NCBI RefSeq assembly: GCF_009363055.1
Contig: NZ_CP045292.1
Span: 1,922,001 to 1,986,000, forward strand
Length of the DNA: 64,000 nucleotides
Reading direction: 5' to 3'
DNA from: Flavobacterium haoranii
GTDB lineage: Bacteria > Bacteroidota > Bacteroidia > Flavobacteriales > Flavobacteriaceae
The position numbers and the translations under genes are program-made. Below the pieces are notes generated by a model. The model was not told where the DNA came from, did no database searches, and saw only the letters and a list, made by a program, of their open reading frames with translations. Shown here one piece after another: positions 1-64,000 of the stretch. The first letter of the stretch is position 1; each line of letters opens with the position of its first letter.

Positions 1-1
1 A

Positions 2-858
2 TATGCATTGGCTTTACTTCACAATAACGATACAAAATCGACTAAAATATTAGAACAACTCGTTACTAAAGACAAAAACGAATCCTATTACTATTACTTA
101 GGATTATCTTACGAAAAACAAAAAAACTACGAAAAAGCAATCGAAAATTGGAATGCATCGCTTCAACTAAATCCAGAGTATTTTAAAAGCGCCTATAAAC
201 TTTCACTTCAGTTGGCCAATATGCAACAATTTGATGCTTCATTAGAAGTTGCCAACGCTTTTTTAAAAAACAATCCTAATAATATTGATCTGCTTAAAAT
301 TCGCGGACAAATATATTATGCTTTAAAAAGAATCGAAATTGTATTCAAGATTTTGAAAAAGTAGTTGCTAAAAATGGCGCCGATGATAATATTCTAGAAA
401 AATTAGCCAATGTTTATCTCAATACAAAAGATTATAAAAAGGCCATAACTATTTATACCGATTTAATTGAAAACTATAACGACCAAAACCCTAATTTCTA
501 TTTCAACAGAGGAAAATGTTATGGTTTTTTATACGAAATTGAAAAAGCAGAAGAAGACATCAACACATCAATTGAGCTGAGAACTTATACTTTCGATAAC
601 GAATATTTTTATTTAGGTTTCTTTTATCAGCAACTTGAAGAATATGAAAAAGCGTTGAATTATTACAAAAAAACACTAAATACTAACAGCAATCATGCGG
701 AAGCAGCTTATCAAATCATTGCTATAAAAGATTATCACGGACAATCTCCAACGGTGCTTTTAAAAGAGTATCAAGATTATTTAGAAAAATTTCCAAATAT
801 TTCGAACCAAAGAAAACAACTCATCGCAAACCGAATTAACCAATTAGAAGAAAAATAG
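2..858 (+). CDS. TPR-repeat protein, 5' end missing, frameshifted
   Basis: Tetratricopeptide-repeat protein, probably a scaffold for protein interactions; partner unknown. The reading frame is open to the left edge, so the N-terminus lies outside the window. TPR-like helix pairs recur throughout (YYLGLSYEKQKNYEKAIENW, YFLGFFYQQ-type, EKLANVYLNTKDYKKAITIY). The frame changes at the A run 325-329: adding one A joins the first part to a continuation reading NRNCIQDFEKVVAKNG and running to the stop at 856-858. Both halves carry TPR sequence of the same character, so this was one gene. The short intergenic space leads to a lipoprotein gene on the same strand. Exact function cannot be assigned. Confidence 0.75.
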
Positions 859-903
859 AGTTAAATAAAAAACTTTAGTATTTTTACAGCAAATCAAAGA
901 ATT

Positions 904-1383
904 TTGAAAAAATTTATAGTTTTAATAGTTATCATTCTTTTAAACTCTTGCCAATATTTCGACAAAAAGGCTCCCGATGAAAATGCCTTATTAAAAGAAG
1001 AATTGCAAAAAGTAAATTGGAAACAAGTCGACCAATATCCAAGTGTTGCGTCTTGCGATACAATACTAGATGTAGAAACTCAAAAAGAATGTTTTTTCCA
1101 ATTTTTAACCGAAACCATTCAAGCTCGAATTGGCATCGATACCATCCATATTTTATATCCTGAATTAGATACGATTGCAGTAAAAGTTACTATAAATCCC
1201 GATGCTACATTACAATTTCAAACACAAGAACCTACCGATTCTATTAGTTACGATATTAAAGTTATTGATAGTATTTTACAAAATAGATTAACAAACTTTC
1301 CAAAAGTTGAACCTGCAATTAAACAAGGAATAAAAGTGAAGTCGCAATTTGTTTTACCTGTTATTTTAAAGGTTACGGAGTAA
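904..1383 (+). CDS. Hypothetical lipoprotein
   Basis: 159-residue predicted lipoprotein. A hydrophobic signal peptide ends in the lipobox LLNSC, with Cys16 as the lipid anchor, so it should sit in the cell envelope. It starts with TTG at 904; no in-frame ATG precedes the signal peptide and the signal begins exactly there. The C-terminal end (IKQGIKVKSQFVLPVILKV) weakly resembles the terminal beta strands of TonB-C-like domains, but the rest does not allow a firm assignment. It lies 45 bp after the TPR gene on the same strand and may be co-transcribed with it. Confidence 0.7.
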   Translation: MKKFIVLIVIILLNSCQYFDKKAPDENALLKEELQKVNWKQVDQYPSVASCDTILDVETQKECFFQFLTETIQARIGIDTIHILYPELDTIAVKVTINPDATLQFQTQEPTDSISYDIKVIDSILQNRLTNFPKVEPAIKQGIKVKSQFVLPVILKVTE

Positions 1384-1394
1384 TTTTTTGAAGC

Positions 1395-1515
1395 CAATCC
1401 TGCTGTACGCTATATCTTTTTTGTTTGTCATACTGAGCTTGTCGAAGTATCTAAACAAAAAAGGATGCCGCTTCCATCAGGGCTAATTCCTAAATGCGTC
1501 ACTTCGAGTTTTCGC
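1395..1515 (-). repeat. Modular intergenic repeat with CTTCGACAAGCTCAGTATGAC core
   Basis: The gap between two convergent genes holds a composite repeat. Read on the minus strand it has a GCCCTGATGGAAGCGGCATCC block, the core CTTCGACAAGCTCAGTATGAC (minus strand of 1427-1450), and an AAAAAAGATATAGCG block followed by CAGCAGGATT. Related blocks in the same order occur at 11935-12080 and 57905-58045. No protein is encoded. Confidence 0.6.
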
Positions 1516-1543
1516 TTAACGAAAGTATAGTGAAGTAAAAAAA

Positions 1544-2641
1544 CTATTTTCTAAAATTTCTTCCCTTCCAAGTAAATTTCCCAAACAAACTATAACAAGC
1601 GACCGCACTACTAAAAAAAGGATATAATAGCGACGCTAAAAACAACCATTGTAATTTTATTCTGAAAAAAGAAGCTGTTTTTTGTAGTAGAAACAAATCA
1701 ATAATAAACTTTAAAGCCACAAATAGTGCAAACCAATTCTGATTTAGGCTTCCTAACAACCACATTACGAAAACTGCAATCCAAGTTACATTTGTGCTAA
1801 AAACTAGTAGCGCTGTTAATTTTCCAAACCACGAAGAATATCCCGTACTTTTCGCCGCCCAACGCACACGTTGTTGAAATAAATCGTTCCAAGATTCTTC
1901 GCTTTTTGTTGCAATAATACTTTCATTATTCAAGCAAAATCCAACAGCATTTTTCTCTTTTAAAACTGCTTTTTGTAGTAGAAAAACATCATCTCCACTT
2001 GCCATATTTGAGTTTCCTTCAAAACCATTTAATTCTAAAAAGAATTTCTTTTCATAAGTAAAATTAGCCCCATTGCACATAAAAGGTTTATTTAAACCAA
2101 AACTTCCAATGGTTGCACCTTGCAAACTCAGAAAATCTAAATTTTGAAAAGCATGTAAAAAACCATTTTGAGGCAAATAGCAAACCCCTGCCGCAGCCAT
2201 TCTTTTCTCTTCTTTTTGAATGTATGCATCAATTGTTTTTAACCAACTTTTCTGAACCAAACAATCAGCATCCGTTGTAATAATCCAATTATGTTTAGCT
2301 ACTTCAATCGCCGTTTCAATCGCATCTTTTTTAGGCGAATTTGATTTTCTTATATTCTTAATAACTGAAATAGAAAATTCGTAATTCGTAATTGTATAAT
2401 TATCATCCGATTCATCATCTACTAAAATAACTTCAAACAATTCATTTGGATAATCTAAAAATGAAAGTGTGTGTAAAAGCTTTGGCAAATTTTCAGTTTC
2501 ATTTCGAAACGGAACTACAATTGAAAAGCTCATTTTAGGAACAACCTCATCACTTGTAAATGGTTTCATTTTTTGAAATCCGTAAAACAACGAACCAATC
2601 AATACAATATAGATTGCTAATATGACAAAAGCTACAATCAT
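1544..2641 (-). CDS. Family 2 glycosyltransferase, membrane-bound
   Basis: 365-residue processive-type GT-A glycosyltransferase. An N-terminal membrane helix (residues about 2-22) is followed by the GT2 domain: IVVPFRNE near 41-48, VDDESDD near 74-80, the metal-binding DAD at 124-126, GDD at 216-218 and the acceptor-site QQRVRW at 256-261. About three C-terminal membrane helices follow. Such enzymes transfer a sugar from a nucleotide-sugar to a lipid or polysaccharide acceptor at the inner membrane; the sugar cannot be told from sequence. Its start overlaps the stop of the upstream membrane-protein gene by 4 nt (ATGA), so the two are translationally coupled and probably work together. Confidence 0.85.
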   Translation of the reverse strand: MIVAFVILAIYIVLIGSLFYGFQKMKPFTSDEVVPKMSFSIVVPFRNETENLPKLLHTLSFLDYPNELFEVILVDDESDDNYTITNYEFSISVIKNIRKSNSPKKDAIETAIEVAKHNWIITTDADCLVQKSWLKTIDAYIQKEEKRMAAAGVCYLPQNGFLHAFQNLDFLSLQGATIGSFGLNKPFMCNGANFTYEKKFFLELNGFEGNSNMASGDDVFLLQKAVLKEKNAVGFCLNNESIIATKSEESWNDLFQQRVRWAAKSTGYSSWFGKLTALLVFSTNVTWIAVFVMWLLGSLNQNWFALFVALKFIIDLFLLQKTASFFRIKLQWLFLASLLYPFFSSAVACYSLFGKFTWKGRNFRK

Positions 2642-3564
2642 TCGGTAGTTTTTGGTTTAAATCGCAGTACAAAATAACTTCCTAAAACAACTGGTAAAAC
2701 TAAATTGAAAAACCACATTAACGAAGTTACCGTTAAAATTTTCCAATCTTCAACACCTATTTTCGAAAATAAATACAACGCCACACTTCCTTTAATGGCA
2801 ACATCCATAATATGAATACTTGGTAAAATGGATGCTAAAAAATACATCGTAAAAATGGTCAAAAAAGCAGTTTTAACTTCAATTTCAGCATCAAAAAACA
2901 ACAACAATATTAAAAATTGTGTAGAAAAAATTATGTAGCGAAATATAGAAAAACCAACTGTTTTAAAAAAAATGTTTTTATCTAATTTTTTGATTTTATC
3001 GATTATCTTTTGGATGGAGAAACCATAAATTTCAATTTTTCTAAAGAAAACTGCAATCAAAATAGCAATTCCAATTCCAATAAAAACAAGAATTTTGAAT
3101 GTTGAATGTTGAATGTTGAATGTTGAAAAAAACATCCCGATTACACCAAACAAAGTTGTCGCCAACATCTGACTGCTATTGTGTACAAAGTTGAGCAAAA
3201 CTATTCGCTTTGCATTTTCCTTTTTAAAATATAGCATTTTAGCACCATATTCCCCTATTCTATTTGGTGTGAAAATTGAAGCTGTTAGCGAACCAAAAGT
3301 TTGTTGGGCAGCTTCAAAAAAACTAATCTTTTTAAAGCTATTGACTAAATTTTGCCATTTTAAAACCTCAAAAAACCAATTGGCCGAAGTAAACAATAGT
3401 AAAATTAAAACTTCTTTGATCGATAAATACTGAATAATACTTTCTATAGAAATCGCCTTATCGCCTTGTAAATGGTGATAGATATAGAAAAATGCGAATC
3501 CTACAATCAAAACTTTGACGAGAACTAATAAGAATTGTTTAGCTTTGTGAGGAATTGCAATCAT
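2638..3564 (-). CDS. Lysylphosphatidylglycerol synthase TM-domain (UPF0104-like) membrane protein
   Basis: Multi-pass inner-membrane protein of about 308 residues with the layout of the LPG_synthase_TM / UPF0104 family (motifs such as [20 protein letters not shown], and about seven to eight hydrophobic helices). It lacks the catalytic aminoacyl-transferase domain of MprF. Relatives are flippase-like or glycolipid-linked, which fits its coupling to the downstream glycosyltransferase. I prefer the ATG at 3562-3564 ([11 protein letters not shown]) over one nine codons upstream, because the longer form would overlap the divergent ruvC. A 7-bp tandem repeat inside the gene (3095-3127) encodes [10 protein letters not shown] between two helices. 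Confidence 0.75.
3095..3127. repeat. Heptanucleotide tandem repeat (TTGAATG)x4.7 inside a gene
   Basis: Four full copies of TTGAATG plus a 5-nt partial copy, without interruption. The unit is not a multiple of three, so gain or loss of one copy would shift the frame of the surrounding membrane-protein gene. Confidence 0.9.
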
Positions 3565-3584
3565 TACTACAAAGAAAAGAAAAT

Positions 3585-4139
3585 TTGGCAAACGAACGCA
3601 TCATATTAGGAATTGACCCAGGAACCACTATCATGGGATTCGGATTAATCAAAGTAGTCAACAAGAAAATGGAATTTCTTCAGTTGAATGAATTAATTCT
3701 GAATAAATATGATGATCATTACACCAAATTGAAAGTGATATTTGAAAGAACAATCGAATTGATTGAAACACATCATCCTGATGAAATTGCAATTGAAGCG
3801 CCTTTTTTTGGTAAAAATGTGCAATCGATGTTAAAATTAGGTCGCGCACAAGGTGTTGCTATGGCAGCAGGTTTATCGCGCCAAATCCCGATTACCGAAT
3901 ACGAACCTAAGAAAATCAAAATGGCGATTACAGGTAACGGAAATGCTAGTAAAGAGCAAGTTGCTAAAATGCTCCAACAATTGTTAGACTTAAAAACATT
4001 GCCAAAAAATCTTGACTCAACCGATGGTTTAGCGGCGGCAGTTTGTCATTTCTTTAACTCAGGAAGAGTAGAAATTGGTAAAAGTTATTCGGGTTGGGAT
4101 GCTTTTGTTAAGCAGAATGAGAATCGTGTTAAAAAATAG
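3585..4139 (+). CDS. ruvC: Crossover junction endodeoxyribonuclease RuvC
   Basis: Holliday-junction resolvase; with RuvAB it cuts four-way junctions symmetrically during recombination repair. The RNase H-fold catalytic residues are visible: ILGIDPGTT at the N-terminus, IEAPFF in the middle and [12 protein letters not shown] near the C-terminus. Length (184 aa) is typical. I place the start at the TTG at 3585 ([12 protein letters not shown] follows), because a TTG at 3555 would add a basic tail not expected in the family. Its 5' end nearly abuts the divergent membrane-protein gene, so both promoters must lie inside coding sequence or be very compact. hemW follows downstream on the same strand. 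Confidence 0.92.
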
Positions 4140-4200
4140 TGTTCAGTCACGGTTTTCAGTATAAAAACTGTTAACTGAGACTGCAACTTAAAACTAAAAA

Positions 4201-5333
4201 ATGAGCGGCATCTACATCCATATCCCTTTTTGCAAACAGGCTTGTCACTATTGCGATTTTCATTTTTCTACTTCATTGAAGAAAAAGAGGAAATGGTTTT
4301 GGCTTTAGCCAAAGAAATTCAAATGCGAAAAGATGAGTTGGGAAATGAAGTTGTAGCAACAATTTATTTTGGTGGTGGAACGCCGAGTATACTTTCTGTT
4401 GAAGAAATTCAGTTTTTGATTGATGAAGTTTATAAGAATTTTGATGTTATTAAAAATCCAGAAGTAACTTTAGAAGCCAATCCAGACGATTTATCGGATG
4501 AACAAATTATCAAATTATCGAATACACAAATCAACAGACTTTCAATAGGAATTCAATCTTTTTTTGAAGACGATTTAAAACTCATGAATCGCGCACACAA
4601 TGCCGAAGAAGCTAAAAGATGTTTGGAAACGGCAACAAAATATTTTGACAATATTACCATCGATTTAATATATGGCATTCCAAATATGAGTAACGAACGT
4701 TGGTTACAAAATATTGAAACCGCTTTATCATTTGGTATTCCGCATATTTCGAGTTACGCTTTAACGGTTGAACCAAAAACGGCACTGGATAAATTCATCA
4801 AAAAAGGTTTAGTAAAACAACCCGATGATGAAGTTGCTCAAGAGCATTTTCATATTCTCGTAAACCGATTACAAGAAGAAGGTTTTGTTCATTATGAATT
4901 GTCTAACTTTGGGAAAACTGATTATTTTTCCAAAAATAATTCGGCGTATTGGTTGGGTAAAAAATACATCGGAATTGGGCCGTCGGCGCATAGTTATGAT
5001 GGAATAAATAGAAGTTGGAACATTGCTAACAATACACTTTACATCAAATCGATTCAAGAAAACCAATTACCATCTGAAACGGAAACCTTAACAACCGTTG
5101 ATCGATACAACGAATATATTATGACAGGTTTACGAACCATTTGGGGTGTTTCTTTAGAGCGAATAGAAAAAGAATTTGGACCAAAATATTTAGAATATCT
5201 CAACCTACAAAGTCAGAAATTTATTCAAGACGAATTACTTTTTGTTAAAAATGGAATTTTGAAAACTACTCAAAAAGGTAAATTTTTATCCGACGGAATT
5301 GCATCCGACTTATTTTTGTTAAATTTGGAGTAA
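4201..5333 (+). CDS. hemW: Radical SAM protein HemW (heme chaperone, coproporphyrinogen oxidase-like), frameshifted
   Basis: HemW-type radical SAM protein, thought to bind heme and deliver it to heme proteins. The ATG at 4201 starts SGIYIHIPFCKQACHYCDF, giving the C-x3-C-x2-C cluster motif. The frame then breaks in the A run 4282-4286; one extra A joins it to the rest (EEMVLALAKEIQMRK), which continues through FGGGTPS, LEANPDD and RLSIGIQSF to the stop at 5333. Without the upstream segment the protein would lack its Fe-S motif, so the merged reading is the real gene. Merged length of about 377 residues is normal for the family. Confidence 0.9.
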
Positions 5334-5348
5334 ACCAAATTTCTTTTT

Positions 5349-6142
5349 GTGGAAGAAACTAAAAACTGTATCAATTGTCACGAACCTTTAGCGGGAAAAT
5401 TCTGCTATAATTGTGGTGAAAAAATTGTAGAAAAAACAGACTTTTCTATTAAAACAATTCTCCAGCAATTTGTTGATGGTTTTACCAATTTTGATTCGAA
5501 ATTTATTAAAAGTTTTTGGTTTCTATTATTCAAACCAGGACAATTAACAGAAAACTATGTAAACGGACTTCGAAAGCCTTTTATGAAGCCTTTTCAATTG
5601 TTCATTGTTGTCAACGTTTTGTTTTTTATAATTTTATCTGGGGCTGATATATTCAGAATTCCATCAGGATATTTTTTTCAATAGAAGCTAATCTTAAAAT
5701 CTTAGAAGAAATTGCCATTACTAAAAACGAATCGGTTGAAGTTTTAAAACAAGTTTATGATACTGATTCTTTAACCAATTCGAAACTGTATATTTTTATA
5801 CTTATACCTTTTTTAAGTTTAATCATTTGGTTAATAAATTTCAAAAAAAAGCTACAATTCGGAGTTCATGCCATATTTGCAATACATTATTTATCATTCT
5901 TCATGTTGTTTTGCTTAACATTGGTTATTTTTCCTCGTGAGTGGTTTACTCCAAGAGTAACTCAATTAACTATTTTTAGTTTTAATTTTATATACTTAGC
6001 ATTTGCAATAAAAAGATTTTACAATAATAATTGGAAAATAACTTTGCTGAAAACATTGATTATAGTTGTACTATTTTTTGCTTTAGTCTTTTTATATAGA
6101 GAACAAATAAGTCAGTTTACACTTTATTTTATGCATAAATAA
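5349..6142 (+). CDS. DUF3667 family membrane protein, frameshifted
   Basis: Starts at GTG 5349. A short N-terminal zinc ribbon with two CxxC pairs (CINC and CYNC) is followed by the conserved DUF3667 core (LLFKPGQLTENYVNGLRKPF and KPFQLFIVVNVLFF) and several membrane helices. The frame breaks in the seven-T run 5672-5678; one additional T gives YFFSIEANLKILEE and continuity to the stop at 6142. Function of the family is unknown; it is common in Flavobacteriia. It is followed after 3 bp by a cyclase-family gene on the same strand. Confidence 0.8.
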
Positions 6143-6145
6143 TTT

Positions 6146-6916
6146 ATGATAGCTTCTATTAAACATAACTATAAAAATTATACAGTTGATTTTTCTCAAC
6201 CTCTAGATATTTCTTTGCCTTTAACGAATGACAATCAAAATCCTATTGCGTGGTATCAAGACGAACCAAAAATTGAACCCGTAACTATGGGCGATTGGAT
6301 TGGGAAAGTTTCCGAAGGAAAATCATCGACAAATTTCAACAATATTTTCTTTAATCCGCATGCACACGGAACACACACTGAATGCTTAGGTCATATTACC
6401 AAAGATTTTTATAGTGTAAACCAACATTTAAAAACCTTTTTCTTTGTAGCTGAATTAATTTCAATTGAACCAATTGCTGTTGGAGATGATTTTATCATTA
6501 CAAAAGAACAAGTTGAAAAAGCACTTAACGGAAATAATCCTGAAGCAATTGTGATTAGAACGCTTCCGAATATTGACAATAAAAAGCATAAAAATTATTC
6601 CAATTCAAATCCGCCTTATTTGTCAGATAAAGCGGCTACTTACATTAGAGAAATTGGTATTAAGCATTTACTGATTGATTTACCAAGTGTAGACAAAGAA
6701 CACGATGAAGGAAAATTGTTAGCACACAAAGCGTTTTGGAATGTAAAAAACATTGAAGAATTGAATAAGAATGCTCGTTTAGATTGCACCATAACCGAAA
6801 TGATTTTCGTTGATAATAGTATCAAAGACGGGAGTTATTTACTAAATTTACAAATGGCTCCTTTTGAAAACGATGCAAGTCCAAGTAAGCCAATATTGTA
6901 TAAATTAAACGAATAG
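6146..6916 (+). CDS. Cyclase family protein (kynurenine formamidase-like hydrolase)
   Basis: 256-residue metal-dependent hydrolase of the cyclase / arylformamidase family. The metal-binding signature HAHGTHTE near residue 72 corresponds to HxGTHxD/E of the family, with a later conserved DLPSVDKEHD segment in the C-terminal half. Relatives hydrolyse N-formylkynurenine or similar amides. No other tryptophan-catabolism gene is visible nearby, so the substrate is uncertain. It is packed 3 bp after DUF3667 and followed at once by the VOC gene. Confidence 0.8.
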   Translation: MIASIKHNYKNYTVDFSQPLDISLPLTNDNQNPIAWYQDEPKIEPVTMGDWIGKVSEGKSSTNFNNIFFNPHAHGTHTECLGHITKDFYSVNQHLKTFFFVAELISIEPIAVGDDFIITKEQVEKALNGNNPEAIVIRTLPNIDNKKHKNYSNSNPPYLSDKAATYIREIGIKHLLIDLPSVDKEHDEGKLLAHKAFWNVKNIEELNKNARLDCTITEMIFVDNSIKDGSYLLNLQMAPFENDASPSKPILYKLNE

Positions 6917-6919
6917 AAA

Positions 6920-7269
6920 ATGATTTCAGCTGTAATTCCAAAGTTGCCATTTATCAATAAAAAGAAACTATTGATTTCTATACTACAATTGGTTTTCAAT
7001 TAGAAGCCGATTATGGTGAGTATCTCATTTTTTCATTGGAACAAACAGAATTACACTTTTTCTCTTTTCAAGATTTAGATCCAAAGAAATCCGATTTTAT
7101 GATTTATTTGAGAGTAAATGCTGAAATTGAGCGTCTTTATCATAAATTAATCGAAAAAGGAATTGCCATTCATCCTAATGGTGCTTTAGAACAAAAACCT
7201 TGGCATCAGATAGAATTTTCGATCATTGATCCTAATGGAACATTGTTAACTTTTGGACAGTATAATTAA
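6920..7269 (+). CDS. VOC-superfamily (glyoxalase/bleomycin-resistance-like) protein, frameshifted
   Basis: About 117 residues with the vicinal-oxygen-chelate beta-alpha-beta-beta-beta pattern. The ATG at 6920 gives ISAVIPKLPFINKKETIDFY after adding one A in the five-A run 6959-6963. The remainder (GFQLEADYGEYLIFSLEQTE through FSIIDPNGTLLTFGQ) is typical of the glyoxalase/bleomycin-resistance family; the final DPNG turn is characteristic. Substrate cannot be inferred. It lies in a same-strand run of small genes. Confidence 0.75.
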
Positions 7270-7280
7270 ATTCTATTCAA

Positions 7281-7646
7281 ATGAACATCCAACAATTATA
7301 CGAATTTTGCCTATCTAAAAAAGGTGTAACCGAACATTTTCCATTTGATGAAGATACTCTGGTGTTTAAAGTTGGCGGAAAAATGTTTTGTTTAACTTCT
7401 TTACAAGATTGGGAAAAAGGAAGTCCTTCGCTTAATTTAAAATGTGATCCAGAAAGAGCTCTTGAACTTCGTGAACAATATGAAGCTATAAAACCAGGAT
7501 GGCACATGAGCAAAGTGCATTGGAATACTGTAACGGTTAATAGTGATGTTTCCCAAAAACTATTGATTGAACTTATCAATCATTCTTATGATTTGGTTTT
7601 TAATAGTTTAACCAAAAAAATACAAGCTGAAATTTTAAATTCTTAG
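7281..7646 (+). CDS. MmcQ/YjbR family DNA-binding protein
   Basis: 121-residue protein of the MmcQ/YjbR family (CyaY-like fold). The sequence includes the family pattern GVTEHFPFDEDTLVFKVGGK, the mid-segment LNLKCDPERALELREQY, and GWHMSKVHWNTV. The family is annotated as DNA-binding on structural grounds, with no defined physiological role. It begins 11 bp after the VOC gene. Confidence 0.85.
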   Translation: MNIQQLYEFCLSKKGVTEHFPFDEDTLVFKVGGKMFCLTSLQDWEKGSPSLNLKCDPERALELREQYEAIKPGWHMSKVHWNTVTVNSDVSQKLLIELINHSYDLVFNSLTKKIQAEILNS

Positions 7647-7655
7647 GCTTTTTAT

Positions 7656-7703
7656 GTAACAAAAGTTGCTGTCACATTTCTATAAAAATTGGAACTTTAT
7701 AGT
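7656..7703 (+). promoter_or_regulatory. Predicted Crp/Fnr-type operator and promoter of the SQR-like gene
   Basis: GTAACAAAAGTTG at 7656-7668 is an imperfect palindrome (GTAAC-AAAA-GTTgC). It is followed after exactly 26 nt by CTTTATAGT at 7695-7703, just upstream of the ATG at 7720. The same layout occurs upstream of the ferredoxin reductase and the YceI/porin operon, where the palindrome is better. This copy is the weakest of the three. Confidence 0.5.
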
Positions 7704-7719
7704 AATAAAACTAAGAATC

Positions 7720-8922
7720 ATGACAACTACTGTAGTAATAGGCGGAAGCTTTGCAGGAATGACAGCTGCGCTTGAGATAAAAAGAAAAGGCAAAGATCAA
7801 CATAAAGTTATTTTAATTGATAAATCACCCGTTTTTATGTTTATTCCGTCTTTAATTTGGGTTCCATTTGGAAGACGTGATATTAAAGATATTTCTTTTA
7901 GAAAAGATGCTATTTTAACCAAAAAAGGTGTCGAATTTGTAAATGCAGAGGCTTTAAATGTAGATGTTAAAAATCAAACTGTAAAAACTGATAAAGGCGA
8001 TTATAAATACGATCATTTGGTTGTGGCAACAGGACCAAAAGTAAAATATGATGTCGCTCCTGGCGTTGCCGAATATACACATTATATTGGTACTCCAAAT
8101 GGAGCCATGAAAACACGAAAAGCATTAGAAGAATTCAAGAAAAATCCTGGACCAATTGTTATTGGAGCAACTCAAAATGCGGGTTGTATGGGTGCTGCTT
8201 ATGAATTTTTATTTAATGTAGAAAAATGGCTACGTGAACAAAATATCCGTAAAAAAGTAGATTTATATTGGATTACACCTGAAGACTATTTAGGACATTT
8301 TGGAATTGATGGTATGCCAATGGCTGAAGGAATGTTAAAATCTTTCATGAAAATGTTTAACATTCATTATAAAACGCAAGTTGGAGTTGAAGAGGTAACT
8401 CCAGAAACTATTAAACTAACAAACGGAGAAATTTTACCTTATAAATTTTCAATGTTAATGCCTCCATTTATTGGGGTCGATTTTGTAAGCAATTCACCCG
8501 AATTACATGCCACACCTACTGGATATGTTCCTGTAAAAGACAGTTACCAACATGTAGATTATCCTAATGTATGGGCAGCAGGAATTGCAGTAAATGTTCC
8601 ATTGCCATTTACACCAGGAAAAGTTCCGTTTGCATCTCCAAAAACAGGTTATCCTAGTGATGAAACAGGTAAAATTGTTGCCGAAAATATTATAAGAGTA
8701 ACCAAAGGTGAAACCAAATTAAAAGAGAAAGCGTGGGGAAGAATTCCGGGATTATGTGTAATGGATGCTGGTAAAAAAGAAGTATTATTAGTTTCTTCTA
8801 GTTTATTTAAACCAAGAACATTCGCGATTATGATTCCAAATGTTATTTATGACATAAATAAAGTAATTCTCGAAAAGTATTTCTTATGGAAATCTAGAAA
8901 TGGTTATTCTAATTTGCCGTAA
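7720..8922 (+). CDS. Sulfide:quinone oxidoreductase-like FAD-dependent oxidoreductase
   Basis: 400-residue two-dinucleotide-binding-domain flavoprotein. The N-terminal FAD motif is VVIGGSFAGM; VVATGP (101-106) and the NVWAAGIA segment near 283-290 are standard. Two cysteines match the redox-active pair of sulfide:quinone oxidoreductases: Cys156 in NAGCMGAAYEF and Cys346 in GLCVMDAGKKE. The third SQR cysteine, expected in the 120-130 segment, is absent (HYIGTPNGAM). I use the ATG at 7720 rather than an earlier in-frame start at 7666, because the FAD motif begins directly after it and the promoter-like site lies between. Likely role: oxidation of sulfide or a related thiol with electrons to quinone at the membrane surface; the substrate is inferred. 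Confidence 0.75.
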   Translation: MTTTVVIGGSFAGMTAALEIKRKGKDQHKVILIDKSPVFMFIPSLIWVPFGRRDIKDISFRKDAILTKKGVEFVNAEALNVDVKNQTVKTDKGDYKYDHLVVATGPKVKYDVAPGVAEYTHYIGTPNGAMKTRKALEEFKKNPGPIVIGATQNAGCMGAAYEFLFNVEKWLREQNIRKKVDLYWITPEDYLGHFGIDGMPMAEGMLKSFMKMFNIHYKTQVGVEEVTPETIKLTNGEILPYKFSMLMPPFIGVDFVSNSPELHATPTGYVPVKDSYQHVDYPNVWAAGIAVNVPLPFTPGKVPFASPKTGYPSDETGKIVAENIIRVTKGETKLKEKAWGRIPGLCVMDAGKKEVLLVSSSLFKPRTFAIMIPNVIYDINKVILEKYFLWKSRNGYSNLP

Positions 8923-8940
8923 ATAAAACCTATACTAATT

Positions 8941-8969
8941 AAAAATCCCAACATTAAGTTGGGATTTTT
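8941..8969. terminator. Bidirectional terminator between convergent genes
   Basis: AAAAATCCCAAC and GTTGGGATTTTT form a hairpin flanked by A and T runs. It serves the SQR-like gene on the plus strand and the T9SS gene on the minus strand. Confidence 0.85.
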
Positions 8970-8972
8970 AAT

Positions 8973-10571
8973 TTAATTTTTAATAATTTTTTGAACTGTT
9001 TTATTAGTTCCAGAATTTATCTTTAATAAATATATTCCAGTTTTCAGAAAATTTAAATCAATATTGATATTTTGGTTTTCAAAAGAATTTGAATAGAATT
9101 CCTTTCCTAATAAATCAAAAATTTTAACATTTGTATTTTCTGAAACATTATTGATTTTTATGTTCAAATCATTCTGAACAGGATTTGGAAAAACTATGAT
9201 TTTGTCATTAGTTTCGAACATCTGATTGTTTAAGTATATTGAATAATCTATTTTAAACAAACCTTTATTTGTTGAATTTTCTCCGTAAAAATAAATAAAT
9301 TCATCTTTAGGAATTATTTGATTATTTAATAAAGAAAATGAATTATTATCAATTAAAGTAACTGTACCGGTATAACTTCCATCTGTCATTAATAAAGCAT
9401 ATGAGTTAATGCCATAATTTACTAAGCAAAAAATTAAACTATTGTGAACAAATGCAGAAGTCATAGAGTTGCTAAAAGAACTTTCAGCACCAGTAGAGTA
9501 ATCAACTACTATTTCAGGATTATTAAAACCATCATAACTCCATAATTCATATCCATTATCATCTGTATACTTAATCCCGTATTGTTTGTTGTTTAATTCT
9601 AAGTTATACTGGTAAATTTCACTTAAGGAAACAGCTGGAAAAAAAACTGGAAAATTACTTAAAGTAGGTGAATTTATACCATCTGAAACGTAAAACGCTC
9701 CGTCTTTATATAGATAAACTAAATTATTGAACATCATAAAATCGTTTATTGCTGTAACATAATAGCTTCCAGAATTAAAAACAAAATTAGTATTTAATAA
9801 TTGTGTGTTAAGATTAATTGAATAGAAATTCACAAATTTATTAGTATCTTTCATTAGAAATAATAAATTGTCATTAACTCTCCAGACTTCCTCTCTACTT
9901 TGATAAATATCTCCTCCACCAGAGCCAGAACTCCCTGAAATATTATTTGTCATCAAAGTTGTAATATTGTTATTTACTGGATTATATTTATAAATTGAAT
10001 AAGCTAAACCTTGATAGATATTACGCCTTCCTTTAATGTAAATTATATTGTTATAAAAATAAGAAGCGTCATACATAATGCTTCTATTGCTCGAATCCTT
10101 AATTTCAGTTACTATATTTGTTAACAAATTTTTTATAAAAGTCATGGTATTATTGTTATTTTCATAAATTACATAATTACCATAAACATTAAATTTTCCA
10201 ACACTTGATGTTAATGTTGAAATTACATTTGTATTTAAATCCAACTGCATCAATGCGGCACTTCCTGACTTAAATATTATTAAATTTGATGTTTTTATTG
10301 CTTTTGATAATCCACTTTGCGGAAATGTGTTAGGATAAATATATAATGAATTATCATTAACATCTACTCGAATTAAAACACTTACTTTAGATCCTGAAAC
10401 AGTCTTTCTTGAATAACAATAAACATAATCTTGATCTTCAAAAAAAGGAGCCATAGCTCTATCGTCTGTCGAATTATTCAAACCAAAATTTTCTGGACCT
10501 TCAATGTAAATAGCCTGAGAGAAAATGCAATTAGTAACTAAACTTAAAAGAATAAAAAATAACGATTTCAT
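8973..10571 (-). CDS. T9SS type A sorting domain-containing protein, WD/kelch-like repeats
   Basis: 532-residue secreted protein. A signal peptide (MKSLFFILLSLVTNCIFSQ) precedes a long beta-rich region with repeated patterns of the kind NNIIYIKG / NNLLFLMKD / NNLVYLYKD, suggesting a beta-propeller. The last ~80 residues are a type IX secretion CTD: VFPNPVQNDLNIKI, a VKIFDLLGKEFY strand, TGIYLLKI and a KTVQKIIKN end. It should be exported and attached to the surface or released. Ligand unknown. Promoter at 10580-10587 and terminator at 8941-8969 bound a single-gene unit. Confidence 0.85.
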   Translation of the reverse strand: MKSLFFILLSLVTNCIFSQAIYIEGPENFGLNNSTDDRAMAPFFEDQDYVYCYSRKTVSGSKVSVLIRVDVNDNSLYIYPNTFPQSGLSKAIKTSNLIIFKSGSAALMQLDLNTNVISTLTSSVGKFNVYGNYVIYENNNNTMTFIKNLLTNIVTEIKDSSNRSIMYDASYFYNNIIYIKGRRNIYQGLAYSIYKYNPVNNNITTLMTNNISGSSGSGGGDIYQSREEVWRVNDNLLFLMKDTNKFVNFYSINLNTQLLNTNFVFNSGSYYVTAINDFMMFNNLVYLYKDGAFYVSDGINSPTLSNFPVFFPAVSLSEIYQYNLELNNKQYGIKYTDDNGYELWSYDGFNNPEIVVDYSTGAESSFSNSMTSAFVHNSLIFCLVNYGINSYALLMTDGSYTGTVTLIDNNSFSLLNNQIIPKDEFIYFYGENSTNKGLFKIDYSIYLNNQMFETNDKIIVFPNPVQNDLNIKINNVSENTNVKIFDLLGKEFYSNSFENQNINIDLNFLKTGIYLLKINSGTNKTVQKIIKN

Positions 10572-10579
10572 TTTTCTTT

Positions 10580-10587
10580 CAAAGTTA
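10580..10587 (-). promoter_or_regulatory. -7 box TAACTTTG for the T9SS protein gene
   Basis: Minus-strand TAACTTTG matches the Bacteroidota TAnnTTTG box, close upstream of the start codon at 10571. Confidence 0.5.
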
Positions 10588-10620
10588 ATAAAATAGATTC
10601 AAATTTTGAGAATTAAATCT

Positions 10621-10710
10621 TATCATTTTGAACTTGTTTAACTTCGTTGAATCTTCGATTTCAAAATCTTATTCAAATGAGATTAGAAACTGAAACAAGT
10701 TCAGTTTGAC
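10621..10710. repeat. Imperfect inverted repeat related to the GTCATTCTGAACTTGTTTCAG dispersed element
   Basis: TCATTTTGAACTTGTTTAA at the left end and GAAACAAGTTCAGTTTGACA at the right end are imperfect inverted copies, with a further inner inverted segment, so the RNA could fold into a long hairpin. It fills the space between the T9SS gene and DUF4407 on the same strand. Confidence 0.55.
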
Positions 10711-10720
10711 AATTTTTTAT

Positions 10721-11821
10721 TTATAAAGCTTTTTTCTGTTTTTCTACAAAACCATCGGCTTGAAGTTTTAATAACTCGGTTGCTTTTTGTTTTTTGTAAT
10801 CATATAATTCTTTATCCGTTTTAATATCGTTGTAAACTTTGTCGTAAATTTCTGCATCTGTTTTACGCTGTAAATTGCTTTGATATTTATTTTGAGCCAA
10901 AACATTTATTGTTGCCATTTCTGCGTCTTCAATTTTAAAATCGTACTCGCCTTTTGGAGCTAATAATTTGGCAATAATTGGAGCTGTTTCTATAGCAAAA
11001 AACAACAACATAATAAAAAATGAAGGTAGAAAAGGCAACTTATTTAAAGCATTAATTCGCGCCATTAAACCATCAAAATTGTCAATTATTGGTTGGGCTT
11101 CGGTAACTTTTTTATCTAAACTAGCTTGAAGTGTTTTGGCATCGGCTTCTAAACTTTTAATTTTAGACAAGTTTGTAGCTTTTAATGTATCGAGTTCTTT
11201 TAAAGCCATATCGTGCTTTTCTCTTTTCTCTTTGTAAACCGGACCTTTTCCTAACTTTTTTGTTCCAGATGTTCCTTCTACTTCAGTAATGTAAACCGAA
11301 TACAAATCGTTTACTTCTTTTTCTTTCTTAATAATATCCGATTTTAAACTGTCAATTTTTGCTTTATTTTGGTCTAAATCTTTTTTAAAGAAATTGGTCA
11401 CCTGATTTTTATTCTGAATGGCTAATTCATTTTTCTCTTTCAATAAAACAGAATTTATTTCCTTTTCAAAAATCTTAATTTCTAAAGGTTTTGAAATAAC
11501 AACCGCTATGATTAAGGCCAAAATTATACGCGGTGTTGCCTGAATGAATTCACTTTTAAAGTTATCGCGCTTCTTTATTGTGGAAACTATAAATCGGTCT
11601 AAATTGAAAATAAGTAAACCCCAAACCAGACCAAAACCAGCAGCTATATAGTAATTATCGAAAACTGTGTAAAGCGCATAACTAGCAGCTAAAAAAGCCA
11701 TAACCGCAGTAAAGAAAACGGTTGCGCCTATTCCAGCATATTTGTTTTGTTCGCCATTGCTACAACTAGCAACAACATCTTTGTCGGCTCCCGAACAAAG
11801 GATGAAGAAATTTTTTAACAT
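10721..11821 (-). CDS. DUF4407 domain-containing membrane protein
   Basis: 366-residue inner-membrane protein. Near the N-terminus is FFILCSGADKDVVASC, the usual DUF4407 opening, followed by paired membrane helices (ATVFFTAVMAFLAASYALY and AGFGLVWGLLIFNLDRFIV), the conserved NLDRFIV segment, a third helix (IILALIIAVVIS), a long charged coiled-coil (about residues 120-245), and a last hydrophobic helix (FLPSFFIMLLFFAIETAPI). Function of the family is unknown. A TACATTTG -7 box lies on the minus strand at 11853-11860. Confidence 0.85.
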   Translation of the reverse strand: MLKNFFILCSGADKDVVASCSNGEQNKYAGIGATVFFTAVMAFLAASYALYTVFDNYYIAAGFGLVWGLLIFNLDRFIVSTIKKRDNFKSEFIQATPRIILALIIAVVISKPLEIKIFEKEINSVLLKEKNELAIQNKNQVTNFFKKDLDQNKAKIDSLKSDIIKKEKEVNDLYSVYITEVEGTSGTKKLGKGPVYKEKREKHDMALKELDTLKATNLSKIKSLEADAKTLQASLDKKVTEAQPIIDNFDGLMARINALNKLPFLPSFFIMLLFFAIETAPIIAKLLAPKGEYDFKIEDAEMATINVLAQNKYQSNLQRKTDAEIYDKVYNDIKTDKELYDYKKQKATELLKLQADGFVEKQKKAL

Positions 11822-11852
11822 GATTTTGTTTTTTGATTGATGATGATTAGTA

Positions 11853-11860
11853 CAAATGTA
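11853..11860 (-). promoter_or_regulatory. -7 box TACATTTG for the DUF4407 gene
   Basis: Minus-strand match to TAnnTTTG about 30 bp upstream of the start at 11821. Confidence 0.5.
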
Positions 11861-11934
11861 ACGCCAATTGTTTCAAATTGTTGTTAATTTTTTAATAATT
11901 AGTGCGTTACACCGCTAAAGCGCTGTCACGTGTT

Positions 11935-12080
11935 TCGCGCTACACGGTAGCTTGCTTCACCCGTTAACGCATTAGGGATAGCAGCGGCATCCTTTTTTTT
12001 TGCGCTTCGACAAACTCAGCATGACAAACAAAAAAGATAAAGCGCATAGCCCGACCACGCTATTGCGTGGGATTGCCCAA
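11935..12080. repeat. Modular intergenic repeat
   Basis: The 343-bp gap between DUF4407 and ahcY holds no gene. It contains the block ATTAGGGATAGCAGCGGCAT followed by a T run, then CTTCGACAAACTCAGCATGAC (12005-12025), then AAAAAAGATAAAGCGCATAG and CCCGACCACG, with the GC-richer segment GCGCTACACGGTAGCTTGC to the left. The same modules recur at 1395-1515 and 57905-58045. A locally higher G+C content sets it apart from the surroundings. Confidence 0.65.
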
Positions 12081-12087
12081 AAACAAA

Positions 12088-12114
12088 AAACCTGCAAGAT
12101 TTTCTTGCAGGTTT
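12088..12114 (-). terminator. Terminator of ahcY
   Basis: Hairpin AAACCTGCAAGA / TCTTGCAGGTTT, with a T-rich tail on the minus strand, downstream of the ahcY stop. Confidence 0.8.
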
Positions 12115-12164
12115 ATATTTAAAATTAATGACTATTTACTAATCACTAATCACTCTTTACTATA

Positions 12165-13481
12165 TTAATATCTATAATATTCTGGTTTGAATGGACCTTC
12201 AACAGTTACACCAATATATTTAGCTTGGTCTGGAGATAACGTTTCTAATTCAACACCAATTTTAGCTAAGTGTAAACGAGCAACTTTCTCATCTAAATGT
12301 TTTGGTAACATGTATACTTTGTTTTCATAAGCATCAGTGTTTGTCCATAACTCAATTTGAGCTAAGGTTTGGTTTGTAAACGAGTTACTCATTACAAAAC
12401 TTGGGTGACCAGTAGCACAACCAAGGTTTACTAAACGACCTTCAGCTAAAATGATAATATCTTTACCATTAATGTTGTATCTATCAACTTGTGGTTTGAT
12501 TTCGTCTTTAGTTGAACCATAGTTTTTGTTTAACCAAGCCATGTCGATTTCGTTATCGAAGTGTCCAATGTTACAAACAATCGTTTTATCTTTCATCGCT
12601 TCAAAATGACGACCCACAACGATATCTTTGTTTCCTGTAGTTGTAATTACAATATCTGCATTACCAACAACAGTATCTAATTTCTTAACTTCAAAACCGT
12701 CCATTGCAGCTTGTAAAGCACAAATTGGGTCAATTTCTGTAACAGTTACAATAGAACCAGCCCCGCGGAAAGATGCCGCAGTTCCTTTTCCTACGTCTCC
12801 GTATCCACAAACCACAACTCTTTTACCAGCTAACATAACGTCAGTAGCACGACGAATTGCATCTACAGCCGATTCTTTACATCCGTATTTGTTATCGAAT
12901 TTAGATTTAGTAACCGAATCGTTTACGTTAATTGCAGGAATATGTAACGTTCCATTTTCCATTCTTTCGTATAAACGGTGTACTCCAGTAGTTGTCTCTT
13001 CTGATAAACCTTTAATTCCTTTAATTAATTCTGGGTAACGATCAAAAACCATATTGGTTAAGTCTCCACCATCATCTAAAATCATGTTTAACGGTTGACG
13101 ATCTTCACCAAAGAATAATGTTTGCTCAATACACCAATCAAACTCTTCTTCGTTCATACCTTTCCAAGCATAAACTGGAATACCAGCAGCAGCAATAGCA
13201 GCAGCAGCATGATCTTGAGTTGAGAAAATATTACAAGAACTCCAAGTTACATCAGCACCAAGAGCTACTAAAGTTTCAATTAAAACAGCTGTTTGAATTG
13301 TCATGTGTAAACATCCAGCGATTCTAGCACCTTTTAACGGTTGACTTTCTGCATATTCTGCACGTAAAGCCATTAAACCTGGCATTTCAGCTTCTGCTAA
13401 TTCAATTTCTTTTCTTCCCCAAGCTGCTAAAGAAATGTCTTTAACTTTGTATGGAACGTAAGGAATAGTTTTTGTACTCAT
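12165..13481 (-). CDS. ahcY: Adenosylhomocysteinase
   Basis: 438-residue S-adenosyl-L-homocysteine hydrolase. It converts SAH to adenosine and homocysteine, removing the product inhibitor of methyltransferases in the activated methyl cycle; cytoplasmic. Visible family marks are the substrate-domain [15 protein letters not shown] and [16 protein letters not shown], the NAD-binding [11 protein letters not shown], and the conserved C-terminal [11 protein letters not shown]. Length is normal. A -7 box lies at 13518-13525 and a terminator at 12088-12114, so it is a monocistronic unit. Confidence 0.97.
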
Positions 13482-13517
13482 TTATAATAATTTTTCTTTT
13501 AATAAAATTTTGGAGTG

Positions 13518-13525
13518 CAAAGTTA
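13518..13525 (-). promoter_or_regulatory. -7 box TAACTTTG for ahcY
   Basis: Minus-strand TAACTTTGC matches TAnnTTTG, about 37 bp upstream of the ahcY start at 13481. Confidence 0.6.
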
Positions 13526-13610
13526 GGCAATTCCTTTTTAATTACTAAATTAATTCACGTAATTTGTGAATTGTTTAAGATGTTAAACAATTGAAAAACA
13601 ATAATTAAGA

Positions 13611-14261
13611 ATGGCATTTTATAAATCTATATCTATTAATAATAATACCACTGCATATTTTTGGAAAATAACAGAAGATTTCAATACCCTTTTTAGAGCG
13701 GTTCAATTAAAAGATACTTCACTTACAAGGTTAGAGAAAATGAAATCGGAAAGTCATCAAAAAGGTTTTTTAGCAGTGCGTATGTTGTTGCAACATTTAG
13801 GTTATTCAGATTTTGATTTATACTATGATGAAAATGGCAAACCTCATTTGAGGTCAAACAATCGTCACACTGAGCCTGTCGAAGTGTCAATTTCACATAG
13901 TTTTGACTTTTCTTGTATTTGCATCAGTACTGATTCTTTTGTTGGAATTGACATTGAAATCATGAAAACTAAGATTTTGAGAATTGCCCCTAGATTTATG
14001 GATACTAAGCATTTAGAAAATTTATCCGAATTAGATCAAATTGAAAAAGCTACTGTAATTTGGGGAATTAAAGAATCTATTTTCAAAATTAAAAACGAGC
14101 AAGGTATTAGTTTTCCCGATCATATTTTTGAAGATCCTTTTTTGCTTTCTGACTCTCGTTGTGATGCTGAATTACGATTTAATAATAAAATAGAAAAATT
14201 TGACATCCAATTTTATAAAGTAGAAGATTATATATTTGTAGCCGCTTTACCCAAACAATAA
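13611..14261 (+). CDS. 4'-phosphopantetheinyl transferase superfamily protein
   Basis: 216-residue Sfp/AcpS-like enzyme that would transfer the phosphopantetheine arm of CoA to a carrier-protein serine. Metal-binding VGIDIE and the WGIKESIFK motif (the W-x-x-KE-x-x-x-K signature) are intact, as is a His-containing SISHSFD segment. Between GKPHLRSNN and the SISHS motif lies RHTEPVEV, encoded by a copy of the dispersed DNA repeat at 13863-13890; it enlarges a loop without breaking the frame. The stop overlaps the GGGPS start (TAATG at 14259-14263), so the two are coupled. Confidence 0.85.
   Translation: MAFYKSISINNNTTAYFWKITEDFNTLFRAVQLKDTSLTRLEKMKSESHQKGFLAVRMLLQHLGYSDFDLYYDENGKPHLRSNNRHTEPVEVSISHSFDFSCICISTDSFVGIDIEIMKTKILRIAPRFMDTKHLENLSELDQIEKATVIWGIKESIFKIKNEQGISFPDHIFEDPFLLSDSRCDAELRFNNKIEKFDIQFYKVEDYIFVAALPKQ
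13863..13890. repeat. Dispersed repeat copy inserted in frame in a gene
   Basis: GTCACACTGAGCCTGTCGAAG followed by TGTC is the same element as the cores at 1427-1450, 12005-12025 and 58024-58044, but lies inside coding sequence and yields RHTEPVEV. Confidence 0.85.
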
Positions 14262-14974
14262 TGAGTTTTTATAACGATATTATACAATCTACCGAATCAA
14301 AAAGGAAACTTTTAGCCATTTTAATTGATCCTGAAAAAATTCAATTAGATAACATTTCTTCTTTATGCGAGAAAATAAAAAAATCGCCAGCAACTCATAT
14401 CTTCTTTGGCGGAAGCACTTATGACGGAAATAATTTTAATGAAATTATAAAAAGAATAAAACAGAATCTCGACTTACCTATTTTTCTATTTCCTGGCGAT
14501 TACAATCAAATTTCTGAAGAAGCAGATGCTTTACTTTTTTTAAGTTTAGTTTCAGGTAGAAATCCAGAATATTTAATTGACCAACAAATTAAAGCGGTTG
14601 AAAAATTAGAACAATCTTCTTTAGAAATTATACCGACTGCGTACTTACTTATTGAAAGCGGAATTGAAACTGCAGTAGAACGTGTTAGCCAAACCAAACC
14701 TTTAAATAGAAACGACTTAAAAACAATTCAAAATACTGTAAAAGCATCTGAATATTTAGGTATGAAACTGGTTTATTTAGAAGCTGGAAGCGGTGCTAAA
14801 ATTGCGGTTTCGAAAGAAATTATTGAAAGTGTAAAAGAAAAAATCAACATCCCTTTAATTGTTGGTGGTGGCATTAAATCTTCAAAAGAAATTGAAAATG
14901 CTTTTTTGGCTGGTGCTGATATGGTGGTCATTGGAACTGCTTTTGAAGAAAACCCTAATTTTTTTGAAATTTAA
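14261..14974 (+). CDS. Geranylgeranylglyceryl/heptaprenylglyceryl phosphate synthase
   Basis: 237-residue TIM-barrel prenyltransferase (GGGPS/PcrB family). It joins a polyprenyl diphosphate to sn-glycerol-1-phosphate, an ether-lipid reaction best known in Archaea; Bacteroidota homologues, including one from Flavobacterium, have been shown active. Family marks are LLAILIDPEKI, FFGGSTYDG, the lipid-chain-binding LYLEAGSG-like segment (VYLEAGSGA) and the phosphate-binding VGGGIKS and GADMVVIGTAFEEN. It overlaps the preceding transferase gene by one base and is followed after 5 bp by the PnuC-like gene. Confidence 0.9.
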   Translation: MSFYNDIIQSTESKRKLLAILIDPEKIQLDNISSLCEKIKKSPATHIFFGGSTYDGNNFNEIIKRIKQNLDLPIFLFPGDYNQISEEADALLFLSLVSGRNPEYLIDQQIKAVEKLEQSSLEIIPTAYLLIESGIETAVERVSQTKPLNRNDLKTIQNTVKASEYLGMKLVYLEAGSGAKIAVSKEIIESVKEKINIPLIVGGGIKSSKEIENAFLAGADMVVIGTAFEENPNFFEI

Positions 14975-14979
14975 TAAAT

Positions 14980-15588
14980 ATGTGGGATCTATTGTTTAGC
15001 CAATATAAAACTTATGATGCATTTTCTATTTGGTTAGAAATTATTGCCGTTTTGTTTGGATTAATAAGTGTTTTATTTGCTCGAGTTAATAATATTTTAG
15101 TTTACCCTACAGGCATTATTAGTACTTTAATTTTTGTTTACTTGTTATTTCAATGGAGTCTTATTGGCGATTTTCTCATCAATATTTATTATACAATCAT
15201 GAGTATTTATGGTTGGATTCTATGGTCCAAAAGAAAAAATGATGATTTAGAGTACCCTATTGCCACTATGAATACCCAAGAATTTAAAAAAAGTATCGTT
15301 TTATTTACATTAACAACACTATTTGTTATCATAATTTACATTTATTTTGATAAATTTACCTCTTGGACGGCATATGTAGATACATTTACCACTGGTTTAT
15401 TTTTTGTTGGAATGTGGCTTATGGCACAACGAAAAATTGAAAACTGGATCGTATGGATTATTGCAGATTTTATATCTATTCCTTTATATTTTTTAAAAGG
15501 ATACACTTTAACAAGCTTGCAATACATTGTATTTACTATACTCGCTTATTATGGATATAAAGAATGGAAGAGAATTTTACAGCCTTAG
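14980..15588 (+). CDS. pnuC: PnuC-family vitamin/nucleoside transporter (PnuT- or PnuC-type)
   Basis: 202-residue inner-membrane protein with about seven helices and the PnuC-family patterns VYPTGIISTLIFVYL, YYTIMSIYGWILWSKRK (conserved W-G/W-x-x-W region) and NWIVWIIADFISIPLYFLKG. The family takes up nicotinamide riboside (PnuC), riboflavin (PnuX) or thiamine (PnuT) by facilitated diffusion. Because a TPP riboswitch and TonB receptor lie about 2 kb downstream and flavobacterial PnuT genes are found in such settings, thiamine is the likelier substrate, but the riboswitch is not upstream of this gene. It overlaps DUF4301 by 25 bp. Confidence 0.85.
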   Translation: MWDLLFSQYKTYDAFSIWLEIIAVLFGLISVLFARVNNILVYPTGIISTLIFVYLLFQWSLIGDFLINIYYTIMSIYGWILWSKRKNDDLEYPIATMNTQEFKKSIVLFTLTTLFVIIIYIYFDKFTSWTAYVDTFTTGLFFVGMWLMAQRKIENWIVWIIADFISIPLYFLKGYTLTSLQYIVFTILAYYGYKEWKRILQP

Positions 15589-17105
15589 ATTTACAATTAT
15601 TCGACGAAAGAAATATTCCTTTACAAAGAGTTATTAAACAATTACACTTCTTAAAGGAAGGTATTACCAAAATAAATTTAGTTCGTCCTGCTACCATAAA
15701 TGATGGCATTCAACTTTTAAATTCTTCTGAAGAAGAAAAATACATTGAACTTTTCGATCAAGAAAAAGAGCATTATAACATCACAAAATTTGTTCCAGCT
15801 TCTGGTGCAGCTAGTAGAATGTTTAAGTTTTTAGTAGAATTTATCAATGATTTTAATCTTGGTAAAGAAACTATTAATGCTTACATAAACAGAACTAAAT
15901 GTATAGAATTGGCCATTTTTATGGTTGGACTTCGAAATTTTCCTTTTTACAGAGATTTAATAGAAACTACAAAAAAATCGGTTTCAAATTTTAACGAAAA
16001 AAAGGCAGATGAAAGAGAATATTGGATTATAAAAACCATGTTACAAAATCCAAAATTTAATTTCAGTAACAAACCAAAAGCTGTTCTTCCTTTTCATTCA
16101 AAAAACGGAAGTCAAGTAACACCAATTGAAGAACACATTAACGAGTCTGTTTTTTACCAAAAAGCAAACGAAAAAACTTCAATTCACTTTACTATTTCTA
16201 AAGAGCATCAGTTTTTATTTGAAGAAATCGCTAACCAATTTCCTGATGTGGCCTTGAGCTATTCTTATCAAAGTGAAACTACCGACACCTTATCTGTTCA
16301 TCCTGACAACAGATTATTTCGCTTAGAAAACGGAAAACTTTTCTTTCGACCAGGTGGACATGGAGCACTTATAGAAAACTTAAATGAGATACAAGCAGAC
16401 ATCGTGTATATAAAAAACATCGATAATGTTTCTCATAATGCTATAAAAGAGAATATTCATTATAAAAAATTATTAGGCGGAATTTTAATTGAAACCCAAA
16501 AGCAAGTTTTCAAATATCAAGAATTATTAGATAATCCTGAAGCTCTTTCAAGTGAAATTATAAATGAAATTATTAAATTTTGTTGCGAAAAATTAAACCG
16601 CCCCGTTTCATCAAACTTCTATAAATTTCAAAAAGATTATCAAATTCAGGCTTTAAAAGAAATTCTTAATCGCCCAATAAGAGTATGTGGTATGGTTAAA
16701 AATGAAGGCGAACCTGGCGGCGGACCTTTTTGGGTAAAACATGAAGATGGTTCCGAATCACTACAAATTGTAGAAAGTTCGCAAGTAGATCTAGATAATC
16801 CTAAACAAATTGCAGTTGTTAATGCTTTAACACATTTCAATCCTGTAGATATTGTTTGCGGTTTAAAAAACTACAAAGGAGAAAAATTTGATCTCACAAA
16901 TTTTATAGATCATAACGCTGGGTTTGTTGTAAATAAAAACAAAGACGGCAAGCCTATAAAAGCTTACGAGTTACCCGGGCTTTGGAACGGCGCAATGGCT
17001 CATTGGAACACCATTTTTGTAGAAGTGCCATTAGTAACTTTTAATCCAGTTAAAACTATAAACGATTTATTAAAATCATCGCACCAACCTTATTATGAAT
17101 CGTGA
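15564..17105 (+). CDS. DUF4301 family protein
   Basis: 513-residue protein of the DUF4301 family, frequent in Bacteroidota. Near residue 75 is FVPASGAASRMFK, which resembles the nucleotide-binding G-x-G-x-R-M loop of sugar-nucleotidyltransferases. Other conserved segments are FFRPGGHGALIENL, RVCGMVKNEGEPGGGPFWV and LPGLWNGAMAHWN. A nucleotidyltransferase role is therefore plausible but unproven. It overlaps the PnuC-like gene (25 bp) and ArfB (11 bp), so these three are read from one transcript with coupled translation. Confidence 0.85.
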   Translation: MEENFTALDLQLFDERNIPLQRVIKQLHFLKEGITKINLVRPATINDGIQLLNSSEEEKYIELFDQEKEHYNITKFVPASGAASRMFKFLVEFINDFNLGKETINAYINRTKCIELAIFMVGLRNFPFYRDLIETTKKSVSNFNEKKADEREYWIIKTMLQNPKFNFSNKPKAVLPFHSKNGSQVTPIEEHINESVFYQKANEKTSIHFTISKEHQFLFEEIANQFPDVALSYSYQSETTDTLSVHPDNRLFRLENGKLFFRPGGHGALIENLNEIQADIVYIKNIDNVSHNAIKENIHYKKLLGGILIETQKQVFKYQELLDNPEALSSEIINEIIKFCCEKLNRPVSSNFYKFQKDYQIQALKEILNRPIRVCGMVKNEGEPGGGPFWVKHEDGSESLQIVESSQVDLDNPKQIAVVNALTHFNPVDIVCGLKNYKGEKFDLTNFIDHNAGFVVNKNKDGKPIKAYELPGLWNGAMAHWNTIFVEVPLVTFNPVKTINDLLKSSHQPYYES

Positions 17106-17495
17106 AATTATTGAAACTGAACTTCAATTTAAAGCCGTTAGAAGTAGTGGTGCAGGCGGACAAAATGTAAATAAAGTTTCATCTAAAGTAATTTTGTTTT
17201 ATGATATTAATAACTCTTCTGGATTAAATGATGACGAAAAAAATATTGTAAATGAAAAACTTGTAAATAGAATTTCACAAGAAGGTATTTTACAACTTGC
17301 TTCAGATGAAGACAGAAGCCAAATTAAAAACAAAGAAATTGTTATAAAACGTTTTTTTGAACTTTTAACAAAAAGCCTAAAAAAGCCAAAAAAAGAAAAG
17401 AAACTAAAGTACCTAAGGCCGTTAAAGAAAAACGACTTCAAGAAAAAAAGAAATCATCTGAAGTAAAAGAAAATAGAAAAAAACCAAATTTTTAA
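17095..17495 (+). CDS. arfB: Peptide chain release factor-like ribosome rescue factor (ArfB type), frameshifted at C-terminus
   Basis: Class-I release-factor-like peptidyl-tRNA hydrolase of the ArfB/YaeJ type, which frees ribosomes stalled without a stop codon. The catalytic GGQ is in SSGAGGQNVNKVSSKV. No codon-recognition domain is present. A basic C-terminal tail, which enters the mRNA channel in ArfB, follows. The frame breaks in the seven-A run 17388-17394; restoring one A gives KRKETKVPKAVKEKRLQEKK and ends KKPNF at 17495, the usual tail. Without correction the protein ends at 17466 with an odd tail. Confidence 0.88.
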
Positions 17496-17535
17496 AAATT
17501 TTCTAAATTCTGATTTCTAAATCCTAACTTTATTT

Positions 17536-17543
17536 TATCTTTG
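17536..17543 (+). promoter_or_regulatory. -7 box TATCTTTG upstream of the TPP riboswitch
   Basis: TATCTTTG matches TAnnTTTG and places the transcription start at the 5' edge of the riboswitch. Confidence 0.7.
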
Positions 17544-17548
17544 CAACC

Positions 17549-17630
17549 GTTCTCAAAGGGGTGCTCTAAATAAACGAGCTGAGATCATACCCATAGAACC
17601 TGGGCAGGTAATGCTGCCAAGGAAAAGAAC
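17549..17630 (+). ncRNA. TPP riboswitch (THI element)
   Basis: Hallmarks of the thiamine pyrophosphate aptamer appear in order: AAAGGGGTGC, CTGAGATCATACCCA, GAACCTGGGCAGGTAATGC (two entries, each short) and the closing GCCAAGGAAAAGAAC. P1 can form from GTTCT at 17549-17553 and AGAAC at 17626-17630. It lies in the leader of the TonB-dependent receptor gene. On binding TPP it should repress expression. Confidence 0.95.
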
Positions 17631-17704
17631 AATAGTTGTAGTGCACATCAACTAGCGTTTAAACATCTATATTTTTATTAACAATTGGAATAATTGCCCC
17701 TTTT

Positions 17705-17726
17705 ATTCGTATAATTTTTTACGAAT
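17705..17726 (+). promoter_or_regulatory. Hairpin covering the receptor start codon, possible riboswitch expression platform
   Basis: ATTCGTA (17705-17711) and TACGAAT (17720-17726) pair perfectly around an 8-nt loop. The last two stem bases are the A and T of the ATG at 17725, so the start codon is partly buried. This would suit control at translation initiation; no U-tailed terminator hairpin was seen in the leader. Confidence 0.5.
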
Positions 17727-19907
17727 GAAAACTTTATTCAAAAACAAAAGTCAAAATTTAAAAGTAAAAAGTTTAAAGAATTTTTTACCTATTGCCTATT
17801 GCCTATTGCCTATTGCCTCATTTGCTCAAGAAAAAGAAACAGACACTTTAAAAGTGAACCAATTAAACGAAGTAACACTTTCAGCAATTAGAGCAAAAGA
17901 CAAAAATCCTATTACTTTTACAAACGTTAAAGCTGAAGAAATTGAAACAAGAAACTTGGGACAAGACATTCCAGTCCTTTTAAATTATCTTCCATCGGTA
18001 GTTACTACAACAGATGCTGGTAATGGTGTAGGTTATACTTACATGAGAGTTAGAGGTTCTGATGGTTCTCGAATTAATGTTACTTTAAACGGAATTCCTT
18101 TCAACGATAGTGAAAGTCAAGGTACATTTTTTGTAAACCTACCCGATTTTGCTTCATCACTTGAAAGTGTTCAGTTACAAAGAGGTGTAGGAACTTCTAC
18201 AAATGGTGCTGGTGCATTTGGTGCTAGTTTAAACATGCAAATGAAATCTTACCAAGAAAAAGCTCATGCTGAAGTTGCAAATTCTATCGGAAGTTTTAAC
18301 ACTAGAAAACACACTATTTCTTTTGGCACAGGATTACATAACAATTTCGAATTCAACGGAAGAGTTTCACAAATTCATTCTGATGGATATATTGATCGCG
18401 CCACATCTGATATGTTTGGTTATTTATTTAATGTAAATTATGTAAAAGAATCTACTTTAATTAAATTAATTGCTTTTGGTGGAAAAGAAAAAACTTACCA
18501 AGCTTGGTACGGATTAGAAGACCCTTATTTATTAGAACACGACAGAACATTTAACTATGCTGGAATTTATTTTGACGAAAATGGAACTATGAAATTTTAC
18601 AATGATGAAACCGATAATTATTGGCAAAATCACTTCCAATTACATTGGAGCGAAAAATGGAGCGAAAAATGGAATTCTAACCTAGCACTTCATTACACAA
18701 AAGGCAGTGGTTATTTTAAGCAATATAAAGAGGATGAAGATTTAACCGAATATAATTTACCTGCTTTTGAAGGAAATTCTATTTCTGACTTGGTTAGAAA
18801 AAGATGGTTAGACAACGATTTCTTTGGTACAACTTTTTCAATTAACTATAGAACTCAAAAACCGATGTTTTATTTGGTGGTGCTATAAATCGCTATTTAG
18901 GAACACATTTTGGAGAAGTTGTTTGGACACCAAATTACATACCTCAAACAAATCGTTATTATGACAATTTTGGCAATAAAGACGATGTGAACGTTTACAT
19001 AAAAGGTTCGCAACAATTTGGGAAACTAAATGTATTTGCTGATTTACAATATAGAATGGTATTTTACCAAGCCAACAGTACAAAGTTTAGCGATGTTAAT
19101 GATACTTTCCGTTTCTTTAATCCAAAAGTTGGGGTAAATTATGAACTAAACAATGAAAATTCTTTTTATGGTTTTGCCGGTATTGCCAATAAAGAACCAA
19201 GACGCGATGATTATGAAAGCGGTGCCAACAAACCAGAACGTTTATATGATCTTGAGCTAGGCTGGAAATACAATAACTCAAAATTAAGAATTCATACAAA
19301 TGGATTCTTTATGTATTACATTGATCAATTAGTTTTAACTGGTTCATTAAATGATGTAGGTGCTCCAGTATTTACAAACTCAGGAGAAAGTTACCGTTTA
19401 GGTCTAGAAGTTGAATCGGTTTATAAAGTTACTGACAAGTTAAATTTACAAGCAAATGTAACTTTAAGTGAAAATAAAAATATTGACTTCTACTTTCAAA
19501 GAGATGGAATTCTTGAAGATTTAGGAAATACTAATATTGCATATTCTCCTAATATTGTTTCTTCGGGTGCTATTAATGTGTTACCGATTAAAGGAATGCA
19601 ACTATCTCTTTTAGGAAAATTTGTTGGCGAACAATACATGGGAAATATTGATTCTGAATATTCAAAATTACCAGATTATTCGATAGTAGATTTTAATGCT
19701 TCTTATGAACTTAAACTAAACAAGGGAATTAAATCAATCTTATTCTCTGGATTAGTAAACAATGTTTTCGACAGAAAATACGAATCAAACGGATATTTTT
19801 ACACTTATGATGATGATTCTTCTGGAAGCATCATTACTTATCAAGGAAAAGGATTATATCCACAGGCTGGCATCAACTTTTTAGCTGGTGTTACACTCAA
19901 ATTTTAG
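17725..19907 (+). CDS. TonB-dependent receptor, predicted thiamine uptake, frameshifted
   Basis: Outer-membrane TonB-dependent receptor of about 727 residues. After the signal peptide come a TonB-box-like start, the plug domain (LLNYLPSVVTTTDAGNGVGY, MRVRGSDGSRINVTLNGIPF, VQLQRGVGTS) and a beta barrel ending in the aromatic GVTLKF. The frame breaks in the A run 18857-18861; one more A gives YRTQKTDVLFGGAINRYLG and continuity. Control by the TPP riboswitch points to thiamine or a thiamine precursor as ligand, matching riboswitch-linked receptors known in Bacteroidota. The signal-peptide core (FLPIAYCLLPIAS) is encoded by a 7-bp tandem repeat at 17788-17818. Confidence 0.9.
17788..17818 (+). 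repeat. Heptanucleotide tandem repeat (CCTATTG)x4.4 in a signal peptide
   Basis: Four copies of CCTATTG followed by CCT. They encode the hydrophobic core of the receptor signal peptide. Copy-number change would shift the frame right after the start codon region. Confidence 0.9.
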
Positions 19908-19913
19908 TAGTTA

Positions 19914-19943
19914 AAAAAAGCTATCCAATTGGATAGCTTTTTT
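19914..19943. terminator. Bidirectional terminator
   Basis: AAAAAAGCTATCC and GGATAGCTTTTTT form a strong hairpin between the convergent receptor and lipoprotein genes. Confidence 0.9.
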
Positions 19944-19945
19944 AT

Positions 19946-20380
19946 TTAATTGTATACTCTAATTGACGTACTACTTAAGACCTCAACCCTATATTGCAAC
20001 ATAGGATATTGCATTTCTGGCGACTGCCCTGTAAACAAACTGTATTGAGCATCATCACAAGGACATTCTGCTTTAATTCCTACTAAATCCATAGTTGAAC
20101 AACCGCTAATTTCTTGGTTTGGACAAACAGCATCAAATGCAATAAAAACATTACTGCCAGTATTCATAATAAATACTTTGCCCTGAATTCCAACTCCAGC
20201 TTCATAATATTCTATAGGATTACCTGCATTTAATAAGTTTTGATACAATGGCAAACTTAAATTAATTGGACTCGATTGAAATCTATAAGTTGGTAAATAA
20301 GGATTATTATTTCTAACAGAATCTTGCGAACAAGACATCACTAAAATCATCAAAACACTAAAGGTCAATATTTTCTTCAT
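19946..20380 (-). CDS. Rieske-fold-like lipoprotein lacking the histidine ligands
   Basis: 144-residue lipoprotein: signal peptide with lipobox VMSC (Cys17). The body resembles a Rieske domain, which needs CxH and CxxH ligand pairs. Here the first site reads FDAVCPNQEISGC (Cys86, Cys94) and the second ECPCDDAQYSLFTGQS (Cys106, Cys108), the latter close to the usual CPCHGSxYxxxTG. Both histidines are replaced (by Asn and Asp), so a normal [2Fe-2S] cluster is unlikely, yet four cysteines remain. Role unknown. A divergent promoter region is shared with greA; a TATTTTTG -7 box lies at 20402-20409 on the minus strand. Confidence 0.7.
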   Translation of the reverse strand: MKKILTFSVLMILVMSCSQDSVRNNNPYLPTYRFQSSPINLSLPLYQNLLNAGNPIEYYEAGVGIQGKVFIMNTGSNVFIAFDAVCPNQEISGCSTMDLVGIKAECPCDDAQYSLFTGQSPEMQYPMLQYRVEVLSSTSIRVYN

Positions 20381-20401
20381 GGCTTTTTATTTATCATCAT
20401 T

Positions 20402-20409
20402 CAAAAATA
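20402..20409 (-). promoter_or_regulatory. -7 box TATTTTTG for the Rieske-like lipoprotein
   Basis: Minus-strand TAnnTTTG match 22 bp upstream of the start at 20380. Confidence 0.5.
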
Positions 20410-20416
20410 ATTTAAT

Positions 20417-20424
20417 TATATTTG
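20417..20424 (+). promoter_or_regulatory. -7 box TATATTTG, distal greA promoter
   Basis: First of two TATATTTG boxes upstream of greA. Confidence 0.55.
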
Positions 20425-20462
20425 TGGAACCAAAGTTTAACAATTAATAATTAAAAAATTAG

Positions 20463-20470
20463 TATATTTG
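20463..20470 (+). promoter_or_regulatory. -7 box TATATTTG, proximal greA promoter
   Basis: Second TATATTTG box, 46 bp downstream of the first and directly before the leader hairpin. Confidence 0.6.
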
Positions 20471-20474
20471 TTGA

Positions 20475-20503
20475 AAGGAATCCCATTTTTTGTGGGATTC
20501 TTT
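20475..20503 (+). promoter_or_regulatory. Terminator-like hairpin in the greA leader
   Basis: GAATCCCA (20478-20485) pairs with TGGGATTC (20493-20500), extended by A-T pairs, and is followed by TTTCTATTTATATAA. It lies between the promoters and the start at 20527, so transcripts must pass it to reach greA. Confidence 0.55.
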
Positions 20504-20526
20504 CTATTTATATAAACGATGAAGTT

Positions 20527-21003
20527 ATGAGTAAAGTATCTTATTACACAGCAGAAGGTTTAAAAAAATTAAAAGACGAATTAGAACATTTAAAAGCTGT
20601 TGAGCGTCCTAAAGCTTCTCAAGCTATTGCTGATGCACGCGATAAAGGAGATTTATCTGAAAACGCAGAATACGATGCTGCGAAAGAAGCACAAGGATTA
20701 TTAGAAATGAAAATTTCTAAAATGGAAGAAGTAGTTGCAAATGCTCGTTTAATTGACGAATCTCAATTAGATACTTCTAAAGTATTAGTCTTATCTACTG
20801 TAAAAATAAAAAACCAAGTAAATGGAATGGAAATGAAGTATACTTTGGTTGCTGAAAGTGAAGCCGATTTAAAAACTGGAAAAATTTCAGTTACCTCACC
20901 TATTGGAAAAGGTTTATTAGGGAAAAAAGTGGGCGAAATTGCCGAAGTTAAAGTTCCTAATGGCACTATGAATTTTGAAATTTTAGAAATCACTCGCGAT
21001 TAA
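20527..21003 (+). CDS. greA: Transcription elongation factor GreA
   Basis: 158-residue GreA. It enters the secondary channel of RNA polymerase and stimulates cleavage of backtracked transcripts. The N-terminal coiled coil holds the acidic tip in DKGDLSENAEYDAAKE; the C-terminal domain shows ISVTSPIGKGLLGKKVGE. Length is typical. It is followed after 11 bp by the HIT gene, probably co-transcribed. The leader carries two promoter boxes and a terminator-like hairpin. Confidence 0.96.
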   Translation: MSKVSYYTAEGLKKLKDELEHLKAVERPKASQAIADARDKGDLSENAEYDAAKEAQGLLEMKISKMEEVVANARLIDESQLDTSKVLVLSTVKIKNQVNGMEMKYTLVAESEADLKTGKISVTSPIGKGLLGKKVGEIAEVKVPNGTMNFEILEITRD

Positions 21004-21014
21004 TCCTCTTAGTC

Positions 21015-21404
21015 ATGGCTAGTATTTTTACAAAAATTGTAAACGGGGAAATTCCTTGTTATAAAATTGCTGAAGACGATAATTATTTGGCTTTTTTAGA
21101 TGTTAATCCAAATGCAAAAGGACATACATTATGTATTCCTAAACAAGAGATTAACAAAATATTCGACATGGAAGAAGAGCATTATATGGGTTTAATGGCT
21201 TTTTCTAGAAAAGTTGCTAAAGCAATTGAAAAAACTATAGCGTGCAAAAGAGTTGGTGTTGCCGTTGTAGGTTTAGAAGTACCACATGTTCACGTACATT
21301 TAATTCCGCTTCACGATATGGACGATATGCGTTTTCAAAGAAAAGCTAGTCTTACAAAAGAAGAGTTTGAGAGTATTGCAAAAGAAATTGCATCGAATTT
21401 ATAA
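21015..21404 (+). CDS. HIT family protein
   Basis: 129-residue histidine-triad nucleotide-binding hydrolase. The signature HVHVHLIPL is the HxHxHxx motif whose central His attacks the alpha-phosphate of nucleotide conjugates. IFTKIVNGEIPCYKI at the N-terminus is the usual Hint opening. It follows greA closely and ends at the terminator 21406-21437. Confidence 0.92.
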   Translation: MASIFTKIVNGEIPCYKIAEDDNYLAFLDVNPNAKGHTLCIPKQEINKIFDMEEEHYMGLMAFSRKVAKAIEKTIACKRVGVAVVGLEVPHVHVHLIPLHDMDDMRFQRKASLTKEEFESIAKEIASNL

Positions 21405-21405
21405 T

Positions 21406-21437
21406 AAAAAAATCCCAGCTTAAAGTTGGGATTTTTT
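21406..21437. terminator. Bidirectional terminator
   Basis: AAAAAATCCCAGCTT / AAAGTTGGGATTTTTT hairpin between the HIT gene and the convergent kinase gene. Confidence 0.85.
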
Positions 21438-21438
21438 A

Positions 21439-22597
21439 TTAATATGTCTTTTTAAGAGAAATTTGCATCGTGGTTCCCTTCCCTATTTCAGAACTTTCTA
21501 CTTTTATTTTTCCCTTGTGGTAATCTTCAACTATCCTTTTTGTTAATGAAAGACCAAGCCCCAACCTCTCTTTTTAGTAGTATAGCCTGGTTCAAAACTT
21601 GAGTAAATTGTTTTTTAGACAACCCTTTACCAGTATCTGTAATTTTAATTTTTACAGTGTCTTCAATTTCTTCTACTACAATTTTTAAAACACCTTTACC
21701 TTTCATAGCATCTATAGCATTCTTTACTAAATTTTCTATAGTCCAACTATGCAGTGCATGATTAATTTCAACAAAAATAGGATGTTCTGGTGCAGTAAAT
21801 GAAAAATCGACCTGTTTAGAAGTTCTTGCTTTTAAATATTCAAAGGAAGTTCTAGTTTCTTCTACAATATTTAATTTTTCTAAAACGGGTTCACTACCAA
21901 TTTTCGAAAATCTATCTGTAATAATTTGCAAACGATTGATGTCTTTTTCAATTTCAGCAATTGTAGTTTCTTCAACATTTTCAGTTTTAAGAATTTCTAA
22001 CCAACCAATTAAAGAAGACAAAGGTGTTCCAATTTGATGTGCAGTTTCTTTTGCCATACCAGCCCAAAGCTTGTTTTGAGTAGCCATTTTTGTTGCTCGG
22101 TAAAAATTATAAACAACAGCAGCAAAAAGAATAATTATCAATAAAAGTGCAATAGGATAATATTTCAACTTGTTCAACAAAGGAGAATTTCCATAATAAA
22201 TATATTGAAACTCTTCTTCGGAAAGTTCCATTTTAATGGGTGTGTTGTCCGATTTAATAGATTTAAACAACTTTTTTAATTCCTTGGGGTTTTGTGCAAT
22301 TTCATCGGCAATATTATTGAAATTAATGATACTATCATTTTTATTCGTTAATATCATTGGAATACTAGTGTTAGTACTTATCAACTGAAAAGGTAATTCT
22401 ACATCAGTAAATTCATTTGCATTTGCTAAAGTTTTTTGAGCAGTTGCCCAAAGTTCCATTTTTACACGTTCTTCATTTTTAAAAATTTGGAAAAAGTTAT
22501 AGGTATTCCAAACAATTAGAATAACTATAAAAAAAGAAGATAAAATAATAAACCAGCGGGTAATATTTCGCTTGTCAGAAAACTGCATAAAAAACAT
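21439..22597 (-). CDS. Membrane sensor histidine kinase, frameshifted near C-terminus
   Basis: Sensor kinase of about 386 residues after repair. Two membrane helices (about 15-36 and 147-167) enclose a periplasmic sensor. The H-box is ETAHQIGTPLSSLIGW; NLVKNAIDAMKG is the N-box; TDTGKGLSKKQF is the G1 box. The frame breaks in a four-T run (21594-21597); adding one base gives FEPGYTTKKRGWGLGLSLTK and the final TMQISLKKTY, i.e. the F and G2 boxes. A response regulator is not adjacent, so it is an orphan by position. Start may be the Met at 22597 or three codons later. Confidence 0.85.
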
Positions 22598-22661
22598 TTA
22601 TTAGTAAAAATAGTAAATTAAGTAAGAAGTAAAAAGGCAAAAGGCAAAAGTTACACAACAC

Positions 22662-22720
22662 AGCATTATAGCCCCGATGGAAGTTAGCAACCATGTTGCA
22701 CGAACAGCGGGAAAAAGGAA
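22662..22720 (+). repeat. Intergenic repeat fragment (GCCCCGATGGAAGT ... GAACAGCGGGAAA)
   Basis: GCATTATAGCCCCGATGGAAG and ACGAACAGCGGGAAAAAGG flank a short spacer that can fold back (GCAACCATGTTGC). It resembles the flank modules of the other intergenic repeats in the window and lies upstream of the flavin reductase promoter. Confidence 0.5.
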
Positions 22721-22754
22721 TACAAAAGTTGCATTTCGATTCGCTTCAAATTTT

Positions 22755-22762
22755 TATCTTTG
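22755..22762 (+). promoter_or_regulatory. -7 box TATCTTTG for the flavin reductase gene
   Basis: TATCTTTG is 18 bp before the ATG at 22780, with a TTG 23 bp further upstream. It supports the ATG at 22780 over an earlier in-frame start at 22693, which would fall upstream of the promoter and inside repeat sequence. Confidence 0.65.
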
Positions 22763-22779
22763 TAAAAAACATACATTTT

Positions 22780-23655
22780 ATGTTATCGATAGATCCAAAA
22801 GAAATTTCTCCAGCAAAAGTTCAAGGTTATTTACAAGGCGCCATTGCACCTAGACCTATTGCATTTGCGAGTACAATTGATGAAAATGGAAATCCAAATT
22901 TATCGCCATTTAGCTTTTTCAATGTATTTAGTTCAAATCCACCTATTTTAGTTTTTTCTCCCGCTAGAAGAGTGAGAAACAATACTATTAAGCACACTTT
23001 AATTAATGCTCAAAACACAAAAGAAGTTGTTATTAATGTAGTAAATTATGACATCGTACAACAAATGTCATTATCGAGTACTGAATATCCTGATGGTGTA
23101 AACGAATTTGAAAAATCTGGTTTAAATATGTTAAAATCAGATGTAGTTAAACCGTTTAGAGTAGCTGAAAGTCCAGTTCAGTTTGAATGTAAAGTAAATG
23201 ATATAATTGCATTAGGAGACCAAGGTGGAGCAGGAAATTTAATTATTTGCGAAGTAGTTAAAATTCATGTTAGTGAAGAAGTTCTTAATGAAGAAGGTGT
23301 AATTGATCAACATAAAATAGATTTAGTTGCGCGTTGCGGTGGCAATTGGTACAGTAGAGCAAACGCAGGTTTGTTTGAAGTTGAAAAACCACTAACCACA
23401 TTAGGAATTGGTGTTGATAATATTCCTGATTTTGTAAAAGAAAGTCCTATTTTTAATGGAAACGATTTAGGAAAATTAGGCAATATTGAAGCCATACCAA
23501 CTGAAGAAGAAATTACTACCTTTGTAAAAGAAGATTTTGCTGTAAAAGCAGTTTTAAGTTCAGACGATGAGCAAAAGAAAAACCAATTAGCAAAAGATTT
23601 ATTAGACAAAAACGAAGTATTAAAAGCTTGGAAAGTATTATTAGCAAAACGATAA
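22780..23655 (+). CDS. Flavin reductase family protein
   Basis: 291-residue protein with the FMN-binding split-barrel of the flavin reductase-like family: GAIAPRPIAFASTIDENG, LSPFSFFNVFSSNPP and VFSPARRVRNN are characteristic. Such proteins bind FMN and reduce it with NAD(P)H or act as small flavoenzymes; the partner is unknown. The usual ~200-residue domain is extended by about 90 C-terminal residues with a charged end. I chose the ATG at 22780 because of the promoter just upstream. DUF3127 follows after 10 bp. Confidence 0.85.
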   Translation: MLSIDPKEISPAKVQGYLQGAIAPRPIAFASTIDENGNPNLSPFSFFNVFSSNPPILVFSPARRVRNNTIKHTLINAQNTKEVVINVVNYDIVQQMSLSSTEYPDGVNEFEKSGLNMLKSDVVKPFRVAESPVQFECKVNDIIALGDQGGAGNLIICEVVKIHVSEEVLNEEGVIDQHKIDLVARCGGNWYSRANAGLFEVEKPLTTLGIGVDNIPDFVKESPIFNGNDLGKLGNIEAIPTEEEITTFVKEDFAVKAVLSSDDEQKKNQLAKDLLDKNEVLKAWKVLLAKR

Positions 23656-23665
23656 AATTTTAAAA

Positions 23666-24049
23666 ATGGAAGTTACAGGAAGAATAAAAATGATTGGAGA
23701 CGTTCAGCAAATTAGTGCTAGTTTCAAAAAAAGAGAAGTTGTTGTTACAACAGAAGAGCAATATCCGCAACATATATTAGTTGAGTTTACACAAGATAAA
23801 ACCGATTTGTTAAATCAATACAATGTTGGTGAACCAGTTAGAGTTTCTATTAATTTAAGAGGAAGAGAATGGACAAATCCTCAAGGAGAAACAAGATATT
23901 TTAATTCTATTCAAGGATGGAGGGTGGAGCGTTTACAAACTGAAGCTCCTGCTGCATCATCACATCAAATGCCAGCTATGCCGCCTTCTGATGCATTTGA
24001 ACCTGCAACAAACTTTAATGAAGAAGAACACGACGATTTACCATTCTAA
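23666..24049 (+). CDS. DUF3127 domain-containing protein, SSB-like acidic tip
   Basis: 127-residue DUF3127 protein, a Bacteroidota family with an OB-fold-like core (MEVTGRIKMIGDVQQISASF, KREVVVTTEEQYPQHILVEF, RVSINLRGREWTNPQGE). A flexible Pro/Ala linker follows and the protein ends EEEHDDLPF. This acidic tail with terminal Pro-Phe matches the protein-binding tip of single-stranded DNA-binding proteins (DDDIPF in E. coli SSB). A DNA-metabolism role is inferred from that resemblance only. It is co-directional with the flavin reductase, 10 bp apart. Confidence 0.85.
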   Translation: MEVTGRIKMIGDVQQISASFKKREVVVTTEEQYPQHILVEFTQDKTDLLNQYNVGEPVRVSINLRGREWTNPQGETRYFNSIQGWRVERLQTEAPAASSHQMPAMPPSDAFEPATNFNEEEHDDLPF

Positions 24050-24163
24050 CAGAAAATAGAAGAAAGAGACAAGAAGAAAGAAACCATTCAGAATTAAGTA
24101 AGAATGGTTTTTTCTTTTCTCTTTTTTCTTTAATCTTTTTTCTTTAATCTTTTCTCTCAAAAA

Positions 24164-24799
24164 ATGTATTTCCTAACCCAAGAATTATATTTTCCACATT
24201 TTTCTGAAACTTCTCCTGAAGGTATAATTGCTATTGGTGGCGATTTATCTCCTCAACGATTAGCATTAGCCTACCAAAATGGAATTTTCCCTTGGTTTAA
24301 TGATGATGAACCTATTTTATGGTGGTGCCCGGAAGAACGAATGGTTTTGTTTTTTGAAGATTTAAAAATCTCGAAAAGCATGCGAAATGTATTAAATCAG
24401 CAAAAATTTAAAGTTACTTTTAATACTGCCTTTAGAGACGTTATTTCTAATTGTAAGAAAATCACTCGAAAAGATCAACCTGGCACTTGGATTACTGATG
24501 AAATGGTTGAAGCTTATTGCAAACTAAACGAACTTGGCTTGGCAAAAAGTGTCGAAGTTTGGCAAAATGATGAATTGGTTGGTGGTTTATACGGAATCGA
24601 TTTAGGACATGTTTTTTGTGGCGAAAGTATGTTTTCAAAAGTTTCTAATGCCAGTAAAGTTGCTTTCATTCATTTAGCAAAACAGTTAGAATTAGCAAAT
24701 TACAAATTACTAGATTGCCAAGTTTACAACGAACATTTAGCCTCACTTGGTTGTGTCGAAATTGATCGTGAGGATTTTATGAGTATTTTATTGAATTGA
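24164..24799 (+). CDS. aat: Leucyl/phenylalanyl-tRNA--protein transferase
   Basis: 211-residue Aat enzyme. It transfers Leu or Phe from tRNA to N-terminal Arg/Lys of proteins, marking them for ClpS/ClpAP degradation (N-end rule). Conserved segments: FPHFSETSPEGIIAIGGDLS, LAYQNGIFPWFNDDEPILWW, WITDEMVEAYCKLNELGLAKSVE, GLYGIDLGHVFCGESMFS and LLDCQVYNEHLASLG (each marking the family). Complete. Confidence 0.95.
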   Translation: MYFLTQELYFPHFSETSPEGIIAIGGDLSPQRLALAYQNGIFPWFNDDEPILWWCPEERMVLFFEDLKISKSMRNVLNQQKFKVTFNTAFRDVISNCKKITRKDQPGTWITDEMVEAYCKLNELGLAKSVEVWQNDELVGGLYGIDLGHVFCGESMFSKVSNASKVAFIHLAKQLELANYKLLDCQVYNEHLASLGCVEIDREDFMSILLN

Positions 24800-24915
24800 A
24801 TATTTAAATTAAAAAATTAGAATAAATTATTATTTTTACTTAATATTTCTTATTTATAATAGCATTTTTTAAAAATTTAAAAGAAGTTCCCAAATTAAAA
24901 AGCCCTAAAATCAAC

Positions 24916-25552
24916 ATGAAAGATATACTTGAATTCTGTTTAAGCTTACTAGGGTTGTTTTTTTTAATACTAAATACTTTTTTGTTTTTAAAAAATAAAA
25001 TAGTTCGTAAAAAAACCGAAAAAACCTTTTTAGGATATTTATTTTCCCTTTGTATTGTTGAAATTTTATGTCACTTAATTGGTTTTTTATCCTTTGGAAA
25101 TAATTTTTTTATTTCACATTTTTACTTTTACTTCCAGCTATTATTTTTATCAATATTGTTTAAAAATTTAATTACAAATGCAATTTTTAAAAAATTATAT
25201 TTATAACCTTAATTATACAAACGTTGATTTTAATTTTTATGTATGCTAAAACTCCAACGTCTTTTTGGGAATTTAATGTGTACGAAATAATTTGAATTTC
25301 TATAATTTTAATTTTTATGCACTTTATTATATAATTTCAAATTTATCAACAGAACATAAATACTTTAATTTTTCAATTGGTTTAATATTATATTTTGCGT
25401 GTAGTGTTACCATTTTTTCAGTGGGAAATTTGGAACTAGTATTACTCGAAGATCCTTTTATTGATATTTGGATTTTTAATATTCTTTTTTACATCATTTT
25501 TCAGATTTTTATTTTTAAAGAATATCTCTATTTAAAATCAAATAAAAATTAA
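24916..25552 (+). CDS. Multi-pass membrane protein of a two-component locus, two frameshifts
   Basis: About 212 residues after joining three frames. The sequence is almost wholly hydrophobic helices (for example FCLSLLGLFFLILNTFLFL, GLILYFACSVTIFSVG and FNILFYIIFQIFIF), about six to seven in all. Breaks lie in the A run 25189-25194 and the T run 25291-25293, each repaired by one base. I do not recognise a family; the helical layout and position directly before a soluble-domain kinase (7 bp gap) suggest it is the membrane sensor partner of that kinase. Confidence 0.6.
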
Positions 25553-25558
25553 TGATTT

Positions 25559-26425
25559 ATGAAAGTGTTTCTGAAAACCTTTTTAATTATTTTTTACGTA
25601 ATATTATTTTTAAATACTACGTATGTTTTTTCTTCCAACAATAAGTTTTTAGAAACATTTCATTCAAAAGATGATTCATTTTTTCAAGAAAATAAACAAC
25701 CAATTTCTAAACAAACTATCAATGAAATAAAGAAGAGTCAAATTCTATTAGTCATTATCATTACTTTTTTTGTTTTTGGCTTTTTGTTTTTAATTTACCA
25801 CTTAAAAAAAGTTAGCATCATAAATAAACAATTAAAAAACTATGCTCAAGAAAACGAATTTTTAATTAGCGAAACTAATCATCGTGTAAACAACAACTTA
25901 CAACTAATTTCACTATTAATTTCAGATGCCGTAAAAAAGAAACAAAGTGAAGAGCATAAAAATGATTTTTTAAAATTATTATCAAAAGTAGACACGATTG
26001 CTTTACTTCACCGACATCTATATCAAACTAAAAATAAAACTAGTATTAATTTAAAAAAATATTTAGAAGAAATTAAAACTAATTTTGATGAGATTTCTGA
26101 AGAGAAAAAAATAACAATAGATTTTGAAATTAGCTTCGTTGAAATAAACTCTGATACTGCAATGTATATTGGACTTTTAGTTACTGAACTTATAATAAAT
26201 TCTGTTAAACACGCATTTGAAGAAAATCAAGAAAAAAATATTAGCCTTACTATAGATTCTAAAGAAGATATTCTAAACTTTAAATATTGCGATAATGGAA
26301 AAAAAGCCATTGGTAAATTTATAGAACCGAAACTAATTCATCAATTGTGTTTACAATTAGATGCCGTTCATCAAATTACAACAACGCAAGGATTTTGTCT
26401 AATTTTTGAAAAAAAACTAATTTAA
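25559..26425 (+). CDS. HisKA_2-type sensor histidine kinase
   Basis: 288-residue kinase. An N-terminal signal-like helix and a second helix (LLVIIITFFVFGFLFLIYHL) anchor a short sensor. The H-box is ETNHRVNNNLQLISLL, the HisKA_2 (HWE-like) pattern in which the His is followed by RVxNNLQ. The ATPase domain has LVTELIINSVKHAF (N-box); the G-box region is brief (FKYCDNGKKAIG), so the ATPase domain is degenerate or minimal at its end. The LytTR regulator starts 3 bp after its stop. Confidence 0.85.
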   Translation: MKVFLKTFLIIFYVILFLNTTYVFSSNNKFLETFHSKDDSFFQENKQPISKQTINEIKKSQILLVIIITFFVFGFLFLIYHLKKVSIINKQLKNYAQENEFLISETNHRVNNNLQLISLLISDAVKKKQSEEHKNDFLKLLSKVDTIALLHRHLYQTKNKTSINLKKYLEEIKTNFDEISEEKKITIDFEISFVEINSDTAMYIGLLVTELIINSVKHAFEENQEKNISLTIDSKEDILNFKYCDNGKKAIGKFIEPKLIHQLCLQLDAVHQITTTQGFCLIFEKKLI

Positions 26426-26428
26426 ATT

Positions 26429-27079
26429 ATGCCCAAAATTTTAATAGTTGAAGATCAAGTTTTAATAGCATATCATATAAAAGGAATTTTAAATGATTGC
26501 AACTATAATAATGTTGTACTTTCCCATAAATTAAAAGACGCTACTGATAAACTAACTCAAGAAAAAGCCGACATTATTTTATTAGATATTAATGTAGAAG
26601 GACCAGATACAGGTATTGAATGGGCTAAAACAAATGTTGAAAAAGAAAAAGTGATATTTATAACAGGACAAAATGAAATGTCAACATCAGAAAAAGCATT
26701 AGATATTAATCCGGTCGCTTATTTAACAAAACCTATAAAAAGTATCGATTTACTTGCTGCAATACAAGTAGCAAAAAAAACTTTAGAGCCTGATTTTGTA
26801 ATTATAAAAGATGGCTTTAGCGAAATAAAATTACAATACAACAACATTCTATTCATAAAAAGCGACAAGAATTATATTGATATTCAAACTGATGATAAAA
26901 AATATACTGTAAGAAATACACTCGATAATTTTTACAAAGATTTAAACCCAAATATCTTCTGTAAAATCCACCGCTCTTTCGTTATCAATAAAACTAAAGT
27001 AACAAAAAAGAACTCAAATTCTATCTTAATTGACAATTTTGAACTACCTCTTTCAAGAAATTGCAATCTAAATTTGTGA
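26429..27079 (+). CDS. LytTR-type response regulator
   Basis: 216-residue response regulator. Receiver domain: LIVEDQ acidic pocket, phospho-acceptor Asp in IILLDINVEGPDTG, and the conserved Lys in YLTKPI. A LytTR DNA-binding domain follows (FIKSDKNYIDIQTDDKKYTV, KIHRSFVINKTKV, LPLSRN). LytTR proteins bind two direct repeats on one DNA face. Such a repeat pair (27080-27107) starts right after this gene's stop, upstream of the large T9SS gene. Confidence 0.92.
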   Translation: MPKILIVEDQVLIAYHIKGILNDCNYNNVVLSHKLKDATDKLTQEKADIILLDINVEGPDTGIEWAKTNVEKEKVIFITGQNEMSTSEKALDINPVAYLTKPIKSIDLLAAIQVAKKTLEPDFVIIKDGFSEIKLQYNNILFIKSDKNYIDIQTDDKKYTVRNTLDNFYKDLNPNIFCKIHRSFVINKTKVTKKNSNSILIDNFELPLSRNCNLNL

Positions 27080-27145
27080 TTCGTCCACAAACTTTTGCAG
27101 TTCGTCCCAAAGTAAATTTCTGTTTCATTTTAAAAGATATTTTTG
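27080..27145 (+). promoter_or_regulatory. Predicted LytTR operator plus promoter of the T9SS LamG protein
   Basis: TTCGTCC at 27080-27086 and again at 27101-27107 are direct repeats 21 bp apart (two helical turns). The -7 box TATTTTTG is at 27138-27145, so the first half-site begins 58 bp before the -7 TA. Spacing is identical at the two promoters of the second LytTR locus. Confidence 0.7.
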
Positions 27146-27170
27146 TTTCATAACTATAAAACTTCATTTT

Positions 27171-30100
27171 ATGAAACACAAGTACCTTTTATTAATTCTA
27201 TTACTCTCAGGTTTGAAGTCTTTTTCTCAGACAGATTCGTTTTTGACTTCAACATGTATAGGAACAACTACCAATCCTCAAAACAGATTTTACCAACCTC
27301 AAGTTGCAGACTTTGATGGTGATACGGATAAAGACATTATTGTACTTGATGAGTCTGGCGTGTATCGATTGTTTACAAATGATGGCACAAACAATTTTAC
27401 TCAAACTACAATTTTATCAGGATTAACTTGGAGTTCTTTAATCTCCAAAGATTTGGACAATGATGGTGATATCGATATTGTAAGTTCTGCAGGTAGAATT
27501 TTCATCAACAACGGATCTGCTGTCTTTACTGAATTACCAGGCACTTTTTTTACAGCTACAGGCTCTATTGGTGCATTTAGAGTTGCAGATTTTAACGGAG
27601 ATACCAAACAAGATATTATATGGTTAAATGCAACTTCTAATTCTACTACGGTTAATCAAATTTGGTTTAACAATGGAACTACAGGTAATGCAAGTTTTGT
27701 TCTAGGAACTGAAATTCAAAACCTAAATGGGTATACAAATTTAGGGTCTGTAGCAGGTGATATTGACAACGACGGAGATATTGACTTAGTTTTTTGTCAA
27801 CAAGGTGGGTGGAACGGAAGAGTCTTTAAGAACAATGGAAGTGGTGTATTTACAAATACTCAAAATTTACCTACTTATACAGGAGAAGGCTTTTTAGCTG
27901 ATTGGGATAATGATGGTGATATAAATTTCTTAGCTTATGATTACTATAACAATTGGGGCTTAAGATTATGGAAAAATGATGGTACAGGAACTTTTGGCCC
28001 TGTAAGTACAAATTCTTTAATAACAATGCCTAGTGTAGGAGCGGTTGATAAAATAATTGATTTAAATGGAGATACTTGGTTAGATGTAGTTTTAAGAAAT
28101 GGTACCGGTACAAGATATTTTTTAAATTCAGGTTGTCAATTAACGTTAAGTAATCAAGTCTTATCAAATTCTTGGAACGGTGTCGCGATTAGCGATTTTA
28201 ATAATGACAATAAACCTGATCTTTTCAATGCAGCAAGAGATGGGCAGTCATGTATTAATATTAATGATTTAAATGTTCAATCATACGTTGCTATCACAGC
28301 ACCTGTGGTATCAACAACTCAAGTTAATTATTTTGTTGGTCAATCGGCATCTCCGCTTGTTGCAACAGGTAATAATATTTTATGGTATACAACTTCTACT
28401 GGCGGAACTGGTTCTACAACAGCTCCAACTCCTTCTACTGCTGCGGCAGGATCTACTTCATATTGGGTTGTTTCAACTAATGCTAATGGTTGTGAAAGTG
28501 AAAGAATAGAAGTTGTTGTAACAGTTAGTTTAGCAGCAACACATTTAAATTTTGACGGTTCAAATGATGCTGTAACTGTAACAGGAGTTAATTTTCCTCT
28601 TGGAAATACTTCTAGAACAATTGAGGCTTGGATTAAAACTACTCAAAATAATGGTGGCGGTGCAATTATGACTTATGGAAATCTTACTACAAACAATAGA
28701 TTTGCTTTATATCAAACAGGAGGAAAATTGAATTTTGTTGCTGAAAACAACGACTATAATACAAATGTGACAATTAATGATGGTAATTGGCATCATATTG
28801 CTGCTACACATGATGGAACTTCCTTAAAAGTATATTTAGATGGTGTACAAGTAGGGACTTCACAAGCAAAGACATTTAACACGACTGGAAATCAATTTAG
28901 TATTGGATACAGAGGAGTAGCATCGGAGTATTTTAATGGAAGTGTTGATGAAATAAGAGTTTGGAATCTAGCAAGAACTGCAGAACAAATTTCAGGTTCA
29001 ATGAATTGTGAGTTAAACGGATCAGAAAATGGTTTGGTTGCGTACTATCAATTCAATCAAGGTATAGATCAAGCTGATAATTCAGCAATTACCACTTTAA
29101 ATGCTACCACTGGACCTAACGGAACTTTAACTAATTTTGCTTTGAATGGTTCGACATCAAATTGGTTAGCGGGCTCTCCTGTTACAACAGGTTCAGTTGT
29201 GCCTGGAAATGCATCCGCTACTTCTCCAATTGTTTACAATCAAGGAGAAACAGCAACAGCTTTATCTGCAACTACTGGAACAAACGGAACTGGATTAATG
29301 TGGTATACAACTGCAACTGGCGGAACTGGATCTACAACTGCTCCAACTCCTTCTACTGCTGCGGCAGGATCTACTTCATATTGGGTTGCTTCAACTAATG
29401 CTAATGGTTGTGAAAGTGAAAGAGTAGAAATTGTAGTTACAGTTAATGCGAATGCTACTCATTTAAATTTTGATGGTGTAAATGATGGTGTTAACTTAGG
29501 TAATTCATTAACTACTGCTTTAAATGGTGCAAACTTTGTTACTGCTGAAGCTTGGATTTACATTCCAAACACAACAGGAATAAAAACTATTATCGGTAAT
29601 CACGTTACTACAACACAATTTAATTTTAGAATTAATAATGATTACTTAGAAACTTTCCTAGGATTTGGATCTTATGCTTTACAATCTCCTGCAGGTTCAA
29701 TTGTCGCTAATACATGGCAACATGTAGCAATGGTTTATAATGACACTACTTTAAAATTATATATTAATGGTGTCGAAGTAGCTTCTAGAGCAATTCCAGC
29801 TGCTTATGCTTTACAAAGTTCAACTCAACCTTATATGGTTGGATATTCAGGTTTTGGTGGAGAATTCTTTAATGGATCTATAGATGAAGTTAGAGTATGG
29901 AATACTGCATTATCAGAAACCGATATTCAAGTAACTAAAGATTGTGAATTACAAGCTACTCAAAATGGTATTTTAGCTTATTATAAATTTAATCAAGGAT
30001 TTGACAATGCTGACAATGCTCCTGTCACAACATTAACTGATGAATTAGGTAGCTACAATGGTACATTAAACAACTTTTCTTTAACTGGAACTACTTCTAA

Positions 30101-30404
30101 CTGGGCAGCAGGCTCTCCAGTAACAACCGGAAACACTTGTACTACTTTAAGTAATTCAGGTTTTGAAACAATTTCTAATTTTAAAGTATTTCCAAATCCA
30201 TCTAATGGATTATATAACATTTCAACAACTGAATTAACTTCTATCCAAATTTATGACGTAGTTGGAAAACTTATTATGAATAATGAAGTTAATGCTGGAA
30301 CAAGTACAATTAACATTCATAATTTCCCTGCTGGAGTTTATATTTTACGATATAGTGGCAAAGAAAACAATACTAACGGAACAATTAAATTGATTAAGAA
30401 TTAA
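27171..30404 (+). CDS. Large T9SS surface protein with VCBS/FG-GAP, Ig-like and LamG domains
   Basis: 1077-residue secreted protein. Order: signal peptide (MKHKYLLLILLLSGLKSFSQ); about 350 residues of Asp-rich VCBS/FG-GAP repeats that would bind Ca2+ and form a beta-propeller (DFDGDTDKDIIV, DLDNDGDIDIVSS, DIDNDGDIDLVF); an Ig_7-like domain; a LamG/concanavalin-like domain (RTIEAWIKTTQNNGGG ... GSVDEIRVWNLART); a second Ig_7-like and a second LamG; and a T9SS type A CTD (FKVFPNPSNGLYNIST, VGKLIMNNEV, PAGVYILRYSGKE). The two Ig-like segments are near-identical copies. Likely an adhesin or glycan-binding surface protein. It lies behind a predicted LytTR operator. Confidence 0.9.
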   Translation: MKHKYLLLILLLSGLKSFSQTDSFLTSTCIGTTTNPQNRFYQPQVADFDGDTDKDIIVLDESGVYRLFTNDGTNNFTQTTILSGLTWSSLISKDLDNDGDIDIVSSAGRIFINNGSAVFTELPGTFFTATGSIGAFRVADFNGDTKQDIIWLNATSNSTTVNQIWFNNGTTGNASFVLGTEIQNLNGYTNLGSVAGDIDNDGDIDLVFCQQGGWNGRVFKNNGSGVFTNTQNLPTYTGEGFLADWDNDGDINFLAYDYYNNWGLRLWKNDGTGTFGPVSTNSLITMPSVGAVDKIIDLNGDTWLDVVLRNGTGTRYFLNSGCQLTLSNQVLSNSWNGVAISDFNNDNKPDLFNAARDGQSCININDLNVQSYVAITAPVVSTTQVNYFVGQSASPLVATGNNILWYTTSTGGTGSTTAPTPSTAAAGSTSYWVVSTNANGCESERIEVVVTVSLAATHLNFDGSNDAVTVTGVNFPLGNTSRTIEAWIKTTQNNGGGAIMTYGNLTTNNRFALYQTGGKLNFVAENNDYNTNVTINDGNWHHIAATHDGTSLKVYLDGVQVGTSQAKTFNTTGNQFSIGYRGVASEYFNGSVDEIRVWNLARTAEQISGSMNCELNGSENGLVAYYQFNQGIDQADNSAITTLNATTGPNGTLTNFALNGSTSNWLAGSPVTTGSVVPGNASATSPIVYNQGETATALSATTGTNGTGLMWYTTATGGTGSTTAPTPSTAAAGSTSYWVASTNANGCESERVEIVVTVNANATHLNFDGVNDGVNLGNSLTTALNGANFVTAEAWIYIPNTTGIKTIIGNHVTTTQFNFRINNDYLETFLGFGSYALQSPAGSIVANTWQHVAMVYNDTTLKLYINGVEVASRAIPAAYALQSSTQPYMVGYSGFGGEFFNGSIDEVRVWNTALSETDIQVTKDCELQATQNGILAYYKFNQGFDNADNAPVTTLTDELGSYNGTLNNFSLTGTTSNWAAGSPVTTGNTCTTLSNSGFETISNFKVFPNPSNGLYNISTTELTSIQIYDVVGKLIMNNEVNAGTSTINIHNFPAGVYILRYSGKENNTNGTIKLIKN
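28383..28527 (+). repeat. Direct repeat copy 1 (Ig-like module)
   Basis: 145-bp segment encoding WYTT-TGGTGSTTAPTPSTA and onward to the Ig end; repeated almost unchanged 918 bp downstream. Confidence 0.9.
29301..29445 (+). repeat. Direct repeat copy 2 (Ig-like module)
   Basis: Second copy of the 28383-28527 segment. Differences are only a few single bases, suggesting a recent duplication or gene conversion. Confidence 0.9.
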
Positions 30405-30496
30405 TGAAGTTCCTCTTTAAATATAAACTCGAATTAATTTTATTAATATTGTATATTATATTAGTATTACTAGGAGTTTATATTTACAATTTATAA
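30404..30496 (+). CDS. Candidate 30-residue single-span membrane microprotein
   Basis: ATG at 30404 overlaps the TAA of the T9SS gene (TAATG), giving MKFLFKYKLE, then a hydrophobic run LILLILYIILVLLGVYIY and a stop at 30494-30496. The charge pattern (basic start, one membrane helix) is that of real small membrane proteins and the coupled start supports translation. A terminator follows at 30501-30531. No family is recognised; existence needs expression evidence. Confidence 0.4.
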   Translation: MKFLFKYKLELILLILYIILVLLGVYIYNL

Positions 30497-30500
30497 AAAC

Positions 30501-30531
30501 AAAAAGGCTATCAAAATTGATAGCCTTTTTT
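30501..30531. terminator. Bidirectional terminator
   Basis: AAAAAGGCTATCA / TTGATAGCCTTTTT hairpin between the T9SS gene and tag. Confidence 0.9.
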
Positions 30532-30551
30532 CTTAAATTTTATTAAAATTC

Positions 30552-31112
30552 TTATTGTCTTGTCCAACAATCTTCAACATGATCGTTGACCATTCCTGTA
30601 GCTTGCATGTGCGCATAAACTACTGTTGAACCTACAAACTTAAAGCCTCGCTTTTTCAAATCTTTACTTAACTTATCTGAAATTTCTGTTGTTGCAGGAA
30701 CATCTGATAATTTTTTTGGTTGATTATCTATTGGTTTTCCACCTACAAATTCCCAAATGTACTTTGAAAAACTTCCAAGCTCTTCTTGAATTTTTATAAA
30801 AGCTTGCGCATTTGTAACGGCTGCTCTTATTTTTAATTTATTTCTAATAATTCCTGCATCTTCACAAAGTGCAACAATTTTATCTTCTGAAAAATTAGCT
30901 ACTTTTTGTACATCGAAACCTTCAAAAGCTTTTCGAAAATTGTCTCTTTTGGCTAAAACTGTGTACCAACTTAAACCTGCTTGAAAAGTTTCTAATATTA
31001 AAAATTCAAAAATGGTAGCATCATCATAAACAGGTTTTCCCCATTCGTTATCATGATAATCTCGGTACAAATCATCTTTTTCGCACCAAGCACAGCGATT
31101 TTTTGTTTGCAT
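30552..31112 (-). CDS. tag: DNA-3-methyladenine glycosylase I
   Basis: 186-residue Tag enzyme, which removes 3-methyladenine from alkylated DNA. Characteristic segments: RCAWCEKDDLYRDYHDNEWG, FLILETFQAGLSWYTVL, RNKLKIRAAVTNAQAF and the zinc-site-bearing C-terminal GSTVVYAHMQATGMVNDH. Length is typical. It begins 6 bp after the stop of the giant TraB-like gene on the same strand. Confidence 0.95.
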   Translation of the reverse strand: MQTKNRCAWCEKDDLYRDYHDNEWGKPVYDDATIFEFLILETFQAGLSWYTVLAKRDNFRKAFEGFDVQKVANFSEDKIVALCEDAGIIRNKLKIRAAVTNAQAFIKIQEELGSFSKYIWEFVGGKPIDNQPKKLSDVPATTEISDKLSKDLKKRGFKFVGSTVVYAHMQATGMVNDHVEDCWTRQ

Positions 31113-31118
31113 AGTTCA

Positions 31119-34100
31119 TTAATAATCAGAAAAAGTGTCTAAAAATTCACTTCCGCTGTTTTCTATAGTTTTTCTAAAATTAGTTCTTGGTCTGTCTTCA
31201 AAGAGACTTTCATTTATAATACGCTCGTATATTTCTTGTAATTTACTATCGTCTTTTATAGATTCTTTCCCAAGATATTCAAATGCATTAATGTTCAATT
31301 TATCGTCATTCATTACAAAAGCTAGTGAAATTAAATAATTTTCATAAAGCTTTGGTTCTTTCTCTGTTATTTTATAAAAATAGTACATAGCTTTTTTATT
31401 GTTGTACTCTTCTACTTTCTTTTCAAGAAACACAATGCTGTCGTTTTTCTTTTTCTCATAAAAGTTTTCTAAGGCTAATGCTGCTACTTCATCATTCGAT
31501 TTATGAAACGTTTTATTCTCTAATAACATAAACAAAAATGCCAATTTAGGATTTGCCAAATATTTTGCTTTATCAGTTTCCGAAAGTTTGTTATTTACAC
31601 TTTCTAATCGCATTAATTCGATGTTGATTTCTGGAATATCTATCTTGTTTAAATTACCATAAAATTCCGAAACTTTAGATTGGTCACTATTATTATACAA
31701 CAACGTTAAATAAGGAATCATTTCACCAGACGGATCGTTATAATCGTAACTATCATAATCATCCTCGTCGTCATCTTCTTTTGCGTTTTGCTTTTCCTTC
31801 CAACTTTTTAATCTTTTGTACTGAAGTTTAGCATTCGTAAAAATCATTTTTTGAAATGGTTTTAACTTTTTAGCTGCTTTTGGATATTCATCTACAACAG
31901 CTGCGCTAAATTCTAAAATAGGTTCGTTATATTCTGGAATGCTATAAAACTGAAATATTTTTGGCAACAACACTTTACTGTTTTCTACATCTTGCTCAAA
32001 CTTATAAAACAGCGAAGTTATTTCGTATTCATTGTTAGAAATTGGTAAATCAAACTCCATTAGCTCCAATATTTTCTCGTAAGAAGATTTTGTTTTTAAC
32101 GTAGCCAATGATTTTAATATATTTATTTTAGTTTCATTTGTACTCGACTCTCTTTTGTAATAATCTTCTAAGAATTTTTCAATTCTTACATCATTTTTAC
32201 TAACTAATAATTCTAAAAGTTGTTCTTGAGCCGAACTTTCACTTGGTTTAAATTCAAAATCATTTAAAAACTTAATTACTTTAGTAACATATTGCTCTTT
32301 AATTGACAAATTGCGCAACGAATTCATAGCCGAATATCGAATCGTATCGCTTTCGCTATTTGCATCTTCTAAAAATACATTCCATTTATCTGAAAATATA
32401 GAAAATTGCTGCGGAGCATTTAATTGAATAGAAGCAAAAACTTCATCTACCATTTGATCGCTATTTGGGTTCGATTTATCAACTAAAGAAGTTAGCATTA
32501 CATATTCGTCTTCTTTTAGCAATAACTTTGCTTTAATCGCTTGATCTGAGTTTTTGCGACCGACTAAAAAGTTTAATGTTGTTCTTTTGGTTTGTTCATC
32601 GTTCTTATAATTTTCATCTATTATATAATACAAACTTTTGTTTTCTTTATAATTGTAAAGCTCTTCGTACCATTTTGATGGATGAAATCCTTTTTTACTT
32701 TTTAATCCGCCTAAAATTGAATTTAAGCTATAATCGTAATCATAATTATTCTCTGCTAATTCTTCAATTGGATTAAACGAGTTTAAAAAATATCTTCTAA
32801 TATTTGATCGAATAGAATCAATATTTTCTCGGAACTCATATTTGTTATATTGAAAAAATCCTAAATGAACATCGGTTCCGCTTTCGCTTTTAAAAGTGTA
32901 GGTTTTTGTTTTTTCGGTAAAAATATTTTTAGTATCTACTTCATTTTTCTCTAAATCGTAAAAAAGTGCTTTATTACTTTCAAACGGAATTAAAATAGAG
33001 AAATTCACATCTTTATTGGTATACAATCTTAATTCTTCGCTATAATTAAACTTTTGTGCCAAAAAGCTATTAAAAAAACGTTCTTTTTTATCTGTCGAAG
33101 CATTTACACAACCCAACAAATAATATTTTGGTCCGATAACCTTTGTTTTTAAATAGATTGTATTTCCGTTTTCTAGTGTACTTTGACTTTCAACTTCTAC
33201 TCCATTTTTAATAAAATTTGGCGTAACATTATATTGCAACAAAAACTCTTTTGAATTTGTTGTAACTCAAAATTTGTTTCTTCTAAATATGAAACATCCG
33301 ATTCAGTATTTTCTAAAATGAAATAATAACTCTTATCGCTAACATCATAAGCTTCAATTTCAACATTTCTATAATCGTCATTAGAATGCACTACATGATA
33401 TTCTGGCAATTCTACTGTGAATTTTCCATTTGAAGGAGCATAACTCGACCAATTTGTACTTAGCTCTTTTAATTTTATAGAATTAAAAAATAAGTTTTCA
33501 TACAAGTCAACATAATTTTTGGGCCCAACTAAAGAAATTGAGATTACTTCTAATGGTGTGATGTAAAAATTATAATGTTGGTTATTATTTGTCTTGGTAA
33601 TATTTGAAACACTTAATAATTTGTAGTTATCTTTTTCAATAAGTTCCTTTTTTAACGTGGTTCCAGGAATGTTCTCGAAAAGTAAACTATCTAAGGTTTT
33701 CTCAGTAAATAAATTATGTTTCTTTAAGAAATTGTGTATCGGTTTGCGATTAATCTTTAAAGCAGCTCCACTGGCAAAATCGGGTGAAACTATAATGTTT
33801 CTATCTTCAAAACTCATTTCGTTGACAGGAAACGAAATAATGCCGTCTTTGGTCTGCGAAACTTTTAAAGTTGGTTTTGGAAAATTGTTTTCTAGCGATT
33901 TTTTTAATTCTTTCCCTTTATCAGTTAATGCAGTATTAATAGGTTTTACAGTGTAACCTTTACGTTTTAGAATTTCAAGCATTCCATCTTTACCTGCTAA
34001 ATGCGCTGCGCCAACAGCTGCAAAAATGGTTTGTTTATTTTTCATGACTTTATCCATAGAATTTGCCATGTCTTTATTTCTACTTACAATAATTGCATCG

Positions 34101-34768
34101 TGTGCTTTCTCAGAAATAGTTAATTTGTAAATAGAATCGAGCAACTGAATGTTTTTTTCACGATACAAGTCATTTAAAGCCTCATTAAACGATTTATTCT
34201 TGAGCAACTTGTAAAGTATTACTTTATTCTCTTCTTTTGGCTTAGCTTCCTCCTCATTTATTTTAAATATTGGAATGTAAGAATCGATAACATCTTCGAG
34301 ACCTACAATTCTTTTCCCTAATTTTTTTCCTACTTGGAAAATAAACATATCAAGAACCGTGTCTTCTTGATAATCGGAATTTAAACTGTTATTTCCCGAC
34401 AGCATATTGTTGAAATACGTATTATCGGTATTAAACAAATCGTTTAAATCAGTTTTAGCAATTGGTTTTAAATAGAATTTCGCATAAAGTTTTTGGTAAT
34501 CGTTTGAAAAGTTTTTGTAGAACATTTCATAAAGCTCTGTCCACGTTTGCGGATCACTCTCATTTGCGACAACCTCAACTCCGGTTAAAGCTTCAAAAAA
34601 ATCGTCAGATAAATGGTAAGAGACCTTATCGTTTACATGCATTGTACCGTAGATGTACGATTTTTTAGAATTATTTCCTTTAGAGATTTCCCAAAGCAAA
34701 CTATTTTCGGTTTGAGCCGATGCAATTATTGAAAATAAAGAAGCTAATAAAAGTGATAAATATTTCAA
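31119..34768 (-). CDS. TraB/GumN family protein with long C-terminal extension, frameshifted
   Basis: About 1216 residues after repair. Signal peptide (MKYLSLLLASLFSIIASAQ), then a TraB/GumN domain (LLWEISKGNNSKKSYIYGTM, ANESDPQTW, IFAAVGAAHLAGKDGML), which in relatives is a Tiki-like protease or heme/pheromone-associated fold. The frame breaks in the four-T run 33249-33252; one base joins ELQQIQKEF to LLQYNVTPNFIKNG. About 700 further residues follow with repeated helix pairs (RYSAMNSLRNLSI, KINILKSLATLKTK) resembling HEAT-type repeats and an acidic segment (KEDDDEDDYDSYDY). The extension is far longer than a usual 290-residue GumN protein. Confidence 0.8.
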
Positions 34769-34889
34769 AACCTTGACATTAAATTATTGAATAATGAAAA
34801 TAATAGGAAATGGAAATATAAAAAATAAAAATGATTTGATAATGAAGAATCAATAATCTTTAGAGGTTGAGAAACAAAACTCCATAAAA

Positions 34890-35001
34890 ACAAAAAAGCC
34901 CTCCCGTGAAAACGGAACAGCTTTTCATTGGTCTAACTACTAAACCTTTCCTGATTTCTCAGGAATAAACAACACAACTATTTTAAATGTTTTAAGAGGG
35001 C
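34890..35001 (-). ncRNA. Unidentified structured RNA with U-tract terminator
   Basis: Read on the minus strand, GCCCTC (35001-34996) pairs with GAGGGC (34903-34898) to close a ~104-nt domain holding three hairpins: TTCCTGA-GAAA-TCAGGAA (34965-34948, GNRA loop), GGTTTA-GTAGT-TAGACC (34946-34930) and CCGT-TTTC-ACGG (34915-34904). A run of six T (34897-34892) follows, as in an intrinsic terminator. One stem pair is a G-U wobble only on the minus strand, which supports that orientation. It lies just downstream of tRNA-Asp and its own terminator hairpin. I do not recognise the family; no open frame is present. Confidence 0.6.
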
Positions 35002-35028
35002 AAAAAAGCCTTTCTCTTCGAAAGGCTT
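35002..35028 (-). terminator. Terminator after tRNA-Asp
   Basis: Minus-strand AAGCCTTTCGAAGAGAAAGG and CTTTTTTG form a hairpin followed by T6, 10 bp past the tRNA 3' end. Confidence 0.75.
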
Positions 35029-35038
35029 CCTCTTTTAC

Positions 35039-35115
35039 TGGCGGTCTGGACGGGACTCGAACCCGCGACCCCATGCGTGACAGGCATGTATTCTAACCAA
35101 CTGAACTACCAAACC
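35039..35115 (-). tRNA. tRNA-Asp (anticodon GTC), CCA encoded
   Basis: Minus-strand cloverleaf: acceptor GGTTTGG pairs with CCAGACC (one G-U), D-arm AGTTCAGTTGGTTAGAA, anticodon arm ATGCCTGTCACGCAT with GTC, T-arm CGCGGGTTCGAGTCCCG, discriminator G and an encoded CCA at 35041-35039. Promoter box lies at 35134-35141. Confidence 0.97.
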
Positions 35116-35133
35116 AGTGCTTAATTGCGAGTG

Positions 35134-35141
35134 CAAATATA
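35134..35141 (-). promoter_or_regulatory. -7 box TATATTTG for tRNA-Asp
   Basis: Minus-strand TATATTTGC, with TTTGG 19 bp upstream serving as the -33 element; 18 bp before the tRNA 5' end. Confidence 0.75.
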
Positions 35142-35201
35142 CAACGCTTTTTCAATCTTCCAAATATTTTTACAAAAAAAATTAAACTTTTTTTTACTAT
35201 T

Positions 35202-36128
35202 TTAACCAAAATTCTGTTTTTCAACTAAATAGGTGATTAAAATTTTTTCAAAATTTTTTCCAATTTCTACTGGTACATATTGAATTTTATATTGCAAACA
35301 CGATTCTTTTATTTTTCTAAAATAGTCTTGAATCGATTTTTCATAGTCATTTTTTAAATTATCGGAAAAAACATTAATTGATTCTCCTGTTTCTAGATCA
35401 ATAAATTTCTTTGGCGCATTATCGAAATCGAAAGAAAATTCGGTTTTTTGATCATATACATGAAAAACTACTACTTTGTGTTTGTTGTGTTTTAAATGTT
35501 GTAAAGCCTTAAAAATTTTATCTTCGCTTTCACTTTGAAACATATCGGTAAATAAAATTACCATTGAGCGTCGATGAATATTCTCAGCGATTTGATGTAA
35601 AAAAGAAACGGTATCTGTTTTTTTTGAAGTTTTATCAGCAACTAAAAGCGTTTCCAGTTTGTTTAAAATCATGCGATGGTGGCGATCGCTTCCTTTTTCT
35701 GGTGAATAATACTCATATTCGTCGGAATACACGCTTAAACCAACTGCATCTCGCTGCTTTTTAAGTAAGTTCATTAAACAAGCCGAGGCTAAGACCGAAA
35801 ATCCAATTTTATTCTCATAAAACTCTTGGTTTGAACCTAATTCAGGATAATGCATCGAAGAAGAGTTGTCGATTATTAAATGACAACGCAAATTAGTTTC
35901 TTCTTCATAGCGTTTAGTATATAATCTATCGGTTTTAGCAAAAAGTTTCCAATCGATATGTTTGGTACTTTCTCCTGGATTGTAAATCTTATGCTCGGCA
36001 AACTCTGCAGAAAAACCATGAAATGGCGACTTGTGCATTCCTGAAATAAAACCCTCAACAATTTGGTTTGCTAAAAGTTCTAAATGCTGAAAACTTGATA
36101 TTTTTTCAATTTGAGAATCTAACTTCAT
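35202..36128 (-). CDS. DUF58 domain-containing protein (BatA-like VWA)
   Basis: 308-residue DUF58 protein, commonly partnered with MoxR AAA+ ATPases and Bat proteins in aerotolerance or envelope stress. Conserved DUF58 opening: HKSPFHGFSAEFAEHKIYNP and GESTKHIDWKLFAKTDRLYT. The VWA part has LIIDNSSSMHY, a MIDAS-like DxSxS. I choose the ATG at 36128 (MKLDSQIEKISSF) over one 27 codons upstream, because a TATCTTTA box lies between them and family members start here. No moxR is in the window; trxA lies upstream on the same strand. Confidence 0.88.
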   Translation of the reverse strand: MKLDSQIEKISSFQHLELLANQIVEGFISGMHKSPFHGFSAEFAEHKIYNPGESTKHIDWKLFAKTDRLYTKRYEEETNLRCHLIIDNSSSMHYPELGSNQEFYENKIGFSVLASACLMNLLKKQRDAVGLSVYSDEYEYYSPEKGSDRHHRMILNKLETLLVADKTSKKTDTVSFLHQIAENIHRRSMVILFTDMFQSESEDKIFKALQHLKHNKHKVVVFHVYDQKTEFSFDFDNAPKKFIDLETGESINVFSDNLKNDYEKSIQDYFRKIKESCLQYKIQYVPVEIGKNFEKILITYLVEKQNFG

Positions 36129-36229
36129 ATCGTAAAGATAATTAAAAACCAATTCTTTGTTTAAGTTAAAACCATAAAAAAAGGACAAACTTTCGTTTAT
36201 CCTTTTCATTTCTTTTTCAAAAAATCATA

Positions 36230-36547
36230 TTACAACAATGCATCAATTGCATCTGTGTAAGTCTTTTTAGGAGCAACACCAACCTGTCTTCCTACTACTT
36301 CTCCATTTTGAAAAACTAATACTGTAGGAATGTTACGAACTCCATATTTTGCAGCAAATTCTTGGTTCGCATCAACGTCAACTTTACCAACTACTGCTTT
36401 CCCTTCATATTCTGAAGAAATTTCGTCGATAACTGGACCAACCATTCTACATGGACCACACCAAGCTGCCCAAAAATCTACTACTACTGGTTTATCTGAC
36501 TTTAATACTACTTCCTCAAAAGTAGCATCTGTTATTGCTAATGCCAT
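36230..36547 (-). CDS. trxA: Thioredoxin
   Basis: 105-residue thioredoxin. The redox-active WCGPC is in DFWAAWCGPCRMVGPVIDE, followed by KVDVDANQEFAAKYGVRNIPT with the cis-Pro, and the final FQNGEVVGRQVGVAPK. Reduces protein disulfides in the cytoplasm using thioredoxin reductase. A -7 box lies at 36583-36590. Confidence 0.97.
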   Translation of the reverse strand: MALAITDATFEEVVLKSDKPVVVDFWAAWCGPCRMVGPVIDEISSEYEGKAVVGKVDVDANQEFAAKYGVRNIPTVLVFQNGEVVGRQVGVAPKKTYTDAIDALL

Positions 36548-36582
36548 ATCTTTTCGTTTAATCTTGTTTATTTATTACAATA

Positions 36583-36590
36583 CAAATTTA
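36583..36590 (-). promoter_or_regulatory. -7 box TAAATTTG for trxA
   Basis: Minus-strand TAAATTTG, 36 bp upstream of the trxA start at 36547. Confidence 0.6.
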
Positions 36591-36662
36591 ATTATTTATT
36601 TTGAATAGAAAATGTTAGCTAAATTACTTTTTGCTATATAACAATAGTTTTAATTGATGCAA

Positions 36663-39600
36663 TTAATTCAATTTAAAGTTAATTTGTCTATTTTCTAACT
36701 CTTGCAACAACTCGTTTGAAATTTTAATTTTCATTTTACGACTTGGCATACTTAATTTTGTTACCACTTGAACTTGTTCCACTTCAGTAACCATTGGTTC
36801 CACCTCAACTTCAATATTTTCCTCATCATCTTCTGTTTCTAAAGTTTCAACCGTAGCTTCTGAAACAACTTGTTTCATTACTTTTTCAAGTTCCAAAACT
36901 TCAATCGTAACTTGATGATCACCTTTTTCTTTTTGGAACAAATCGAATAACGATTGAATCAAATTTTCACTCAATTCGGTAATATTAAATTGTAACACTA
37001 GTTTTTTTGCAAAAGAAGGTAAAACATCTTGTAGCATTTTTACATCTAAAAACTGAATTTTAGGATCGCTTCGTTTTCCTTCTGCATTTACCCAACCCTC
37101 TTTTACAACAAATTTTAAAAAAGTAAAATTATTTTGAATCAAGAAATGACGGAACTTTAAATATTCTTCACCGAAAATTCTGAATTCATAACTTTCGTCA
37201 TAACCTTCTAATGTAAACATTCCCCAACCTTTTCCATTTTTGGCTGTTCGATGCTCAACTTTAGTAATGATTCCACCAACTGAAACATTTTTACCGATAA
37301 AAGAATTTAAGTCATTTAAATGCTCTAATTTGGTGTTACAGAAATATTTCATTTCATATTTATAATCATCTAGCGGATGACCCGAAATATAAATTCCGAC
37401 AACTTCTTTTTCTTGTGCCAATTTTTCCATAGTACTCCATTCCTCACAAGGCGGAACAACAGGCTCTGGAATTTGAACTTCAGAAGCATCTCCAAACAAA
37501 CTTACTTGAGCAGAATTTTCATTTTCTTGAAATTTAGAACCGTAGCGCATAGCCTTTTCCAAGAAAGTTATTCCATCACCCTCATCATGAAAATATTGCG
37601 CCCGATGTGTGTCTCCAAAACCATCAAAACCTCCTGCTAATGCCAAGTTTTCAAAAGCTTTTTTATTGGCCGCTCGTAAATCAATTCTTTTCGCTAAATC
37701 GAAAATGGATTTATATTTTCCGTCTTTTCTATTCTCTACGATAGTATCAACCGCTCCTTGTCCAACACCTTTAATCGCTCCCATTCCAAAACGAACTGCG
37801 TAATCTTCATTTACCGTAAATTTGTAGTACGATTCGTTTACATCTGGACCTAAAACTTTTAATCCCATTCGCTTACATTCTTCCATAAAGAACGAAACTT
37901 GCTTGATGTCGTTCATGTTATTAGAAAGAACAGCCGCCATATATTCTGCAGGATAATGCGCTTTCAAATAAGCTGTTTGATAAGCAATCCAAGCATAACA
38001 AGTCGAGTGTGATTTATTGAAGGCATAACTCGCAAATGCTTCCCAGTCTTTCCAAATTTTCTCTAAAACAGTTGCATCATGACCTTTAGCAGAAGCTTGT
38101 TCGACAAACTTTGGTTTCATTTTATCCAAAACGTCTTTTTGCTTCTTACCCATTGCTTTACGTAAAACATCGGCTTCACCTTTTGTAAATCCGGCTAATT
38201 TTTGAGAAAGTAGCATTACCTGCTCTTGATAAACCGTAATTCCGTAGGTTTCTGCTAAATATTCTTCACAAGCATCTAAATCATAAGTAATTGGTTCTTC
38301 ACCGTTTTTTCTACGAATGAACGAAGGAATATATTCTAACGGACCAGGTCGATAAAGCGCATTCATCGCAATTAAATCTCCAAAAACCGTAGGCTTTAGT
38401 TCCTTCATGTATTTTTGCATTCCGGGTGATTCGTATTGGAATATACCAACGGTTTCTCCTCTCTGGAACAACTCATACGTTTCTTTATCGTCAATTGGAA
38501 AATTATCAGGATCAAGTTCAATTCCTGTTCGATATTTTACAAGCTTAACCGTATCTTTAATCAAGGTTAGGGTCTTCAGACCCAAGAAGTCCATTTTTAG
38601 TAATCCCGCACTTTCGGCAACTGAGTTATCAAATTGGGTCACATATAAGTCAGAATCTTTTGCTGTTCTAACTGGAACATAATTGGTGATATCAGAAGGC
38701 GTGATGATTACACCACATGCGTGAATTCCAGTATTACGAAGCGAACCTTCCAAAACCTTAGCTTGCTGAATAGTTTCTCCAGCTAAGTCTTCGGAATTTG
38801 CAATTTCAATTAATTCTTTAACGCGATCAAATTCTTCAGAACGAAGTGCTTTTTTAACTTCTGCTTCTTCTTCTTTTAAAAAACGAGCCAAATTCCATTT
38901 TGAAGGCATCATTCCTGGAATTAACTTCGCAATTCTGTCGGCTTCAAACAAAGGCAAATCAAGTACACGTGCGGTATCACGAATAGCCGATTTGGTAGCC
39001 ATTTTACCATAGGTAATAATTTGTGCTACCTGATTAGCTCCATATTTATTGATTACATAATCCATTACCCTACTTCGGCCTTCATCATCAAAGTCAATAT
39101 CAATATCGGGCATCGATACACGATCAGGATTTAAGAAACGCTCAAAAAGTAAATCGTATTTAATTGGGTCGATATTTGTAATTCCTAAACAATAGGCAAC
39201 TGCTGAACCTGCTGCTGAACCACGACCAGGACCAACTGAAACATCCATTTTACGAGCTTCAGCAATGAAATCTTGTACAATTAAGAAATAACCTGGATAA
39301 CCTGAGTTTGAAATCGTTAATAATTCAAAATCTAATCGTTCTTGAATTTCAGGCGTAATTTCGCCATATCTTCGTTTTGCACCTTCCATTGTAAGATGAC
39401 GTAAATAGGCGTTTTCACCTCGCACTCCACCATCAACAGCATCTTCTGGATTTACAAATTCTTCAGGAATATCATATTTTGGAAGTAAAACATCTCGATA
39501 AAGTGAATAGGTTTCTACTTTATCAATGATTTCTTGAATGTTGATAATGGCATCTGGTAAATCGGAAAAAAGTTGTTTCATTTCTTCTTCCGACTTATAA

Positions 39601-41171
39601 TAATACTCTTGATTAGGTAATCCGTAGCGATAACCACGACCACGACCAATTGGAGTAGCTTGTTTTTCACCATCTTTTACACACAATAAAATATCGTGCG
39701 CATTTGCATCTTCTTTATCGAGATAATAGGTATTGTTGGTTGCAATTAGCTTTACATTATGTTTTTTTGCAAAAGAAATTAATGTTTGGTTGACACGATT
39801 TTCATCTTCTTGATTGTGTCGCATGATTTCCAAGTAGAAATCTTCTCCAAACTGTTCTTTCCACCAAAGCAAAGCTTCTTCTGCTTGATTTTCACCGATG
39901 TTTAATATTTTACTTGGAACTTCACCATATAAATTCCCAGACAAAATCATCACGTCTTCTTTGTATTGCTCAACAATTGCTCTATCAATCCTTGGCACAT
40001 AATAAAAACCATCGGTATAAGCAATGGAGGTCATTTTAGCCAAGTTGTGATAGCCATTTTTATTTTTAGCTAAAAACACAATTTGGTAACCATTATCTTT
40101 TTTAGTTCGATCTAAATGATTATCACAAACATACAATTCGCATCCAACAATAGGTTTTATTTCAACTTCTGTTGGTTCTTCCCCAGCTTCAATAGCTGCT
40201 TCATTTTTAGCTTTTGCCGCTTTATTATGATTCATTACTGCACTCACGAAGTGAAATGCTCCCATCATGTTTTCAGTGTCAGTTAATGCTACAGCTGGCA
40301 TTTTGTGTTTTGCAGTAGCTGCAACCAAACCAGGAATTGAAATGGTTGATTGTAAAACCGAAAATTGAGAATGGTTATGTAAATGTGCGAATTTTGCTAA
40401 GCCTAAATCTTTTTTATCCGATTCAGAAACAGTCGTTTGTTGATTTTCCTGCTCAATTTTTTGAAATCTGCGTCTAATTTCATCAGAAGCAGCTTTTAAA
40501 TTGATATGCTTTAAACCAATTAATTGAATTTCTCTCGGATTGTTTTCTCTAAATCGAGTAAAATAATCAGGTGTTACATCAAGTTCTTCTTTTGTAAAAA
40601 CTTCGCGTTTGATTAACTCTAAAAAACAACGCGTTGTTGCTTCCACGTCGGCAGTTGCATTGTGTGCTTCAGCAAAAGGCTGATTAAAAAGATACTGATG
40701 TAATTCGGTTAGTGTAGGTAACTTAAATTTTCCACCTCGACCACCAGGCAATTTTAATAGCTCGGCAGTAGTTTCGGTACATGTATCTAAAACGGGTAAT
40801 TGCGACAAGTCGGTTGTAATGCCTAAACGATGGAATTCACAACCCATAATGTTGACATCGAAACCAACATTTTGTCCAACAACATATTTTGCTTTTGATA
40901 AGGCAATATTGAACTTCTCTAAAACTTCAGACAAGACAATTCCTTGTTCTTGGGCAAGTTCCGTTGAAATACCGTGAATTCGTTCCGCATCATAAGGAAT
41001 ATTAAACCCTTCTGGTTGTACTAAATAATCTTGATGTTCGATAAGATTTCCCATCTCGTCGTGTAATTGCCAAGCAATTTGAATACAACGTGGCCAGTTG
41101 TCGGTATCTGTAATTGGAGCCGACCAGCTCTTAGGCAATCCAGTAGTTTCGGTATCAAAAATTAAATACAT
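36663..41171 (-). CDS. dnaE: DNA polymerase III alpha subunit with fused N-terminal proofreading exonuclease
   Basis: 1502-residue replicative polymerase. Residues 1-190 form a DnaQ-like DEDDh exonuclease (Asp6, Glu8 in FDTETTG; Asp105 in GQNVGFD; His170 and Asp175 in HNATADVE). The PHP domain follows (HLHNHSQFS at 263-271) but reads TDTEN at 297-301 where active PHP domains have TDHGN. The polymerase core has PDIDIDFDDEGR and LKMDFLGLKTL, the catalytic acids. The helix-hairpin-helix and OB-fold (GGIITKVEHRTAKNGKGWG) are near the C-terminus, followed by an acidic tail. Proofreading is thus carried in cis. Promoter box at 41227-41234. Confidence 0.96.
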   Translation of the reverse strand: MYLIFDTETTGLPKSWSAPITDTDNWPRCIQIAWQLHDEMGNLIEHQDYLVQPEGFNIPYDAERIHGISTELAQEQGIVLSEVLEKFNIALSKAKYVVGQNVGFDVNIMGCEFHRLGITTDLSQLPVLDTCTETTAELLKLPGGRGGKFKLPTLTELHQYLFNQPFAEAHNATADVEATTRCFLELIKREVFTKEELDVTPDYFTRFRENNPREIQLIGLKHINLKAASDEIRRRFQKIEQENQQTTVSESDKKDLGLAKFAHLHNHSQFSVLQSTISIPGLVAATAKHKMPAVALTDTENMMGAFHFVSAVMNHNKAAKAKNEAAIEAGEEPTEVEIKPIVGCELYVCDNHLDRTKKDNGYQIVFLAKNKNGYHNLAKMTSIAYTDGFYYVPRIDRAIVEQYKEDVMILSGNLYGEVPSKILNIGENQAEEALLWWKEQFGEDFYLEIMRHNQEDENRVNQTLISFAKKHNVKLIATNNTYYLDKEDANAHDILLCVKDGEKQATPIGRGRGYRYGLPNQEYYYKSEEEMKQLFSDLPDAIINIQEIIDKVETYSLYRDVLLPKYDIPEEFVNPEDAVDGGVRGENAYLRHLTMEGAKRRYGEITPEIQERLDFELLTISNSGYPGYFLIVQDFIAEARKMDVSVGPGRGSAAGSAVAYCLGITNIDPIKYDLLFERFLNPDRVSMPDIDIDFDDEGRSRVMDYVINKYGANQVAQIITYGKMATKSAIRDTARVLDLPLFEADRIAKLIPGMMPSKWNLARFLKEEEAEVKKALRSEEFDRVKELIEIANSEDLAGETIQQAKVLEGSLRNTGIHACGVIITPSDITNYVPVRTAKDSDLYVTQFDNSVAESAGLLKMDFLGLKTLTLIKDTVKLVKYRTGIELDPDNFPIDDKETYELFQRGETVGIFQYESPGMQKYMKELKPTVFGDLIAMNALYRPGPLEYIPSFIRRKNGEEPITYDLDACEEYLAETYGITVYQEQVMLLSQKLAGFTKGEADVLRKAMGKKQKDVLDKMKPKFVEQASAKGHDATVLEKIWKDWEAFASYAFNKSHSTCYAWIAYQTAYLKAHYPAEYMAAVLSNNMNDIKQVSFFMEECKRMGLKVLGPDVNESYYKFTVNEDYAVRFGMGAIKGVGQGAVDTIVENRKDGKYKSIFDLAKRIDLRAANKKAFENLALAGGFDGFGDTHRAQYFHDEGDGITFLEKAMRYGSKFQENENSAQVSLFGDASEVQIPEPVVPPCEEWSTMEKLAQEKEVVGIYISGHPLDDYKYEMKYFCNTKLEHLNDLNSFIGKNVSVGGIITKVEHRTAKNGKGWGMFTLEGYDESYEFRIFGEEYLKFRHFLIQNNFTFLKFVVKEGWVNAEGKRSDPKIQFLDVKMLQDVLPSFAKKLVLQFNITELSENLIQSLFDLFQKEKGDHQVTIEVLELEKVMKQVVSEATVETLETEDDEENIEVEVEPMVTEVEQVQVVTKLSMPSRKMKIKISNELLQELENRQINFKLN

Positions 41172-41226
41172 AACGCAGTAAATTCCAAATGGTTAAATTA
41201 AAAATCTTAAGAGATTAGATTTTCTT

Positions 41227-41234
41227 CAAAAATA
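41227..41234 (-). promoter_or_regulatory. -7 box TATTTTTG for dnaE
   Basis: Minus-strand TATTTTTG, 56 bp upstream of the dnaE start. Confidence 0.5.
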
Positions 41235-41276
41235 CATTTTATAAAATTGAAATTCAATTTAAGTTATCAACAGAAA

Positions 41277-41307
41277 CAAAAAAACCATCTCTTTGAGATG
41301 GTTTTTA
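41277..41307. terminator. Terminator of the lipoprotein gene
   Basis: AAAACCATCTC-TTT-GAGATGGTTTTT hairpin between the lipoprotein gene (minus strand) and dnaE. Confidence 0.85.
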
Positions 41308-41326
41308 GTATATTAAATTTGCTCTT

Positions 41327-42034
41327 TTAATATTGTACTATTGGAATTCTATAAAATATACCTTCAGAAATTGTTACTGTATTTCCTTCAGAATCTGATG
41401 CAGTAAATTTGAAAGTCCCTGTTAAAGTATTTCCATCTACACTTTCGATCTTAACTTCACCATTACTATTTTGAGTACTCAAAATTTTAACTTGAGCATT
41501 TGAATTACCGCCAGTTACCTTAACTACATCTCCTGCTTTATAATTATCACCTCTAGAAACAATATCAGCGGCAGTAATTCTACCATTAGTATTTACTTGA
41601 GTAGCTAATCTTAAACCTGCACCAGGATTTAATTGTGGATTATCAAAAAAAGTAGTTGCACTGTTGCTTAATACATAACCAATACCTCCATTAACTATAC
41701 TAACTTTAAAAGCTGGCCCATAAACAATACTTGTTTCAAAGTCTTCAACAACTTCTTCATCATCATAATAATAACTAGCAAAGTTATCTTGATTAGTTGT
41801 ACCTAAATTATAAGTTCCGGCATTTGTTGATGTCGTTCCTAATGTTACCTCTTCATAAGGAGTGTAAGCAGTAATCGTGAAACCACCACTACCATTTGAA
41901 CGCGCTTCAGCATAATCGGCTCTCCAATAATTATTATTTAATTTACCTTGAAAAGACGGATTATTATCTTTTAAATCTTGAGTACAAGATTGAAAAAACA
42001 AAGCAATACCTACTATAGCTAAAATTTTCTTCAT
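41327..42034 (-). CDS. Hypothetical lipoprotein (DUF6252-like)
   Basis: 235-residue lipoprotein with lipobox FFQSC (Cys17). N-terminal part (NPSFQGKLNNNYWRADYAEA, later FTITAYTPYEEVTLG) and the C-terminal TLTGTFKFTASDSEGNTVTI fit small flavobacterial DUF6252-type envelope proteins. A middle segment (GGIGYVLSN, NGRITAADIVSRGDNYKAGD, VVKVTGGNSNAQVKI) is a Gly-rich beta repeat of the sort found in tail-fibre or surface proteins and seems inserted. Function unknown. Promoter box TATTTTTG at 42064-42071. Confidence 0.65.
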   Translation of the reverse strand: MKKILAIVGIALFFQSCTQDLKDNNPSFQGKLNNNYWRADYAEARSNGSGGFTITAYTPYEEVTLGTTSTNAGTYNLGTTNQDNFASYYYDDEEVVEDFETSIVYGPAFKVSIVNGGIGYVLSNSATTFFDNPQLNPGAGLRLATQVNTNGRITAADIVSRGDNYKAGDVVKVTGGNSNAQVKILSTQNSNGEVKIESVDGNTLTGTFKFTASDSEGNTVTISEGIFYRIPIVQY

Positions 42035-42063
42035 GTTGTGTTTGCTAAAATTTTTATGGAAAA

Positions 42064-42071
42064 CAAAAATA
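42064..42071 (-). promoter_or_regulatory. -7 box TATTTTTG for the lipoprotein gene
   Basis: Minus-strand match to TAnnTTTG, 30 bp upstream of the start at 42034. Confidence 0.5.
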
Positions 42072-42145
42072 AATGTTTTATTCTAAAAAACTACCACCTT
42101 GTATAAAATATTTACACTTATATTTTATTGTATTACAAAGTTTTG

Positions 42146-42153
42146 TATATTTG
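42146..42153 (+). promoter_or_regulatory. -7 box TATATTTG for the rpsP-rimM operon
   Basis: TATATTTGC, with a TTG about 15 bp upstream, in the leader of rpsP. Confidence 0.7.
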
Positions 42154-42166
42154 CACCCTCAATAAC

Positions 42167-42181
42167 CGAGGTCGGGAACCT
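42167..42181 (+). promoter_or_regulatory. Small hairpin in the rpsP leader
   Basis: GAGGT-CGGGA-ACCTC lies 20 bp before the rpsP start at 42202, where a protein-binding leader could act. Short, so tentative. Confidence 0.35.
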
Positions 42182-42201
42182 CAAATTTAATCAAAAAGAT
42201 T

Positions 42202-42738
42202 ATGCCTGTAAAAATTAGATTACAAAGACACGGTAAAAAAGGAAAGCCTTTTTTCTGGATTGTAGCTGCGGATTCTCGCGCTAAAAGAGATGGTAAATTC
42301 CTTGAAAAATTAGGAACTTATAATCCAAACACTAACCCAGCAACTATCGATTTAAACTTAGATAGCGCTGTACAATGGTTACACAATGGTGCTCAACCAA
42401 CTGACACTGCAAGAGCAATTTTATCTTACAAAGGTGCTTTATTAAAACACCACTTAGATGGAGGAGTTCGTAAAGGTGCTTTAACTCAAGAACAAGCTGA
42501 TGCTAAATTAGCTACTTGGTTAGATGAAAAAGCTGGTAAAGTTACTGCTAAAAAAGATGGTTTAGCTAATGCTAAAGATGAAGCTAAAGCTAAAGCTTTA
42601 AAAGCTGAAAAAGAGTACAACGAAAAGCGTGCTGCTGCAAAAGTAGAAGAGCCTGCTGTTGAAGAAGTTGCTGAAGAGGCTGCTACTGAAGAAGCTCCAG
42701 CTGTTGAAGAAAACAACAACGAAGAAACTGAAGCATAA
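42202..42738 (+). CDS. rpsP: 30S ribosomal protein S16, with long C-terminal tail
   Basis: 178-residue S16. The core (PVKIRLQRHGKKGKPFFWIV, AADSRAKRDGKFLEKLGTYN, NGAQPTDTARAILSYKGALL) covers the first ~85 residues, the full length in many bacteria. The rest is a charged Lys/Ala helix and a Glu-rich tail, as is usual in Bacteroidota. rimM, needed for 30S maturation, follows 13 bp downstream, the classic pairing. Confidence 0.96.
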   Translation: MPVKIRLQRHGKKGKPFFWIVAADSRAKRDGKFLEKLGTYNPNTNPATIDLNLDSAVQWLHNGAQPTDTARAILSYKGALLKHHLDGGVRKGALTQEQADAKLATWLDEKAGKVTAKKDGLANAKDEAKAKALKAEKEYNEKRAAAKVEEPAVEEVAEEAATEEAPAVEENNNEETEA

Positions 42739-42751
42739 TAAATAGCGATTG

Positions 42752-43279
42752 ATGCGTAAAAAGGATTGTTTTTATTTAGGCAAAATCGCGAAAAAATTCA
42801 GTTTTAAGGGTGAAGTATTGATTTATTTGGACACAGATGAACCCGAAGTTTATGAAAATATGGAATCGGTTTTTGTTGAGTTAAACAAAAACTTGGTTCC
42901 ATTTTTTATTGAAAAAAGTCAGTTACATAAAGGTGATTTTTTAAGAACTAAATTTGAAGACATCGACTCGGAAGAAGATGCTGATGAAATTATAGGTTGT
43001 GAAGTTTATTTACCACTTTCTCTTTTACCGAAACTGGAGGGGAATAAATTTTATTATCACGAAATTGAAGGTTTTGAAGTAAAAGATACTCGTCTTGGAA
43101 CTATTGGAACTATTGTTAGAATAAATGATAGTAATGCGCAACCACTTTTTGAAATTGATTACAAAGGAACTGAAATATTAGTTCCAATGATTGACCATTT
43201 TATTATTGAAGTCAATCGAAAAGATAAAAAACTAGTCTTAACTACTCCAGAAGGTTTGGTTGATTTGTATTTGCAATAG
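42752..43279 (+). CDS. rimM: Ribosome maturation factor RimM
   Basis: 175-residue RimM. It binds S19 and helps 3' domain assembly of the 30S subunit. N-terminal RimM barrel: CFYLGKIAKKFSFKGEVLIY; C-terminal PRC barrel: GTIGTIVRINDSNAQPLFEI and EILVPMIDHFIIEVN. The ATG at 42752 is preferred to the TTG one codon earlier. Lies in the rpsP operon. Confidence 0.93.
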   Translation: MRKKDCFYLGKIAKKFSFKGEVLIYLDTDEPEVYENMESVFVELNKNLVPFFIEKSQLHKGDFLRTKFEDIDSEEDADEIIGCEVYLPLSLLPKLEGNKFYYHEIEGFEVKDTRLGTIGTIVRINDSNAQPLFEIDYKGTEILVPMIDHFIIEVNRKDKKLVLTTPEGLVDLYLQ

Positions 43280-43347
43280 TCGACAGTTGCAGTCAAAATT
43301 TACAGATTACAGTTTTTTTAATTGTTTAAATTCAATCCTTTTTCATT

Positions 43348-44052
43348 TTGTTCAAATTCAAGCAATTTCACGTTAATCAAGATCGTTGTGCTATGAAAAT
43401 TGGCACTGATGGTGTTTTGCTTGGTGCTTGGACTCCGTTAATTAACAATCCTTGTAATGTTTTAGATATTGGTGCTGGAACTGGAATTTTGTCTTTAATG
43501 TTAGCCCAAAGAAGTAACGCTGAACAAATCGATGCTATTGAAATTAACGAAGATGCTTACGAACAATGCGTTGAGAATTTTGAAGCTTCGCCTTGGGGCG
43601 ATAAATTATTTTGTTTTCATGCGGGTTTGGATGAATTTGTAGATGAACCTGAAGATGAATATGATTTAATTATTTCCAATCCGCCTTTTTATACTGATGA
43701 TTATAAATCTGATAATACTTCGAGAGATTTAGCACGTTTTGAGAACGCTTTGCCTTTTGAAGAATTGATTGAAGCGGCTGCTTTACTACTTTCGGATAAC
43801 GGAATTTTCTCGGTGATTATTCCTTATAAAGAAGAAGAGCGATTTGTTGCTATGTGTAAAGAATTGGATTTATTCCCTTTAAAAATTACTCGTGTAAAAG
43901 GCACGACAACATCGGAAATTAAAAGAAGTTTATTAGCTTTTTGCCGAATGGAGCAAACTCCTTTAATTGATGAGTTAGTTATTGAAATTTCTAGACATAA
44001 TTATACTCCTGAATACATCGAATTAACGAAAGAGTTCTATTTGAAGATGTAA
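43348..44052 (+). CDS. trmN6: tRNA1(Val) (adenine(37)-N6)-methyltransferase
   Basis: 234-residue SAM-dependent methyltransferase of the TrmN6/YfiC family. It would methylate N6 of A37 in tRNA-Val. Motif I is VLDIGAGTGILSL; the base-flipping NPPF motif is in DLIISNPPFY; FHVNQDRCAMKIGTDGVLLG is the family opening. Translation starts at the TTG at 43348, since that opening begins directly after it. Downstream of rimM with a 68-bp gap. Confidence 0.88.
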   Translation: MFKFKQFHVNQDRCAMKIGTDGVLLGAWTPLINNPCNVLDIGAGTGILSLMLAQRSNAEQIDAIEINEDAYEQCVENFEASPWGDKLFCFHAGLDEFVDEPEDEYDLIISNPPFYTDDYKSDNTSRDLARFENALPFEELIEAAALLLSDNGIFSVIIPYKEEERFVAMCKELDLFPLKITRVKGTTTSEIKRSLLAFCRMEQTPLIDELVIEISRHNYTPEYIELTKEFYLKM

Positions 44053-44135
44053 CGCTAGCCCAGATTGAGCAATTTGCTGGAGCTCTTTTTAAAAAAAGCG
44101 ACTTGCGAAAGCTGGATAAAGCTTCAAAAATAAAA
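44053..44135. repeat. Intergenic palindromic repeat element
   Basis: The 199-bp gap holds CGCTAGCCCAGATTGAGCAA, GGAGCTCTTTTTAAAAAAAG and CGACTTGCGAAAGCTGGATA, arranged as a partly self-complementary unit. It differs in sequence from the CTTCGACAAGCTC family and is a second repeat type. A -7 box for the next gene lies beyond it at 44177-44184. Confidence 0.45.
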
Positions 44136-44176
44136 AAATATAACATTTGTTGGGTAATTTGTTAAAAATGTTTCTG

Positions 44177-44184
44177 TAATTTTG
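44177..44184 (+). promoter_or_regulatory. -7 box TAATTTTG for the acyl-CoA dehydrogenase
   Basis: TAATTTTGC matches TAnnTTTG, about 68 bp upstream of the start at 44252. Confidence 0.55.
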
Positions 44185-44251
44185 CAAACGATTTCGTAGT
44201 TAGCTTAATCTAATTACTTATCACTTTTTACTAATCACTTTTTAAAAAAAT

Positions 44252-45430
44252 ATGAGACCAGACTTATTTCAATCTCCAGATTATTATTTATTAGACGAAT
44301 TATTATCTGACGAACATAAAATGGTGCGTGATGCTGCACGTGCTTGGGTAAAAAAAGAAGTTTCTCCAATTATTGAAGAATACGCGCAAAGAGCAGAATT
44401 TCCAAAACAAATTGTAAAAGGTTTAGGAGAAATTGGTGGATTTGGTCCGTATATTCCAGTGGAATATGGTGGTGCTGGATTAGACCAAATTTCTTATGGA
44501 TTAATCATGCAAGAAATTGAAAGAGGAGATTCGGGTGTACGTTCGACATCTTCGGTTCAGTCTTCATTGGTAATGTATCCAATTTGGAAATACGGAAACG
44601 AAGAGCAAAGAATGAAATATTTACCAAAACTTGCTACTGGTGAATTCATGGGATGTTTTGGTTTAACAGAGCCAGATTACGGTTCAAATCCAGGTGGAAT
44701 GGTAACTAATTTTAAAGATATGGGTGATCATTATCTTTTAAATGGTGCTAAAATGTGGATTTCGAATGCGCCTTTTGCTGATATTGCAGTAGTTTGGGCT
44801 AAAAACGAAGAAGGAAGAATTCACGGATTAATCGTAGAAAGAGGAATGGAAGGATTCTCAACTCCAGAAACACACAATAAATGGTCGTTAAGAGCATCTG
44901 CAACTGGAGAGTTAATTTTTGACAACGTTAAAGTTCCTAAAGAAAACTTATTACCGGGAAAATCTGGATTAGGAGCACCACTAGGATGTTTAGATTCTGC
45001 TCGTTATGGTATTGCTTGGGGAGCTATTGGAGCAGCAATGGATTGTTATGATACTGCTTTACGCTATTCAAAAGAAAGAATTCAGTTTGACAAGCCAATT
45101 GGAGCAACACAATTACAACAAAAGAAATTAGCTGAAATGATTACCGAAATCACAAAAGCACAATTATTAACTTGGAGATTGGGTGTTTTAAGAAACGAAG
45201 GAAAAGCTACTTCTGCTCAAATTTCAATGGCTAAGAGAAACAACGTAGATATGGCTATTCATATTGCTCGTGAAGCTCGTCAAATGTTAGGCGGAATGGG
45301 TATTACAGGAGAATATTCTATCATGAGACACATGATGAATTTAGAATCTGTAATTACTTATGAAGGAACTCACGACATTCACTTGTTAATTACTGGTATG
45401 GACGTAACAGGTTTCCCTGCATTCAAATAA
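44252..45430 (+). CDS. gcdH: Acyl-CoA dehydrogenase (glutaryl-CoA dehydrogenase-like)
   Basis: 392-residue FAD enzyme of the acyl-CoA dehydrogenase family. The catalytic-base region reads SVITYEGTHDIHLLI, where the Glu of YEGT is the base of glutaryl-CoA dehydrogenases. Other marks: GCFGLTEPDYGSNPGGM, NGAKMWISNAPFADIAVVWA and RYSKERIQFDKPIGATQLQQ. Expected to oxidise and decarboxylate glutaryl-CoA in lysine/tryptophan degradation, with electrons to ETF; substrate by family resemblance. Monocistronic, with a terminator at 45455-45485. Confidence 0.88.
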   Translation: MRPDLFQSPDYYLLDELLSDEHKMVRDAARAWVKKEVSPIIEEYAQRAEFPKQIVKGLGEIGGFGPYIPVEYGGAGLDQISYGLIMQEIERGDSGVRSTSSVQSSLVMYPIWKYGNEEQRMKYLPKLATGEFMGCFGLTEPDYGSNPGGMVTNFKDMGDHYLLNGAKMWISNAPFADIAVVWAKNEEGRIHGLIVERGMEGFSTPETHNKWSLRASATGELIFDNVKVPKENLLPGKSGLGAPLGCLDSARYGIAWGAIGAAMDCYDTALRYSKERIQFDKPIGATQLQQKKLAEMITEITKAQLLTWRLGVLRNEGKATSAQISMAKRNNVDMAIHIAREARQMLGGMGITGEYSIMRHMMNLESVITYEGTHDIHLLITGMDVTGFPAFK

Positions 45431-45454
45431 TTGAACAATAGATAAAATTGATAC

Positions 45455-45485
45455 AAAATGCTTCTCTTTTTAGGGAAGCATTTTT
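45455..45485 (+). terminator. Terminator of the acyl-CoA dehydrogenase gene
   Basis: AAAATGCTTC-TCTTTTTAGG-GAAGCATTTTT hairpin with T tail. Confidence 0.85.
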
Positions 45486-45554
45486 ACATTTGTAATGTAT
45501 AGATTCAATCCCAAAAGAAGTTAGAAATTCGTATATAGAAATAAAAATTGCCCA

Positions 45555-46337
45555 ATGAATATTCAAACCATAAACCAATCGATTAAAAATCAGAAAGAAC
45601 AATTATTAAATCATTCGTTATACAATAAAGTAAAAACGATAGACGATTTGCATTGTTTCTTAGAAAACCACATTTATGCGGTTTGGGATTTTATGTCGTT
45701 ACTAAAAGCCTTGCAGAATAAATTAACTTGCACTACTACTCCGTGGTTACCTATTGGAAATCCAGAAATTCGTTATTTAATTAATGAAATTGTTGTAGCC
45801 GAAGAAACCGATTTAACATTGGACGGAACACGTCAAAGTCATTTTGAAATGTATTTGGATGCGATGGTACAATGTGGTGCTTCGACAAGTCAAATAAATG
45901 CTTTTTTGAAAAATGTAGAAGAAACAAAAAACATTTTTGTATCAATAAAACAAAGTGATTTACATACTAATGTTAAAGAATTTTTAGATTTTACTTTTAG
46001 AGTAATTGAACAAGGAAAACCACATGAAATTGCAGCTGCTTTTACTTTTGGTAGAGAAGATTTGATTCCGAATATGTTTACCGAAATCTTGAAAAACTTT
46101 CAGCAAAATTTCCCTGAAACCGATTTATCAAAACTAATTTATTATTTCGAAAGACATATTGAATTAGATGCCGACGAGCACGGTCCAATGGCAATGCAAA
46201 TGATAACTGAACTTTGTGGTGATTCAGAACAAAAATGGAATGAAGTTCAAGAAGTTTCGGTTTTAGCTTTAGAAAAAAGAATCGGACTTTGGAATGCTAT
46301 TGAAGAACAAGTAGAACACAAACATGAATTAGTATAA
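45555..46337 (+). CDS. DUF3050 domain-containing protein
   Basis: 260-residue protein of the DUF3050 family, which resembles the heme-oxygenase/TenA helical fold. Conserved segments are FLENHIYAVWDFMSLLKALQ, PWLPIGNPEIRYLINEIVVA and YYFERHIELDADEHGPMAM, the His/Glu residues being candidates for metal binding. No reaction is known. It is followed by a terminator at 46341-46370. Confidence 0.85.
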   Translation: MNIQTINQSIKNQKEQLLNHSLYNKVKTIDDLHCFLENHIYAVWDFMSLLKALQNKLTCTTTPWLPIGNPEIRYLINEIVVAEETDLTLDGTRQSHFEMYLDAMVQCGASTSQINAFLKNVEETKNIFVSIKQSDLHTNVKEFLDFTFRVIEQGKPHEIAAAFTFGREDLIPNMFTEILKNFQQNFPETDLSKLIYYFERHIELDADEHGPMAMQMITELCGDSEQKWNEVQEVSVLALEKRIGLWNAIEEQVEHKHELV

Positions 46338-46340
46338 AAT

Positions 46341-46370
46341 GAAAAGCGAGAAGAAATTCTCGCTTTTTTA
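46341..46370 (+). terminator. Terminator of the DUF3050 gene
   Basis: GAAAAGCGAGAA / TTCTCGCTTTTTT hairpin immediately after the stop. Confidence 0.85.
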
Positions 46371-46371
46371 T

Positions 46372-46437
46372 TTCACCTCAATTTTTTTAACGTTTACCTC
46401 AATTTTTTTTCATAAAAACAAACCTCACGTACTTTGG
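46372..46437 (+). promoter_or_regulatory. Predicted LytTR operator plus promoter of the beta-helix operon
   Basis: TTCACCTCAATTTTTTT (46372) and TTTACCTCAATTTTTTT (46393) are direct repeats 21 bp apart. A -7-like TACTTTGG begins at 46430, 58 bp from the first half-site. Same geometry as 27080-27145 and 51443-51508. Confidence 0.7.
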
Positions 46438-46456
46438 GGCATTAAATGTTTATATT

Positions 46457-46939
46457 ATGAAGACAAAACATCTACTCATACAAGTATTGTTACTACTTAC
46501 TTTTGGATTGGCATCAGCGCAAACCGGAGTAACCGTAACCTACTACGACGCTACGACACAGCAGTTCAATGTCACTACCGCTGGAAAATTATACTTTTCC
46601 TCTGATAATTTGAATATTTTATCTGATACTGGTTCAACCGTAACCACTATTCCGGTAACGATTATTCAAAAAGTTACGTTTTCCGAAGCTTTTTTAAGCA
46701 CATCTACTTTTGGAACTAATTCGACTAATTTGGTTATGTATCCAAATCCAAGTTCCGACTTTATCAAATTTTCATCATCGCAAACCGATGAATTAAAAGT
46801 AAGTATTTACAACTTAAGTGGGCAATTGGTACTCAACGGAACATATTCGGTTAGTCAGGAAATTACAGTTTCAAACTTTGCTTCCGGATTGTATTTGGTT
46901 CAAGTTAATGGTGTAACATTTAAATTGAGTAAAAAATGA
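46457..46939 (+). CDS. Small T9SS type A sorting domain protein
   Basis: 160-residue secreted protein. Signal peptide (KHLLIQVLLLLTFGLASAQ), a ~60-residue segment (YYDATTQQFNVTTAGKLYFS ... IIQKVTFSE) and then a T9SS CTD (LVMYPNPSSDFIKFSSS, LSGQLVLNGTY, FASGLYLVQVNGVTFKL). Little besides the sorting domain remains, so it may be a surface tag or partner. Its stop overlaps the next start (ATGA at 46936-46939), coupling translation to the beta-helix gene. Confidence 0.85.
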   Translation: MKTKHLLIQVLLLLTFGLASAQTGVTVTYYDATTQQFNVTTAGKLYFSSDNLNILSDTGSTVTTIPVTIIQKVTFSEAFLSTSTFGTNSTNLVMYPNPSSDFIKFSSSQTDELKVSIYNLSGQLVLNGTYSVSQEITVSNFASGLYLVQVNGVTFKLSKK

Positions 46940-49647
46940 AAAAGATAGTTTTATTTATAGCAACAGTTGTATTCGGAATAAACAGCTATGCACAGCAAAA
47001 AGTTTTGGTTCACCATTCGGGAGAAACCATTTATGCTAAAGAAATTTCTGCGGTTGACAGCATCAAATTAAATGACACCTATGCCAAATTCAAATTAACC
47101 GATGTTACCAATACATTGAATTTCCAAAAAACATTGGTTGACAGTTTAACCTTCACTTCGTCAACAGTAGATTTGGATAAAATATATGTTATTTACAATG
47201 GCACCGATGATGCAACCATTATTAATCCGTATGCTGACCAAGGTGTTACTTTAACAGCTTCAGGCGGAACTGTAACTGGAACAGCAACTTCGGGTATTGC
47301 CAATTTGGAATACAACATTTTAGGAACAACTACTAACGGAAGTTTAACATTGGCAACAACTGATAATGTTATTTTTGTAATGAACAACGCTTCGGTAACC
47401 AATCCTTCGGGAGCACCAATTGTAGTTACCGGCGGAATGACAACCAATTTTTATTTGACTGACGGAACTACCAACAGTTTATCCGATGGAACATCAAGCA
47501 CCAAAAATGGAACAATCGTAACTGCCGGACCAATTGTTTTTGACGGAACAGGAACTTTAACCGTTGCCGGATTGAAAAAACACGGTATTTATACAACTTC
47601 AACAATTACTATTGATGAAGGCGATATTGCAGTTACTTCAGCTGTATCAGACGGTTTACATAGCGAAGGTTTTGCAATGAATGGCGGTTCGCTTAATGTT
47701 ACTTCAACTGCTGATGGAATAGATGCTGGAGATGGCGTAGTTACCGTTACCGATGGTACTATTACGATTACTTCTACTTCTGCAGATGTTAAGGCATTTA
47801 AAACAGGTAACAACACCATTACAATTAATGGCGGAACCATTACATTAACTGTTTCGGGTAACCAATCAAAAGGAATTAGTGCAAAAAGCGACATTATGTT
47901 TAATGGCGGAACAATTGCTGTTACACTTTCAGGAGCAACCGTTTTAACGGCTTCAGGAAGTGGTTATGATCCATCTTATCCTACGGCAGTAAAAACCGAT
48001 ACAGACATTATAATCAATGGTGGAACTTTTACCATAACAGCAACCTCAACAGCAACGGGAGCAAAAGGTTTTTCTGCGAATGGTGAAATTATAGTAAACA
48101 GTGGAAACATCACAACGAATACTGCTGGCGCTGGTGCCGATTATGTAAATATTGACGGTGTTGCCGATTCGTATTCTACTTCTTCTTTCTCTGCAGACAC
48201 CAATATTACTGTTACAGGTGGAACCATAAATAGTACGAATAGCGGTTCAAACGGAAAAGGATTATCGGCAGATGTTGATGTACTTGTTAGTGGCGGAACC
48301 TTGACAATTACCAATTCTGGAGCTTCTGGAAAAGGTATCAAAGCAGATGGAAATGTAACCTTTTCAGGTGGAAATACAACCATTACAGTTTCTGGAGCAA
48401 CTGTTTTAACAGCTTCAGGCAGTGGTTATGATACTTCGTATCCTACAGGTGTAAAAGCAACAGGTGATATCATTGTAAATAGCGGAACAATTACACTTAC
48501 AGGAACTTCTGCTGCAACGGGCGGAAAAGGTTTGTCGGCTGATGGCAACATTACCATAAACGATGGTACAATTTCAGCTACATTTGCCGGGGCAGGTGCA
48601 GTTTATACCAATACATTGGGAACAACTGATTCGTATTCTTCTGCTTGTATTACTGCCGATGGAAATTTAACCATCAATGCTGGTTCGGTAACAACTTCAA
48701 GTTCAGGTAATGGCGGAAAAGGTTTAAAAGCCGATGGTGCTATGAACATTGGAACATCAATTACAAGTCCAACTTTAAATATTACAACTACTGGTTCACG
48801 ATTTTTAGTTTCAGGAACGGATTACAGCCATCCTAAAACTATTGTTGCCGATGGTGCTATTACCATTGCAAACGGAACGCTTACTGTAAATTCAACAGAT
48901 GACGGTATTCACTCCGATACTTCGGTAACTATTTCTGGCGGAAATCATAATGTAAATGCTATTTCAACTATTAGTGGAATGGGCGAAGGTGTAGAAGCTC
49001 CAATAATTAACTTTACTGGCGGTGTTACCAATATTACCGCTTCAAATGATGGAATTAATGCTACTTATGGAACAGTTGCCGGTGGAACAGAAAGCAACGA
49101 CGGTAGCCAATTAAACATTTCAGGCGGAATTGTTATTGTTGCAGGAACAGATGCTATTGACAGTAACGGAAACATTACCATAACTGGTGGAACAACTGTG
49201 GTTTGCGGACCAACTAACCAACCAGAAGAAGGAATCGATTTTAACGGAACTTTCAATATGAATGGCGGTACACTTATAAGCGCTGGTTCAAATGCGAATA
49301 TGACAAAAAACTTTAGCTCTACTTCAACTCAAAGAACGATGTATTTAAAATCTAATTCTCAACTAGCAGCCACTTCTATGATTCATATAAGAACAACTGC
49401 TGGTGTTGAATTAGCAACTTTTAAACCTAAAAATGGTGTTTATTACTTCCATTTTTCAAGCCCAAATATCGCTGGAAATGTTAGTCATCAAGTTTATTTT
49501 GGAGGTTCCTATACAGGAGGAAGTTTTGTAGGCAATTCATCTGGATGGGGTCTTTATACGGGTGGGACCTATTCTACAACTGGTGCGACTCTAAAAAAGA
49601 CGTTCACTACATCGAATACAAGCACATTAAATACACAAACTTTTTAA
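46936..49647 (+). CDS. Carbohydrate-binding beta-helix protein (Cthe_2159-like)
   Basis: 903-residue secreted protein. Signal peptide (KKIVLFIATVVFGINSYAQ), a ~75-residue segment with VDSIKLND and VDSLTFTS motifs shared with other flavobacterial surface proteins, then a right-handed beta-helix of many short Gly/Thr-rich turns (INGGTITLTVSGNQSKGISA, GLSADGNITINDGTISATF, DGIHSDTSVTISGG). This matches the Cthe_2159 carbohydrate-binding fold, whose namesake binds cellulose and polygalacturonate. A ~154-residue block is duplicated (DNA 47932 and 48394, both starting SGATVLTASGSGYD). It lacks a T9SS CTD although its coupled partner has one. Confidence 0.8.
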   Translation: MKKIVLFIATVVFGINSYAQQKVLVHHSGETIYAKEISAVDSIKLNDTYAKFKLTDVTNTLNFQKTLVDSLTFTSSTVDLDKIYVIYNGTDDATIINPYADQGVTLTASGGTVTGTATSGIANLEYNILGTTTNGSLTLATTDNVIFVMNNASVTNPSGAPIVVTGGMTTNFYLTDGTTNSLSDGTSSTKNGTIVTAGPIVFDGTGTLTVAGLKKHGIYTTSTITIDEGDIAVTSAVSDGLHSEGFAMNGGSLNVTSTADGIDAGDGVVTVTDGTITITSTSADVKAFKTGNNTITINGGTITLTVSGNQSKGISAKSDIMFNGGTIAVTLSGATVLTASGSGYDPSYPTAVKTDTDIIINGGTFTITATSTATGAKGFSANGEIIVNSGNITTNTAGAGADYVNIDGVADSYSTSSFSADTNITVTGGTINSTNSGSNGKGLSADVDVLVSGGTLTITNSGASGKGIKADGNVTFSGGNTTITVSGATVLTASGSGYDTSYPTGVKATGDIIVNSGTITLTGTSAATGGKGLSADGNITINDGTISATFAGAGAVYTNTLGTTDSYSSACITADGNLTINAGSVTTSSSGNGGKGLKADGAMNIGTSITSPTLNITTTGSRFLVSGTDYSHPKTIVADGAITIANGTLTVNSTDDGIHSDTSVTISGGNHNVNAISTISGMGEGVEAPIINFTGGVTNITASNDGINATYGTVAGGTESNDGSQLNISGGIVIVAGTDAIDSNGNITITGGTTVVCGPTNQPEEGIDFNGTFNMNGGTLISAGSNANMTKNFSSTSTQRTMYLKSNSQLAATSMIHIRTTAGVELATFKPKNGVYYFHFSSPNIAGNVSHQVYFGGSYTGGSFVGNSSGWGLYTGGTYSTTGATLKKTFTTSNTSTLNTQTF

Positions 49648-49704
49648 TAATTAATTTATATTTGAATCTTTGGCAAAGTATTGTTTTTGCCAAAGATTTA
49701 AAAA

Positions 49705-50734
49705 ATGAAGGCATCTACCCGAAATATCATTCTTCATATCATAGGAAGCATCTCGTTTTTGAGTTTTCCTATTTTATCTTCACCTGATTTTAATACTGGT
49801 CAAAATTTATTTGCAATAAATCCGTTTCTTCAAAATTTTTCAAGAACTATTTTATTATTACTTTTTTTTATTTAAATTTTTACGTTTTACTTCCAAAACT
49901 ATATTTTAAAAAAAGAAAGTTTATTTTTTTATAACATTAATTGTTTGTTTTACGGTTATTTACAGTATTTCAAATTTTGTTTTTCCGTATGAATTTAGAC
50001 CAAATATTGAAATTGATGAAAATTTCCCTTTAAAACCTAATCCAAGTTTTCATTTACCTCCATTTTTTGAAAGCGGAATATTTCAATTTCTCATCGTTAT
50101 TGCTTTATCATATCTTTTAAAAATTAACAAAAGATTTGAAGAAGTTAAAAACGAAAAACAAATTGCTGAAATCTCATATCTAAAAGCTCAAATTAATCCT
50201 CATTTTCTATTTAATACACTCAACAGTATATATGCCTTAACCATTATAAAATCAGATGAAGCTCCTAATGCTGTTTTAAAATTATCGAGTATGATGCGTT
50301 ATGTTGTTACAGAGAGTTCACAAGATTTTGTTCCACTCTCAAAAGAAATTGAATATATAAACGACTATATAACGTTACAAAAATTGAGAATGAATAATGA
50401 TGTCAACTTTTCATTTAATTTCGTAGGAAATGAAACAGGAAAAGTTATAGCACCGTTAATCTTGATTCCATTTATTGAAAATGCCTTTAAATATGGCTTA
50501 AACCCTGATGAAGAATCCGAAATTAAAATTGAACTAGTTGTACTTGATTTTAATTTAACTTTGGTTGTAAAAAACAAGATGGTTGTTGATGAAATTTCAA
50601 AAGATTTAAAAACCGAAACTGGAATAGAAAACACCAAAAAGCATTTAGAATATTTATATCCAAAAAAATATTTATTAGAAATTACAGAAATTGAAAATGA
50701 TTATATTGTAAGCTTAAATATAAATTTGGATTAA
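49705..50734 (+). CDS. LytS-type sensor histidine kinase, two frameshifts
   Basis: About 343 residues after repair. ATG 49705 opens a membrane region with helices such as IILHIIGSISFLSFPIL and TILLLLFFYLNFYVLLP. Breaks occur in the eight-T run 49862-49869 and the seven-T run 49924-49930, each needing one T. Downstream come the His_kinase domain (ISYLKAQINPHFLFNTLNSI, the LytS/YehU phospho-His motif) and an ATPase region (LILIPFIENAFKYGL, TGIENTKKHLEYLYP). It lies 57 bp after the beta-helix gene and 17 bp before the regulator, so is part of the same operon. Confidence 0.85.
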
Positions 50735-50751
50735 TAAAAAAACTCTTACTG

Positions 50752-51429
50752 ATGACTGCAATTGCAATAGATGACGAACCATTAGCACTTCAAATAATTT
50801 CGCATTATTGTGATCAAATAGAATGTATTACTTTAGAAAAGACTTTTACTCAACAAACTGAAGCATTAAAATATTTAAAAAAATACCCCGTTGATTTAAT
50901 TTTTTTAGATATTCAAATGCCAAATAAAAATGGAGTTGAATTTTACAAAATGCTAGATAATAGCCCAATGGTTATTTTTACAACTGCTCACAGTCAATAT
51001 GCAGTTGAAGGATTTAATGTAAATGCTACTGATTATCTATTGAAACCATTTTCTACAGAACGATTCATGACAGCAGTTCAAAAAGCTCGCAATGAATATG
51101 AATTTCGTAAAAATCAGTCCACACAATACCATTTAATGATTCGCGCCGATTATAAATTACATCGTATTGAATTTGATGAAATTTTATTTATTGAAGGTCT
51201 AGATGACTATGTGCAAATTCATTTAACAAATAAACCCAAAATTGTAGCTCGACTCTCTATGAAAGGAATTTTAGAAAAATTACCTGAAAATGATTTTATA
51301 AGAGTTCACCGTTCCTTTATTATACCAATTAAAAAAGTAAAAGCAATAGTTAATAAAAATATTCAAATTAATGATTTTTTAATCCCAATTGGCGAGACTT
51401 ATAAAGATGCAATTTTAAAATATTTTTAA
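50752..51429 (+). CDS. LytTR-type response regulator
   Basis: 225-residue regulator. Receiver: AIDDEPLALQI, phospho-acceptor Asp in LIFLDIQMPNKNGVE, TTAHSQYAVEGF and conserved Lys in YLLKPFS. LytTR domain: FIEGLDDYVQIHL, RVHRSFIIPIKKVK and IPIGETYKDAIL. Phosphorylated by the adjacent LytS-like kinase by inference. Two matching 21-bp-spaced repeat pairs flank the operon at 46372 and 51443, the likely binding sites. Confidence 0.93.
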   Translation: MTAIAIDDEPLALQIISHYCDQIECITLEKTFTQQTEALKYLKKYPVDLIFLDIQMPNKNGVEFYKMLDNSPMVIFTTAHSQYAVEGFNVNATDYLLKPFSTERFMTAVQKARNEYEFRKNQSTQYHLMIRADYKLHRIEFDEILFIEGLDDYVQIHLTNKPKIVARLSMKGILEKLPENDFIRVHRSFIIPIKKVKAIVNKNIQINDFLIPIGETYKDAILKYF

Positions 51430-51442
51430 GAATTAACATTCT

Positions 51443-51508
51443 TTTACCCTAAAAATACTTGTGTTTACCTATTAAAATTTTTCAGGAGTTTATCATTACA
51501 TAAATTTA
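51443..51508 (+). promoter_or_regulatory. Predicted LytTR operator plus promoter of the Spy-like gene
   Basis: TTTACC at 51443 and 51464 are 21 bp apart, with A/T-rich flanks as in the beta-helix operator. TAAATTTA at 51501-51508 is a -7-like box exactly 58 bp from the first half-site. Confidence 0.65.
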
Positions 51509-51535
51509 TTAACATAAAGTTTTAAATGATAAAAA

Positions 51536-51961
51536 ATGAAAAAAATTGCAATCCTTTTTTTAATAATTTCCAATTTAACAGTTTTTGCACAACAAAGAAT
51601 GCCTCCAAAAGGTGAAAGACCTGATGGTCCTCCAAAAGGTGAAAAACCTAAAAAAGAAAAAATATCAATTGATGATCAGGTTAAAATAATGACTTCTGAT
51701 TTAAATTTAGATGAATTACAACAATTACAAGTAAGAGAGATATTAATTGACCAAGAAAAAAACAGACCTTCTTTCTCAAAAGAAAACACAACTGCTGAAC
51801 CAAGTCAAGATGAAATGGAAGCTAAAATGAAAGAGGAAAAAAATACTTTAGATGCTAAATTTAAAAAGATTTTAACTGAAGAACAGTATACAAAGTTTAC
51901 AACAAAAATGGAAGAAAGAAATAATAAGAAAAAACGAAAAAATAAGGAACAAGAGGAATAG
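51536..51961 (+). CDS. Spy/CpxP-like (LTxxQ) periplasmic protein
   Basis: 141-residue secreted protein: signal peptide (KKIAILFLIISNLTVFAQ), a Pro/Lys-rich stretch (PPKGERPDGPPKGEKPKKEK), then two LTxxQ-type helices (LNLDELQQLQVREILIDQEK and KILTEEQYTKFTTKMEER) and a basic tail. Spy-like proteins act as periplasmic chaperones or damp two-component signalling. It sits behind the LytTR regulator and its own operator-like site, so may be a feedback element. A terminator follows at 51981-52020. Confidence 0.8.
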   Translation: MKKIAILFLIISNLTVFAQQRMPPKGERPDGPPKGEKPKKEKISIDDQVKIMTSDLNLDELQQLQVREILIDQEKNRPSFSKENTTAEPSQDEMEAKMKEEKNTLDAKFKKILTEEQYTKFTTKMEERNNKKKRKNKEQEE

Positions 51962-51980
51962 AATAGGTTTATGTTAGTTT

Positions 51981-52020
51981 AAAAATGCATTAAGTAATAT
52001 ACTTCTTAATGCATTTTTTT
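51981..52020 (+). terminator. Terminator of the Spy-like gene
   Basis: AAAAATGCATTAAG ... CTTAATGCATTTTTTT hairpin. Confidence 0.85.
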
Positions 52021-52080
52021 AATAATAAAACGTCACACACAAATTGTGAATAATTACAAAAAACAATTTATTATTAAATA

Positions 52081-52111
52081 AAAAAAGCTGTCTCAAAAAG
52101 ACAGCTTTTTC
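52081..52111 (-). terminator. Terminator of the heme-uptake operon
   Basis: AAAAAAGCTGTCT / AGACAGCTTTTT hairpin downstream of hmuY on the minus strand. Confidence 0.85.
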
Positions 52112-52141
52112 TTTATAAACAAAACTCAATGTCAAAAAATA

Positions 52142-53233
52142 TTAATTCAATATTTTGTACGTAAATGTTGGATTTCCCCTTTCTCCAGCATTGTTTGACA
52201 TTGCTAAAAATCTAAGTTTATAAATATTATTGTCATTATCTTTTATGATATAAAAGCGATCATCTTTTATACTTGGTAAAGATGTTGGTCCACCACCATT
52301 TCTCCAATTTGAACCAATAATTCTTTGATCTGAAGATGAAACTGTAAATTGAGTATTATCTACATCTGCTAAAACAAAATTTTCAAATTCTGTTTCGGTT
52401 TGAGAAGCGTCAGATACAACAACTTCATAAACTTGAGTTCCGCCTAAAATATTTGATGAAACAAAATCTGAATAAAAATACAACACATCTGAACCATAGT
52501 TTACATAGTTAGTAAATCCTGTTAAGTTAATATCCCAGTTTTCTTTTTTAGGTTGAACATTTACTGTTTGAGCTGTAGCTAGATTAAAAAACTTAAAATT
52601 ATAGTCGGAATCCTTAGAAATTGTAACTGTTTCTGCAGTTGAAGCATCTAAATTTGCATATTGTAACACATAATTACTTCCGCTTCTTGTAATTCTAATT
52701 TTTTTCCAACCACGACTATCTCCATTCATAGAAACCGAACCTGTTGCTGGAGTTGTAGTACTTACTTCGTAACCCATATTTACTACATATACAAAATTTT
52801 GAGTATTATCGGTAGAAATTTCAGCAATTGCAGTACCAATTCCAGAACCTGAACCTTGTAAAATTCCCGTTGGATTATCGGCATATCCTAAACTTGCCAA
52901 TGTTGTGTATCCTACAGAAACAGATGAATCTTCAGTTTGAATTTCTGAAATATCTGTTGAAGTCGTTTTCTTAACTGCCATGCTTATTGCACCGTTTAGA
53001 ATTACTCTAAAATCGTTCCCACAGTAAAAACCTAAATCCCAAGAATCTCTTTGTACAGCTGTTTCTGAATTTGCACTTAAATCAACAAAAACTTGATTGG
53101 GTTGATTTGGTCCGCCAACATTTGGACTTGTAGTCGCTTCAGTGGTAATTGGTGTTGCTGAATTTGAATCATCACTTGAACATGATACTAATGATAAAAT
53201 GGCTAATGATAAAATGTAAAATGTCTTTTTCAT
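52142..53233 (-). CDS. hmuY: HmuY family heme-binding lipoprotein
   Basis: 363-residue lipoprotein. Lipobox LVSC (Cys18) and a HmuY domain (DSWDLGFYCGNDFRVILNGA, SMAVKKTTSTDISEIQ). In Porphyromonas HmuY captures heme and passes it to the receptor HmuR. The domain is tandem-like: WDINLTGFTNYVNYG and YEVVVSDASQTE echo the pattern in the second half. It lies 5 bp downstream of the TonB-dependent receptor, as hmuR-hmuY. Confidence 0.85.
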   Translation of the reverse strand: MKKTFYILSLAILSLVSCSSDDSNSATPITTEATTSPNVGGPNQPNQVFVDLSANSETAVQRDSWDLGFYCGNDFRVILNGAISMAVKKTTSTDISEIQTEDSSVSVGYTTLASLGYADNPTGILQGSGSGIGTAIAEISTDNTQNFVYVVNMGYEVSTTTPATGSVSMNGDSRGWKKIRITRSGSNYVLQYANLDASTAETVTISKDSDYNFKFFNLATAQTVNVQPKKENWDINLTGFTNYVNYGSDVLYFYSDFVSSNILGGTQVYEVVVSDASQTETEFENFVLADVDNTQFTVSSSDQRIIGSNWRNGGGPTSLPSIKDDRFYIIKDNDNNIYKLRFLAMSNNAGERGNPTFTYKILN

Positions 53234-53238
53234 GTTTA

Positions 53239-55350
53239 TTAAAAATTTAAATTATATACTGCTTTTAAAAAATAACTTCGCCCATAGGCTAGTAACACTT
53301 GAGATGAAACGCTATGTCCACCACTTTGATTAACATTGGTTTGGTTGATATTATCGATATTGAATACATTTCTGGCTCCAAGTGTAAGTTCAATTTTGTT
53401 TTCCCAGAATGTTTTTCTTACAGAAGCATCTAACCAACTATAAGGTTCAATTTCAGATAACACATAGCCATCGGTTGAACTGATATATTGTTGGGTTTTT
53501 CCGGTAAACTTATAATAGGTTGAGAAGGTGGTTTTCCATTTTGGAATTGTGTAAGAAATATTGGCATTCAAATTAAAATTGAATAAAAATTTATCATCAG
53601 ATTGAAACTCTAAATCGTTTATTTCTCTCGAAATTCCTGTTAAAGAAGTTCCAAACATAAACTTCCAATTATTGGTTTGCAACTGATTAGTTAAAGCGAA
53701 ATTGATACTTTGGTACTTGCTAATATTGATGTATTCATAAATAGGAGTAGCGTTGTCGAAACCAGTTAATGCACTTGTAATTCGATCTTTAACATCTAAA
53801 AAACCGATTGCTAATTGGATAAACATTTTAACATCTTCGCCTAAAGACGTTTGCTTTTTTAGATTTACTTCATAAGAAGTGCTGGTTTCTGGAATTAGAT
53901 TTTCGTTACCAATGAAATAATGTCCGTCGAAAATAATTTGGCTAAACAATTCTTGAAAAGTTGGTGTTCGATACGATTTTCCTAAAGAAGCTCTAAGTTC
54001 GAACTCCTTTGGTAACAGAAAACGCGACCCTAATGAAATTGCATATTGGTTATCGAACATAGACTGAAAGGAATATCTAGCACCTGGACGAAGCGAAAAG
54101 ACATCGGAAAACCTAATTTCTGAAACCGCAAAAAAGTCTAAATTATTTATAGTTTCTCTAACTTCTTTTGTTTGATTATTTACTTCATCTACAATAGCAA
54201 ATCCGTTATTATTTACCGCTTCATAACCCAATTGAAGATTAATTTTTTTACTCTTAAAAAAATCGCTAAAAGTTCCTGTAGTATAAAAAACTTCCATCGA
54301 TTGATCTTTTTTGGTTGTATTATTCGATTCTACATCATAAGTAATATTGTAACGATACTGCTCGACTTCCCTCTTTTGATATTGATGTGAAAAAGAAAGA
54401 TTATAGTTAACTTGAGAAAACAACTTGCCTACAAAATTTAAATGATGATAAAATCTATCGGAAAAATAGCGTTCGTCATCTCCATATTTATAAGAACCAT
54501 ATTGAGTATTAAATCCAGATTGTGCTGCCGAACCATAAAAATGAATCACTTCGTCTAACCATTCGAATTTATAAAAAGCACGAAAATTATTTTTCTTGTA
54601 AGAAAGCAAAGCATTGTTTTGCCATTGTTCTCTTGGTAACCAATTGTAACCTCTAGTTCCATCGTTTATTTCATAATTAGAGCCATTTTTATTACCAAGA
54701 AAACCTCGAAAATCGTTACGATTTCCATTTACAGAAACAAACCAATATTTATTAATAGAATGCGCTACTTGCAAAGTTTGCATGTGCCTGCCTTGGTTAA
54801 ATAATTCATACTCTTTACCAACAGTTTCCTCTTGAATTGTAGCTTCTATATTCCATTTATCTTGTGAAGATTTTTTTGTAATGATGTTTAAAATTCCCGA
54901 AACCGCGTTGGCACCATGTGTAACTCCCATAGAGCCTTCGATTATTTCAATTTGTTCAATATCATTAAGATTAATTTGAGATAAATCGGTATTATTCCCT
55001 AAACCACCTTCATTTACAATCGGAATATTATCTACTAAAATTTTAAAATATCCTGCATTTAACCCAAACATTGAAATTGTAGATTTCCCAGAATTACTAC
55101 TTGGTCTTACTGTAATATTGATATATTGATTTAAAACATCTCCTAAATTATTTGCTGCTAAATTTTGAATGTCTTGTGCTCTAATAATTCGCACATTATG
55201 CACTGATTTTTTTAACGACTGAGGTTCAAATTGAGTAGTTAACACTACTTCTTCTAGTTTATTTATTTTCAAAGAATCATTTTCAATTTTTTGAGAATAA
55301 ACACAAGAAAAATATAGCATTGAACACAATAAAACTAGCTTCTTTTTCAT
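53239..55350 (-). CDS. TonB-dependent receptor (HmuR-like)
   Basis: 703-residue outer-membrane receptor. Signal peptide (KKKLVLLCSMLYFSCVYS), plug (IRAQDIQNLAANNLGDVLNQ, ILVDNIPIVNEGG, EQIEIIEGSMGVTHGANAVSG, INIITKKS-like) and a C-terminal barrel with the last residues YFLKAVYNLNF. Pairing with HmuY makes heme or hemoprotein iron the probable ligand. A -7 box TATATTTG on the minus strand lies at 55384-55391. A divergent gene is 116 bp away. Confidence 0.9.
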   Translation of the reverse strand: MKKKLVLLCSMLYFSCVYSQKIENDSLKINKLEEVVLTTQFEPQSLKKSVHNVRIIRAQDIQNLAANNLGDVLNQYINITVRPSSNSGKSTISMFGLNAGYFKILVDNIPIVNEGGLGNNTDLSQINLNDIEQIEIIEGSMGVTHGANAVSGILNIITKKSSQDKWNIEATIQEETVGKEYELFNQGRHMQTLQVAHSINKYWFVSVNGNRNDFRGFLGNKNGSNYEINDGTRGYNWLPREQWQNNALLSYKKNNFRAFYKFEWLDEVIHFYGSAAQSGFNTQYGSYKYGDDERYFSDRFYHHLNFVGKLFSQVNYNLSFSHQYQKREVEQYRYNITYDVESNNTTKKDQSMEVFYTTGTFSDFFKSKKINLQLGYEAVNNNGFAIVDEVNNQTKEVRETINNLDFFAVSEIRFSDVFSLRPGARYSFQSMFDNQYAISLGSRFLLPKEFELRASLGKSYRTPTFQELFSQIIFDGHYFIGNENLIPETSTSYEVNLKKQTSLGEDVKMFIQLAIGFLDVKDRITSALTGFDNATPIYEYINISKYQSINFALTNQLQTNNWKFMFGTSLTGISREINDLEFQSDDKFLFNFNLNANISYTIPKWKTTFSTYYKFTGKTQQYISSTDGYVLSEIEPYSWLDASVRKTFWENKIELTLGARNVFNIDNINQTNVNQSGGHSVSSQVLLAYGRSYFLKAVYNLNF

Positions 55351-55383
55351 TATTTAGAATTGGACTTATTTAAAATATTTTCG

Positions 55384-55391
55384 CAAATATA
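55384..55391 (-). promoter_or_regulatory. -7 box TATATTTG for the heme-uptake operon
   Basis: Minus-strand TATATTTGC, 34 bp upstream of the receptor start; faces away from the divergent DUF6607 promoter. Confidence 0.6.
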
Positions 55392-55424
55392 TATATTATT
55401 TTTATTCAATCTAAATAAATTTTA

Positions 55425-55432
55425 TACTTTTG
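55425..55432 (+). promoter_or_regulatory. -7 box TACTTTTG for the DUF6607 gene
   Basis: TACTTTTG, about 35 bp before the start at 55467. The region between the two promoters contains TTCAATCTAAATAAA, reminiscent of an iron-repressor half-site, but no full palindrome. Confidence 0.5.
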
Positions 55433-55466
55433 TCTTCGTTATATTCAATTAATAATTTTATAAATC

Positions 55467-56355
55467 ATGAGAAAAAACTTTTATTGTTATCTACTTTATT
55501 CAGTATCATAACATTAGCACAAAACAAACAAGAAGACATTAAAGCCATAAAAAGTATGTGCGGTTGCTATGAAGTTCAATTTAACTTTACAGAAACCTTT
55601 CAGCCTAAAAAAGACAGCTTGTATATTGCTTCTCCAACAAAAAAAGATTGGGGATTAGAATGGGTAGAATTAGTAGAAGATACTCCAAACAAAATAGTAA
55701 TGCAACATTTATTGATTGTGAGCGATTCTATGATTATTAAACATTGGAGACAAGATTGGCTTTATGAAAACACCGATTTATATACTTTTAATAAAGACTT
55801 ACATTGGAAATATTCTAAACTAGATAGTAAAACTGTTAAAGGACAATGGACACAAAAAGTATATCAAGTAGATGATAGTCCACGTTATGAAGGAAGTGCA
55901 ACTTGGATTCACGCTGATGGTAAACATTATTGGATGAATACAACAGATGCACCGCTTCCAAGAAGAGAGCACACCATTAGAAATGACTACAATGTATTAA
56001 AAGAAGAAATATACATGAAATTACCGCTTATGGTTGGTTACACGAACAAGACAATGTAAAAATTAAACGTGACGATAAAGGAAATGACACTGAAATAGCA
56101 CAAGAAAAAGGATTAGACCTTTACAAAAAAGTAGATGATTCTAAATGTAAAGCAGCGCAGAATTGGTGGAAAACAAATCAGTTTGTATGGAAAAATGTTA
56201 GAACTAAATGGCAAACCATTTTCGATGGCAAAAAAGATATTTATCTAGAAGGCAAAGTTGATAAAAAGCCGCTTTACTCGCATTTATTTAGTTTAAAAAC
56301 AAATGCTACAAAGAAAGAAAGTGATACAATAATTGATTCTTTCATTAAAAAATAA
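55467..56355 (+). CDS. DUF6607 family protein, two frameshifts
   Basis: About 296 residues after repair. Signal peptide RKKLLLLSTLFSIITLAQ comes from the ATG at 55467 once one A is added in 55472-55477. The body (SMCGCYEVQFNFTETF, ELVEDTPNKIVMQHLLIV, KHWRQDWLYEN, GQWTQKVYQVDDSPRYEG, DAPLPRREHTIRNDYNVLK) matches DUF6607. A second break in the A run 55999-56002 rejoins at RNIHEITAYGWLHEQDN and runs to CKAAQNWWKTN and the stop at 56355. Divergent from the heme receptor; a role in iron or heme handling is inferred from position. Confidence 0.8.
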
Positions 56356-56361
56356 ATCAAT

Positions 56362-56391
56362 AAAAAAGCGAAGATTTCTCTTCGCTTTTTT
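56362..56391. terminator. Bidirectional terminator
   Basis: AAAAAAGCGAAGA / TCTTCGCTTTTTT hairpin between convergent DUF6607 and ferredoxin genes. Confidence 0.9.
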
Positions 56392-56392
56392 A

Positions 56393-56725
56393 TTATTGTT
56401 CTGGAGCAATTTGAACTTCTAAACCTTCTAATGCTTCTGAAATATGAATTTGGCAACCTAGCCTACTATTTTCTTGAACATGATAAGCTTCATCTAGCAT
56501 AGCATCTTCATCTGGGTTTCTATCAATAGGAACCACATCGTTTAAAACATAAACTTGGCATGAAGCACACATAGCCATTCCACCACAAATTCCCAAAGTT
56601 CCTTCCTCGGCTAATTCATAAGAACGAATTAACTCCATAAGGTTCATATTCATATCTGTTGGAGCTAAAACTTCGTGAGTTACTCCGTTTCGGTCTGTAA
56701 TTTTAATTGTAACGTCTTGTGTCAT
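56393..56725 (-). CDS. [2Fe-2S] ferredoxin, adrenodoxin type
   Basis: 110-residue plant/vertebrate-fold ferredoxin. Cluster ligands: CGGMAMCASC (C-x5-C-x2-C) and the distal Cys in SRLGCQIHIS. NPDEDAMLDEAYHVQENSRL is typical of adrenodoxin-like (Isc-type) ferredoxins. It lies directly downstream of a ferredoxin-NADP reductase gene on the same strand (39-bp gap), so the two probably form an electron-transfer pair, perhaps serving Fe-S assembly with Nfu and Mrp nearby. Confidence 0.92.
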   Translation of the reverse strand: MTQDVTIKITDRNGVTHEVLAPTDMNMNLMELIRSYELAEEGTLGICGGMAMCASCQVYVLNDVVPIDRNPDEDAMLDEAYHVQENSRLGCQIHISEALEGLEVQIAPEQ

Positions 56726-56764
56726 TTTACACCCCTAAAATCCCTCAAGGGGACAATTAATAAA

Positions 56765-57823
56765 TTAATCAATCGATTTAACAACTGCTTTTTCCGCTTC
56801 TTTACGAGTACCATCAAAACCATCAACACCAGAAACGGTTGTATATTTCAGAACATAACGTTTTCCTGGATTGATTCGGTTATAAACACTTTGACACATT
56901 AAAGTTGCTTCGTGAAAACCACAAAGAATTAATTTTAATTTACCTGGATAAGTATTTACATCACCTATAGCATAAATACCGTCAATATTTGTTTGATAAT
57001 CTAATGCGTTATTTACTTTAATGGCATTTTTTTCGATTTCTAATCCCCAGTTTGCAATAGGTCCTAACTTTGGCGTTAAACCAAATAAAGGAATAAAATA
57101 ATCGCAATCTACTTTTTGGCGAGCTCCGTTAATTTCAATAACAACTGCAATTATTCTTTCGCTACCATTAAAACCAACGACCTCTGCAGGAGTAACTAAT
57201 TTAATTTTTCCTGCATCTTTTAATTCTTTTACTTTTTCAACTGAATCTAAAGCCCCACGGAATTCGTTTCTTCTATGGACTAAAGTCACTGAATTTGCAA
57301 CATTTGATAAGAAAATTGACCAATCTAAAGCCGAGTCTCCACCACCAGCAATTACAATGTTTTTACCACGGTATTTTTCTGGGTCTTTTACAAAATAATC
57401 TACTCCACGATCTTCTTTCTCATAGAACTCAATGTCTTTTAGAACTGGTTTTCTCGGTTCAAAAGTTCCTAAACCACCTGCAATTGCAATGGCTTTTGCT
57501 TTATGTTGTGTTCCTTCATTTGTAGTTACAATAAAAGTACCGTCTTCAAGTTTTTCAATAGTTTCGGCTGTTTCTCCTAATGTAAAACCTGGTTGAAACT
57601 GTTTAATTTGTTCCATTAAATTGTTTACCAAATCTCCAGCTAAAACTTCAGGATAACCTGGAATATCAAAAATAGGTTTTTTAGGATATAATTCGGCTAA
57701 TTGCCCTCCGGGTTGTGGTAATGCGTCAATAATATGACACTTCATTTGCAATAAACCCGCTTCAAAAACAGCGAAAAGTCCTGTAGGACCAGCTCCAATT
57801 ATTAGTATATCTGTTTCAATCAT
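56765..57823 (-). CDS. Ferredoxin--NADP reductase, thioredoxin-reductase-like (type 2)
   Basis: 352-residue flavoprotein of the TrxR-like ferredoxin-NADP reductase class (YumC-like). FAD motif IIGAGPTGLFAVFEAG, LPQPGGQLAELYPKKPIFDIPGYP in two parts, NAD(P) motif VIAGGGDSALDWS followed by HRR in LVHRRNEF (NADPH 2'-phosphate site), and IYAIGDVNTYPGKLKLI. The CxxC of thioredoxin reductase is absent, as expected. Ferredoxin lies downstream. The promoter carries a Crp/Fnr-like palindrome (57880-57895). Confidence 0.93.
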   Translation of the reverse strand: MIETDILIIGAGPTGLFAVFEAGLLQMKCHIIDALPQPGGQLAELYPKKPIFDIPGYPEVLAGDLVNNLMEQIKQFQPGFTLGETAETIEKLEDGTFIVTTNEGTQHKAKAIAIAGGLGTFEPRKPVLKDIEFYEKEDRGVDYFVKDPEKYRGKNIVIAGGGDSALDWSIFLSNVANSVTLVHRRNEFRGALDSVEKVKELKDAGKIKLVTPAEVVGFNGSERIIAVVIEINGARQKVDCDYFIPLFGLTPKLGPIANWGLEIEKNAIKVNNALDYQTNIDGIYAIGDVNTYPGKLKLILCGFHEATLMCQSVYNRINPGKRYVLKYTTVSGVDGFDGTRKEAEKAVVKSID

Positions 57824-57846
57824 TCTATTATTCTTTCAATTTTTAC

Positions 57847-57895
57847 AGTACAAAGATCTGTATTTTGAAACTTTTGTTTTGTGACTTTTGTCACC
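57847..57895 (-). promoter_or_regulatory. Predicted Crp/Fnr-type operator and promoter of ferredoxin reductase
   Basis: Minus strand: GGTGACAAAAGTCACA (57895-57880), a perfect GTGAC-AAAA-GTCAC palindrome that fits TGTGA-N6-TCACN. After 26 nt comes CTTTGTACT (57855-57847). The gene starts at 57823. Confidence 0.65.
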
Positions 57896-57904
57896 TTTTA
57901 TTTT

Positions 57905-58045
57905 GCGTTAGGGATGGAAGTGATATCCTTTTTTGTTTTCAATTAATCTTGAACTTATAAAAAAGATAAAACGGACAGCCCGACCGAGACATGAACGTAG
58001 TTTTTCGTCTTGGTAACGCCCATACTTCGACAAGCTCAGTATGAA
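57905..58045. repeat. Modular intergenic repeat
   Basis: GTTAGGGATGGAAGTGATATCC, T run, AAAAAAGATAAAACGGACAG and CCCGACCGAGACATGAACG, then ACTTCGACAAGCTCAGTATGA at 58024-58044. Shares its modules with 1395-1515 and 11935-12080. No gene is present. Confidence 0.65.
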
Positions 58046-58058
58046 ACTAAAGACATCG

Positions 58059-58298
58059 TTAACTTATGTTTTCGACTGTTTCTATTTGTGGTGCATATTT
58101 TTTTATAGTAGTTTCTACTCCAGCTTTCATAGTACTGATACTTAAACTACAACTTGTACAAGCACCTTCTAAACGTACTTTTACATGTTTATCGTCGATA
58201 ATTTCAACAAGTGTAATATCGCCTCCATCTGAATTTAGGAATGGACGAATTTCACTTAACGCTTTTTCGACATTATCTTTTATTTCTAGTGTAGTCAT
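58059..58298 (-). CDS. NifU C-terminal domain (Nfu-type) Fe-S carrier
   Basis: 79-residue Nfu domain alone. The CxxC that holds a transferable [4Fe-4S] cluster is in LEGACTSCSLSIST; DVEKALSEIRPFLNSDGGDI-type opening is present (NVEKALSEIRPFLNSDGGDI). It follows the Mrp gene immediately (start at 58298, Mrp stop at 58300), so both are co-transcribed as Fe-S cluster carriers. Confidence 0.93.
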   Translation of the reverse strand: MTTLEIKDNVEKALSEIRPFLNSDGGDITLVEIIDDKHVKVRLEGACTSCSLSISTMKAGVETTIKKYAPQIETVENIS

Positions 58299-58299
58299 T

Positions 58300-59442
58300 T
58301 TATTTTCCTTTTACTGCTGAACAACCAGCCATAGTAGTTATTTTAATAGCTTCTGAAGGTGGCAAGTTTTCATTTCTTTTTACCGTTTCTTCTACTACAT
58401 TACGAGCTAGTTCTTCGAATGCTTTTTCTAATGGAGTCGCTGTTTGTAATGCCGCTGGGCGACCATAATCTCCTGCTTCGCGAATACTTTGTACCAATGG
58501 AACTTCTCCTAAGAATGGAACTTGTAAATCTTGTGCTAAGTTTTTTGCTCCTTCTTGACCGAAAATATAATATTTATTATTTGGCAATTCTTCTGGTGTA
58601 AAGTATGCCATATTCTCGATAATACCTAAAACTGGAACATTAATACTTTCATTATTGAACATTGCTACTCCTTTTTTAGCATCGGCTAAGGCAACGGCTT
58701 GTGGTGTACTTACTATAACAGCTCCTGTTATAGGCAACGACTGCATAATAGATAAGTGAATATCTCCTGTTCCTGGTGGTAAGTCGATTAACATGAAGTC
58801 GATTTCTCCCCAATTTGCATCAAAAATCATTTGGTTTAATGCTTTTGCAGCCATTGGACCTCTCCAAATTACAGCTTGATCTGGTTTTGTAAAGAATCCG
58901 ATAGATAAAATTTCAACTCCGTAGCTTTGAACAGGTTGCATTTTCGATTTTCCATCTACCTCAACTGATACAGGTTTTGCTTGTTCTACATCGAACATTA
59001 TTGGCATTGAAGGTCCGTAAATATCGGCATCTAAAACTCCAACTTTAAATCCCATTTTTGCTAATGCTACCGCTAAATTTGCCGTAATTGTAGATTTTCC
59101 TACTCCACCTTTACCAGAAGAAACCGCAATAATATTGCTAATTCCTGGAATTGCTTTCCCTTTGATTTGATTTGGATTTTCAGGTTTTTCTGGAGTTTCA
59201 ACTTTAATATTAACCTTCACTTTTGCTTTTTCATACACTTTTTCGTGTATTACTTTCATAATGTCAACTTCGGCTCTTTTTTTGATGTGTAATGCTGGAG
59301 TATTTAATACTAATTCTACAACTACTTCATCGCCAAAAGTTAGTACATTTTGAACTGCACCGCTCTCTACCATATTTTTACCTTCACCAGCTATTGTAAT
59401 AGTTTCCAAGGCTTTTAGGATTTCTTTTCTATCTAGTTTCAT
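58300..59442 (-). CDS. apbC: Mrp/NBP35 family Fe-S cluster carrier ATPase (ApbC)
   Basis: 380-residue P-loop ATPase. N-terminal DUF59/MIP18 domain (ALETITIAGEGKNMVESGAV), then the deviant Walker A VSSGKGGVGKSTITANLAVA, DADIYGPSMP, LIDLPPGTGDIHLS and STPQAVALADAKKG. These proteins carry [4Fe-4S] clusters to apo-enzymes. The C-terminal end has only one Cys (MAGCSAVKGK) where others have CxxC. Promoter box TATCTTTG at 59484-59491 on the minus strand. Confidence 0.95.
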   Translation of the reverse strand: MKLDRKEILKALETITIAGEGKNMVESGAVQNVLTFGDEVVVELVLNTPALHIKKRAEVDIMKVIHEKVYEKAKVKVNIKVETPEKPENPNQIKGKAIPGISNIIAVSSGKGGVGKSTITANLAVALAKMGFKVGVLDADIYGPSMPIMFDVEQAKPVSVEVDGKSKMQPVQSYGVEILSIGFFTKPDQAVIWRGPMAAKALNQMIFDANWGEIDFMLIDLPPGTGDIHLSIMQSLPITGAVIVSTPQAVALADAKKGVAMFNNESINVPVLGIIENMAYFTPEELPNNKYYIFGQEGAKNLAQDLQVPFLGEVPLVQSIREAGDYGRPAALQTATPLEKAFEELARNVVEETVKRNENLPPSEAIKITTMAGCSAVKGK

Positions 59443-59483
59443 TATTTTTTTGAAAAATTCTTATTAAGACTGAATTTGAATTG

Positions 59484-59491
59484 CAAAGATA
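59484..59491 (-). promoter_or_regulatory. -7 box TATCTTTG for apbC-nfu
   Basis: Minus-strand TATCTTTGC, 42 bp upstream of the start at 59442. Confidence 0.65.
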
Positions 59492-59564
59492 CATATAACT
59501 TTAAAAGTTTTGGAAATAAAGCTTTTAAAAGTTTTATACCACTATTTAAAAAATCTATAAAATA

Positions 59565-59600
59565 AAAAAGCAACTTAGATAAGTTACCTAAATTGCTTTT
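59565..59600 (-). terminator. Terminator downstream of the YceI/porin operon
   Basis: AAAAGCAAcTTAG and CTAAaTTGCTTTT form a long imperfect hairpin with T-rich tail on the minus strand. Confidence 0.7.
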
Positions 59601-59623
59601 AAAACTAAAACATTTAAAAAATA

Positions 59624-60181
59624 TTAATATTCAAGAAATAAGTTAAAATGGATGGTAATTGTTTCTTTTAGCTTTATTAATCCTAATACTTTTTTGGGTG
59701 ACTTTAAATCAAAATCGTTAATGTTTATGGTTAAATCTCCTTTTACATTATTTGTTGATGAATCAAAGTTTACTGGCAAATTATAATTTTTCTCAATACC
59801 AGTTATTTTAATATTAGTTTTTGCTAAAAGTTTATTATTTTGAGAAACTATTTCTTTAATTGTAATTTCAATATCTGGATAAACTTCTGAATTAAGAACT
59901 TTTTTTAAATCGCTTGTAATCATTTTATGTCCGCAATCGAAACCTTTTGATTTTATTTTGATAATTGCACCGTCTAAAACCAATTTACTTTCACGTTTAA
60001 TGTGTGTAACGGTCATTTCGTTTTGCATAAGTTTTGTATCATAAAGACACTCAAAACAATTTACATTAGATTCTCCTTTTATAACCACTTCACTGCGATT
60101 TAGAATCGTAACTTTTGTTTTATCGCTACTAACAAAACTTATTAAAAGAATAAGGGGCAATATTTTTAAAAATCTTTTCAT
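59624..60181 (-). CDS. YceI-like family protein (first of two)
   Basis: 185-residue secreted protein: signal peptide (KRFLKILPLILLISFVSS) and a YceI-like lipocalin fold, here divergent (VVIKGESNVNCFECLYDTK, ITSDLKKVLNSEVYPDIEIT, KTNIKITGIEKNYNLPVNFD). YceI proteins bind isoprenoid or amphipathic compounds in the periplasm. It is the distal gene of a YceI-porin-YceI operon on the minus strand. Confidence 0.75.
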   Translation of the reverse strand: MKRFLKILPLILLISFVSSDKTKVTILNRSEVVIKGESNVNCFECLYDTKLMQNEMTVTHIKRESKLVLDGAIIKIKSKGFDCGHKMITSDLKKVLNSEVYPDIEITIKEIVSQNNKLLAKTNIKITGIEKNYNLPVNFDSSTNNVKGDLTININDFDLKSPKKVLGLIKLKETITIHFNLFLEY

Positions 60182-60226
60182 TTTGAAAAGAGAAAAGCAT
60201 TTGAGCTTTTCTCTTGTTGTATAAAG

Positions 60227-61516
60227 TTAGAAACTAATTATTGCTTCTGCAACTAATCCGTTGAATTTACCACCATCTAAGATGTTACCAGTTGCAAAAC
60301 CATCATATTTTTGAGTTACATATTCTACTTTAGCTAACACATTTTTAGTCATAAACCAACCACCACCGATGTTGAATCTTGTGATATCGATATCATATCC
60401 TGAAGCATCTTCTGCAGAAACACTGTTATAACGTCCACCGAAATAGAAGTTTTCTTTACTTCCAAAGCGGTATAATAACTCTGCTCCTAATTGAGTTGCT
60501 TTTCTTCTATCAACTTCACCTAAATTTTTACCATTTGTTAACTCTAACATTCCGAAGAATTCTAAACCTTTAAATTTCACGAATGGGTTGAACATAATTG
60601 CAGTTAATTTGTTATTGAAACCTGGATTGTAACGACCAGTTGTAAACGCAGCAGCAGCAGTTGTAGCAGCACCATTTGTTGTTGGAGGAGCCATTACGTA
60701 GTAATATCTTGCACCAGCTCTATCTCCAGCATATAAGTAAGTTCTAGTTGCCCAAGCTGTGTTGTAGATAGATCCTGTTAAACGTAATCTTAAATCAGAA
60801 TTTATTTGTTTGTCGTATCCTAATTTACCAACTATTGAAGGACTTGCATTACCGTTTACCTCGTCACTTACTACACTTTGATTTAATTTAGTGTTTGTTG
60901 CACCAACCATTGCTAAGAAGCCATTTTTTCTAAAGTACACTTCTCCACCAACTTCTGTTGTAAAAGAGTCCATGATGTAGTTACCAACGAATGGATTGAA
61001 AATAGCTTGAGCATTATCAGATCTTCTAAAGTGAGCGTCACCGTAGTTAATTTCCATGTGACCAACTTTAATAGTTACATATTTCATTAAATCTGAAGCC
61101 AATCCTTCTTTGATGAAATCTAAATTATCTACTTGGAAATATCCACCTTTAACATAAGGTTCATTGTGGTGACGAGAAGATAAATAAGTTCTTAAGTGCA
61201 TTCTTAAACCTTTTGCTAATGCAACATCTAAATCTAAGTTTGCTGTAGCTAAGTTAAAATTGTTTGTTATGGGCATAAGGGCTGCAGCACCATTTGCATT
61301 TTCGTGATCAATTGCTTGATATTGTAAAGCAAATGAACCACCTATTCTCACTTTAATATTTTCGAATGTAGATGTAGTATCTTTTGGTGATTCAAAAACA
61401 TTTAATCCATTTTTATCTGGTTCTCTATAATTATCTAGTTTTCTATTTTGAGCATTGATGCCTAATCCTAAAGCTAATGCTGCAATTAAAATTGAATTTT
61501 TAACTATTGTTCTCAT
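60227..61516 (-). CDS. Outer-membrane porin-like beta-barrel protein
   Basis: 429-residue outer-membrane barrel. Signal peptide (MRTIVKNSILIAALALGLGINAQ) and alternating aromatic strands (VRIGGSFALQYQAI, FNLATANLDLDVALAKGLRM, FYFGGRYNSVSAEDASGYDI), ending VAEAIISF with the terminal Phe required for BAM. Similar to phosphate/oxyanion porin-like or FmdC-type family proteins but no substrate is clear. It lies between two YceI genes. Confidence 0.8.
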   Translation of the reverse strand: MRTIVKNSILIAALALGLGINAQNRKLDNYREPDKNGLNVFESPKDTTSTFENIKVRIGGSFALQYQAIDHENANGAAALMPITNNFNLATANLDLDVALAKGLRMHLRTYLSSRHHNEPYVKGGYFQVDNLDFIKEGLASDLMKYVTIKVGHMEINYGDAHFRRSDNAQAIFNPFVGNYIMDSFTTEVGGEVYFRKNGFLAMVGATNTKLNQSVVSDEVNGNASPSIVGKLGYDKQINSDLRLRLTGSIYNTAWATRTYLYAGDRAGARYYYVMAPPTTNGAATTAAAAFTTGRYNPGFNNKLTAIMFNPFVKFKGLEFFGMLELTNGKNLGEVDRRKATQLGAELLYRFGSKENFYFGGRYNSVSAEDASGYDIDITRFNIGGGWFMTKNVLAKVEYVTQKYDGFATGNILDGGKFNGLVAEAIISF

Positions 61517-61547
61517 GATTCTATTAATAAAAAATTATATACTTAGT

Positions 61548-62131
61548 TTAATTGTATGTTACACTGAAATCTGCAGTAACGTCTTTTCCTGTTTTGATAG
61601 TTCCCATTAAAGCTGTAGGAGGTTCAATACCATAAGTAGTCATGTCGATTGTTTGTTTACCACTTAAAAGGTATTTTCCGCCGGTAACTTTAACTGTAAA
61701 AGTTTGATTCACTTTTTTGGTTACTCCACAAATTGTTAAATTTCCTTGAGTTTCTACTGCAAAAACTCCTTCACTTTTTTTAGTAATTTTCGCTACACTT
61801 AATAATTTAAATTCGATGTTTTTATAAGTTTCTGTTTTTAAAGCTTTATAAGTATTTTTATCCATCCCACTTTTGCCACTTTTTAAACCTTCTGATGTTA
61901 GAACAAAATTTAAACTCTTAACTTCTTTTAAGGTATTACCTTCCGAAACAAAAGTTCCTTTTCCACTCATTACTTCAGCATTTGCATGCCAATCGTGTAA
62001 ATTAGATGTTCCTAATACTGTTAACTTACTTTCTTTTACATTAACTTTACTCTCTTGAGCGACTAAAACTCCTGAAACCAGTAAAAAAGCTACTAGGACA
62101 TTTTTCCTAATTTTATTATTTCACTTTTCAT
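61548..62131 (-). CDS. YceI family protein (second of two), frameshifted in signal peptide
   Basis: About 193 residues after repair. The ATG at 62131 gives MKSEIIKIRKNVLVAFLLVS after one base is added in the four-T run 62111-62114, then GVLVAQESKVNV and the YceI body (LTVLGTSNLHDWHANAEVM, SGKGTFVSEGNTLKEVKSLN, TQGNLTICGVTKKVNQTFTV, MTTYGIEPPTALMGTIKTGK). This is a standard YceI, unlike the distal copy. Its leader has the Crp/Fnr-like site. Confidence 0.88.
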
Positions 62132-62152
62132 TTGTACTTGTTTTAATTTTAT

Positions 62153-62201
62153 AGTACAAAGTTCAGCACAATAAACCCCTTAAAACATGACTTTTGTCAC
62201 A
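62153..62201 (-). promoter_or_regulatory. Predicted Crp/Fnr-type operator and promoter of the YceI/porin operon
   Basis: Minus strand: GTGACAAAAGTCA (62200-62188), then exactly 26 nt, then CTTTGTACT (62161-62153), then the start at 62131. Same layout as 57847-57895. Confidence 0.65.
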
Positions 62202-62276
62202 TTTGTTACAAAAAGATAATGGTACATTTTAGGAAAACATTAACGAAAACGTTTGAGTTTTTGAAATACAAAAAAA

Positions 62277-62606
62277 TTAAAAAATTGGTTCCCAAAAATA
62301 TTTTTGAAAATCTACAATTTTATTATCAACTACTTTAACACCTTCGGCTTCTAAAAGTTGTTGCATTAAGTTGGTTCCTTCGAAATGATGTTTCCCGGTT
62401 AGCATTCCATTTCTGTTTACTACTCTATGCGCTGGAACATCTTCCATGTTGTGCGAAGCATTCATGGCATAACCCACCATTCTTGAGGATTGTGACGAAC
62501 CAATTGCTTTGGCTATAGCTCCGTAAGAAGTAACTTTTCCATAAGGAATTTGCCGAACCACTTCGTAAACACGTTCAAAAAAATTGTCTTTACCATTAGT
62601 TTTCAT
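62277..62606 (-). CDS. Alkyltransferase-like (ATL) protein, MGMT family
   Basis: 109-residue protein of the MGMT C-terminal family. The DNA-binding wing YGKVTSYGAIAKAIGSSQSS and the site sequence VPAHRVVNRNG are recognisable, but the active-site Cys of PCHRV is replaced by Ala (PAHRV). It therefore cannot accept an alkyl group; ATL proteins bind O6-alkylguanine and flag it for nucleotide excision repair. tag (3-methyladenine glycosylase) lies in the same window. It abuts the LysE gene (62606). Confidence 0.9.
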   Translation of the reverse strand: MKTNGKDNFFERVYEVVRQIPYGKVTSYGAIAKAIGSSQSSRMVGYAMNASHNMEDVPAHRVVNRNGMLTGKHHFEGTNLMQQLLEAEGVKVVDNKIVDFQKYFWEPIF

Positions 62607-63232
62607 TATGAAAACATTTTTATTAAAGAAGATATAGCAACAAAACCTGTTAGTGCAGCTATCAAAAAATTAATATTTTTTACGATAAAAGTTAAACGCT
62701 GTTCAATTAATTTGAAAAATTTAGCATATAGATAAAATACTAAATATGTTCCTATTGCTGCAGCTACAGAAAATAAAATAATTGAAACTATATCATAAAA
62801 GAAGAAATCTTTTGATGCTACCATTAAGCTTGTAAAAGCATACCAAGGAATAGCAAACATATTAAAGGCAGACATTGCCATACCATAAAAAAATCTATTC
62901 CTTTTTGCCTCAACATTCACTTTTATATCTTTTTGTTTGTTAGCTTTTATTCCCATTATGGTAAAAGCAATCGTTAAAGCAATAAAAATAAATGTTCCAA
63001 CTTTTCTTAATCCTTCACTAAAAACAGGATTTGCATCTAAAAATTTGGCAAAATATGTTCCTACAAAACTTTGAAAAAAAACGACAACAACTGCTCCAAA
63101 TGCAAATTTTAAAGCTTGTGATTGGTTTTCATTTAAACTAATTTTAGCAATGGTCATATTCAACATACCAGGAATAATAATTCCAACTATTGAAATAAAC
63201 AAACCTGATAATATTGCAAGTAAAAATGTCAT
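62606..63232 (-). CDS. LysE family translocator
   Basis: 208-residue inner-membrane protein with about six helices (LLAILSGLFISIVGIIIPGM, GAVVVVFFQSFVGTYFAK, GTYLVFYLYAKFFKLI). The PGMLNMT segment near residue 22 corresponds to the PGP motif of LysE/RhtB exporters. Likely exports an amino acid or similar compound; substrate unknown. Its stop overlaps the ATL start by one base. Confidence 0.8.
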   Translation of the reverse strand: MTFLLAILSGLFISIVGIIIPGMLNMTIAKISLNENQSQALKFAFGAVVVVFFQSFVGTYFAKFLDANPVFSEGLRKVGTFIFIALTIAFTIMGIKANKQKDIKVNVEAKRNRFFYGMAMSAFNMFAIPWYAFTSLMVASKDFFFYDIVSIILFSVAAAIGTYLVFYLYAKFFKLIEQRLTFIVKNINFLIAALTGFVAISSLIKMFS

Positions 63233-63285
63233 TTATTTATTTTTTCAAATTTAGTAGTGTCTTTTAATATGTTTTGTAACCTTTC

Positions 63286-63960
63286 TTACTTTATCTTAAA
63301 TTTAATATAAGTAATGGGTTTATTTTGTTCTAGATATTGACTTTCATAAAAAGTTTGAATACTTGTTACTTCTTCAGGAGCTCCTTCATTTCGATATACA
63401 TTATGATTAGCATATAAAACCTCGTGACCTTCACCATGTAATAAACCTAAAGTATAACCATGCATAAATTCGCTATCGGTTTTTAAATGCACAATTCCCT
63501 CATTTTTTAGAATCTTTTTGTAACGTTGTAAAAACTCTGAATTCGTCATACGATGTTTTGTACGTTTGTATTTAATTTGCGGATCTGGAAAAGTAATCCA
63601 AATTTCATCTACTTCATTTTCAGCAAAACAATGTTCCACTAATTCAATTTGTGTACGAAGAAACCCAACATTATTTATGTTTTCTTCTACAGCAGTTTTA
63701 GCACCACGCCAAAAACGTGCACCTTTAATATCGATACCAATAAAATTTTTATTTGGAAATTTTTGAGCCAGGCCTACAGAATATTCTCCTTTTCCACAAC
63801 CTAACTCTAAAACAATTGGATTGTCATTTTTAAAAAAATCAGTTTTCCACTTTCCTTTAAATGGCAATTCTCCAGCAACCACCTCTTCTCTAGTTGGTTG
63901 CACTACATTTGAAAACGTTAAATTCTCTCTAAATCTTTTTAATTTATTTTTACTTCCCAC
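63286..63960 (-). CDS. trmB: tRNA (guanine(46)-N7)-methyltransferase
   Basis: 224-residue TrmB, methylating N7 of G46 in the variable loop. Characteristic: VLELGCGKGEYSVGLAQKFP (SAM motif), NFIGIDIKGARFWRGAKTAV, EIWITFPDPQIKYKRTKHRM and FLQRYKKILKNEGIVHLKTD. Complete within the window. The 40 bp after it carry nothing else visible. Confidence 0.95.
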   Translation of the reverse strand: MGSKNKLKRFRENLTFSNVVQPTREEVVAGELPFKGKWKTDFFKNDNPIVLELGCGKGEYSVGLAQKFPNKNFIGIDIKGARFWRGAKTAVEENINNVGFLRTQIELVEHCFAENEVDEIWITFPDPQIKYKRTKHRMTNSEFLQRYKKILKNEGIVHLKTDSEFMHGYTLGLLHGEGHEVLYANHNVYRNEGAPEEVTSIQTFYESQYLEQNKPITYIKFKIK

Positions 63961-64000
63961 AGTTAAAATTAATTTTTTGGTAAAATTAAGGAAATATGTC

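What the first reader, a model, noticed from the sequence alone, without database searches (positions are those of the whole stretch)
27080..51508. Three promoters with LytTR-type direct repeats, all at the same distance from the -7 box
At 27080, 46372 and 51443 half-sites TTCGTCC, TTCACC/TTTACC and TTTACC are each repeated 21 bp downstream. In all three the first half-site begins exactly 58 bp before the T of a TAnnTTTG-like box (27138, 46430, 51501). Each lies beside a LytTR regulator gene and before a surface or envelope gene (VCBS/LamG T9SS protein, beta-helix operon, Spy-like protein). LytTR proteins are known to bind direct repeats about two helical turns apart. Together this suggests two flavobacterial LytTR systems that activate adhesion or glycan-binding proteins from a fixed promoter geometry, with no -33 element needed.
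Basis: partly seen in the sequence, partly recalled or inferred. Interest (0 to 1): 0.82.

Follow-up and report, generated by a model that had tools for sequence, protein, structure and literature searches.

The report
Fixed-geometry LytTR activator promoters in Flavobacterium
Three promoters in this Flavobacterium carry paired binding sites, very probably for neighbouring LytTR-type switch proteins, at a conserved distance from the promoter box, and the same layout recurs in relatives, often before genes for secreted surface proteins.

Summary
All three coordinates check out: half-sites 21 bp apart, the first 58 bp before a -7-like box. A matrix built only from other genomes ranks the three sites 1, 2 and 3 of 127,870 window positions; none of 512 alternative geometries matches. 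After RR1, TAnnTTTG lies exactly 58 bp from the first half-site in 15 of 19 loci, the window's own included. Near RR2 relatives the element often lies before the kinase, after the regulator, or both. Two genomes carry the site-2 repeats before the same four-gene operon, with a weaker box at 59. No TTG is conserved at the -33 position. Of ten RR1-linked targets tested, 9 have LamG domains and 8 type IX tails.
Best reading: LytTR response regulators bind head-to-tail to TTYRYC..CAAA repeats and activate promoters that lack a -33 element, controlling secreted proteins and, for RR2, their own operon. Binding, activation and start sites are inferred. LytTR direct repeats at set distances upstream of promoters are known elsewhere, Bacteroides included, so this is a new variant of a known kind; 37 of 80 RR2-like loci have no hit.

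The parts
25559..26425 (+). HK1, histidine kinase (HisKA_2)
   Evidence: Pfam PF07568 E 1.3e-15
26429..27079 (+). RR1, response regulator with LytTR DNA-binding domain
   Evidence: Response_reg 1.6e-16, LytTR 1.3e-14
27080..27111 (+). site 1: half-sites TTCGTCCACAAA (27080) and TTCGTCCCAAA (27101)
   Evidence: conserved in orthologs
27138..27145 (+). -7 box TATTTTTG, 58 bp from first half-site
27171..30404 (+). target 1: secreted FG-GAP/LamG protein with type IX sorting tail
   Evidence: Laminin_G_3 5e-51, FG-GAP_3 7.4e-30, Por_Secre_tail 2.7e-11
46372..46403 (+). site 2: half-sites TTCACCTCAAT (46372) and TTTACCTCAAT (46393)
   Evidence: repeats before the same operon in L192 and L194
46430..46437 (+). 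-7-like box TACTTTGG, 58 bp from first half-site; resembles motif SM5 (TAnnTTGY) of F. psychrophilum except for its last base
   Evidence: PMC9723704 passages
46457..46939 (+). small secreted protein with type IX sorting tail
   Evidence: Por_Secre_tail 7.4e-14
46936..49647 (+). Cthe_2159-type carbohydrate-binding protein
   Evidence: PF14262 2.3e-55
49705..50734 (+). HK2, histidine kinase, reading frame broken in this assembly (C-terminal part 50291-50734 open)
   Evidence: His_kinase 8.3e-8; three frames read apart; first ATG at 49705
50752..51429 (+). RR2, response regulator with LytTR domain
   Evidence: Response_reg 1.2e-21, LytTR 4.8e-15
51443..51474 (+). site 3: half-sites TTTACCCTAAA (51443) and TTTACCTATTA (51464)
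   Evidence: counterparts after RR2 relatives
51501..51508 (+). weak -7-like box TAAATTTA, 58 bp from first half-site; L021, L023, L026 and L029 have TACTTTTA or TACCTTTA at that place
51536..51961 (+). target 3: small secreted Spy-like/DUF4890-like protein
   Evidence: weak PF16231 5.1e-4, below its cut-off

Best explanation
The repeats are binding sites for the LytTR response regulators encoded beside or behind them. A phosphorylated regulator dimer binds head-to-tail to two half-sites (about TTYRYC..CAAA) two helical turns apart (21 bp). The -7 box lies at -12 to -5 in F. psychrophilum (PMC9723704, passages), so the half-sites would start at about -70 and -49, which puts the promoter-proximal LytTR domain just upstream of where a -33 element would lie. 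There it would recruit RNA polymerase to promoters without a -33 TTG. RR1 switches on a type IX-secreted LamG protein; RR2 switches on its own operon (secreted protein, Cthe_2159, HK2, RR2) and the gene after it. Shown: repeats, geometry, conservation, gene neighbourhood, no conserved -33 TTG. Inferred: which protein binds, activation, phosphorylation, start sites, and that 46457-51429 is one transcript.
For: Window sites rank 1-3 with a matrix from other genomes; 0 of 512 geometries equal them. In 115 fetched loci (1.155 Mb) exact half-site pairs plus TAnnTTTG: 36 at distance 58, 17 at 79 (one more half-site upstream), at most 1 at every other distance from 40 to 100; spacings 19, 20, 22, 23 give none at 58. 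Matrix scan at 15 bits: 59 hits against a mean of 1.7 (max 16) for 161 other geometries in 80 RR2-type loci; 18 against 0.68 (max 9) in 29 RR1-type loci. Held-out loci (63 of L009-L088 plus L186-L205, rows at least 80% like a training row dropped, duplicates merged): 36 half-site pairs at spacing 21 against 4 to 13 at 16 other spacings; 35 full elements at 21/58 against a mean of 1.6 and a maximum of 10 (at 21/59) for 52 other geometries. RR1: 15 of 19 loci with TAnnTTTG at exactly 58, one at 59, one (L103) with three half-sites and the box 58 from the second. In L009-L040, 25 of 33 hits lie just before the kinase or just after the regulator. Between second half-site and box no position exceeds 0.47 bits. 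TTG occurs at any one position from box-16 to box-29 in at most 4 of 50 elements. Both regulators have LytTR domains.
Against: No binding or transcription data. All relatives were fetched because they carry LytTR relatives, so there is no matched set of loci without LytTR genes. 37 of 80 RR2-type loci and 11 of 29 RR1-type loci have no hit at 15 bits; 8 of 20 RR2 loci of the genus have none at 13 bits. Distance is not always 58: L186 57, L101 59, L192 and L194 59. Among half-site pairs chosen without regard to a box, the best box lies at 58 in 3 of 11 pairs of L186-L205 and at 58 or 79 in 14 of 27 of the other held-out loci; 4 and 10 of these have no fair box at all. Boxes at sites 2 and 3 are off consensus. 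The seven own-genome stretches around the other LytTR genes hold no hit of 15 bits. In L213 and L219 no ORF of 70 codons starts within 450 bp after the element. The matrix was trained on elements selected for 21/58.
Confidence: 0.8

Rival explanations
1. The LytTR proteins bind these sites but repress, or do both, rather than activate.
For: Position alone (about -70 to -39) does not prove activation; weak boxes at sites 2 and 3 could be regulated either way.
Against: No conserved -33 TTG and location wholly upstream of the core promoter fit activation; AgrA and HdrR, with repeats immediately upstream of their promoters, activate (PMC4227749, PMC6193735, passages).
Confidence: 0.1
2. The repeats are bound by another regulator, and LytTR adjacency is incidental.
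For: No binding data; every locus compared was chosen for a LytTR relative, so any element conserved in that synteny would look linked.
Against: Hits in L009-L040 crowd at the two ends of the kinase-regulator pair (25 of 33); the genes that follow differ between lineages while the element stays; direct repeats about 21 bp apart are what LytTR proteins bind elsewhere.
Confidence: 0.07
3. Chance repeats plus choice of a weak box by the first reader, at least at site 3.
For: Site 3 is weak (15.4 bits; box score 1.6), and a sequence-only model ranks it behind an unrelated place.
Against: Third of 127,870 positions and 0 of 512 control geometries reach it; L021, L023, L026 and L029 carry the same element after RR2 with TACTTTTA or TACCTTTA at 58.
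Confidence: 0.03

Closest known systems
Bacteroides LRS-like operons (PMC6193735, passages with Table 3 rows)
   Same: LytTR-family regulator, direct repeats (11 bp, 11 bp apart) upstream of a TATCTTTG promoter, autoregulation presumed by the authors
   Different: Spacing 22 not 21, repeats TCCGGTATTCA/ACCGGAAATCA, first repeat 67 bp before the box (my sum from the table row) not 58, a TGTA/TGTG element listed 19 bp before the box, regulator with transmembrane segments
AgrA of Staphylococcus aureus (PMC4227749, passages)
   Same: LytTR response regulator, dimer on direct repeats just upstream of its promoters, centre of the proximal repeats near -60
   Different: Promoters with -35 and -10 elements of suboptimal spacing instead of a lone -7 box; half-site differs (recalled)
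HdrR/BrsR LytTR regulatory systems of Streptococcus mutans (PMC6193735, passages)
   Same: Direct repeats with 12-bp spacer a few bp upstream of the promoter, positive autoregulation, gel shift shown there for HdrR
   Different: Regulator paired with an inhibitory membrane protein; -35 element present
E. coli BtsR and YpdB (recalled, from no call)
   Same: LytTR response regulators on direct repeats about 21 bp apart
   Different: Half-site sequence and promoter type

Membership tests
LytTR response regulator | Receiver domain plus C-terminal LytTR domain | tested here: met
   RR1 and RR2 over Pfam cut-offs for both domains
LytTR response regulator | Binds imperfect direct repeats about two turns apart | not testable with these tools
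   Repeats 21 bp apart found and conserved; binding itself not testable
LytTR response regulator | Partner histidine kinase encoded beside it | tested here: met
   HK1 HisKA_2 and HK2 His_kinase adjacent; HK2 frame broken here, kinase open in L009-L013, L016, L025 (340-361 aa)
Sigma-A promoter of Bacteroidota | -7 box TAnnTTTG | tested here: inconclusive
   Met exactly at site 1; one mismatch each at sites 2 and 3
Sigma-A promoter of Bacteroidota | -33 TTG/TTTG element (recalled) | tested here: not met
   At any one position from box-16 to box-29, TTG in at most 4 and TTTG in at most 3 of 50 elements; ordinary promoters were not scored for comparison
LRS (LytTR regulatory system) | LytTR regulator paired with an inhibitory membrane protein instead of a kinase | tested here: not met
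   Both systems have receiver domains and adjacent kinases

The most novel reading that the evidence does not exclude
A widespread class of Bacteroidota promoters in which a LytTR dimer at a rigid distance replaces the -33 element; half-site letters drift between regulator clades while the 21/58 geometry stays, so regulons of kinase-LytTR pairs could be predicted largely from geometry.
Probability: 0.45. Interest if true: 0.68.

Novelty: new variant of a known kind. Interest (0 to 1): 0.55.

Why it matters
LytTR regulators are numerous in these bacteria (8 PF04397 matches in this genome), yet my searches showed no published binding site for flavobacterial ones: LytTR with Flavobacterium and direct repeat, Bacteroidetes and binding site (19), Bacteroides and direct repeats (22), TAnnTTTG (23), Flavobacterium johnsoniae (32), type IX secretion (48), direct repeats with response regulator and transcription start (51). 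The library is open-licence papers only. Of the papers listed I opened passages of five; three others that hold LytTR with F. johnsoniae or type IX secretion (PMC7440613, PMC10057207, PMC11278836) I saw as listings only. A geometry that predicts sites would let regulons be read from sequence; it ties a kinase-LytTR pair to LamG proteins of the type IX system; and it bears on how Bacteroidota RNA polymerase starts at promoters without a -33 element.

Tried and rejected
A mixed sequence-only covariance model (R1) was weak: in the window it found site 1 clearly, site 3 marginally and site 2 only in part, so position-fixed matrices were used. Over the genome it gave 66 matches to E 10, from 150 scored of 10,492 candidates; seven lie at 1.156-1.181 Mb, but the fixed-geometry matrix has no hit of 15 bits there. 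The 13-bit threshold is loose: strong half-site pairs pass with a poor box, hence 9 (RR2) and 12 (RR1) hits at (21,57). Three rows (L029 minus, L038 minus, L047 minus) were dropped before training as likely chance or coding; the L047 one later looked like part of a divergent pair. One search counts as held out some RR1 loci (L206-L220) that come from the same genomes as training rows; one search repeats the test without them. Notebook errors: entry 1 says 16 of 19 RR1 loci at 58, one search shows 15; entry 3 gives TAGATTTG at 63 after another LytTR gene, the letters are TAGATTCG. Two papers were opened in passages without finding a LytTR site: PMC5395568 and PMC10197871. Chains of solved structures matched the receiver domains in the rows shown; I looked for a LytTR-DNA complex there and saw none among the 60 of 150 and 60 of 79 rows listed.

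Full report
Observation. The sequence confirms each coordinate: half-sites at 27080/27101, 46372/46393 and 51443/51464, spacing 21, and a -7-like box 58 bp after the first base of each first half-site (TATTTTTG, TACTTTGG, TAAATTTA). The window lies in a 2.87-Mb single-contig genome; the nearest named RR2 relatives are Flavobacterium.

Genes. Pfam: 25559-26425 histidine kinase (HisKA_2); 26429-27079 receiver plus LytTR (RR1); 27171-30404 FG-GAP, LamG and type IX sorting tail; 46457-46939 sorting tail; 46936-49647 Cthe_2159 carbohydrate-binding domain; 50291-50734 C-terminal part of a histidine kinase; 50752-51429 receiver plus LytTR (RR2); 51536-51961 a weak DUF4890 match.

Conservation at RR1. 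A search of 299 genomes of the genus (about 10 first-look candidates scored per genome) gave orthologs. In 15 of 19 loci (L089-L107, own included) TAnnTTTG lies exactly 58 bp from the first half-site after RR1; L101 has 59; L103 has three half-sites and its TATATTTG is 79 from the first, so 58 from the second; L106 and L107 show none. The common sequence is close to TTCGTCCACAAACTTTTGCAGTTCGTCCCAAA. Larger stretches were taken for 15 of the 16 genomes with E up to 6.8e-54 (G258 left out; own genome not counted): 14 of 15 show the element directly after RR1, and L214 has a second gene with its own copy. Of ten target proteins given to Pfam, 9 have LamG and 8 a type IX tail; L217 was given only in part, and L209 has an apolipoprotein N-acyltransferase-like protein instead. 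The first genes of L208, L214, L215 were not given; in L213 and L219 no ORF of 70 codons starts close by.

Conservation at RR2. In 80 loci of RR2 relatives (the best 80 of 209) the matrix at 15 bits finds 59 hits at spacing 21 and distance 58, against a mean of 1.7 and a maximum of 16 for 161 other geometries; 43 of 80 loci have a hit, 17 of these 43 being training loci. In L009-L040 25 of 33 hits lie just before the kinase or just after the regulator, and 8 elsewhere, not all checked for lying inside genes. Several loci carry one copy before the kinase and another after the regulator (L010, L015, L021, L023, L026, L029, L030; L188, L189, L191, L195), the same plan as window sites 2 and 3. Of the 20 best RR2 matches of the genus apart from the own genome, 12 have a hit at 13 bits and 8 have none. 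L192 and L194 carry the window's four-gene operon (sorting-tail protein, Cthe_2159, kinase, regulator) with the repeats at the same place and a TACTTCG box at 59. Ten proteins linked to RR2-type sites include M43 peptidases, dioxygenase-like proteins and an arylsulfotransferase with type IX tails, a small sorting-tail protein, a dioxygenase-like protein without tail, and Kelch, DUF3500 and PepSY-like proteins.

Geometry. Exact matching in 115 loci (1.155 Mb; own L006, L007, L089 left out) gives 36 at distance 58 and 17 at 79, and at most one at any other distance from 40 to 100; spacings 19, 20, 22, 23 give none at 58. These counts contain related sequences, RR1 and Flagellimonas/Muricauda above all; 43 sites, less three dropped, reduced to 30 at 80% identity. 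In loci outside the training set, with near copies of training rows removed, 36 half-site pairs stand at spacing 21 against 4 to 13 at 16 other spacings, and 35 full elements at 21/58 against a mean of 1.6 and a maximum of 10 for 52 other geometries. When pairs are chosen without regard to a box, the best box is at 58 in only 3 of 11 pairs of L186-L205 and at 58 or 79 in 14 of 27 of the other held-out loci. Between second half-site and box no position exceeds 0.47 bits; TTG is found in 18 of 700 position checks from box-16 to box-29.

Window significance. With the matrix from other genomes the three sites rank 1, 2, 3 of 127,870 positions, and 0 of 512 alternative geometries reach them.

Mechanism. 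In F. psychrophilum the -7 box lies at -12 to -5 (PMC9723704, passages), so the half-sites would start near -70 and -49, with a centre near -54, close to the AgrA position (centre of the proximal repeats near -60; PMC4227749, passages). I infer activation by a head-to-tail dimer that takes the place of the -33 contact. The box at site 2 resembles motif SM5 of the same paper, TAnnTTGY, except for its last base, so a promoter of another sigma class is possible there.

Known work. PMC6193735 (passages) describes LytTR direct repeats at set distances upstream of promoters, with two Bacteroides examples (spacing 22, 67 bp to the box by my sum). The kind is therefore known; the flavobacterial half-site, the 21/58 rule, the missing -33 and the link to type IX cargo are what I did not find in print with the searches named in Why it matters.

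Noticed in passing
window 49705-50734: HK2 is split over three reading frames at A/T-rich runs, while the kinase is open in L009-L013, L016 and L025; pseudogene or assembly error cannot be told apart.
   Followed up: partly
window 49657-49704: Between Cthe_2159 and HK2 lie a TATATTTG box (49657) and an inverted repeat CTTTGGCAAA (49668) / TTTGCCAAAG (49686), a possible internal promoter or attenuator.
   Followed up: no
L047, L057, L060, L061 near 4380-4450: Two elements back to back on opposite strands, as if one LytTR regulator served divergent genes in Flagellimonas/Allomuricauda.
   Followed up: no
L109, L112, L113, L114, L118 after the regulator: A different LytTR clade has TTCATCACAAA-type repeats 21-22 bp apart, sometimes three copies; the three pairs that the matrix found in L109-L118 have no fair -7 box 40-80 bp downstream.
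   Followed up: partly
L152 7590 (own genome, after the LytTR gene at 2229291): TTCATGTACAAA and TTCATGACAAA 21 bp apart; no box at 58, a TAGATTCG at 63.
   Followed up: no
own genome 1,156,319-1,181,022: Seven of 66 weak hits of model R1 fall in 25 kb around another LytTR gene; the fixed-geometry matrix has no hit of 15 bits there.
   Followed up: partly
L008 (own genome 38433-38693): An eighth LytTR match has an internal TAG.
   Followed up: no
window 1392-1488, 11967-12060, 57896-57989: Three Flavo-1 RNA elements of unknown function (Rfam RF01705).
   Followed up: no
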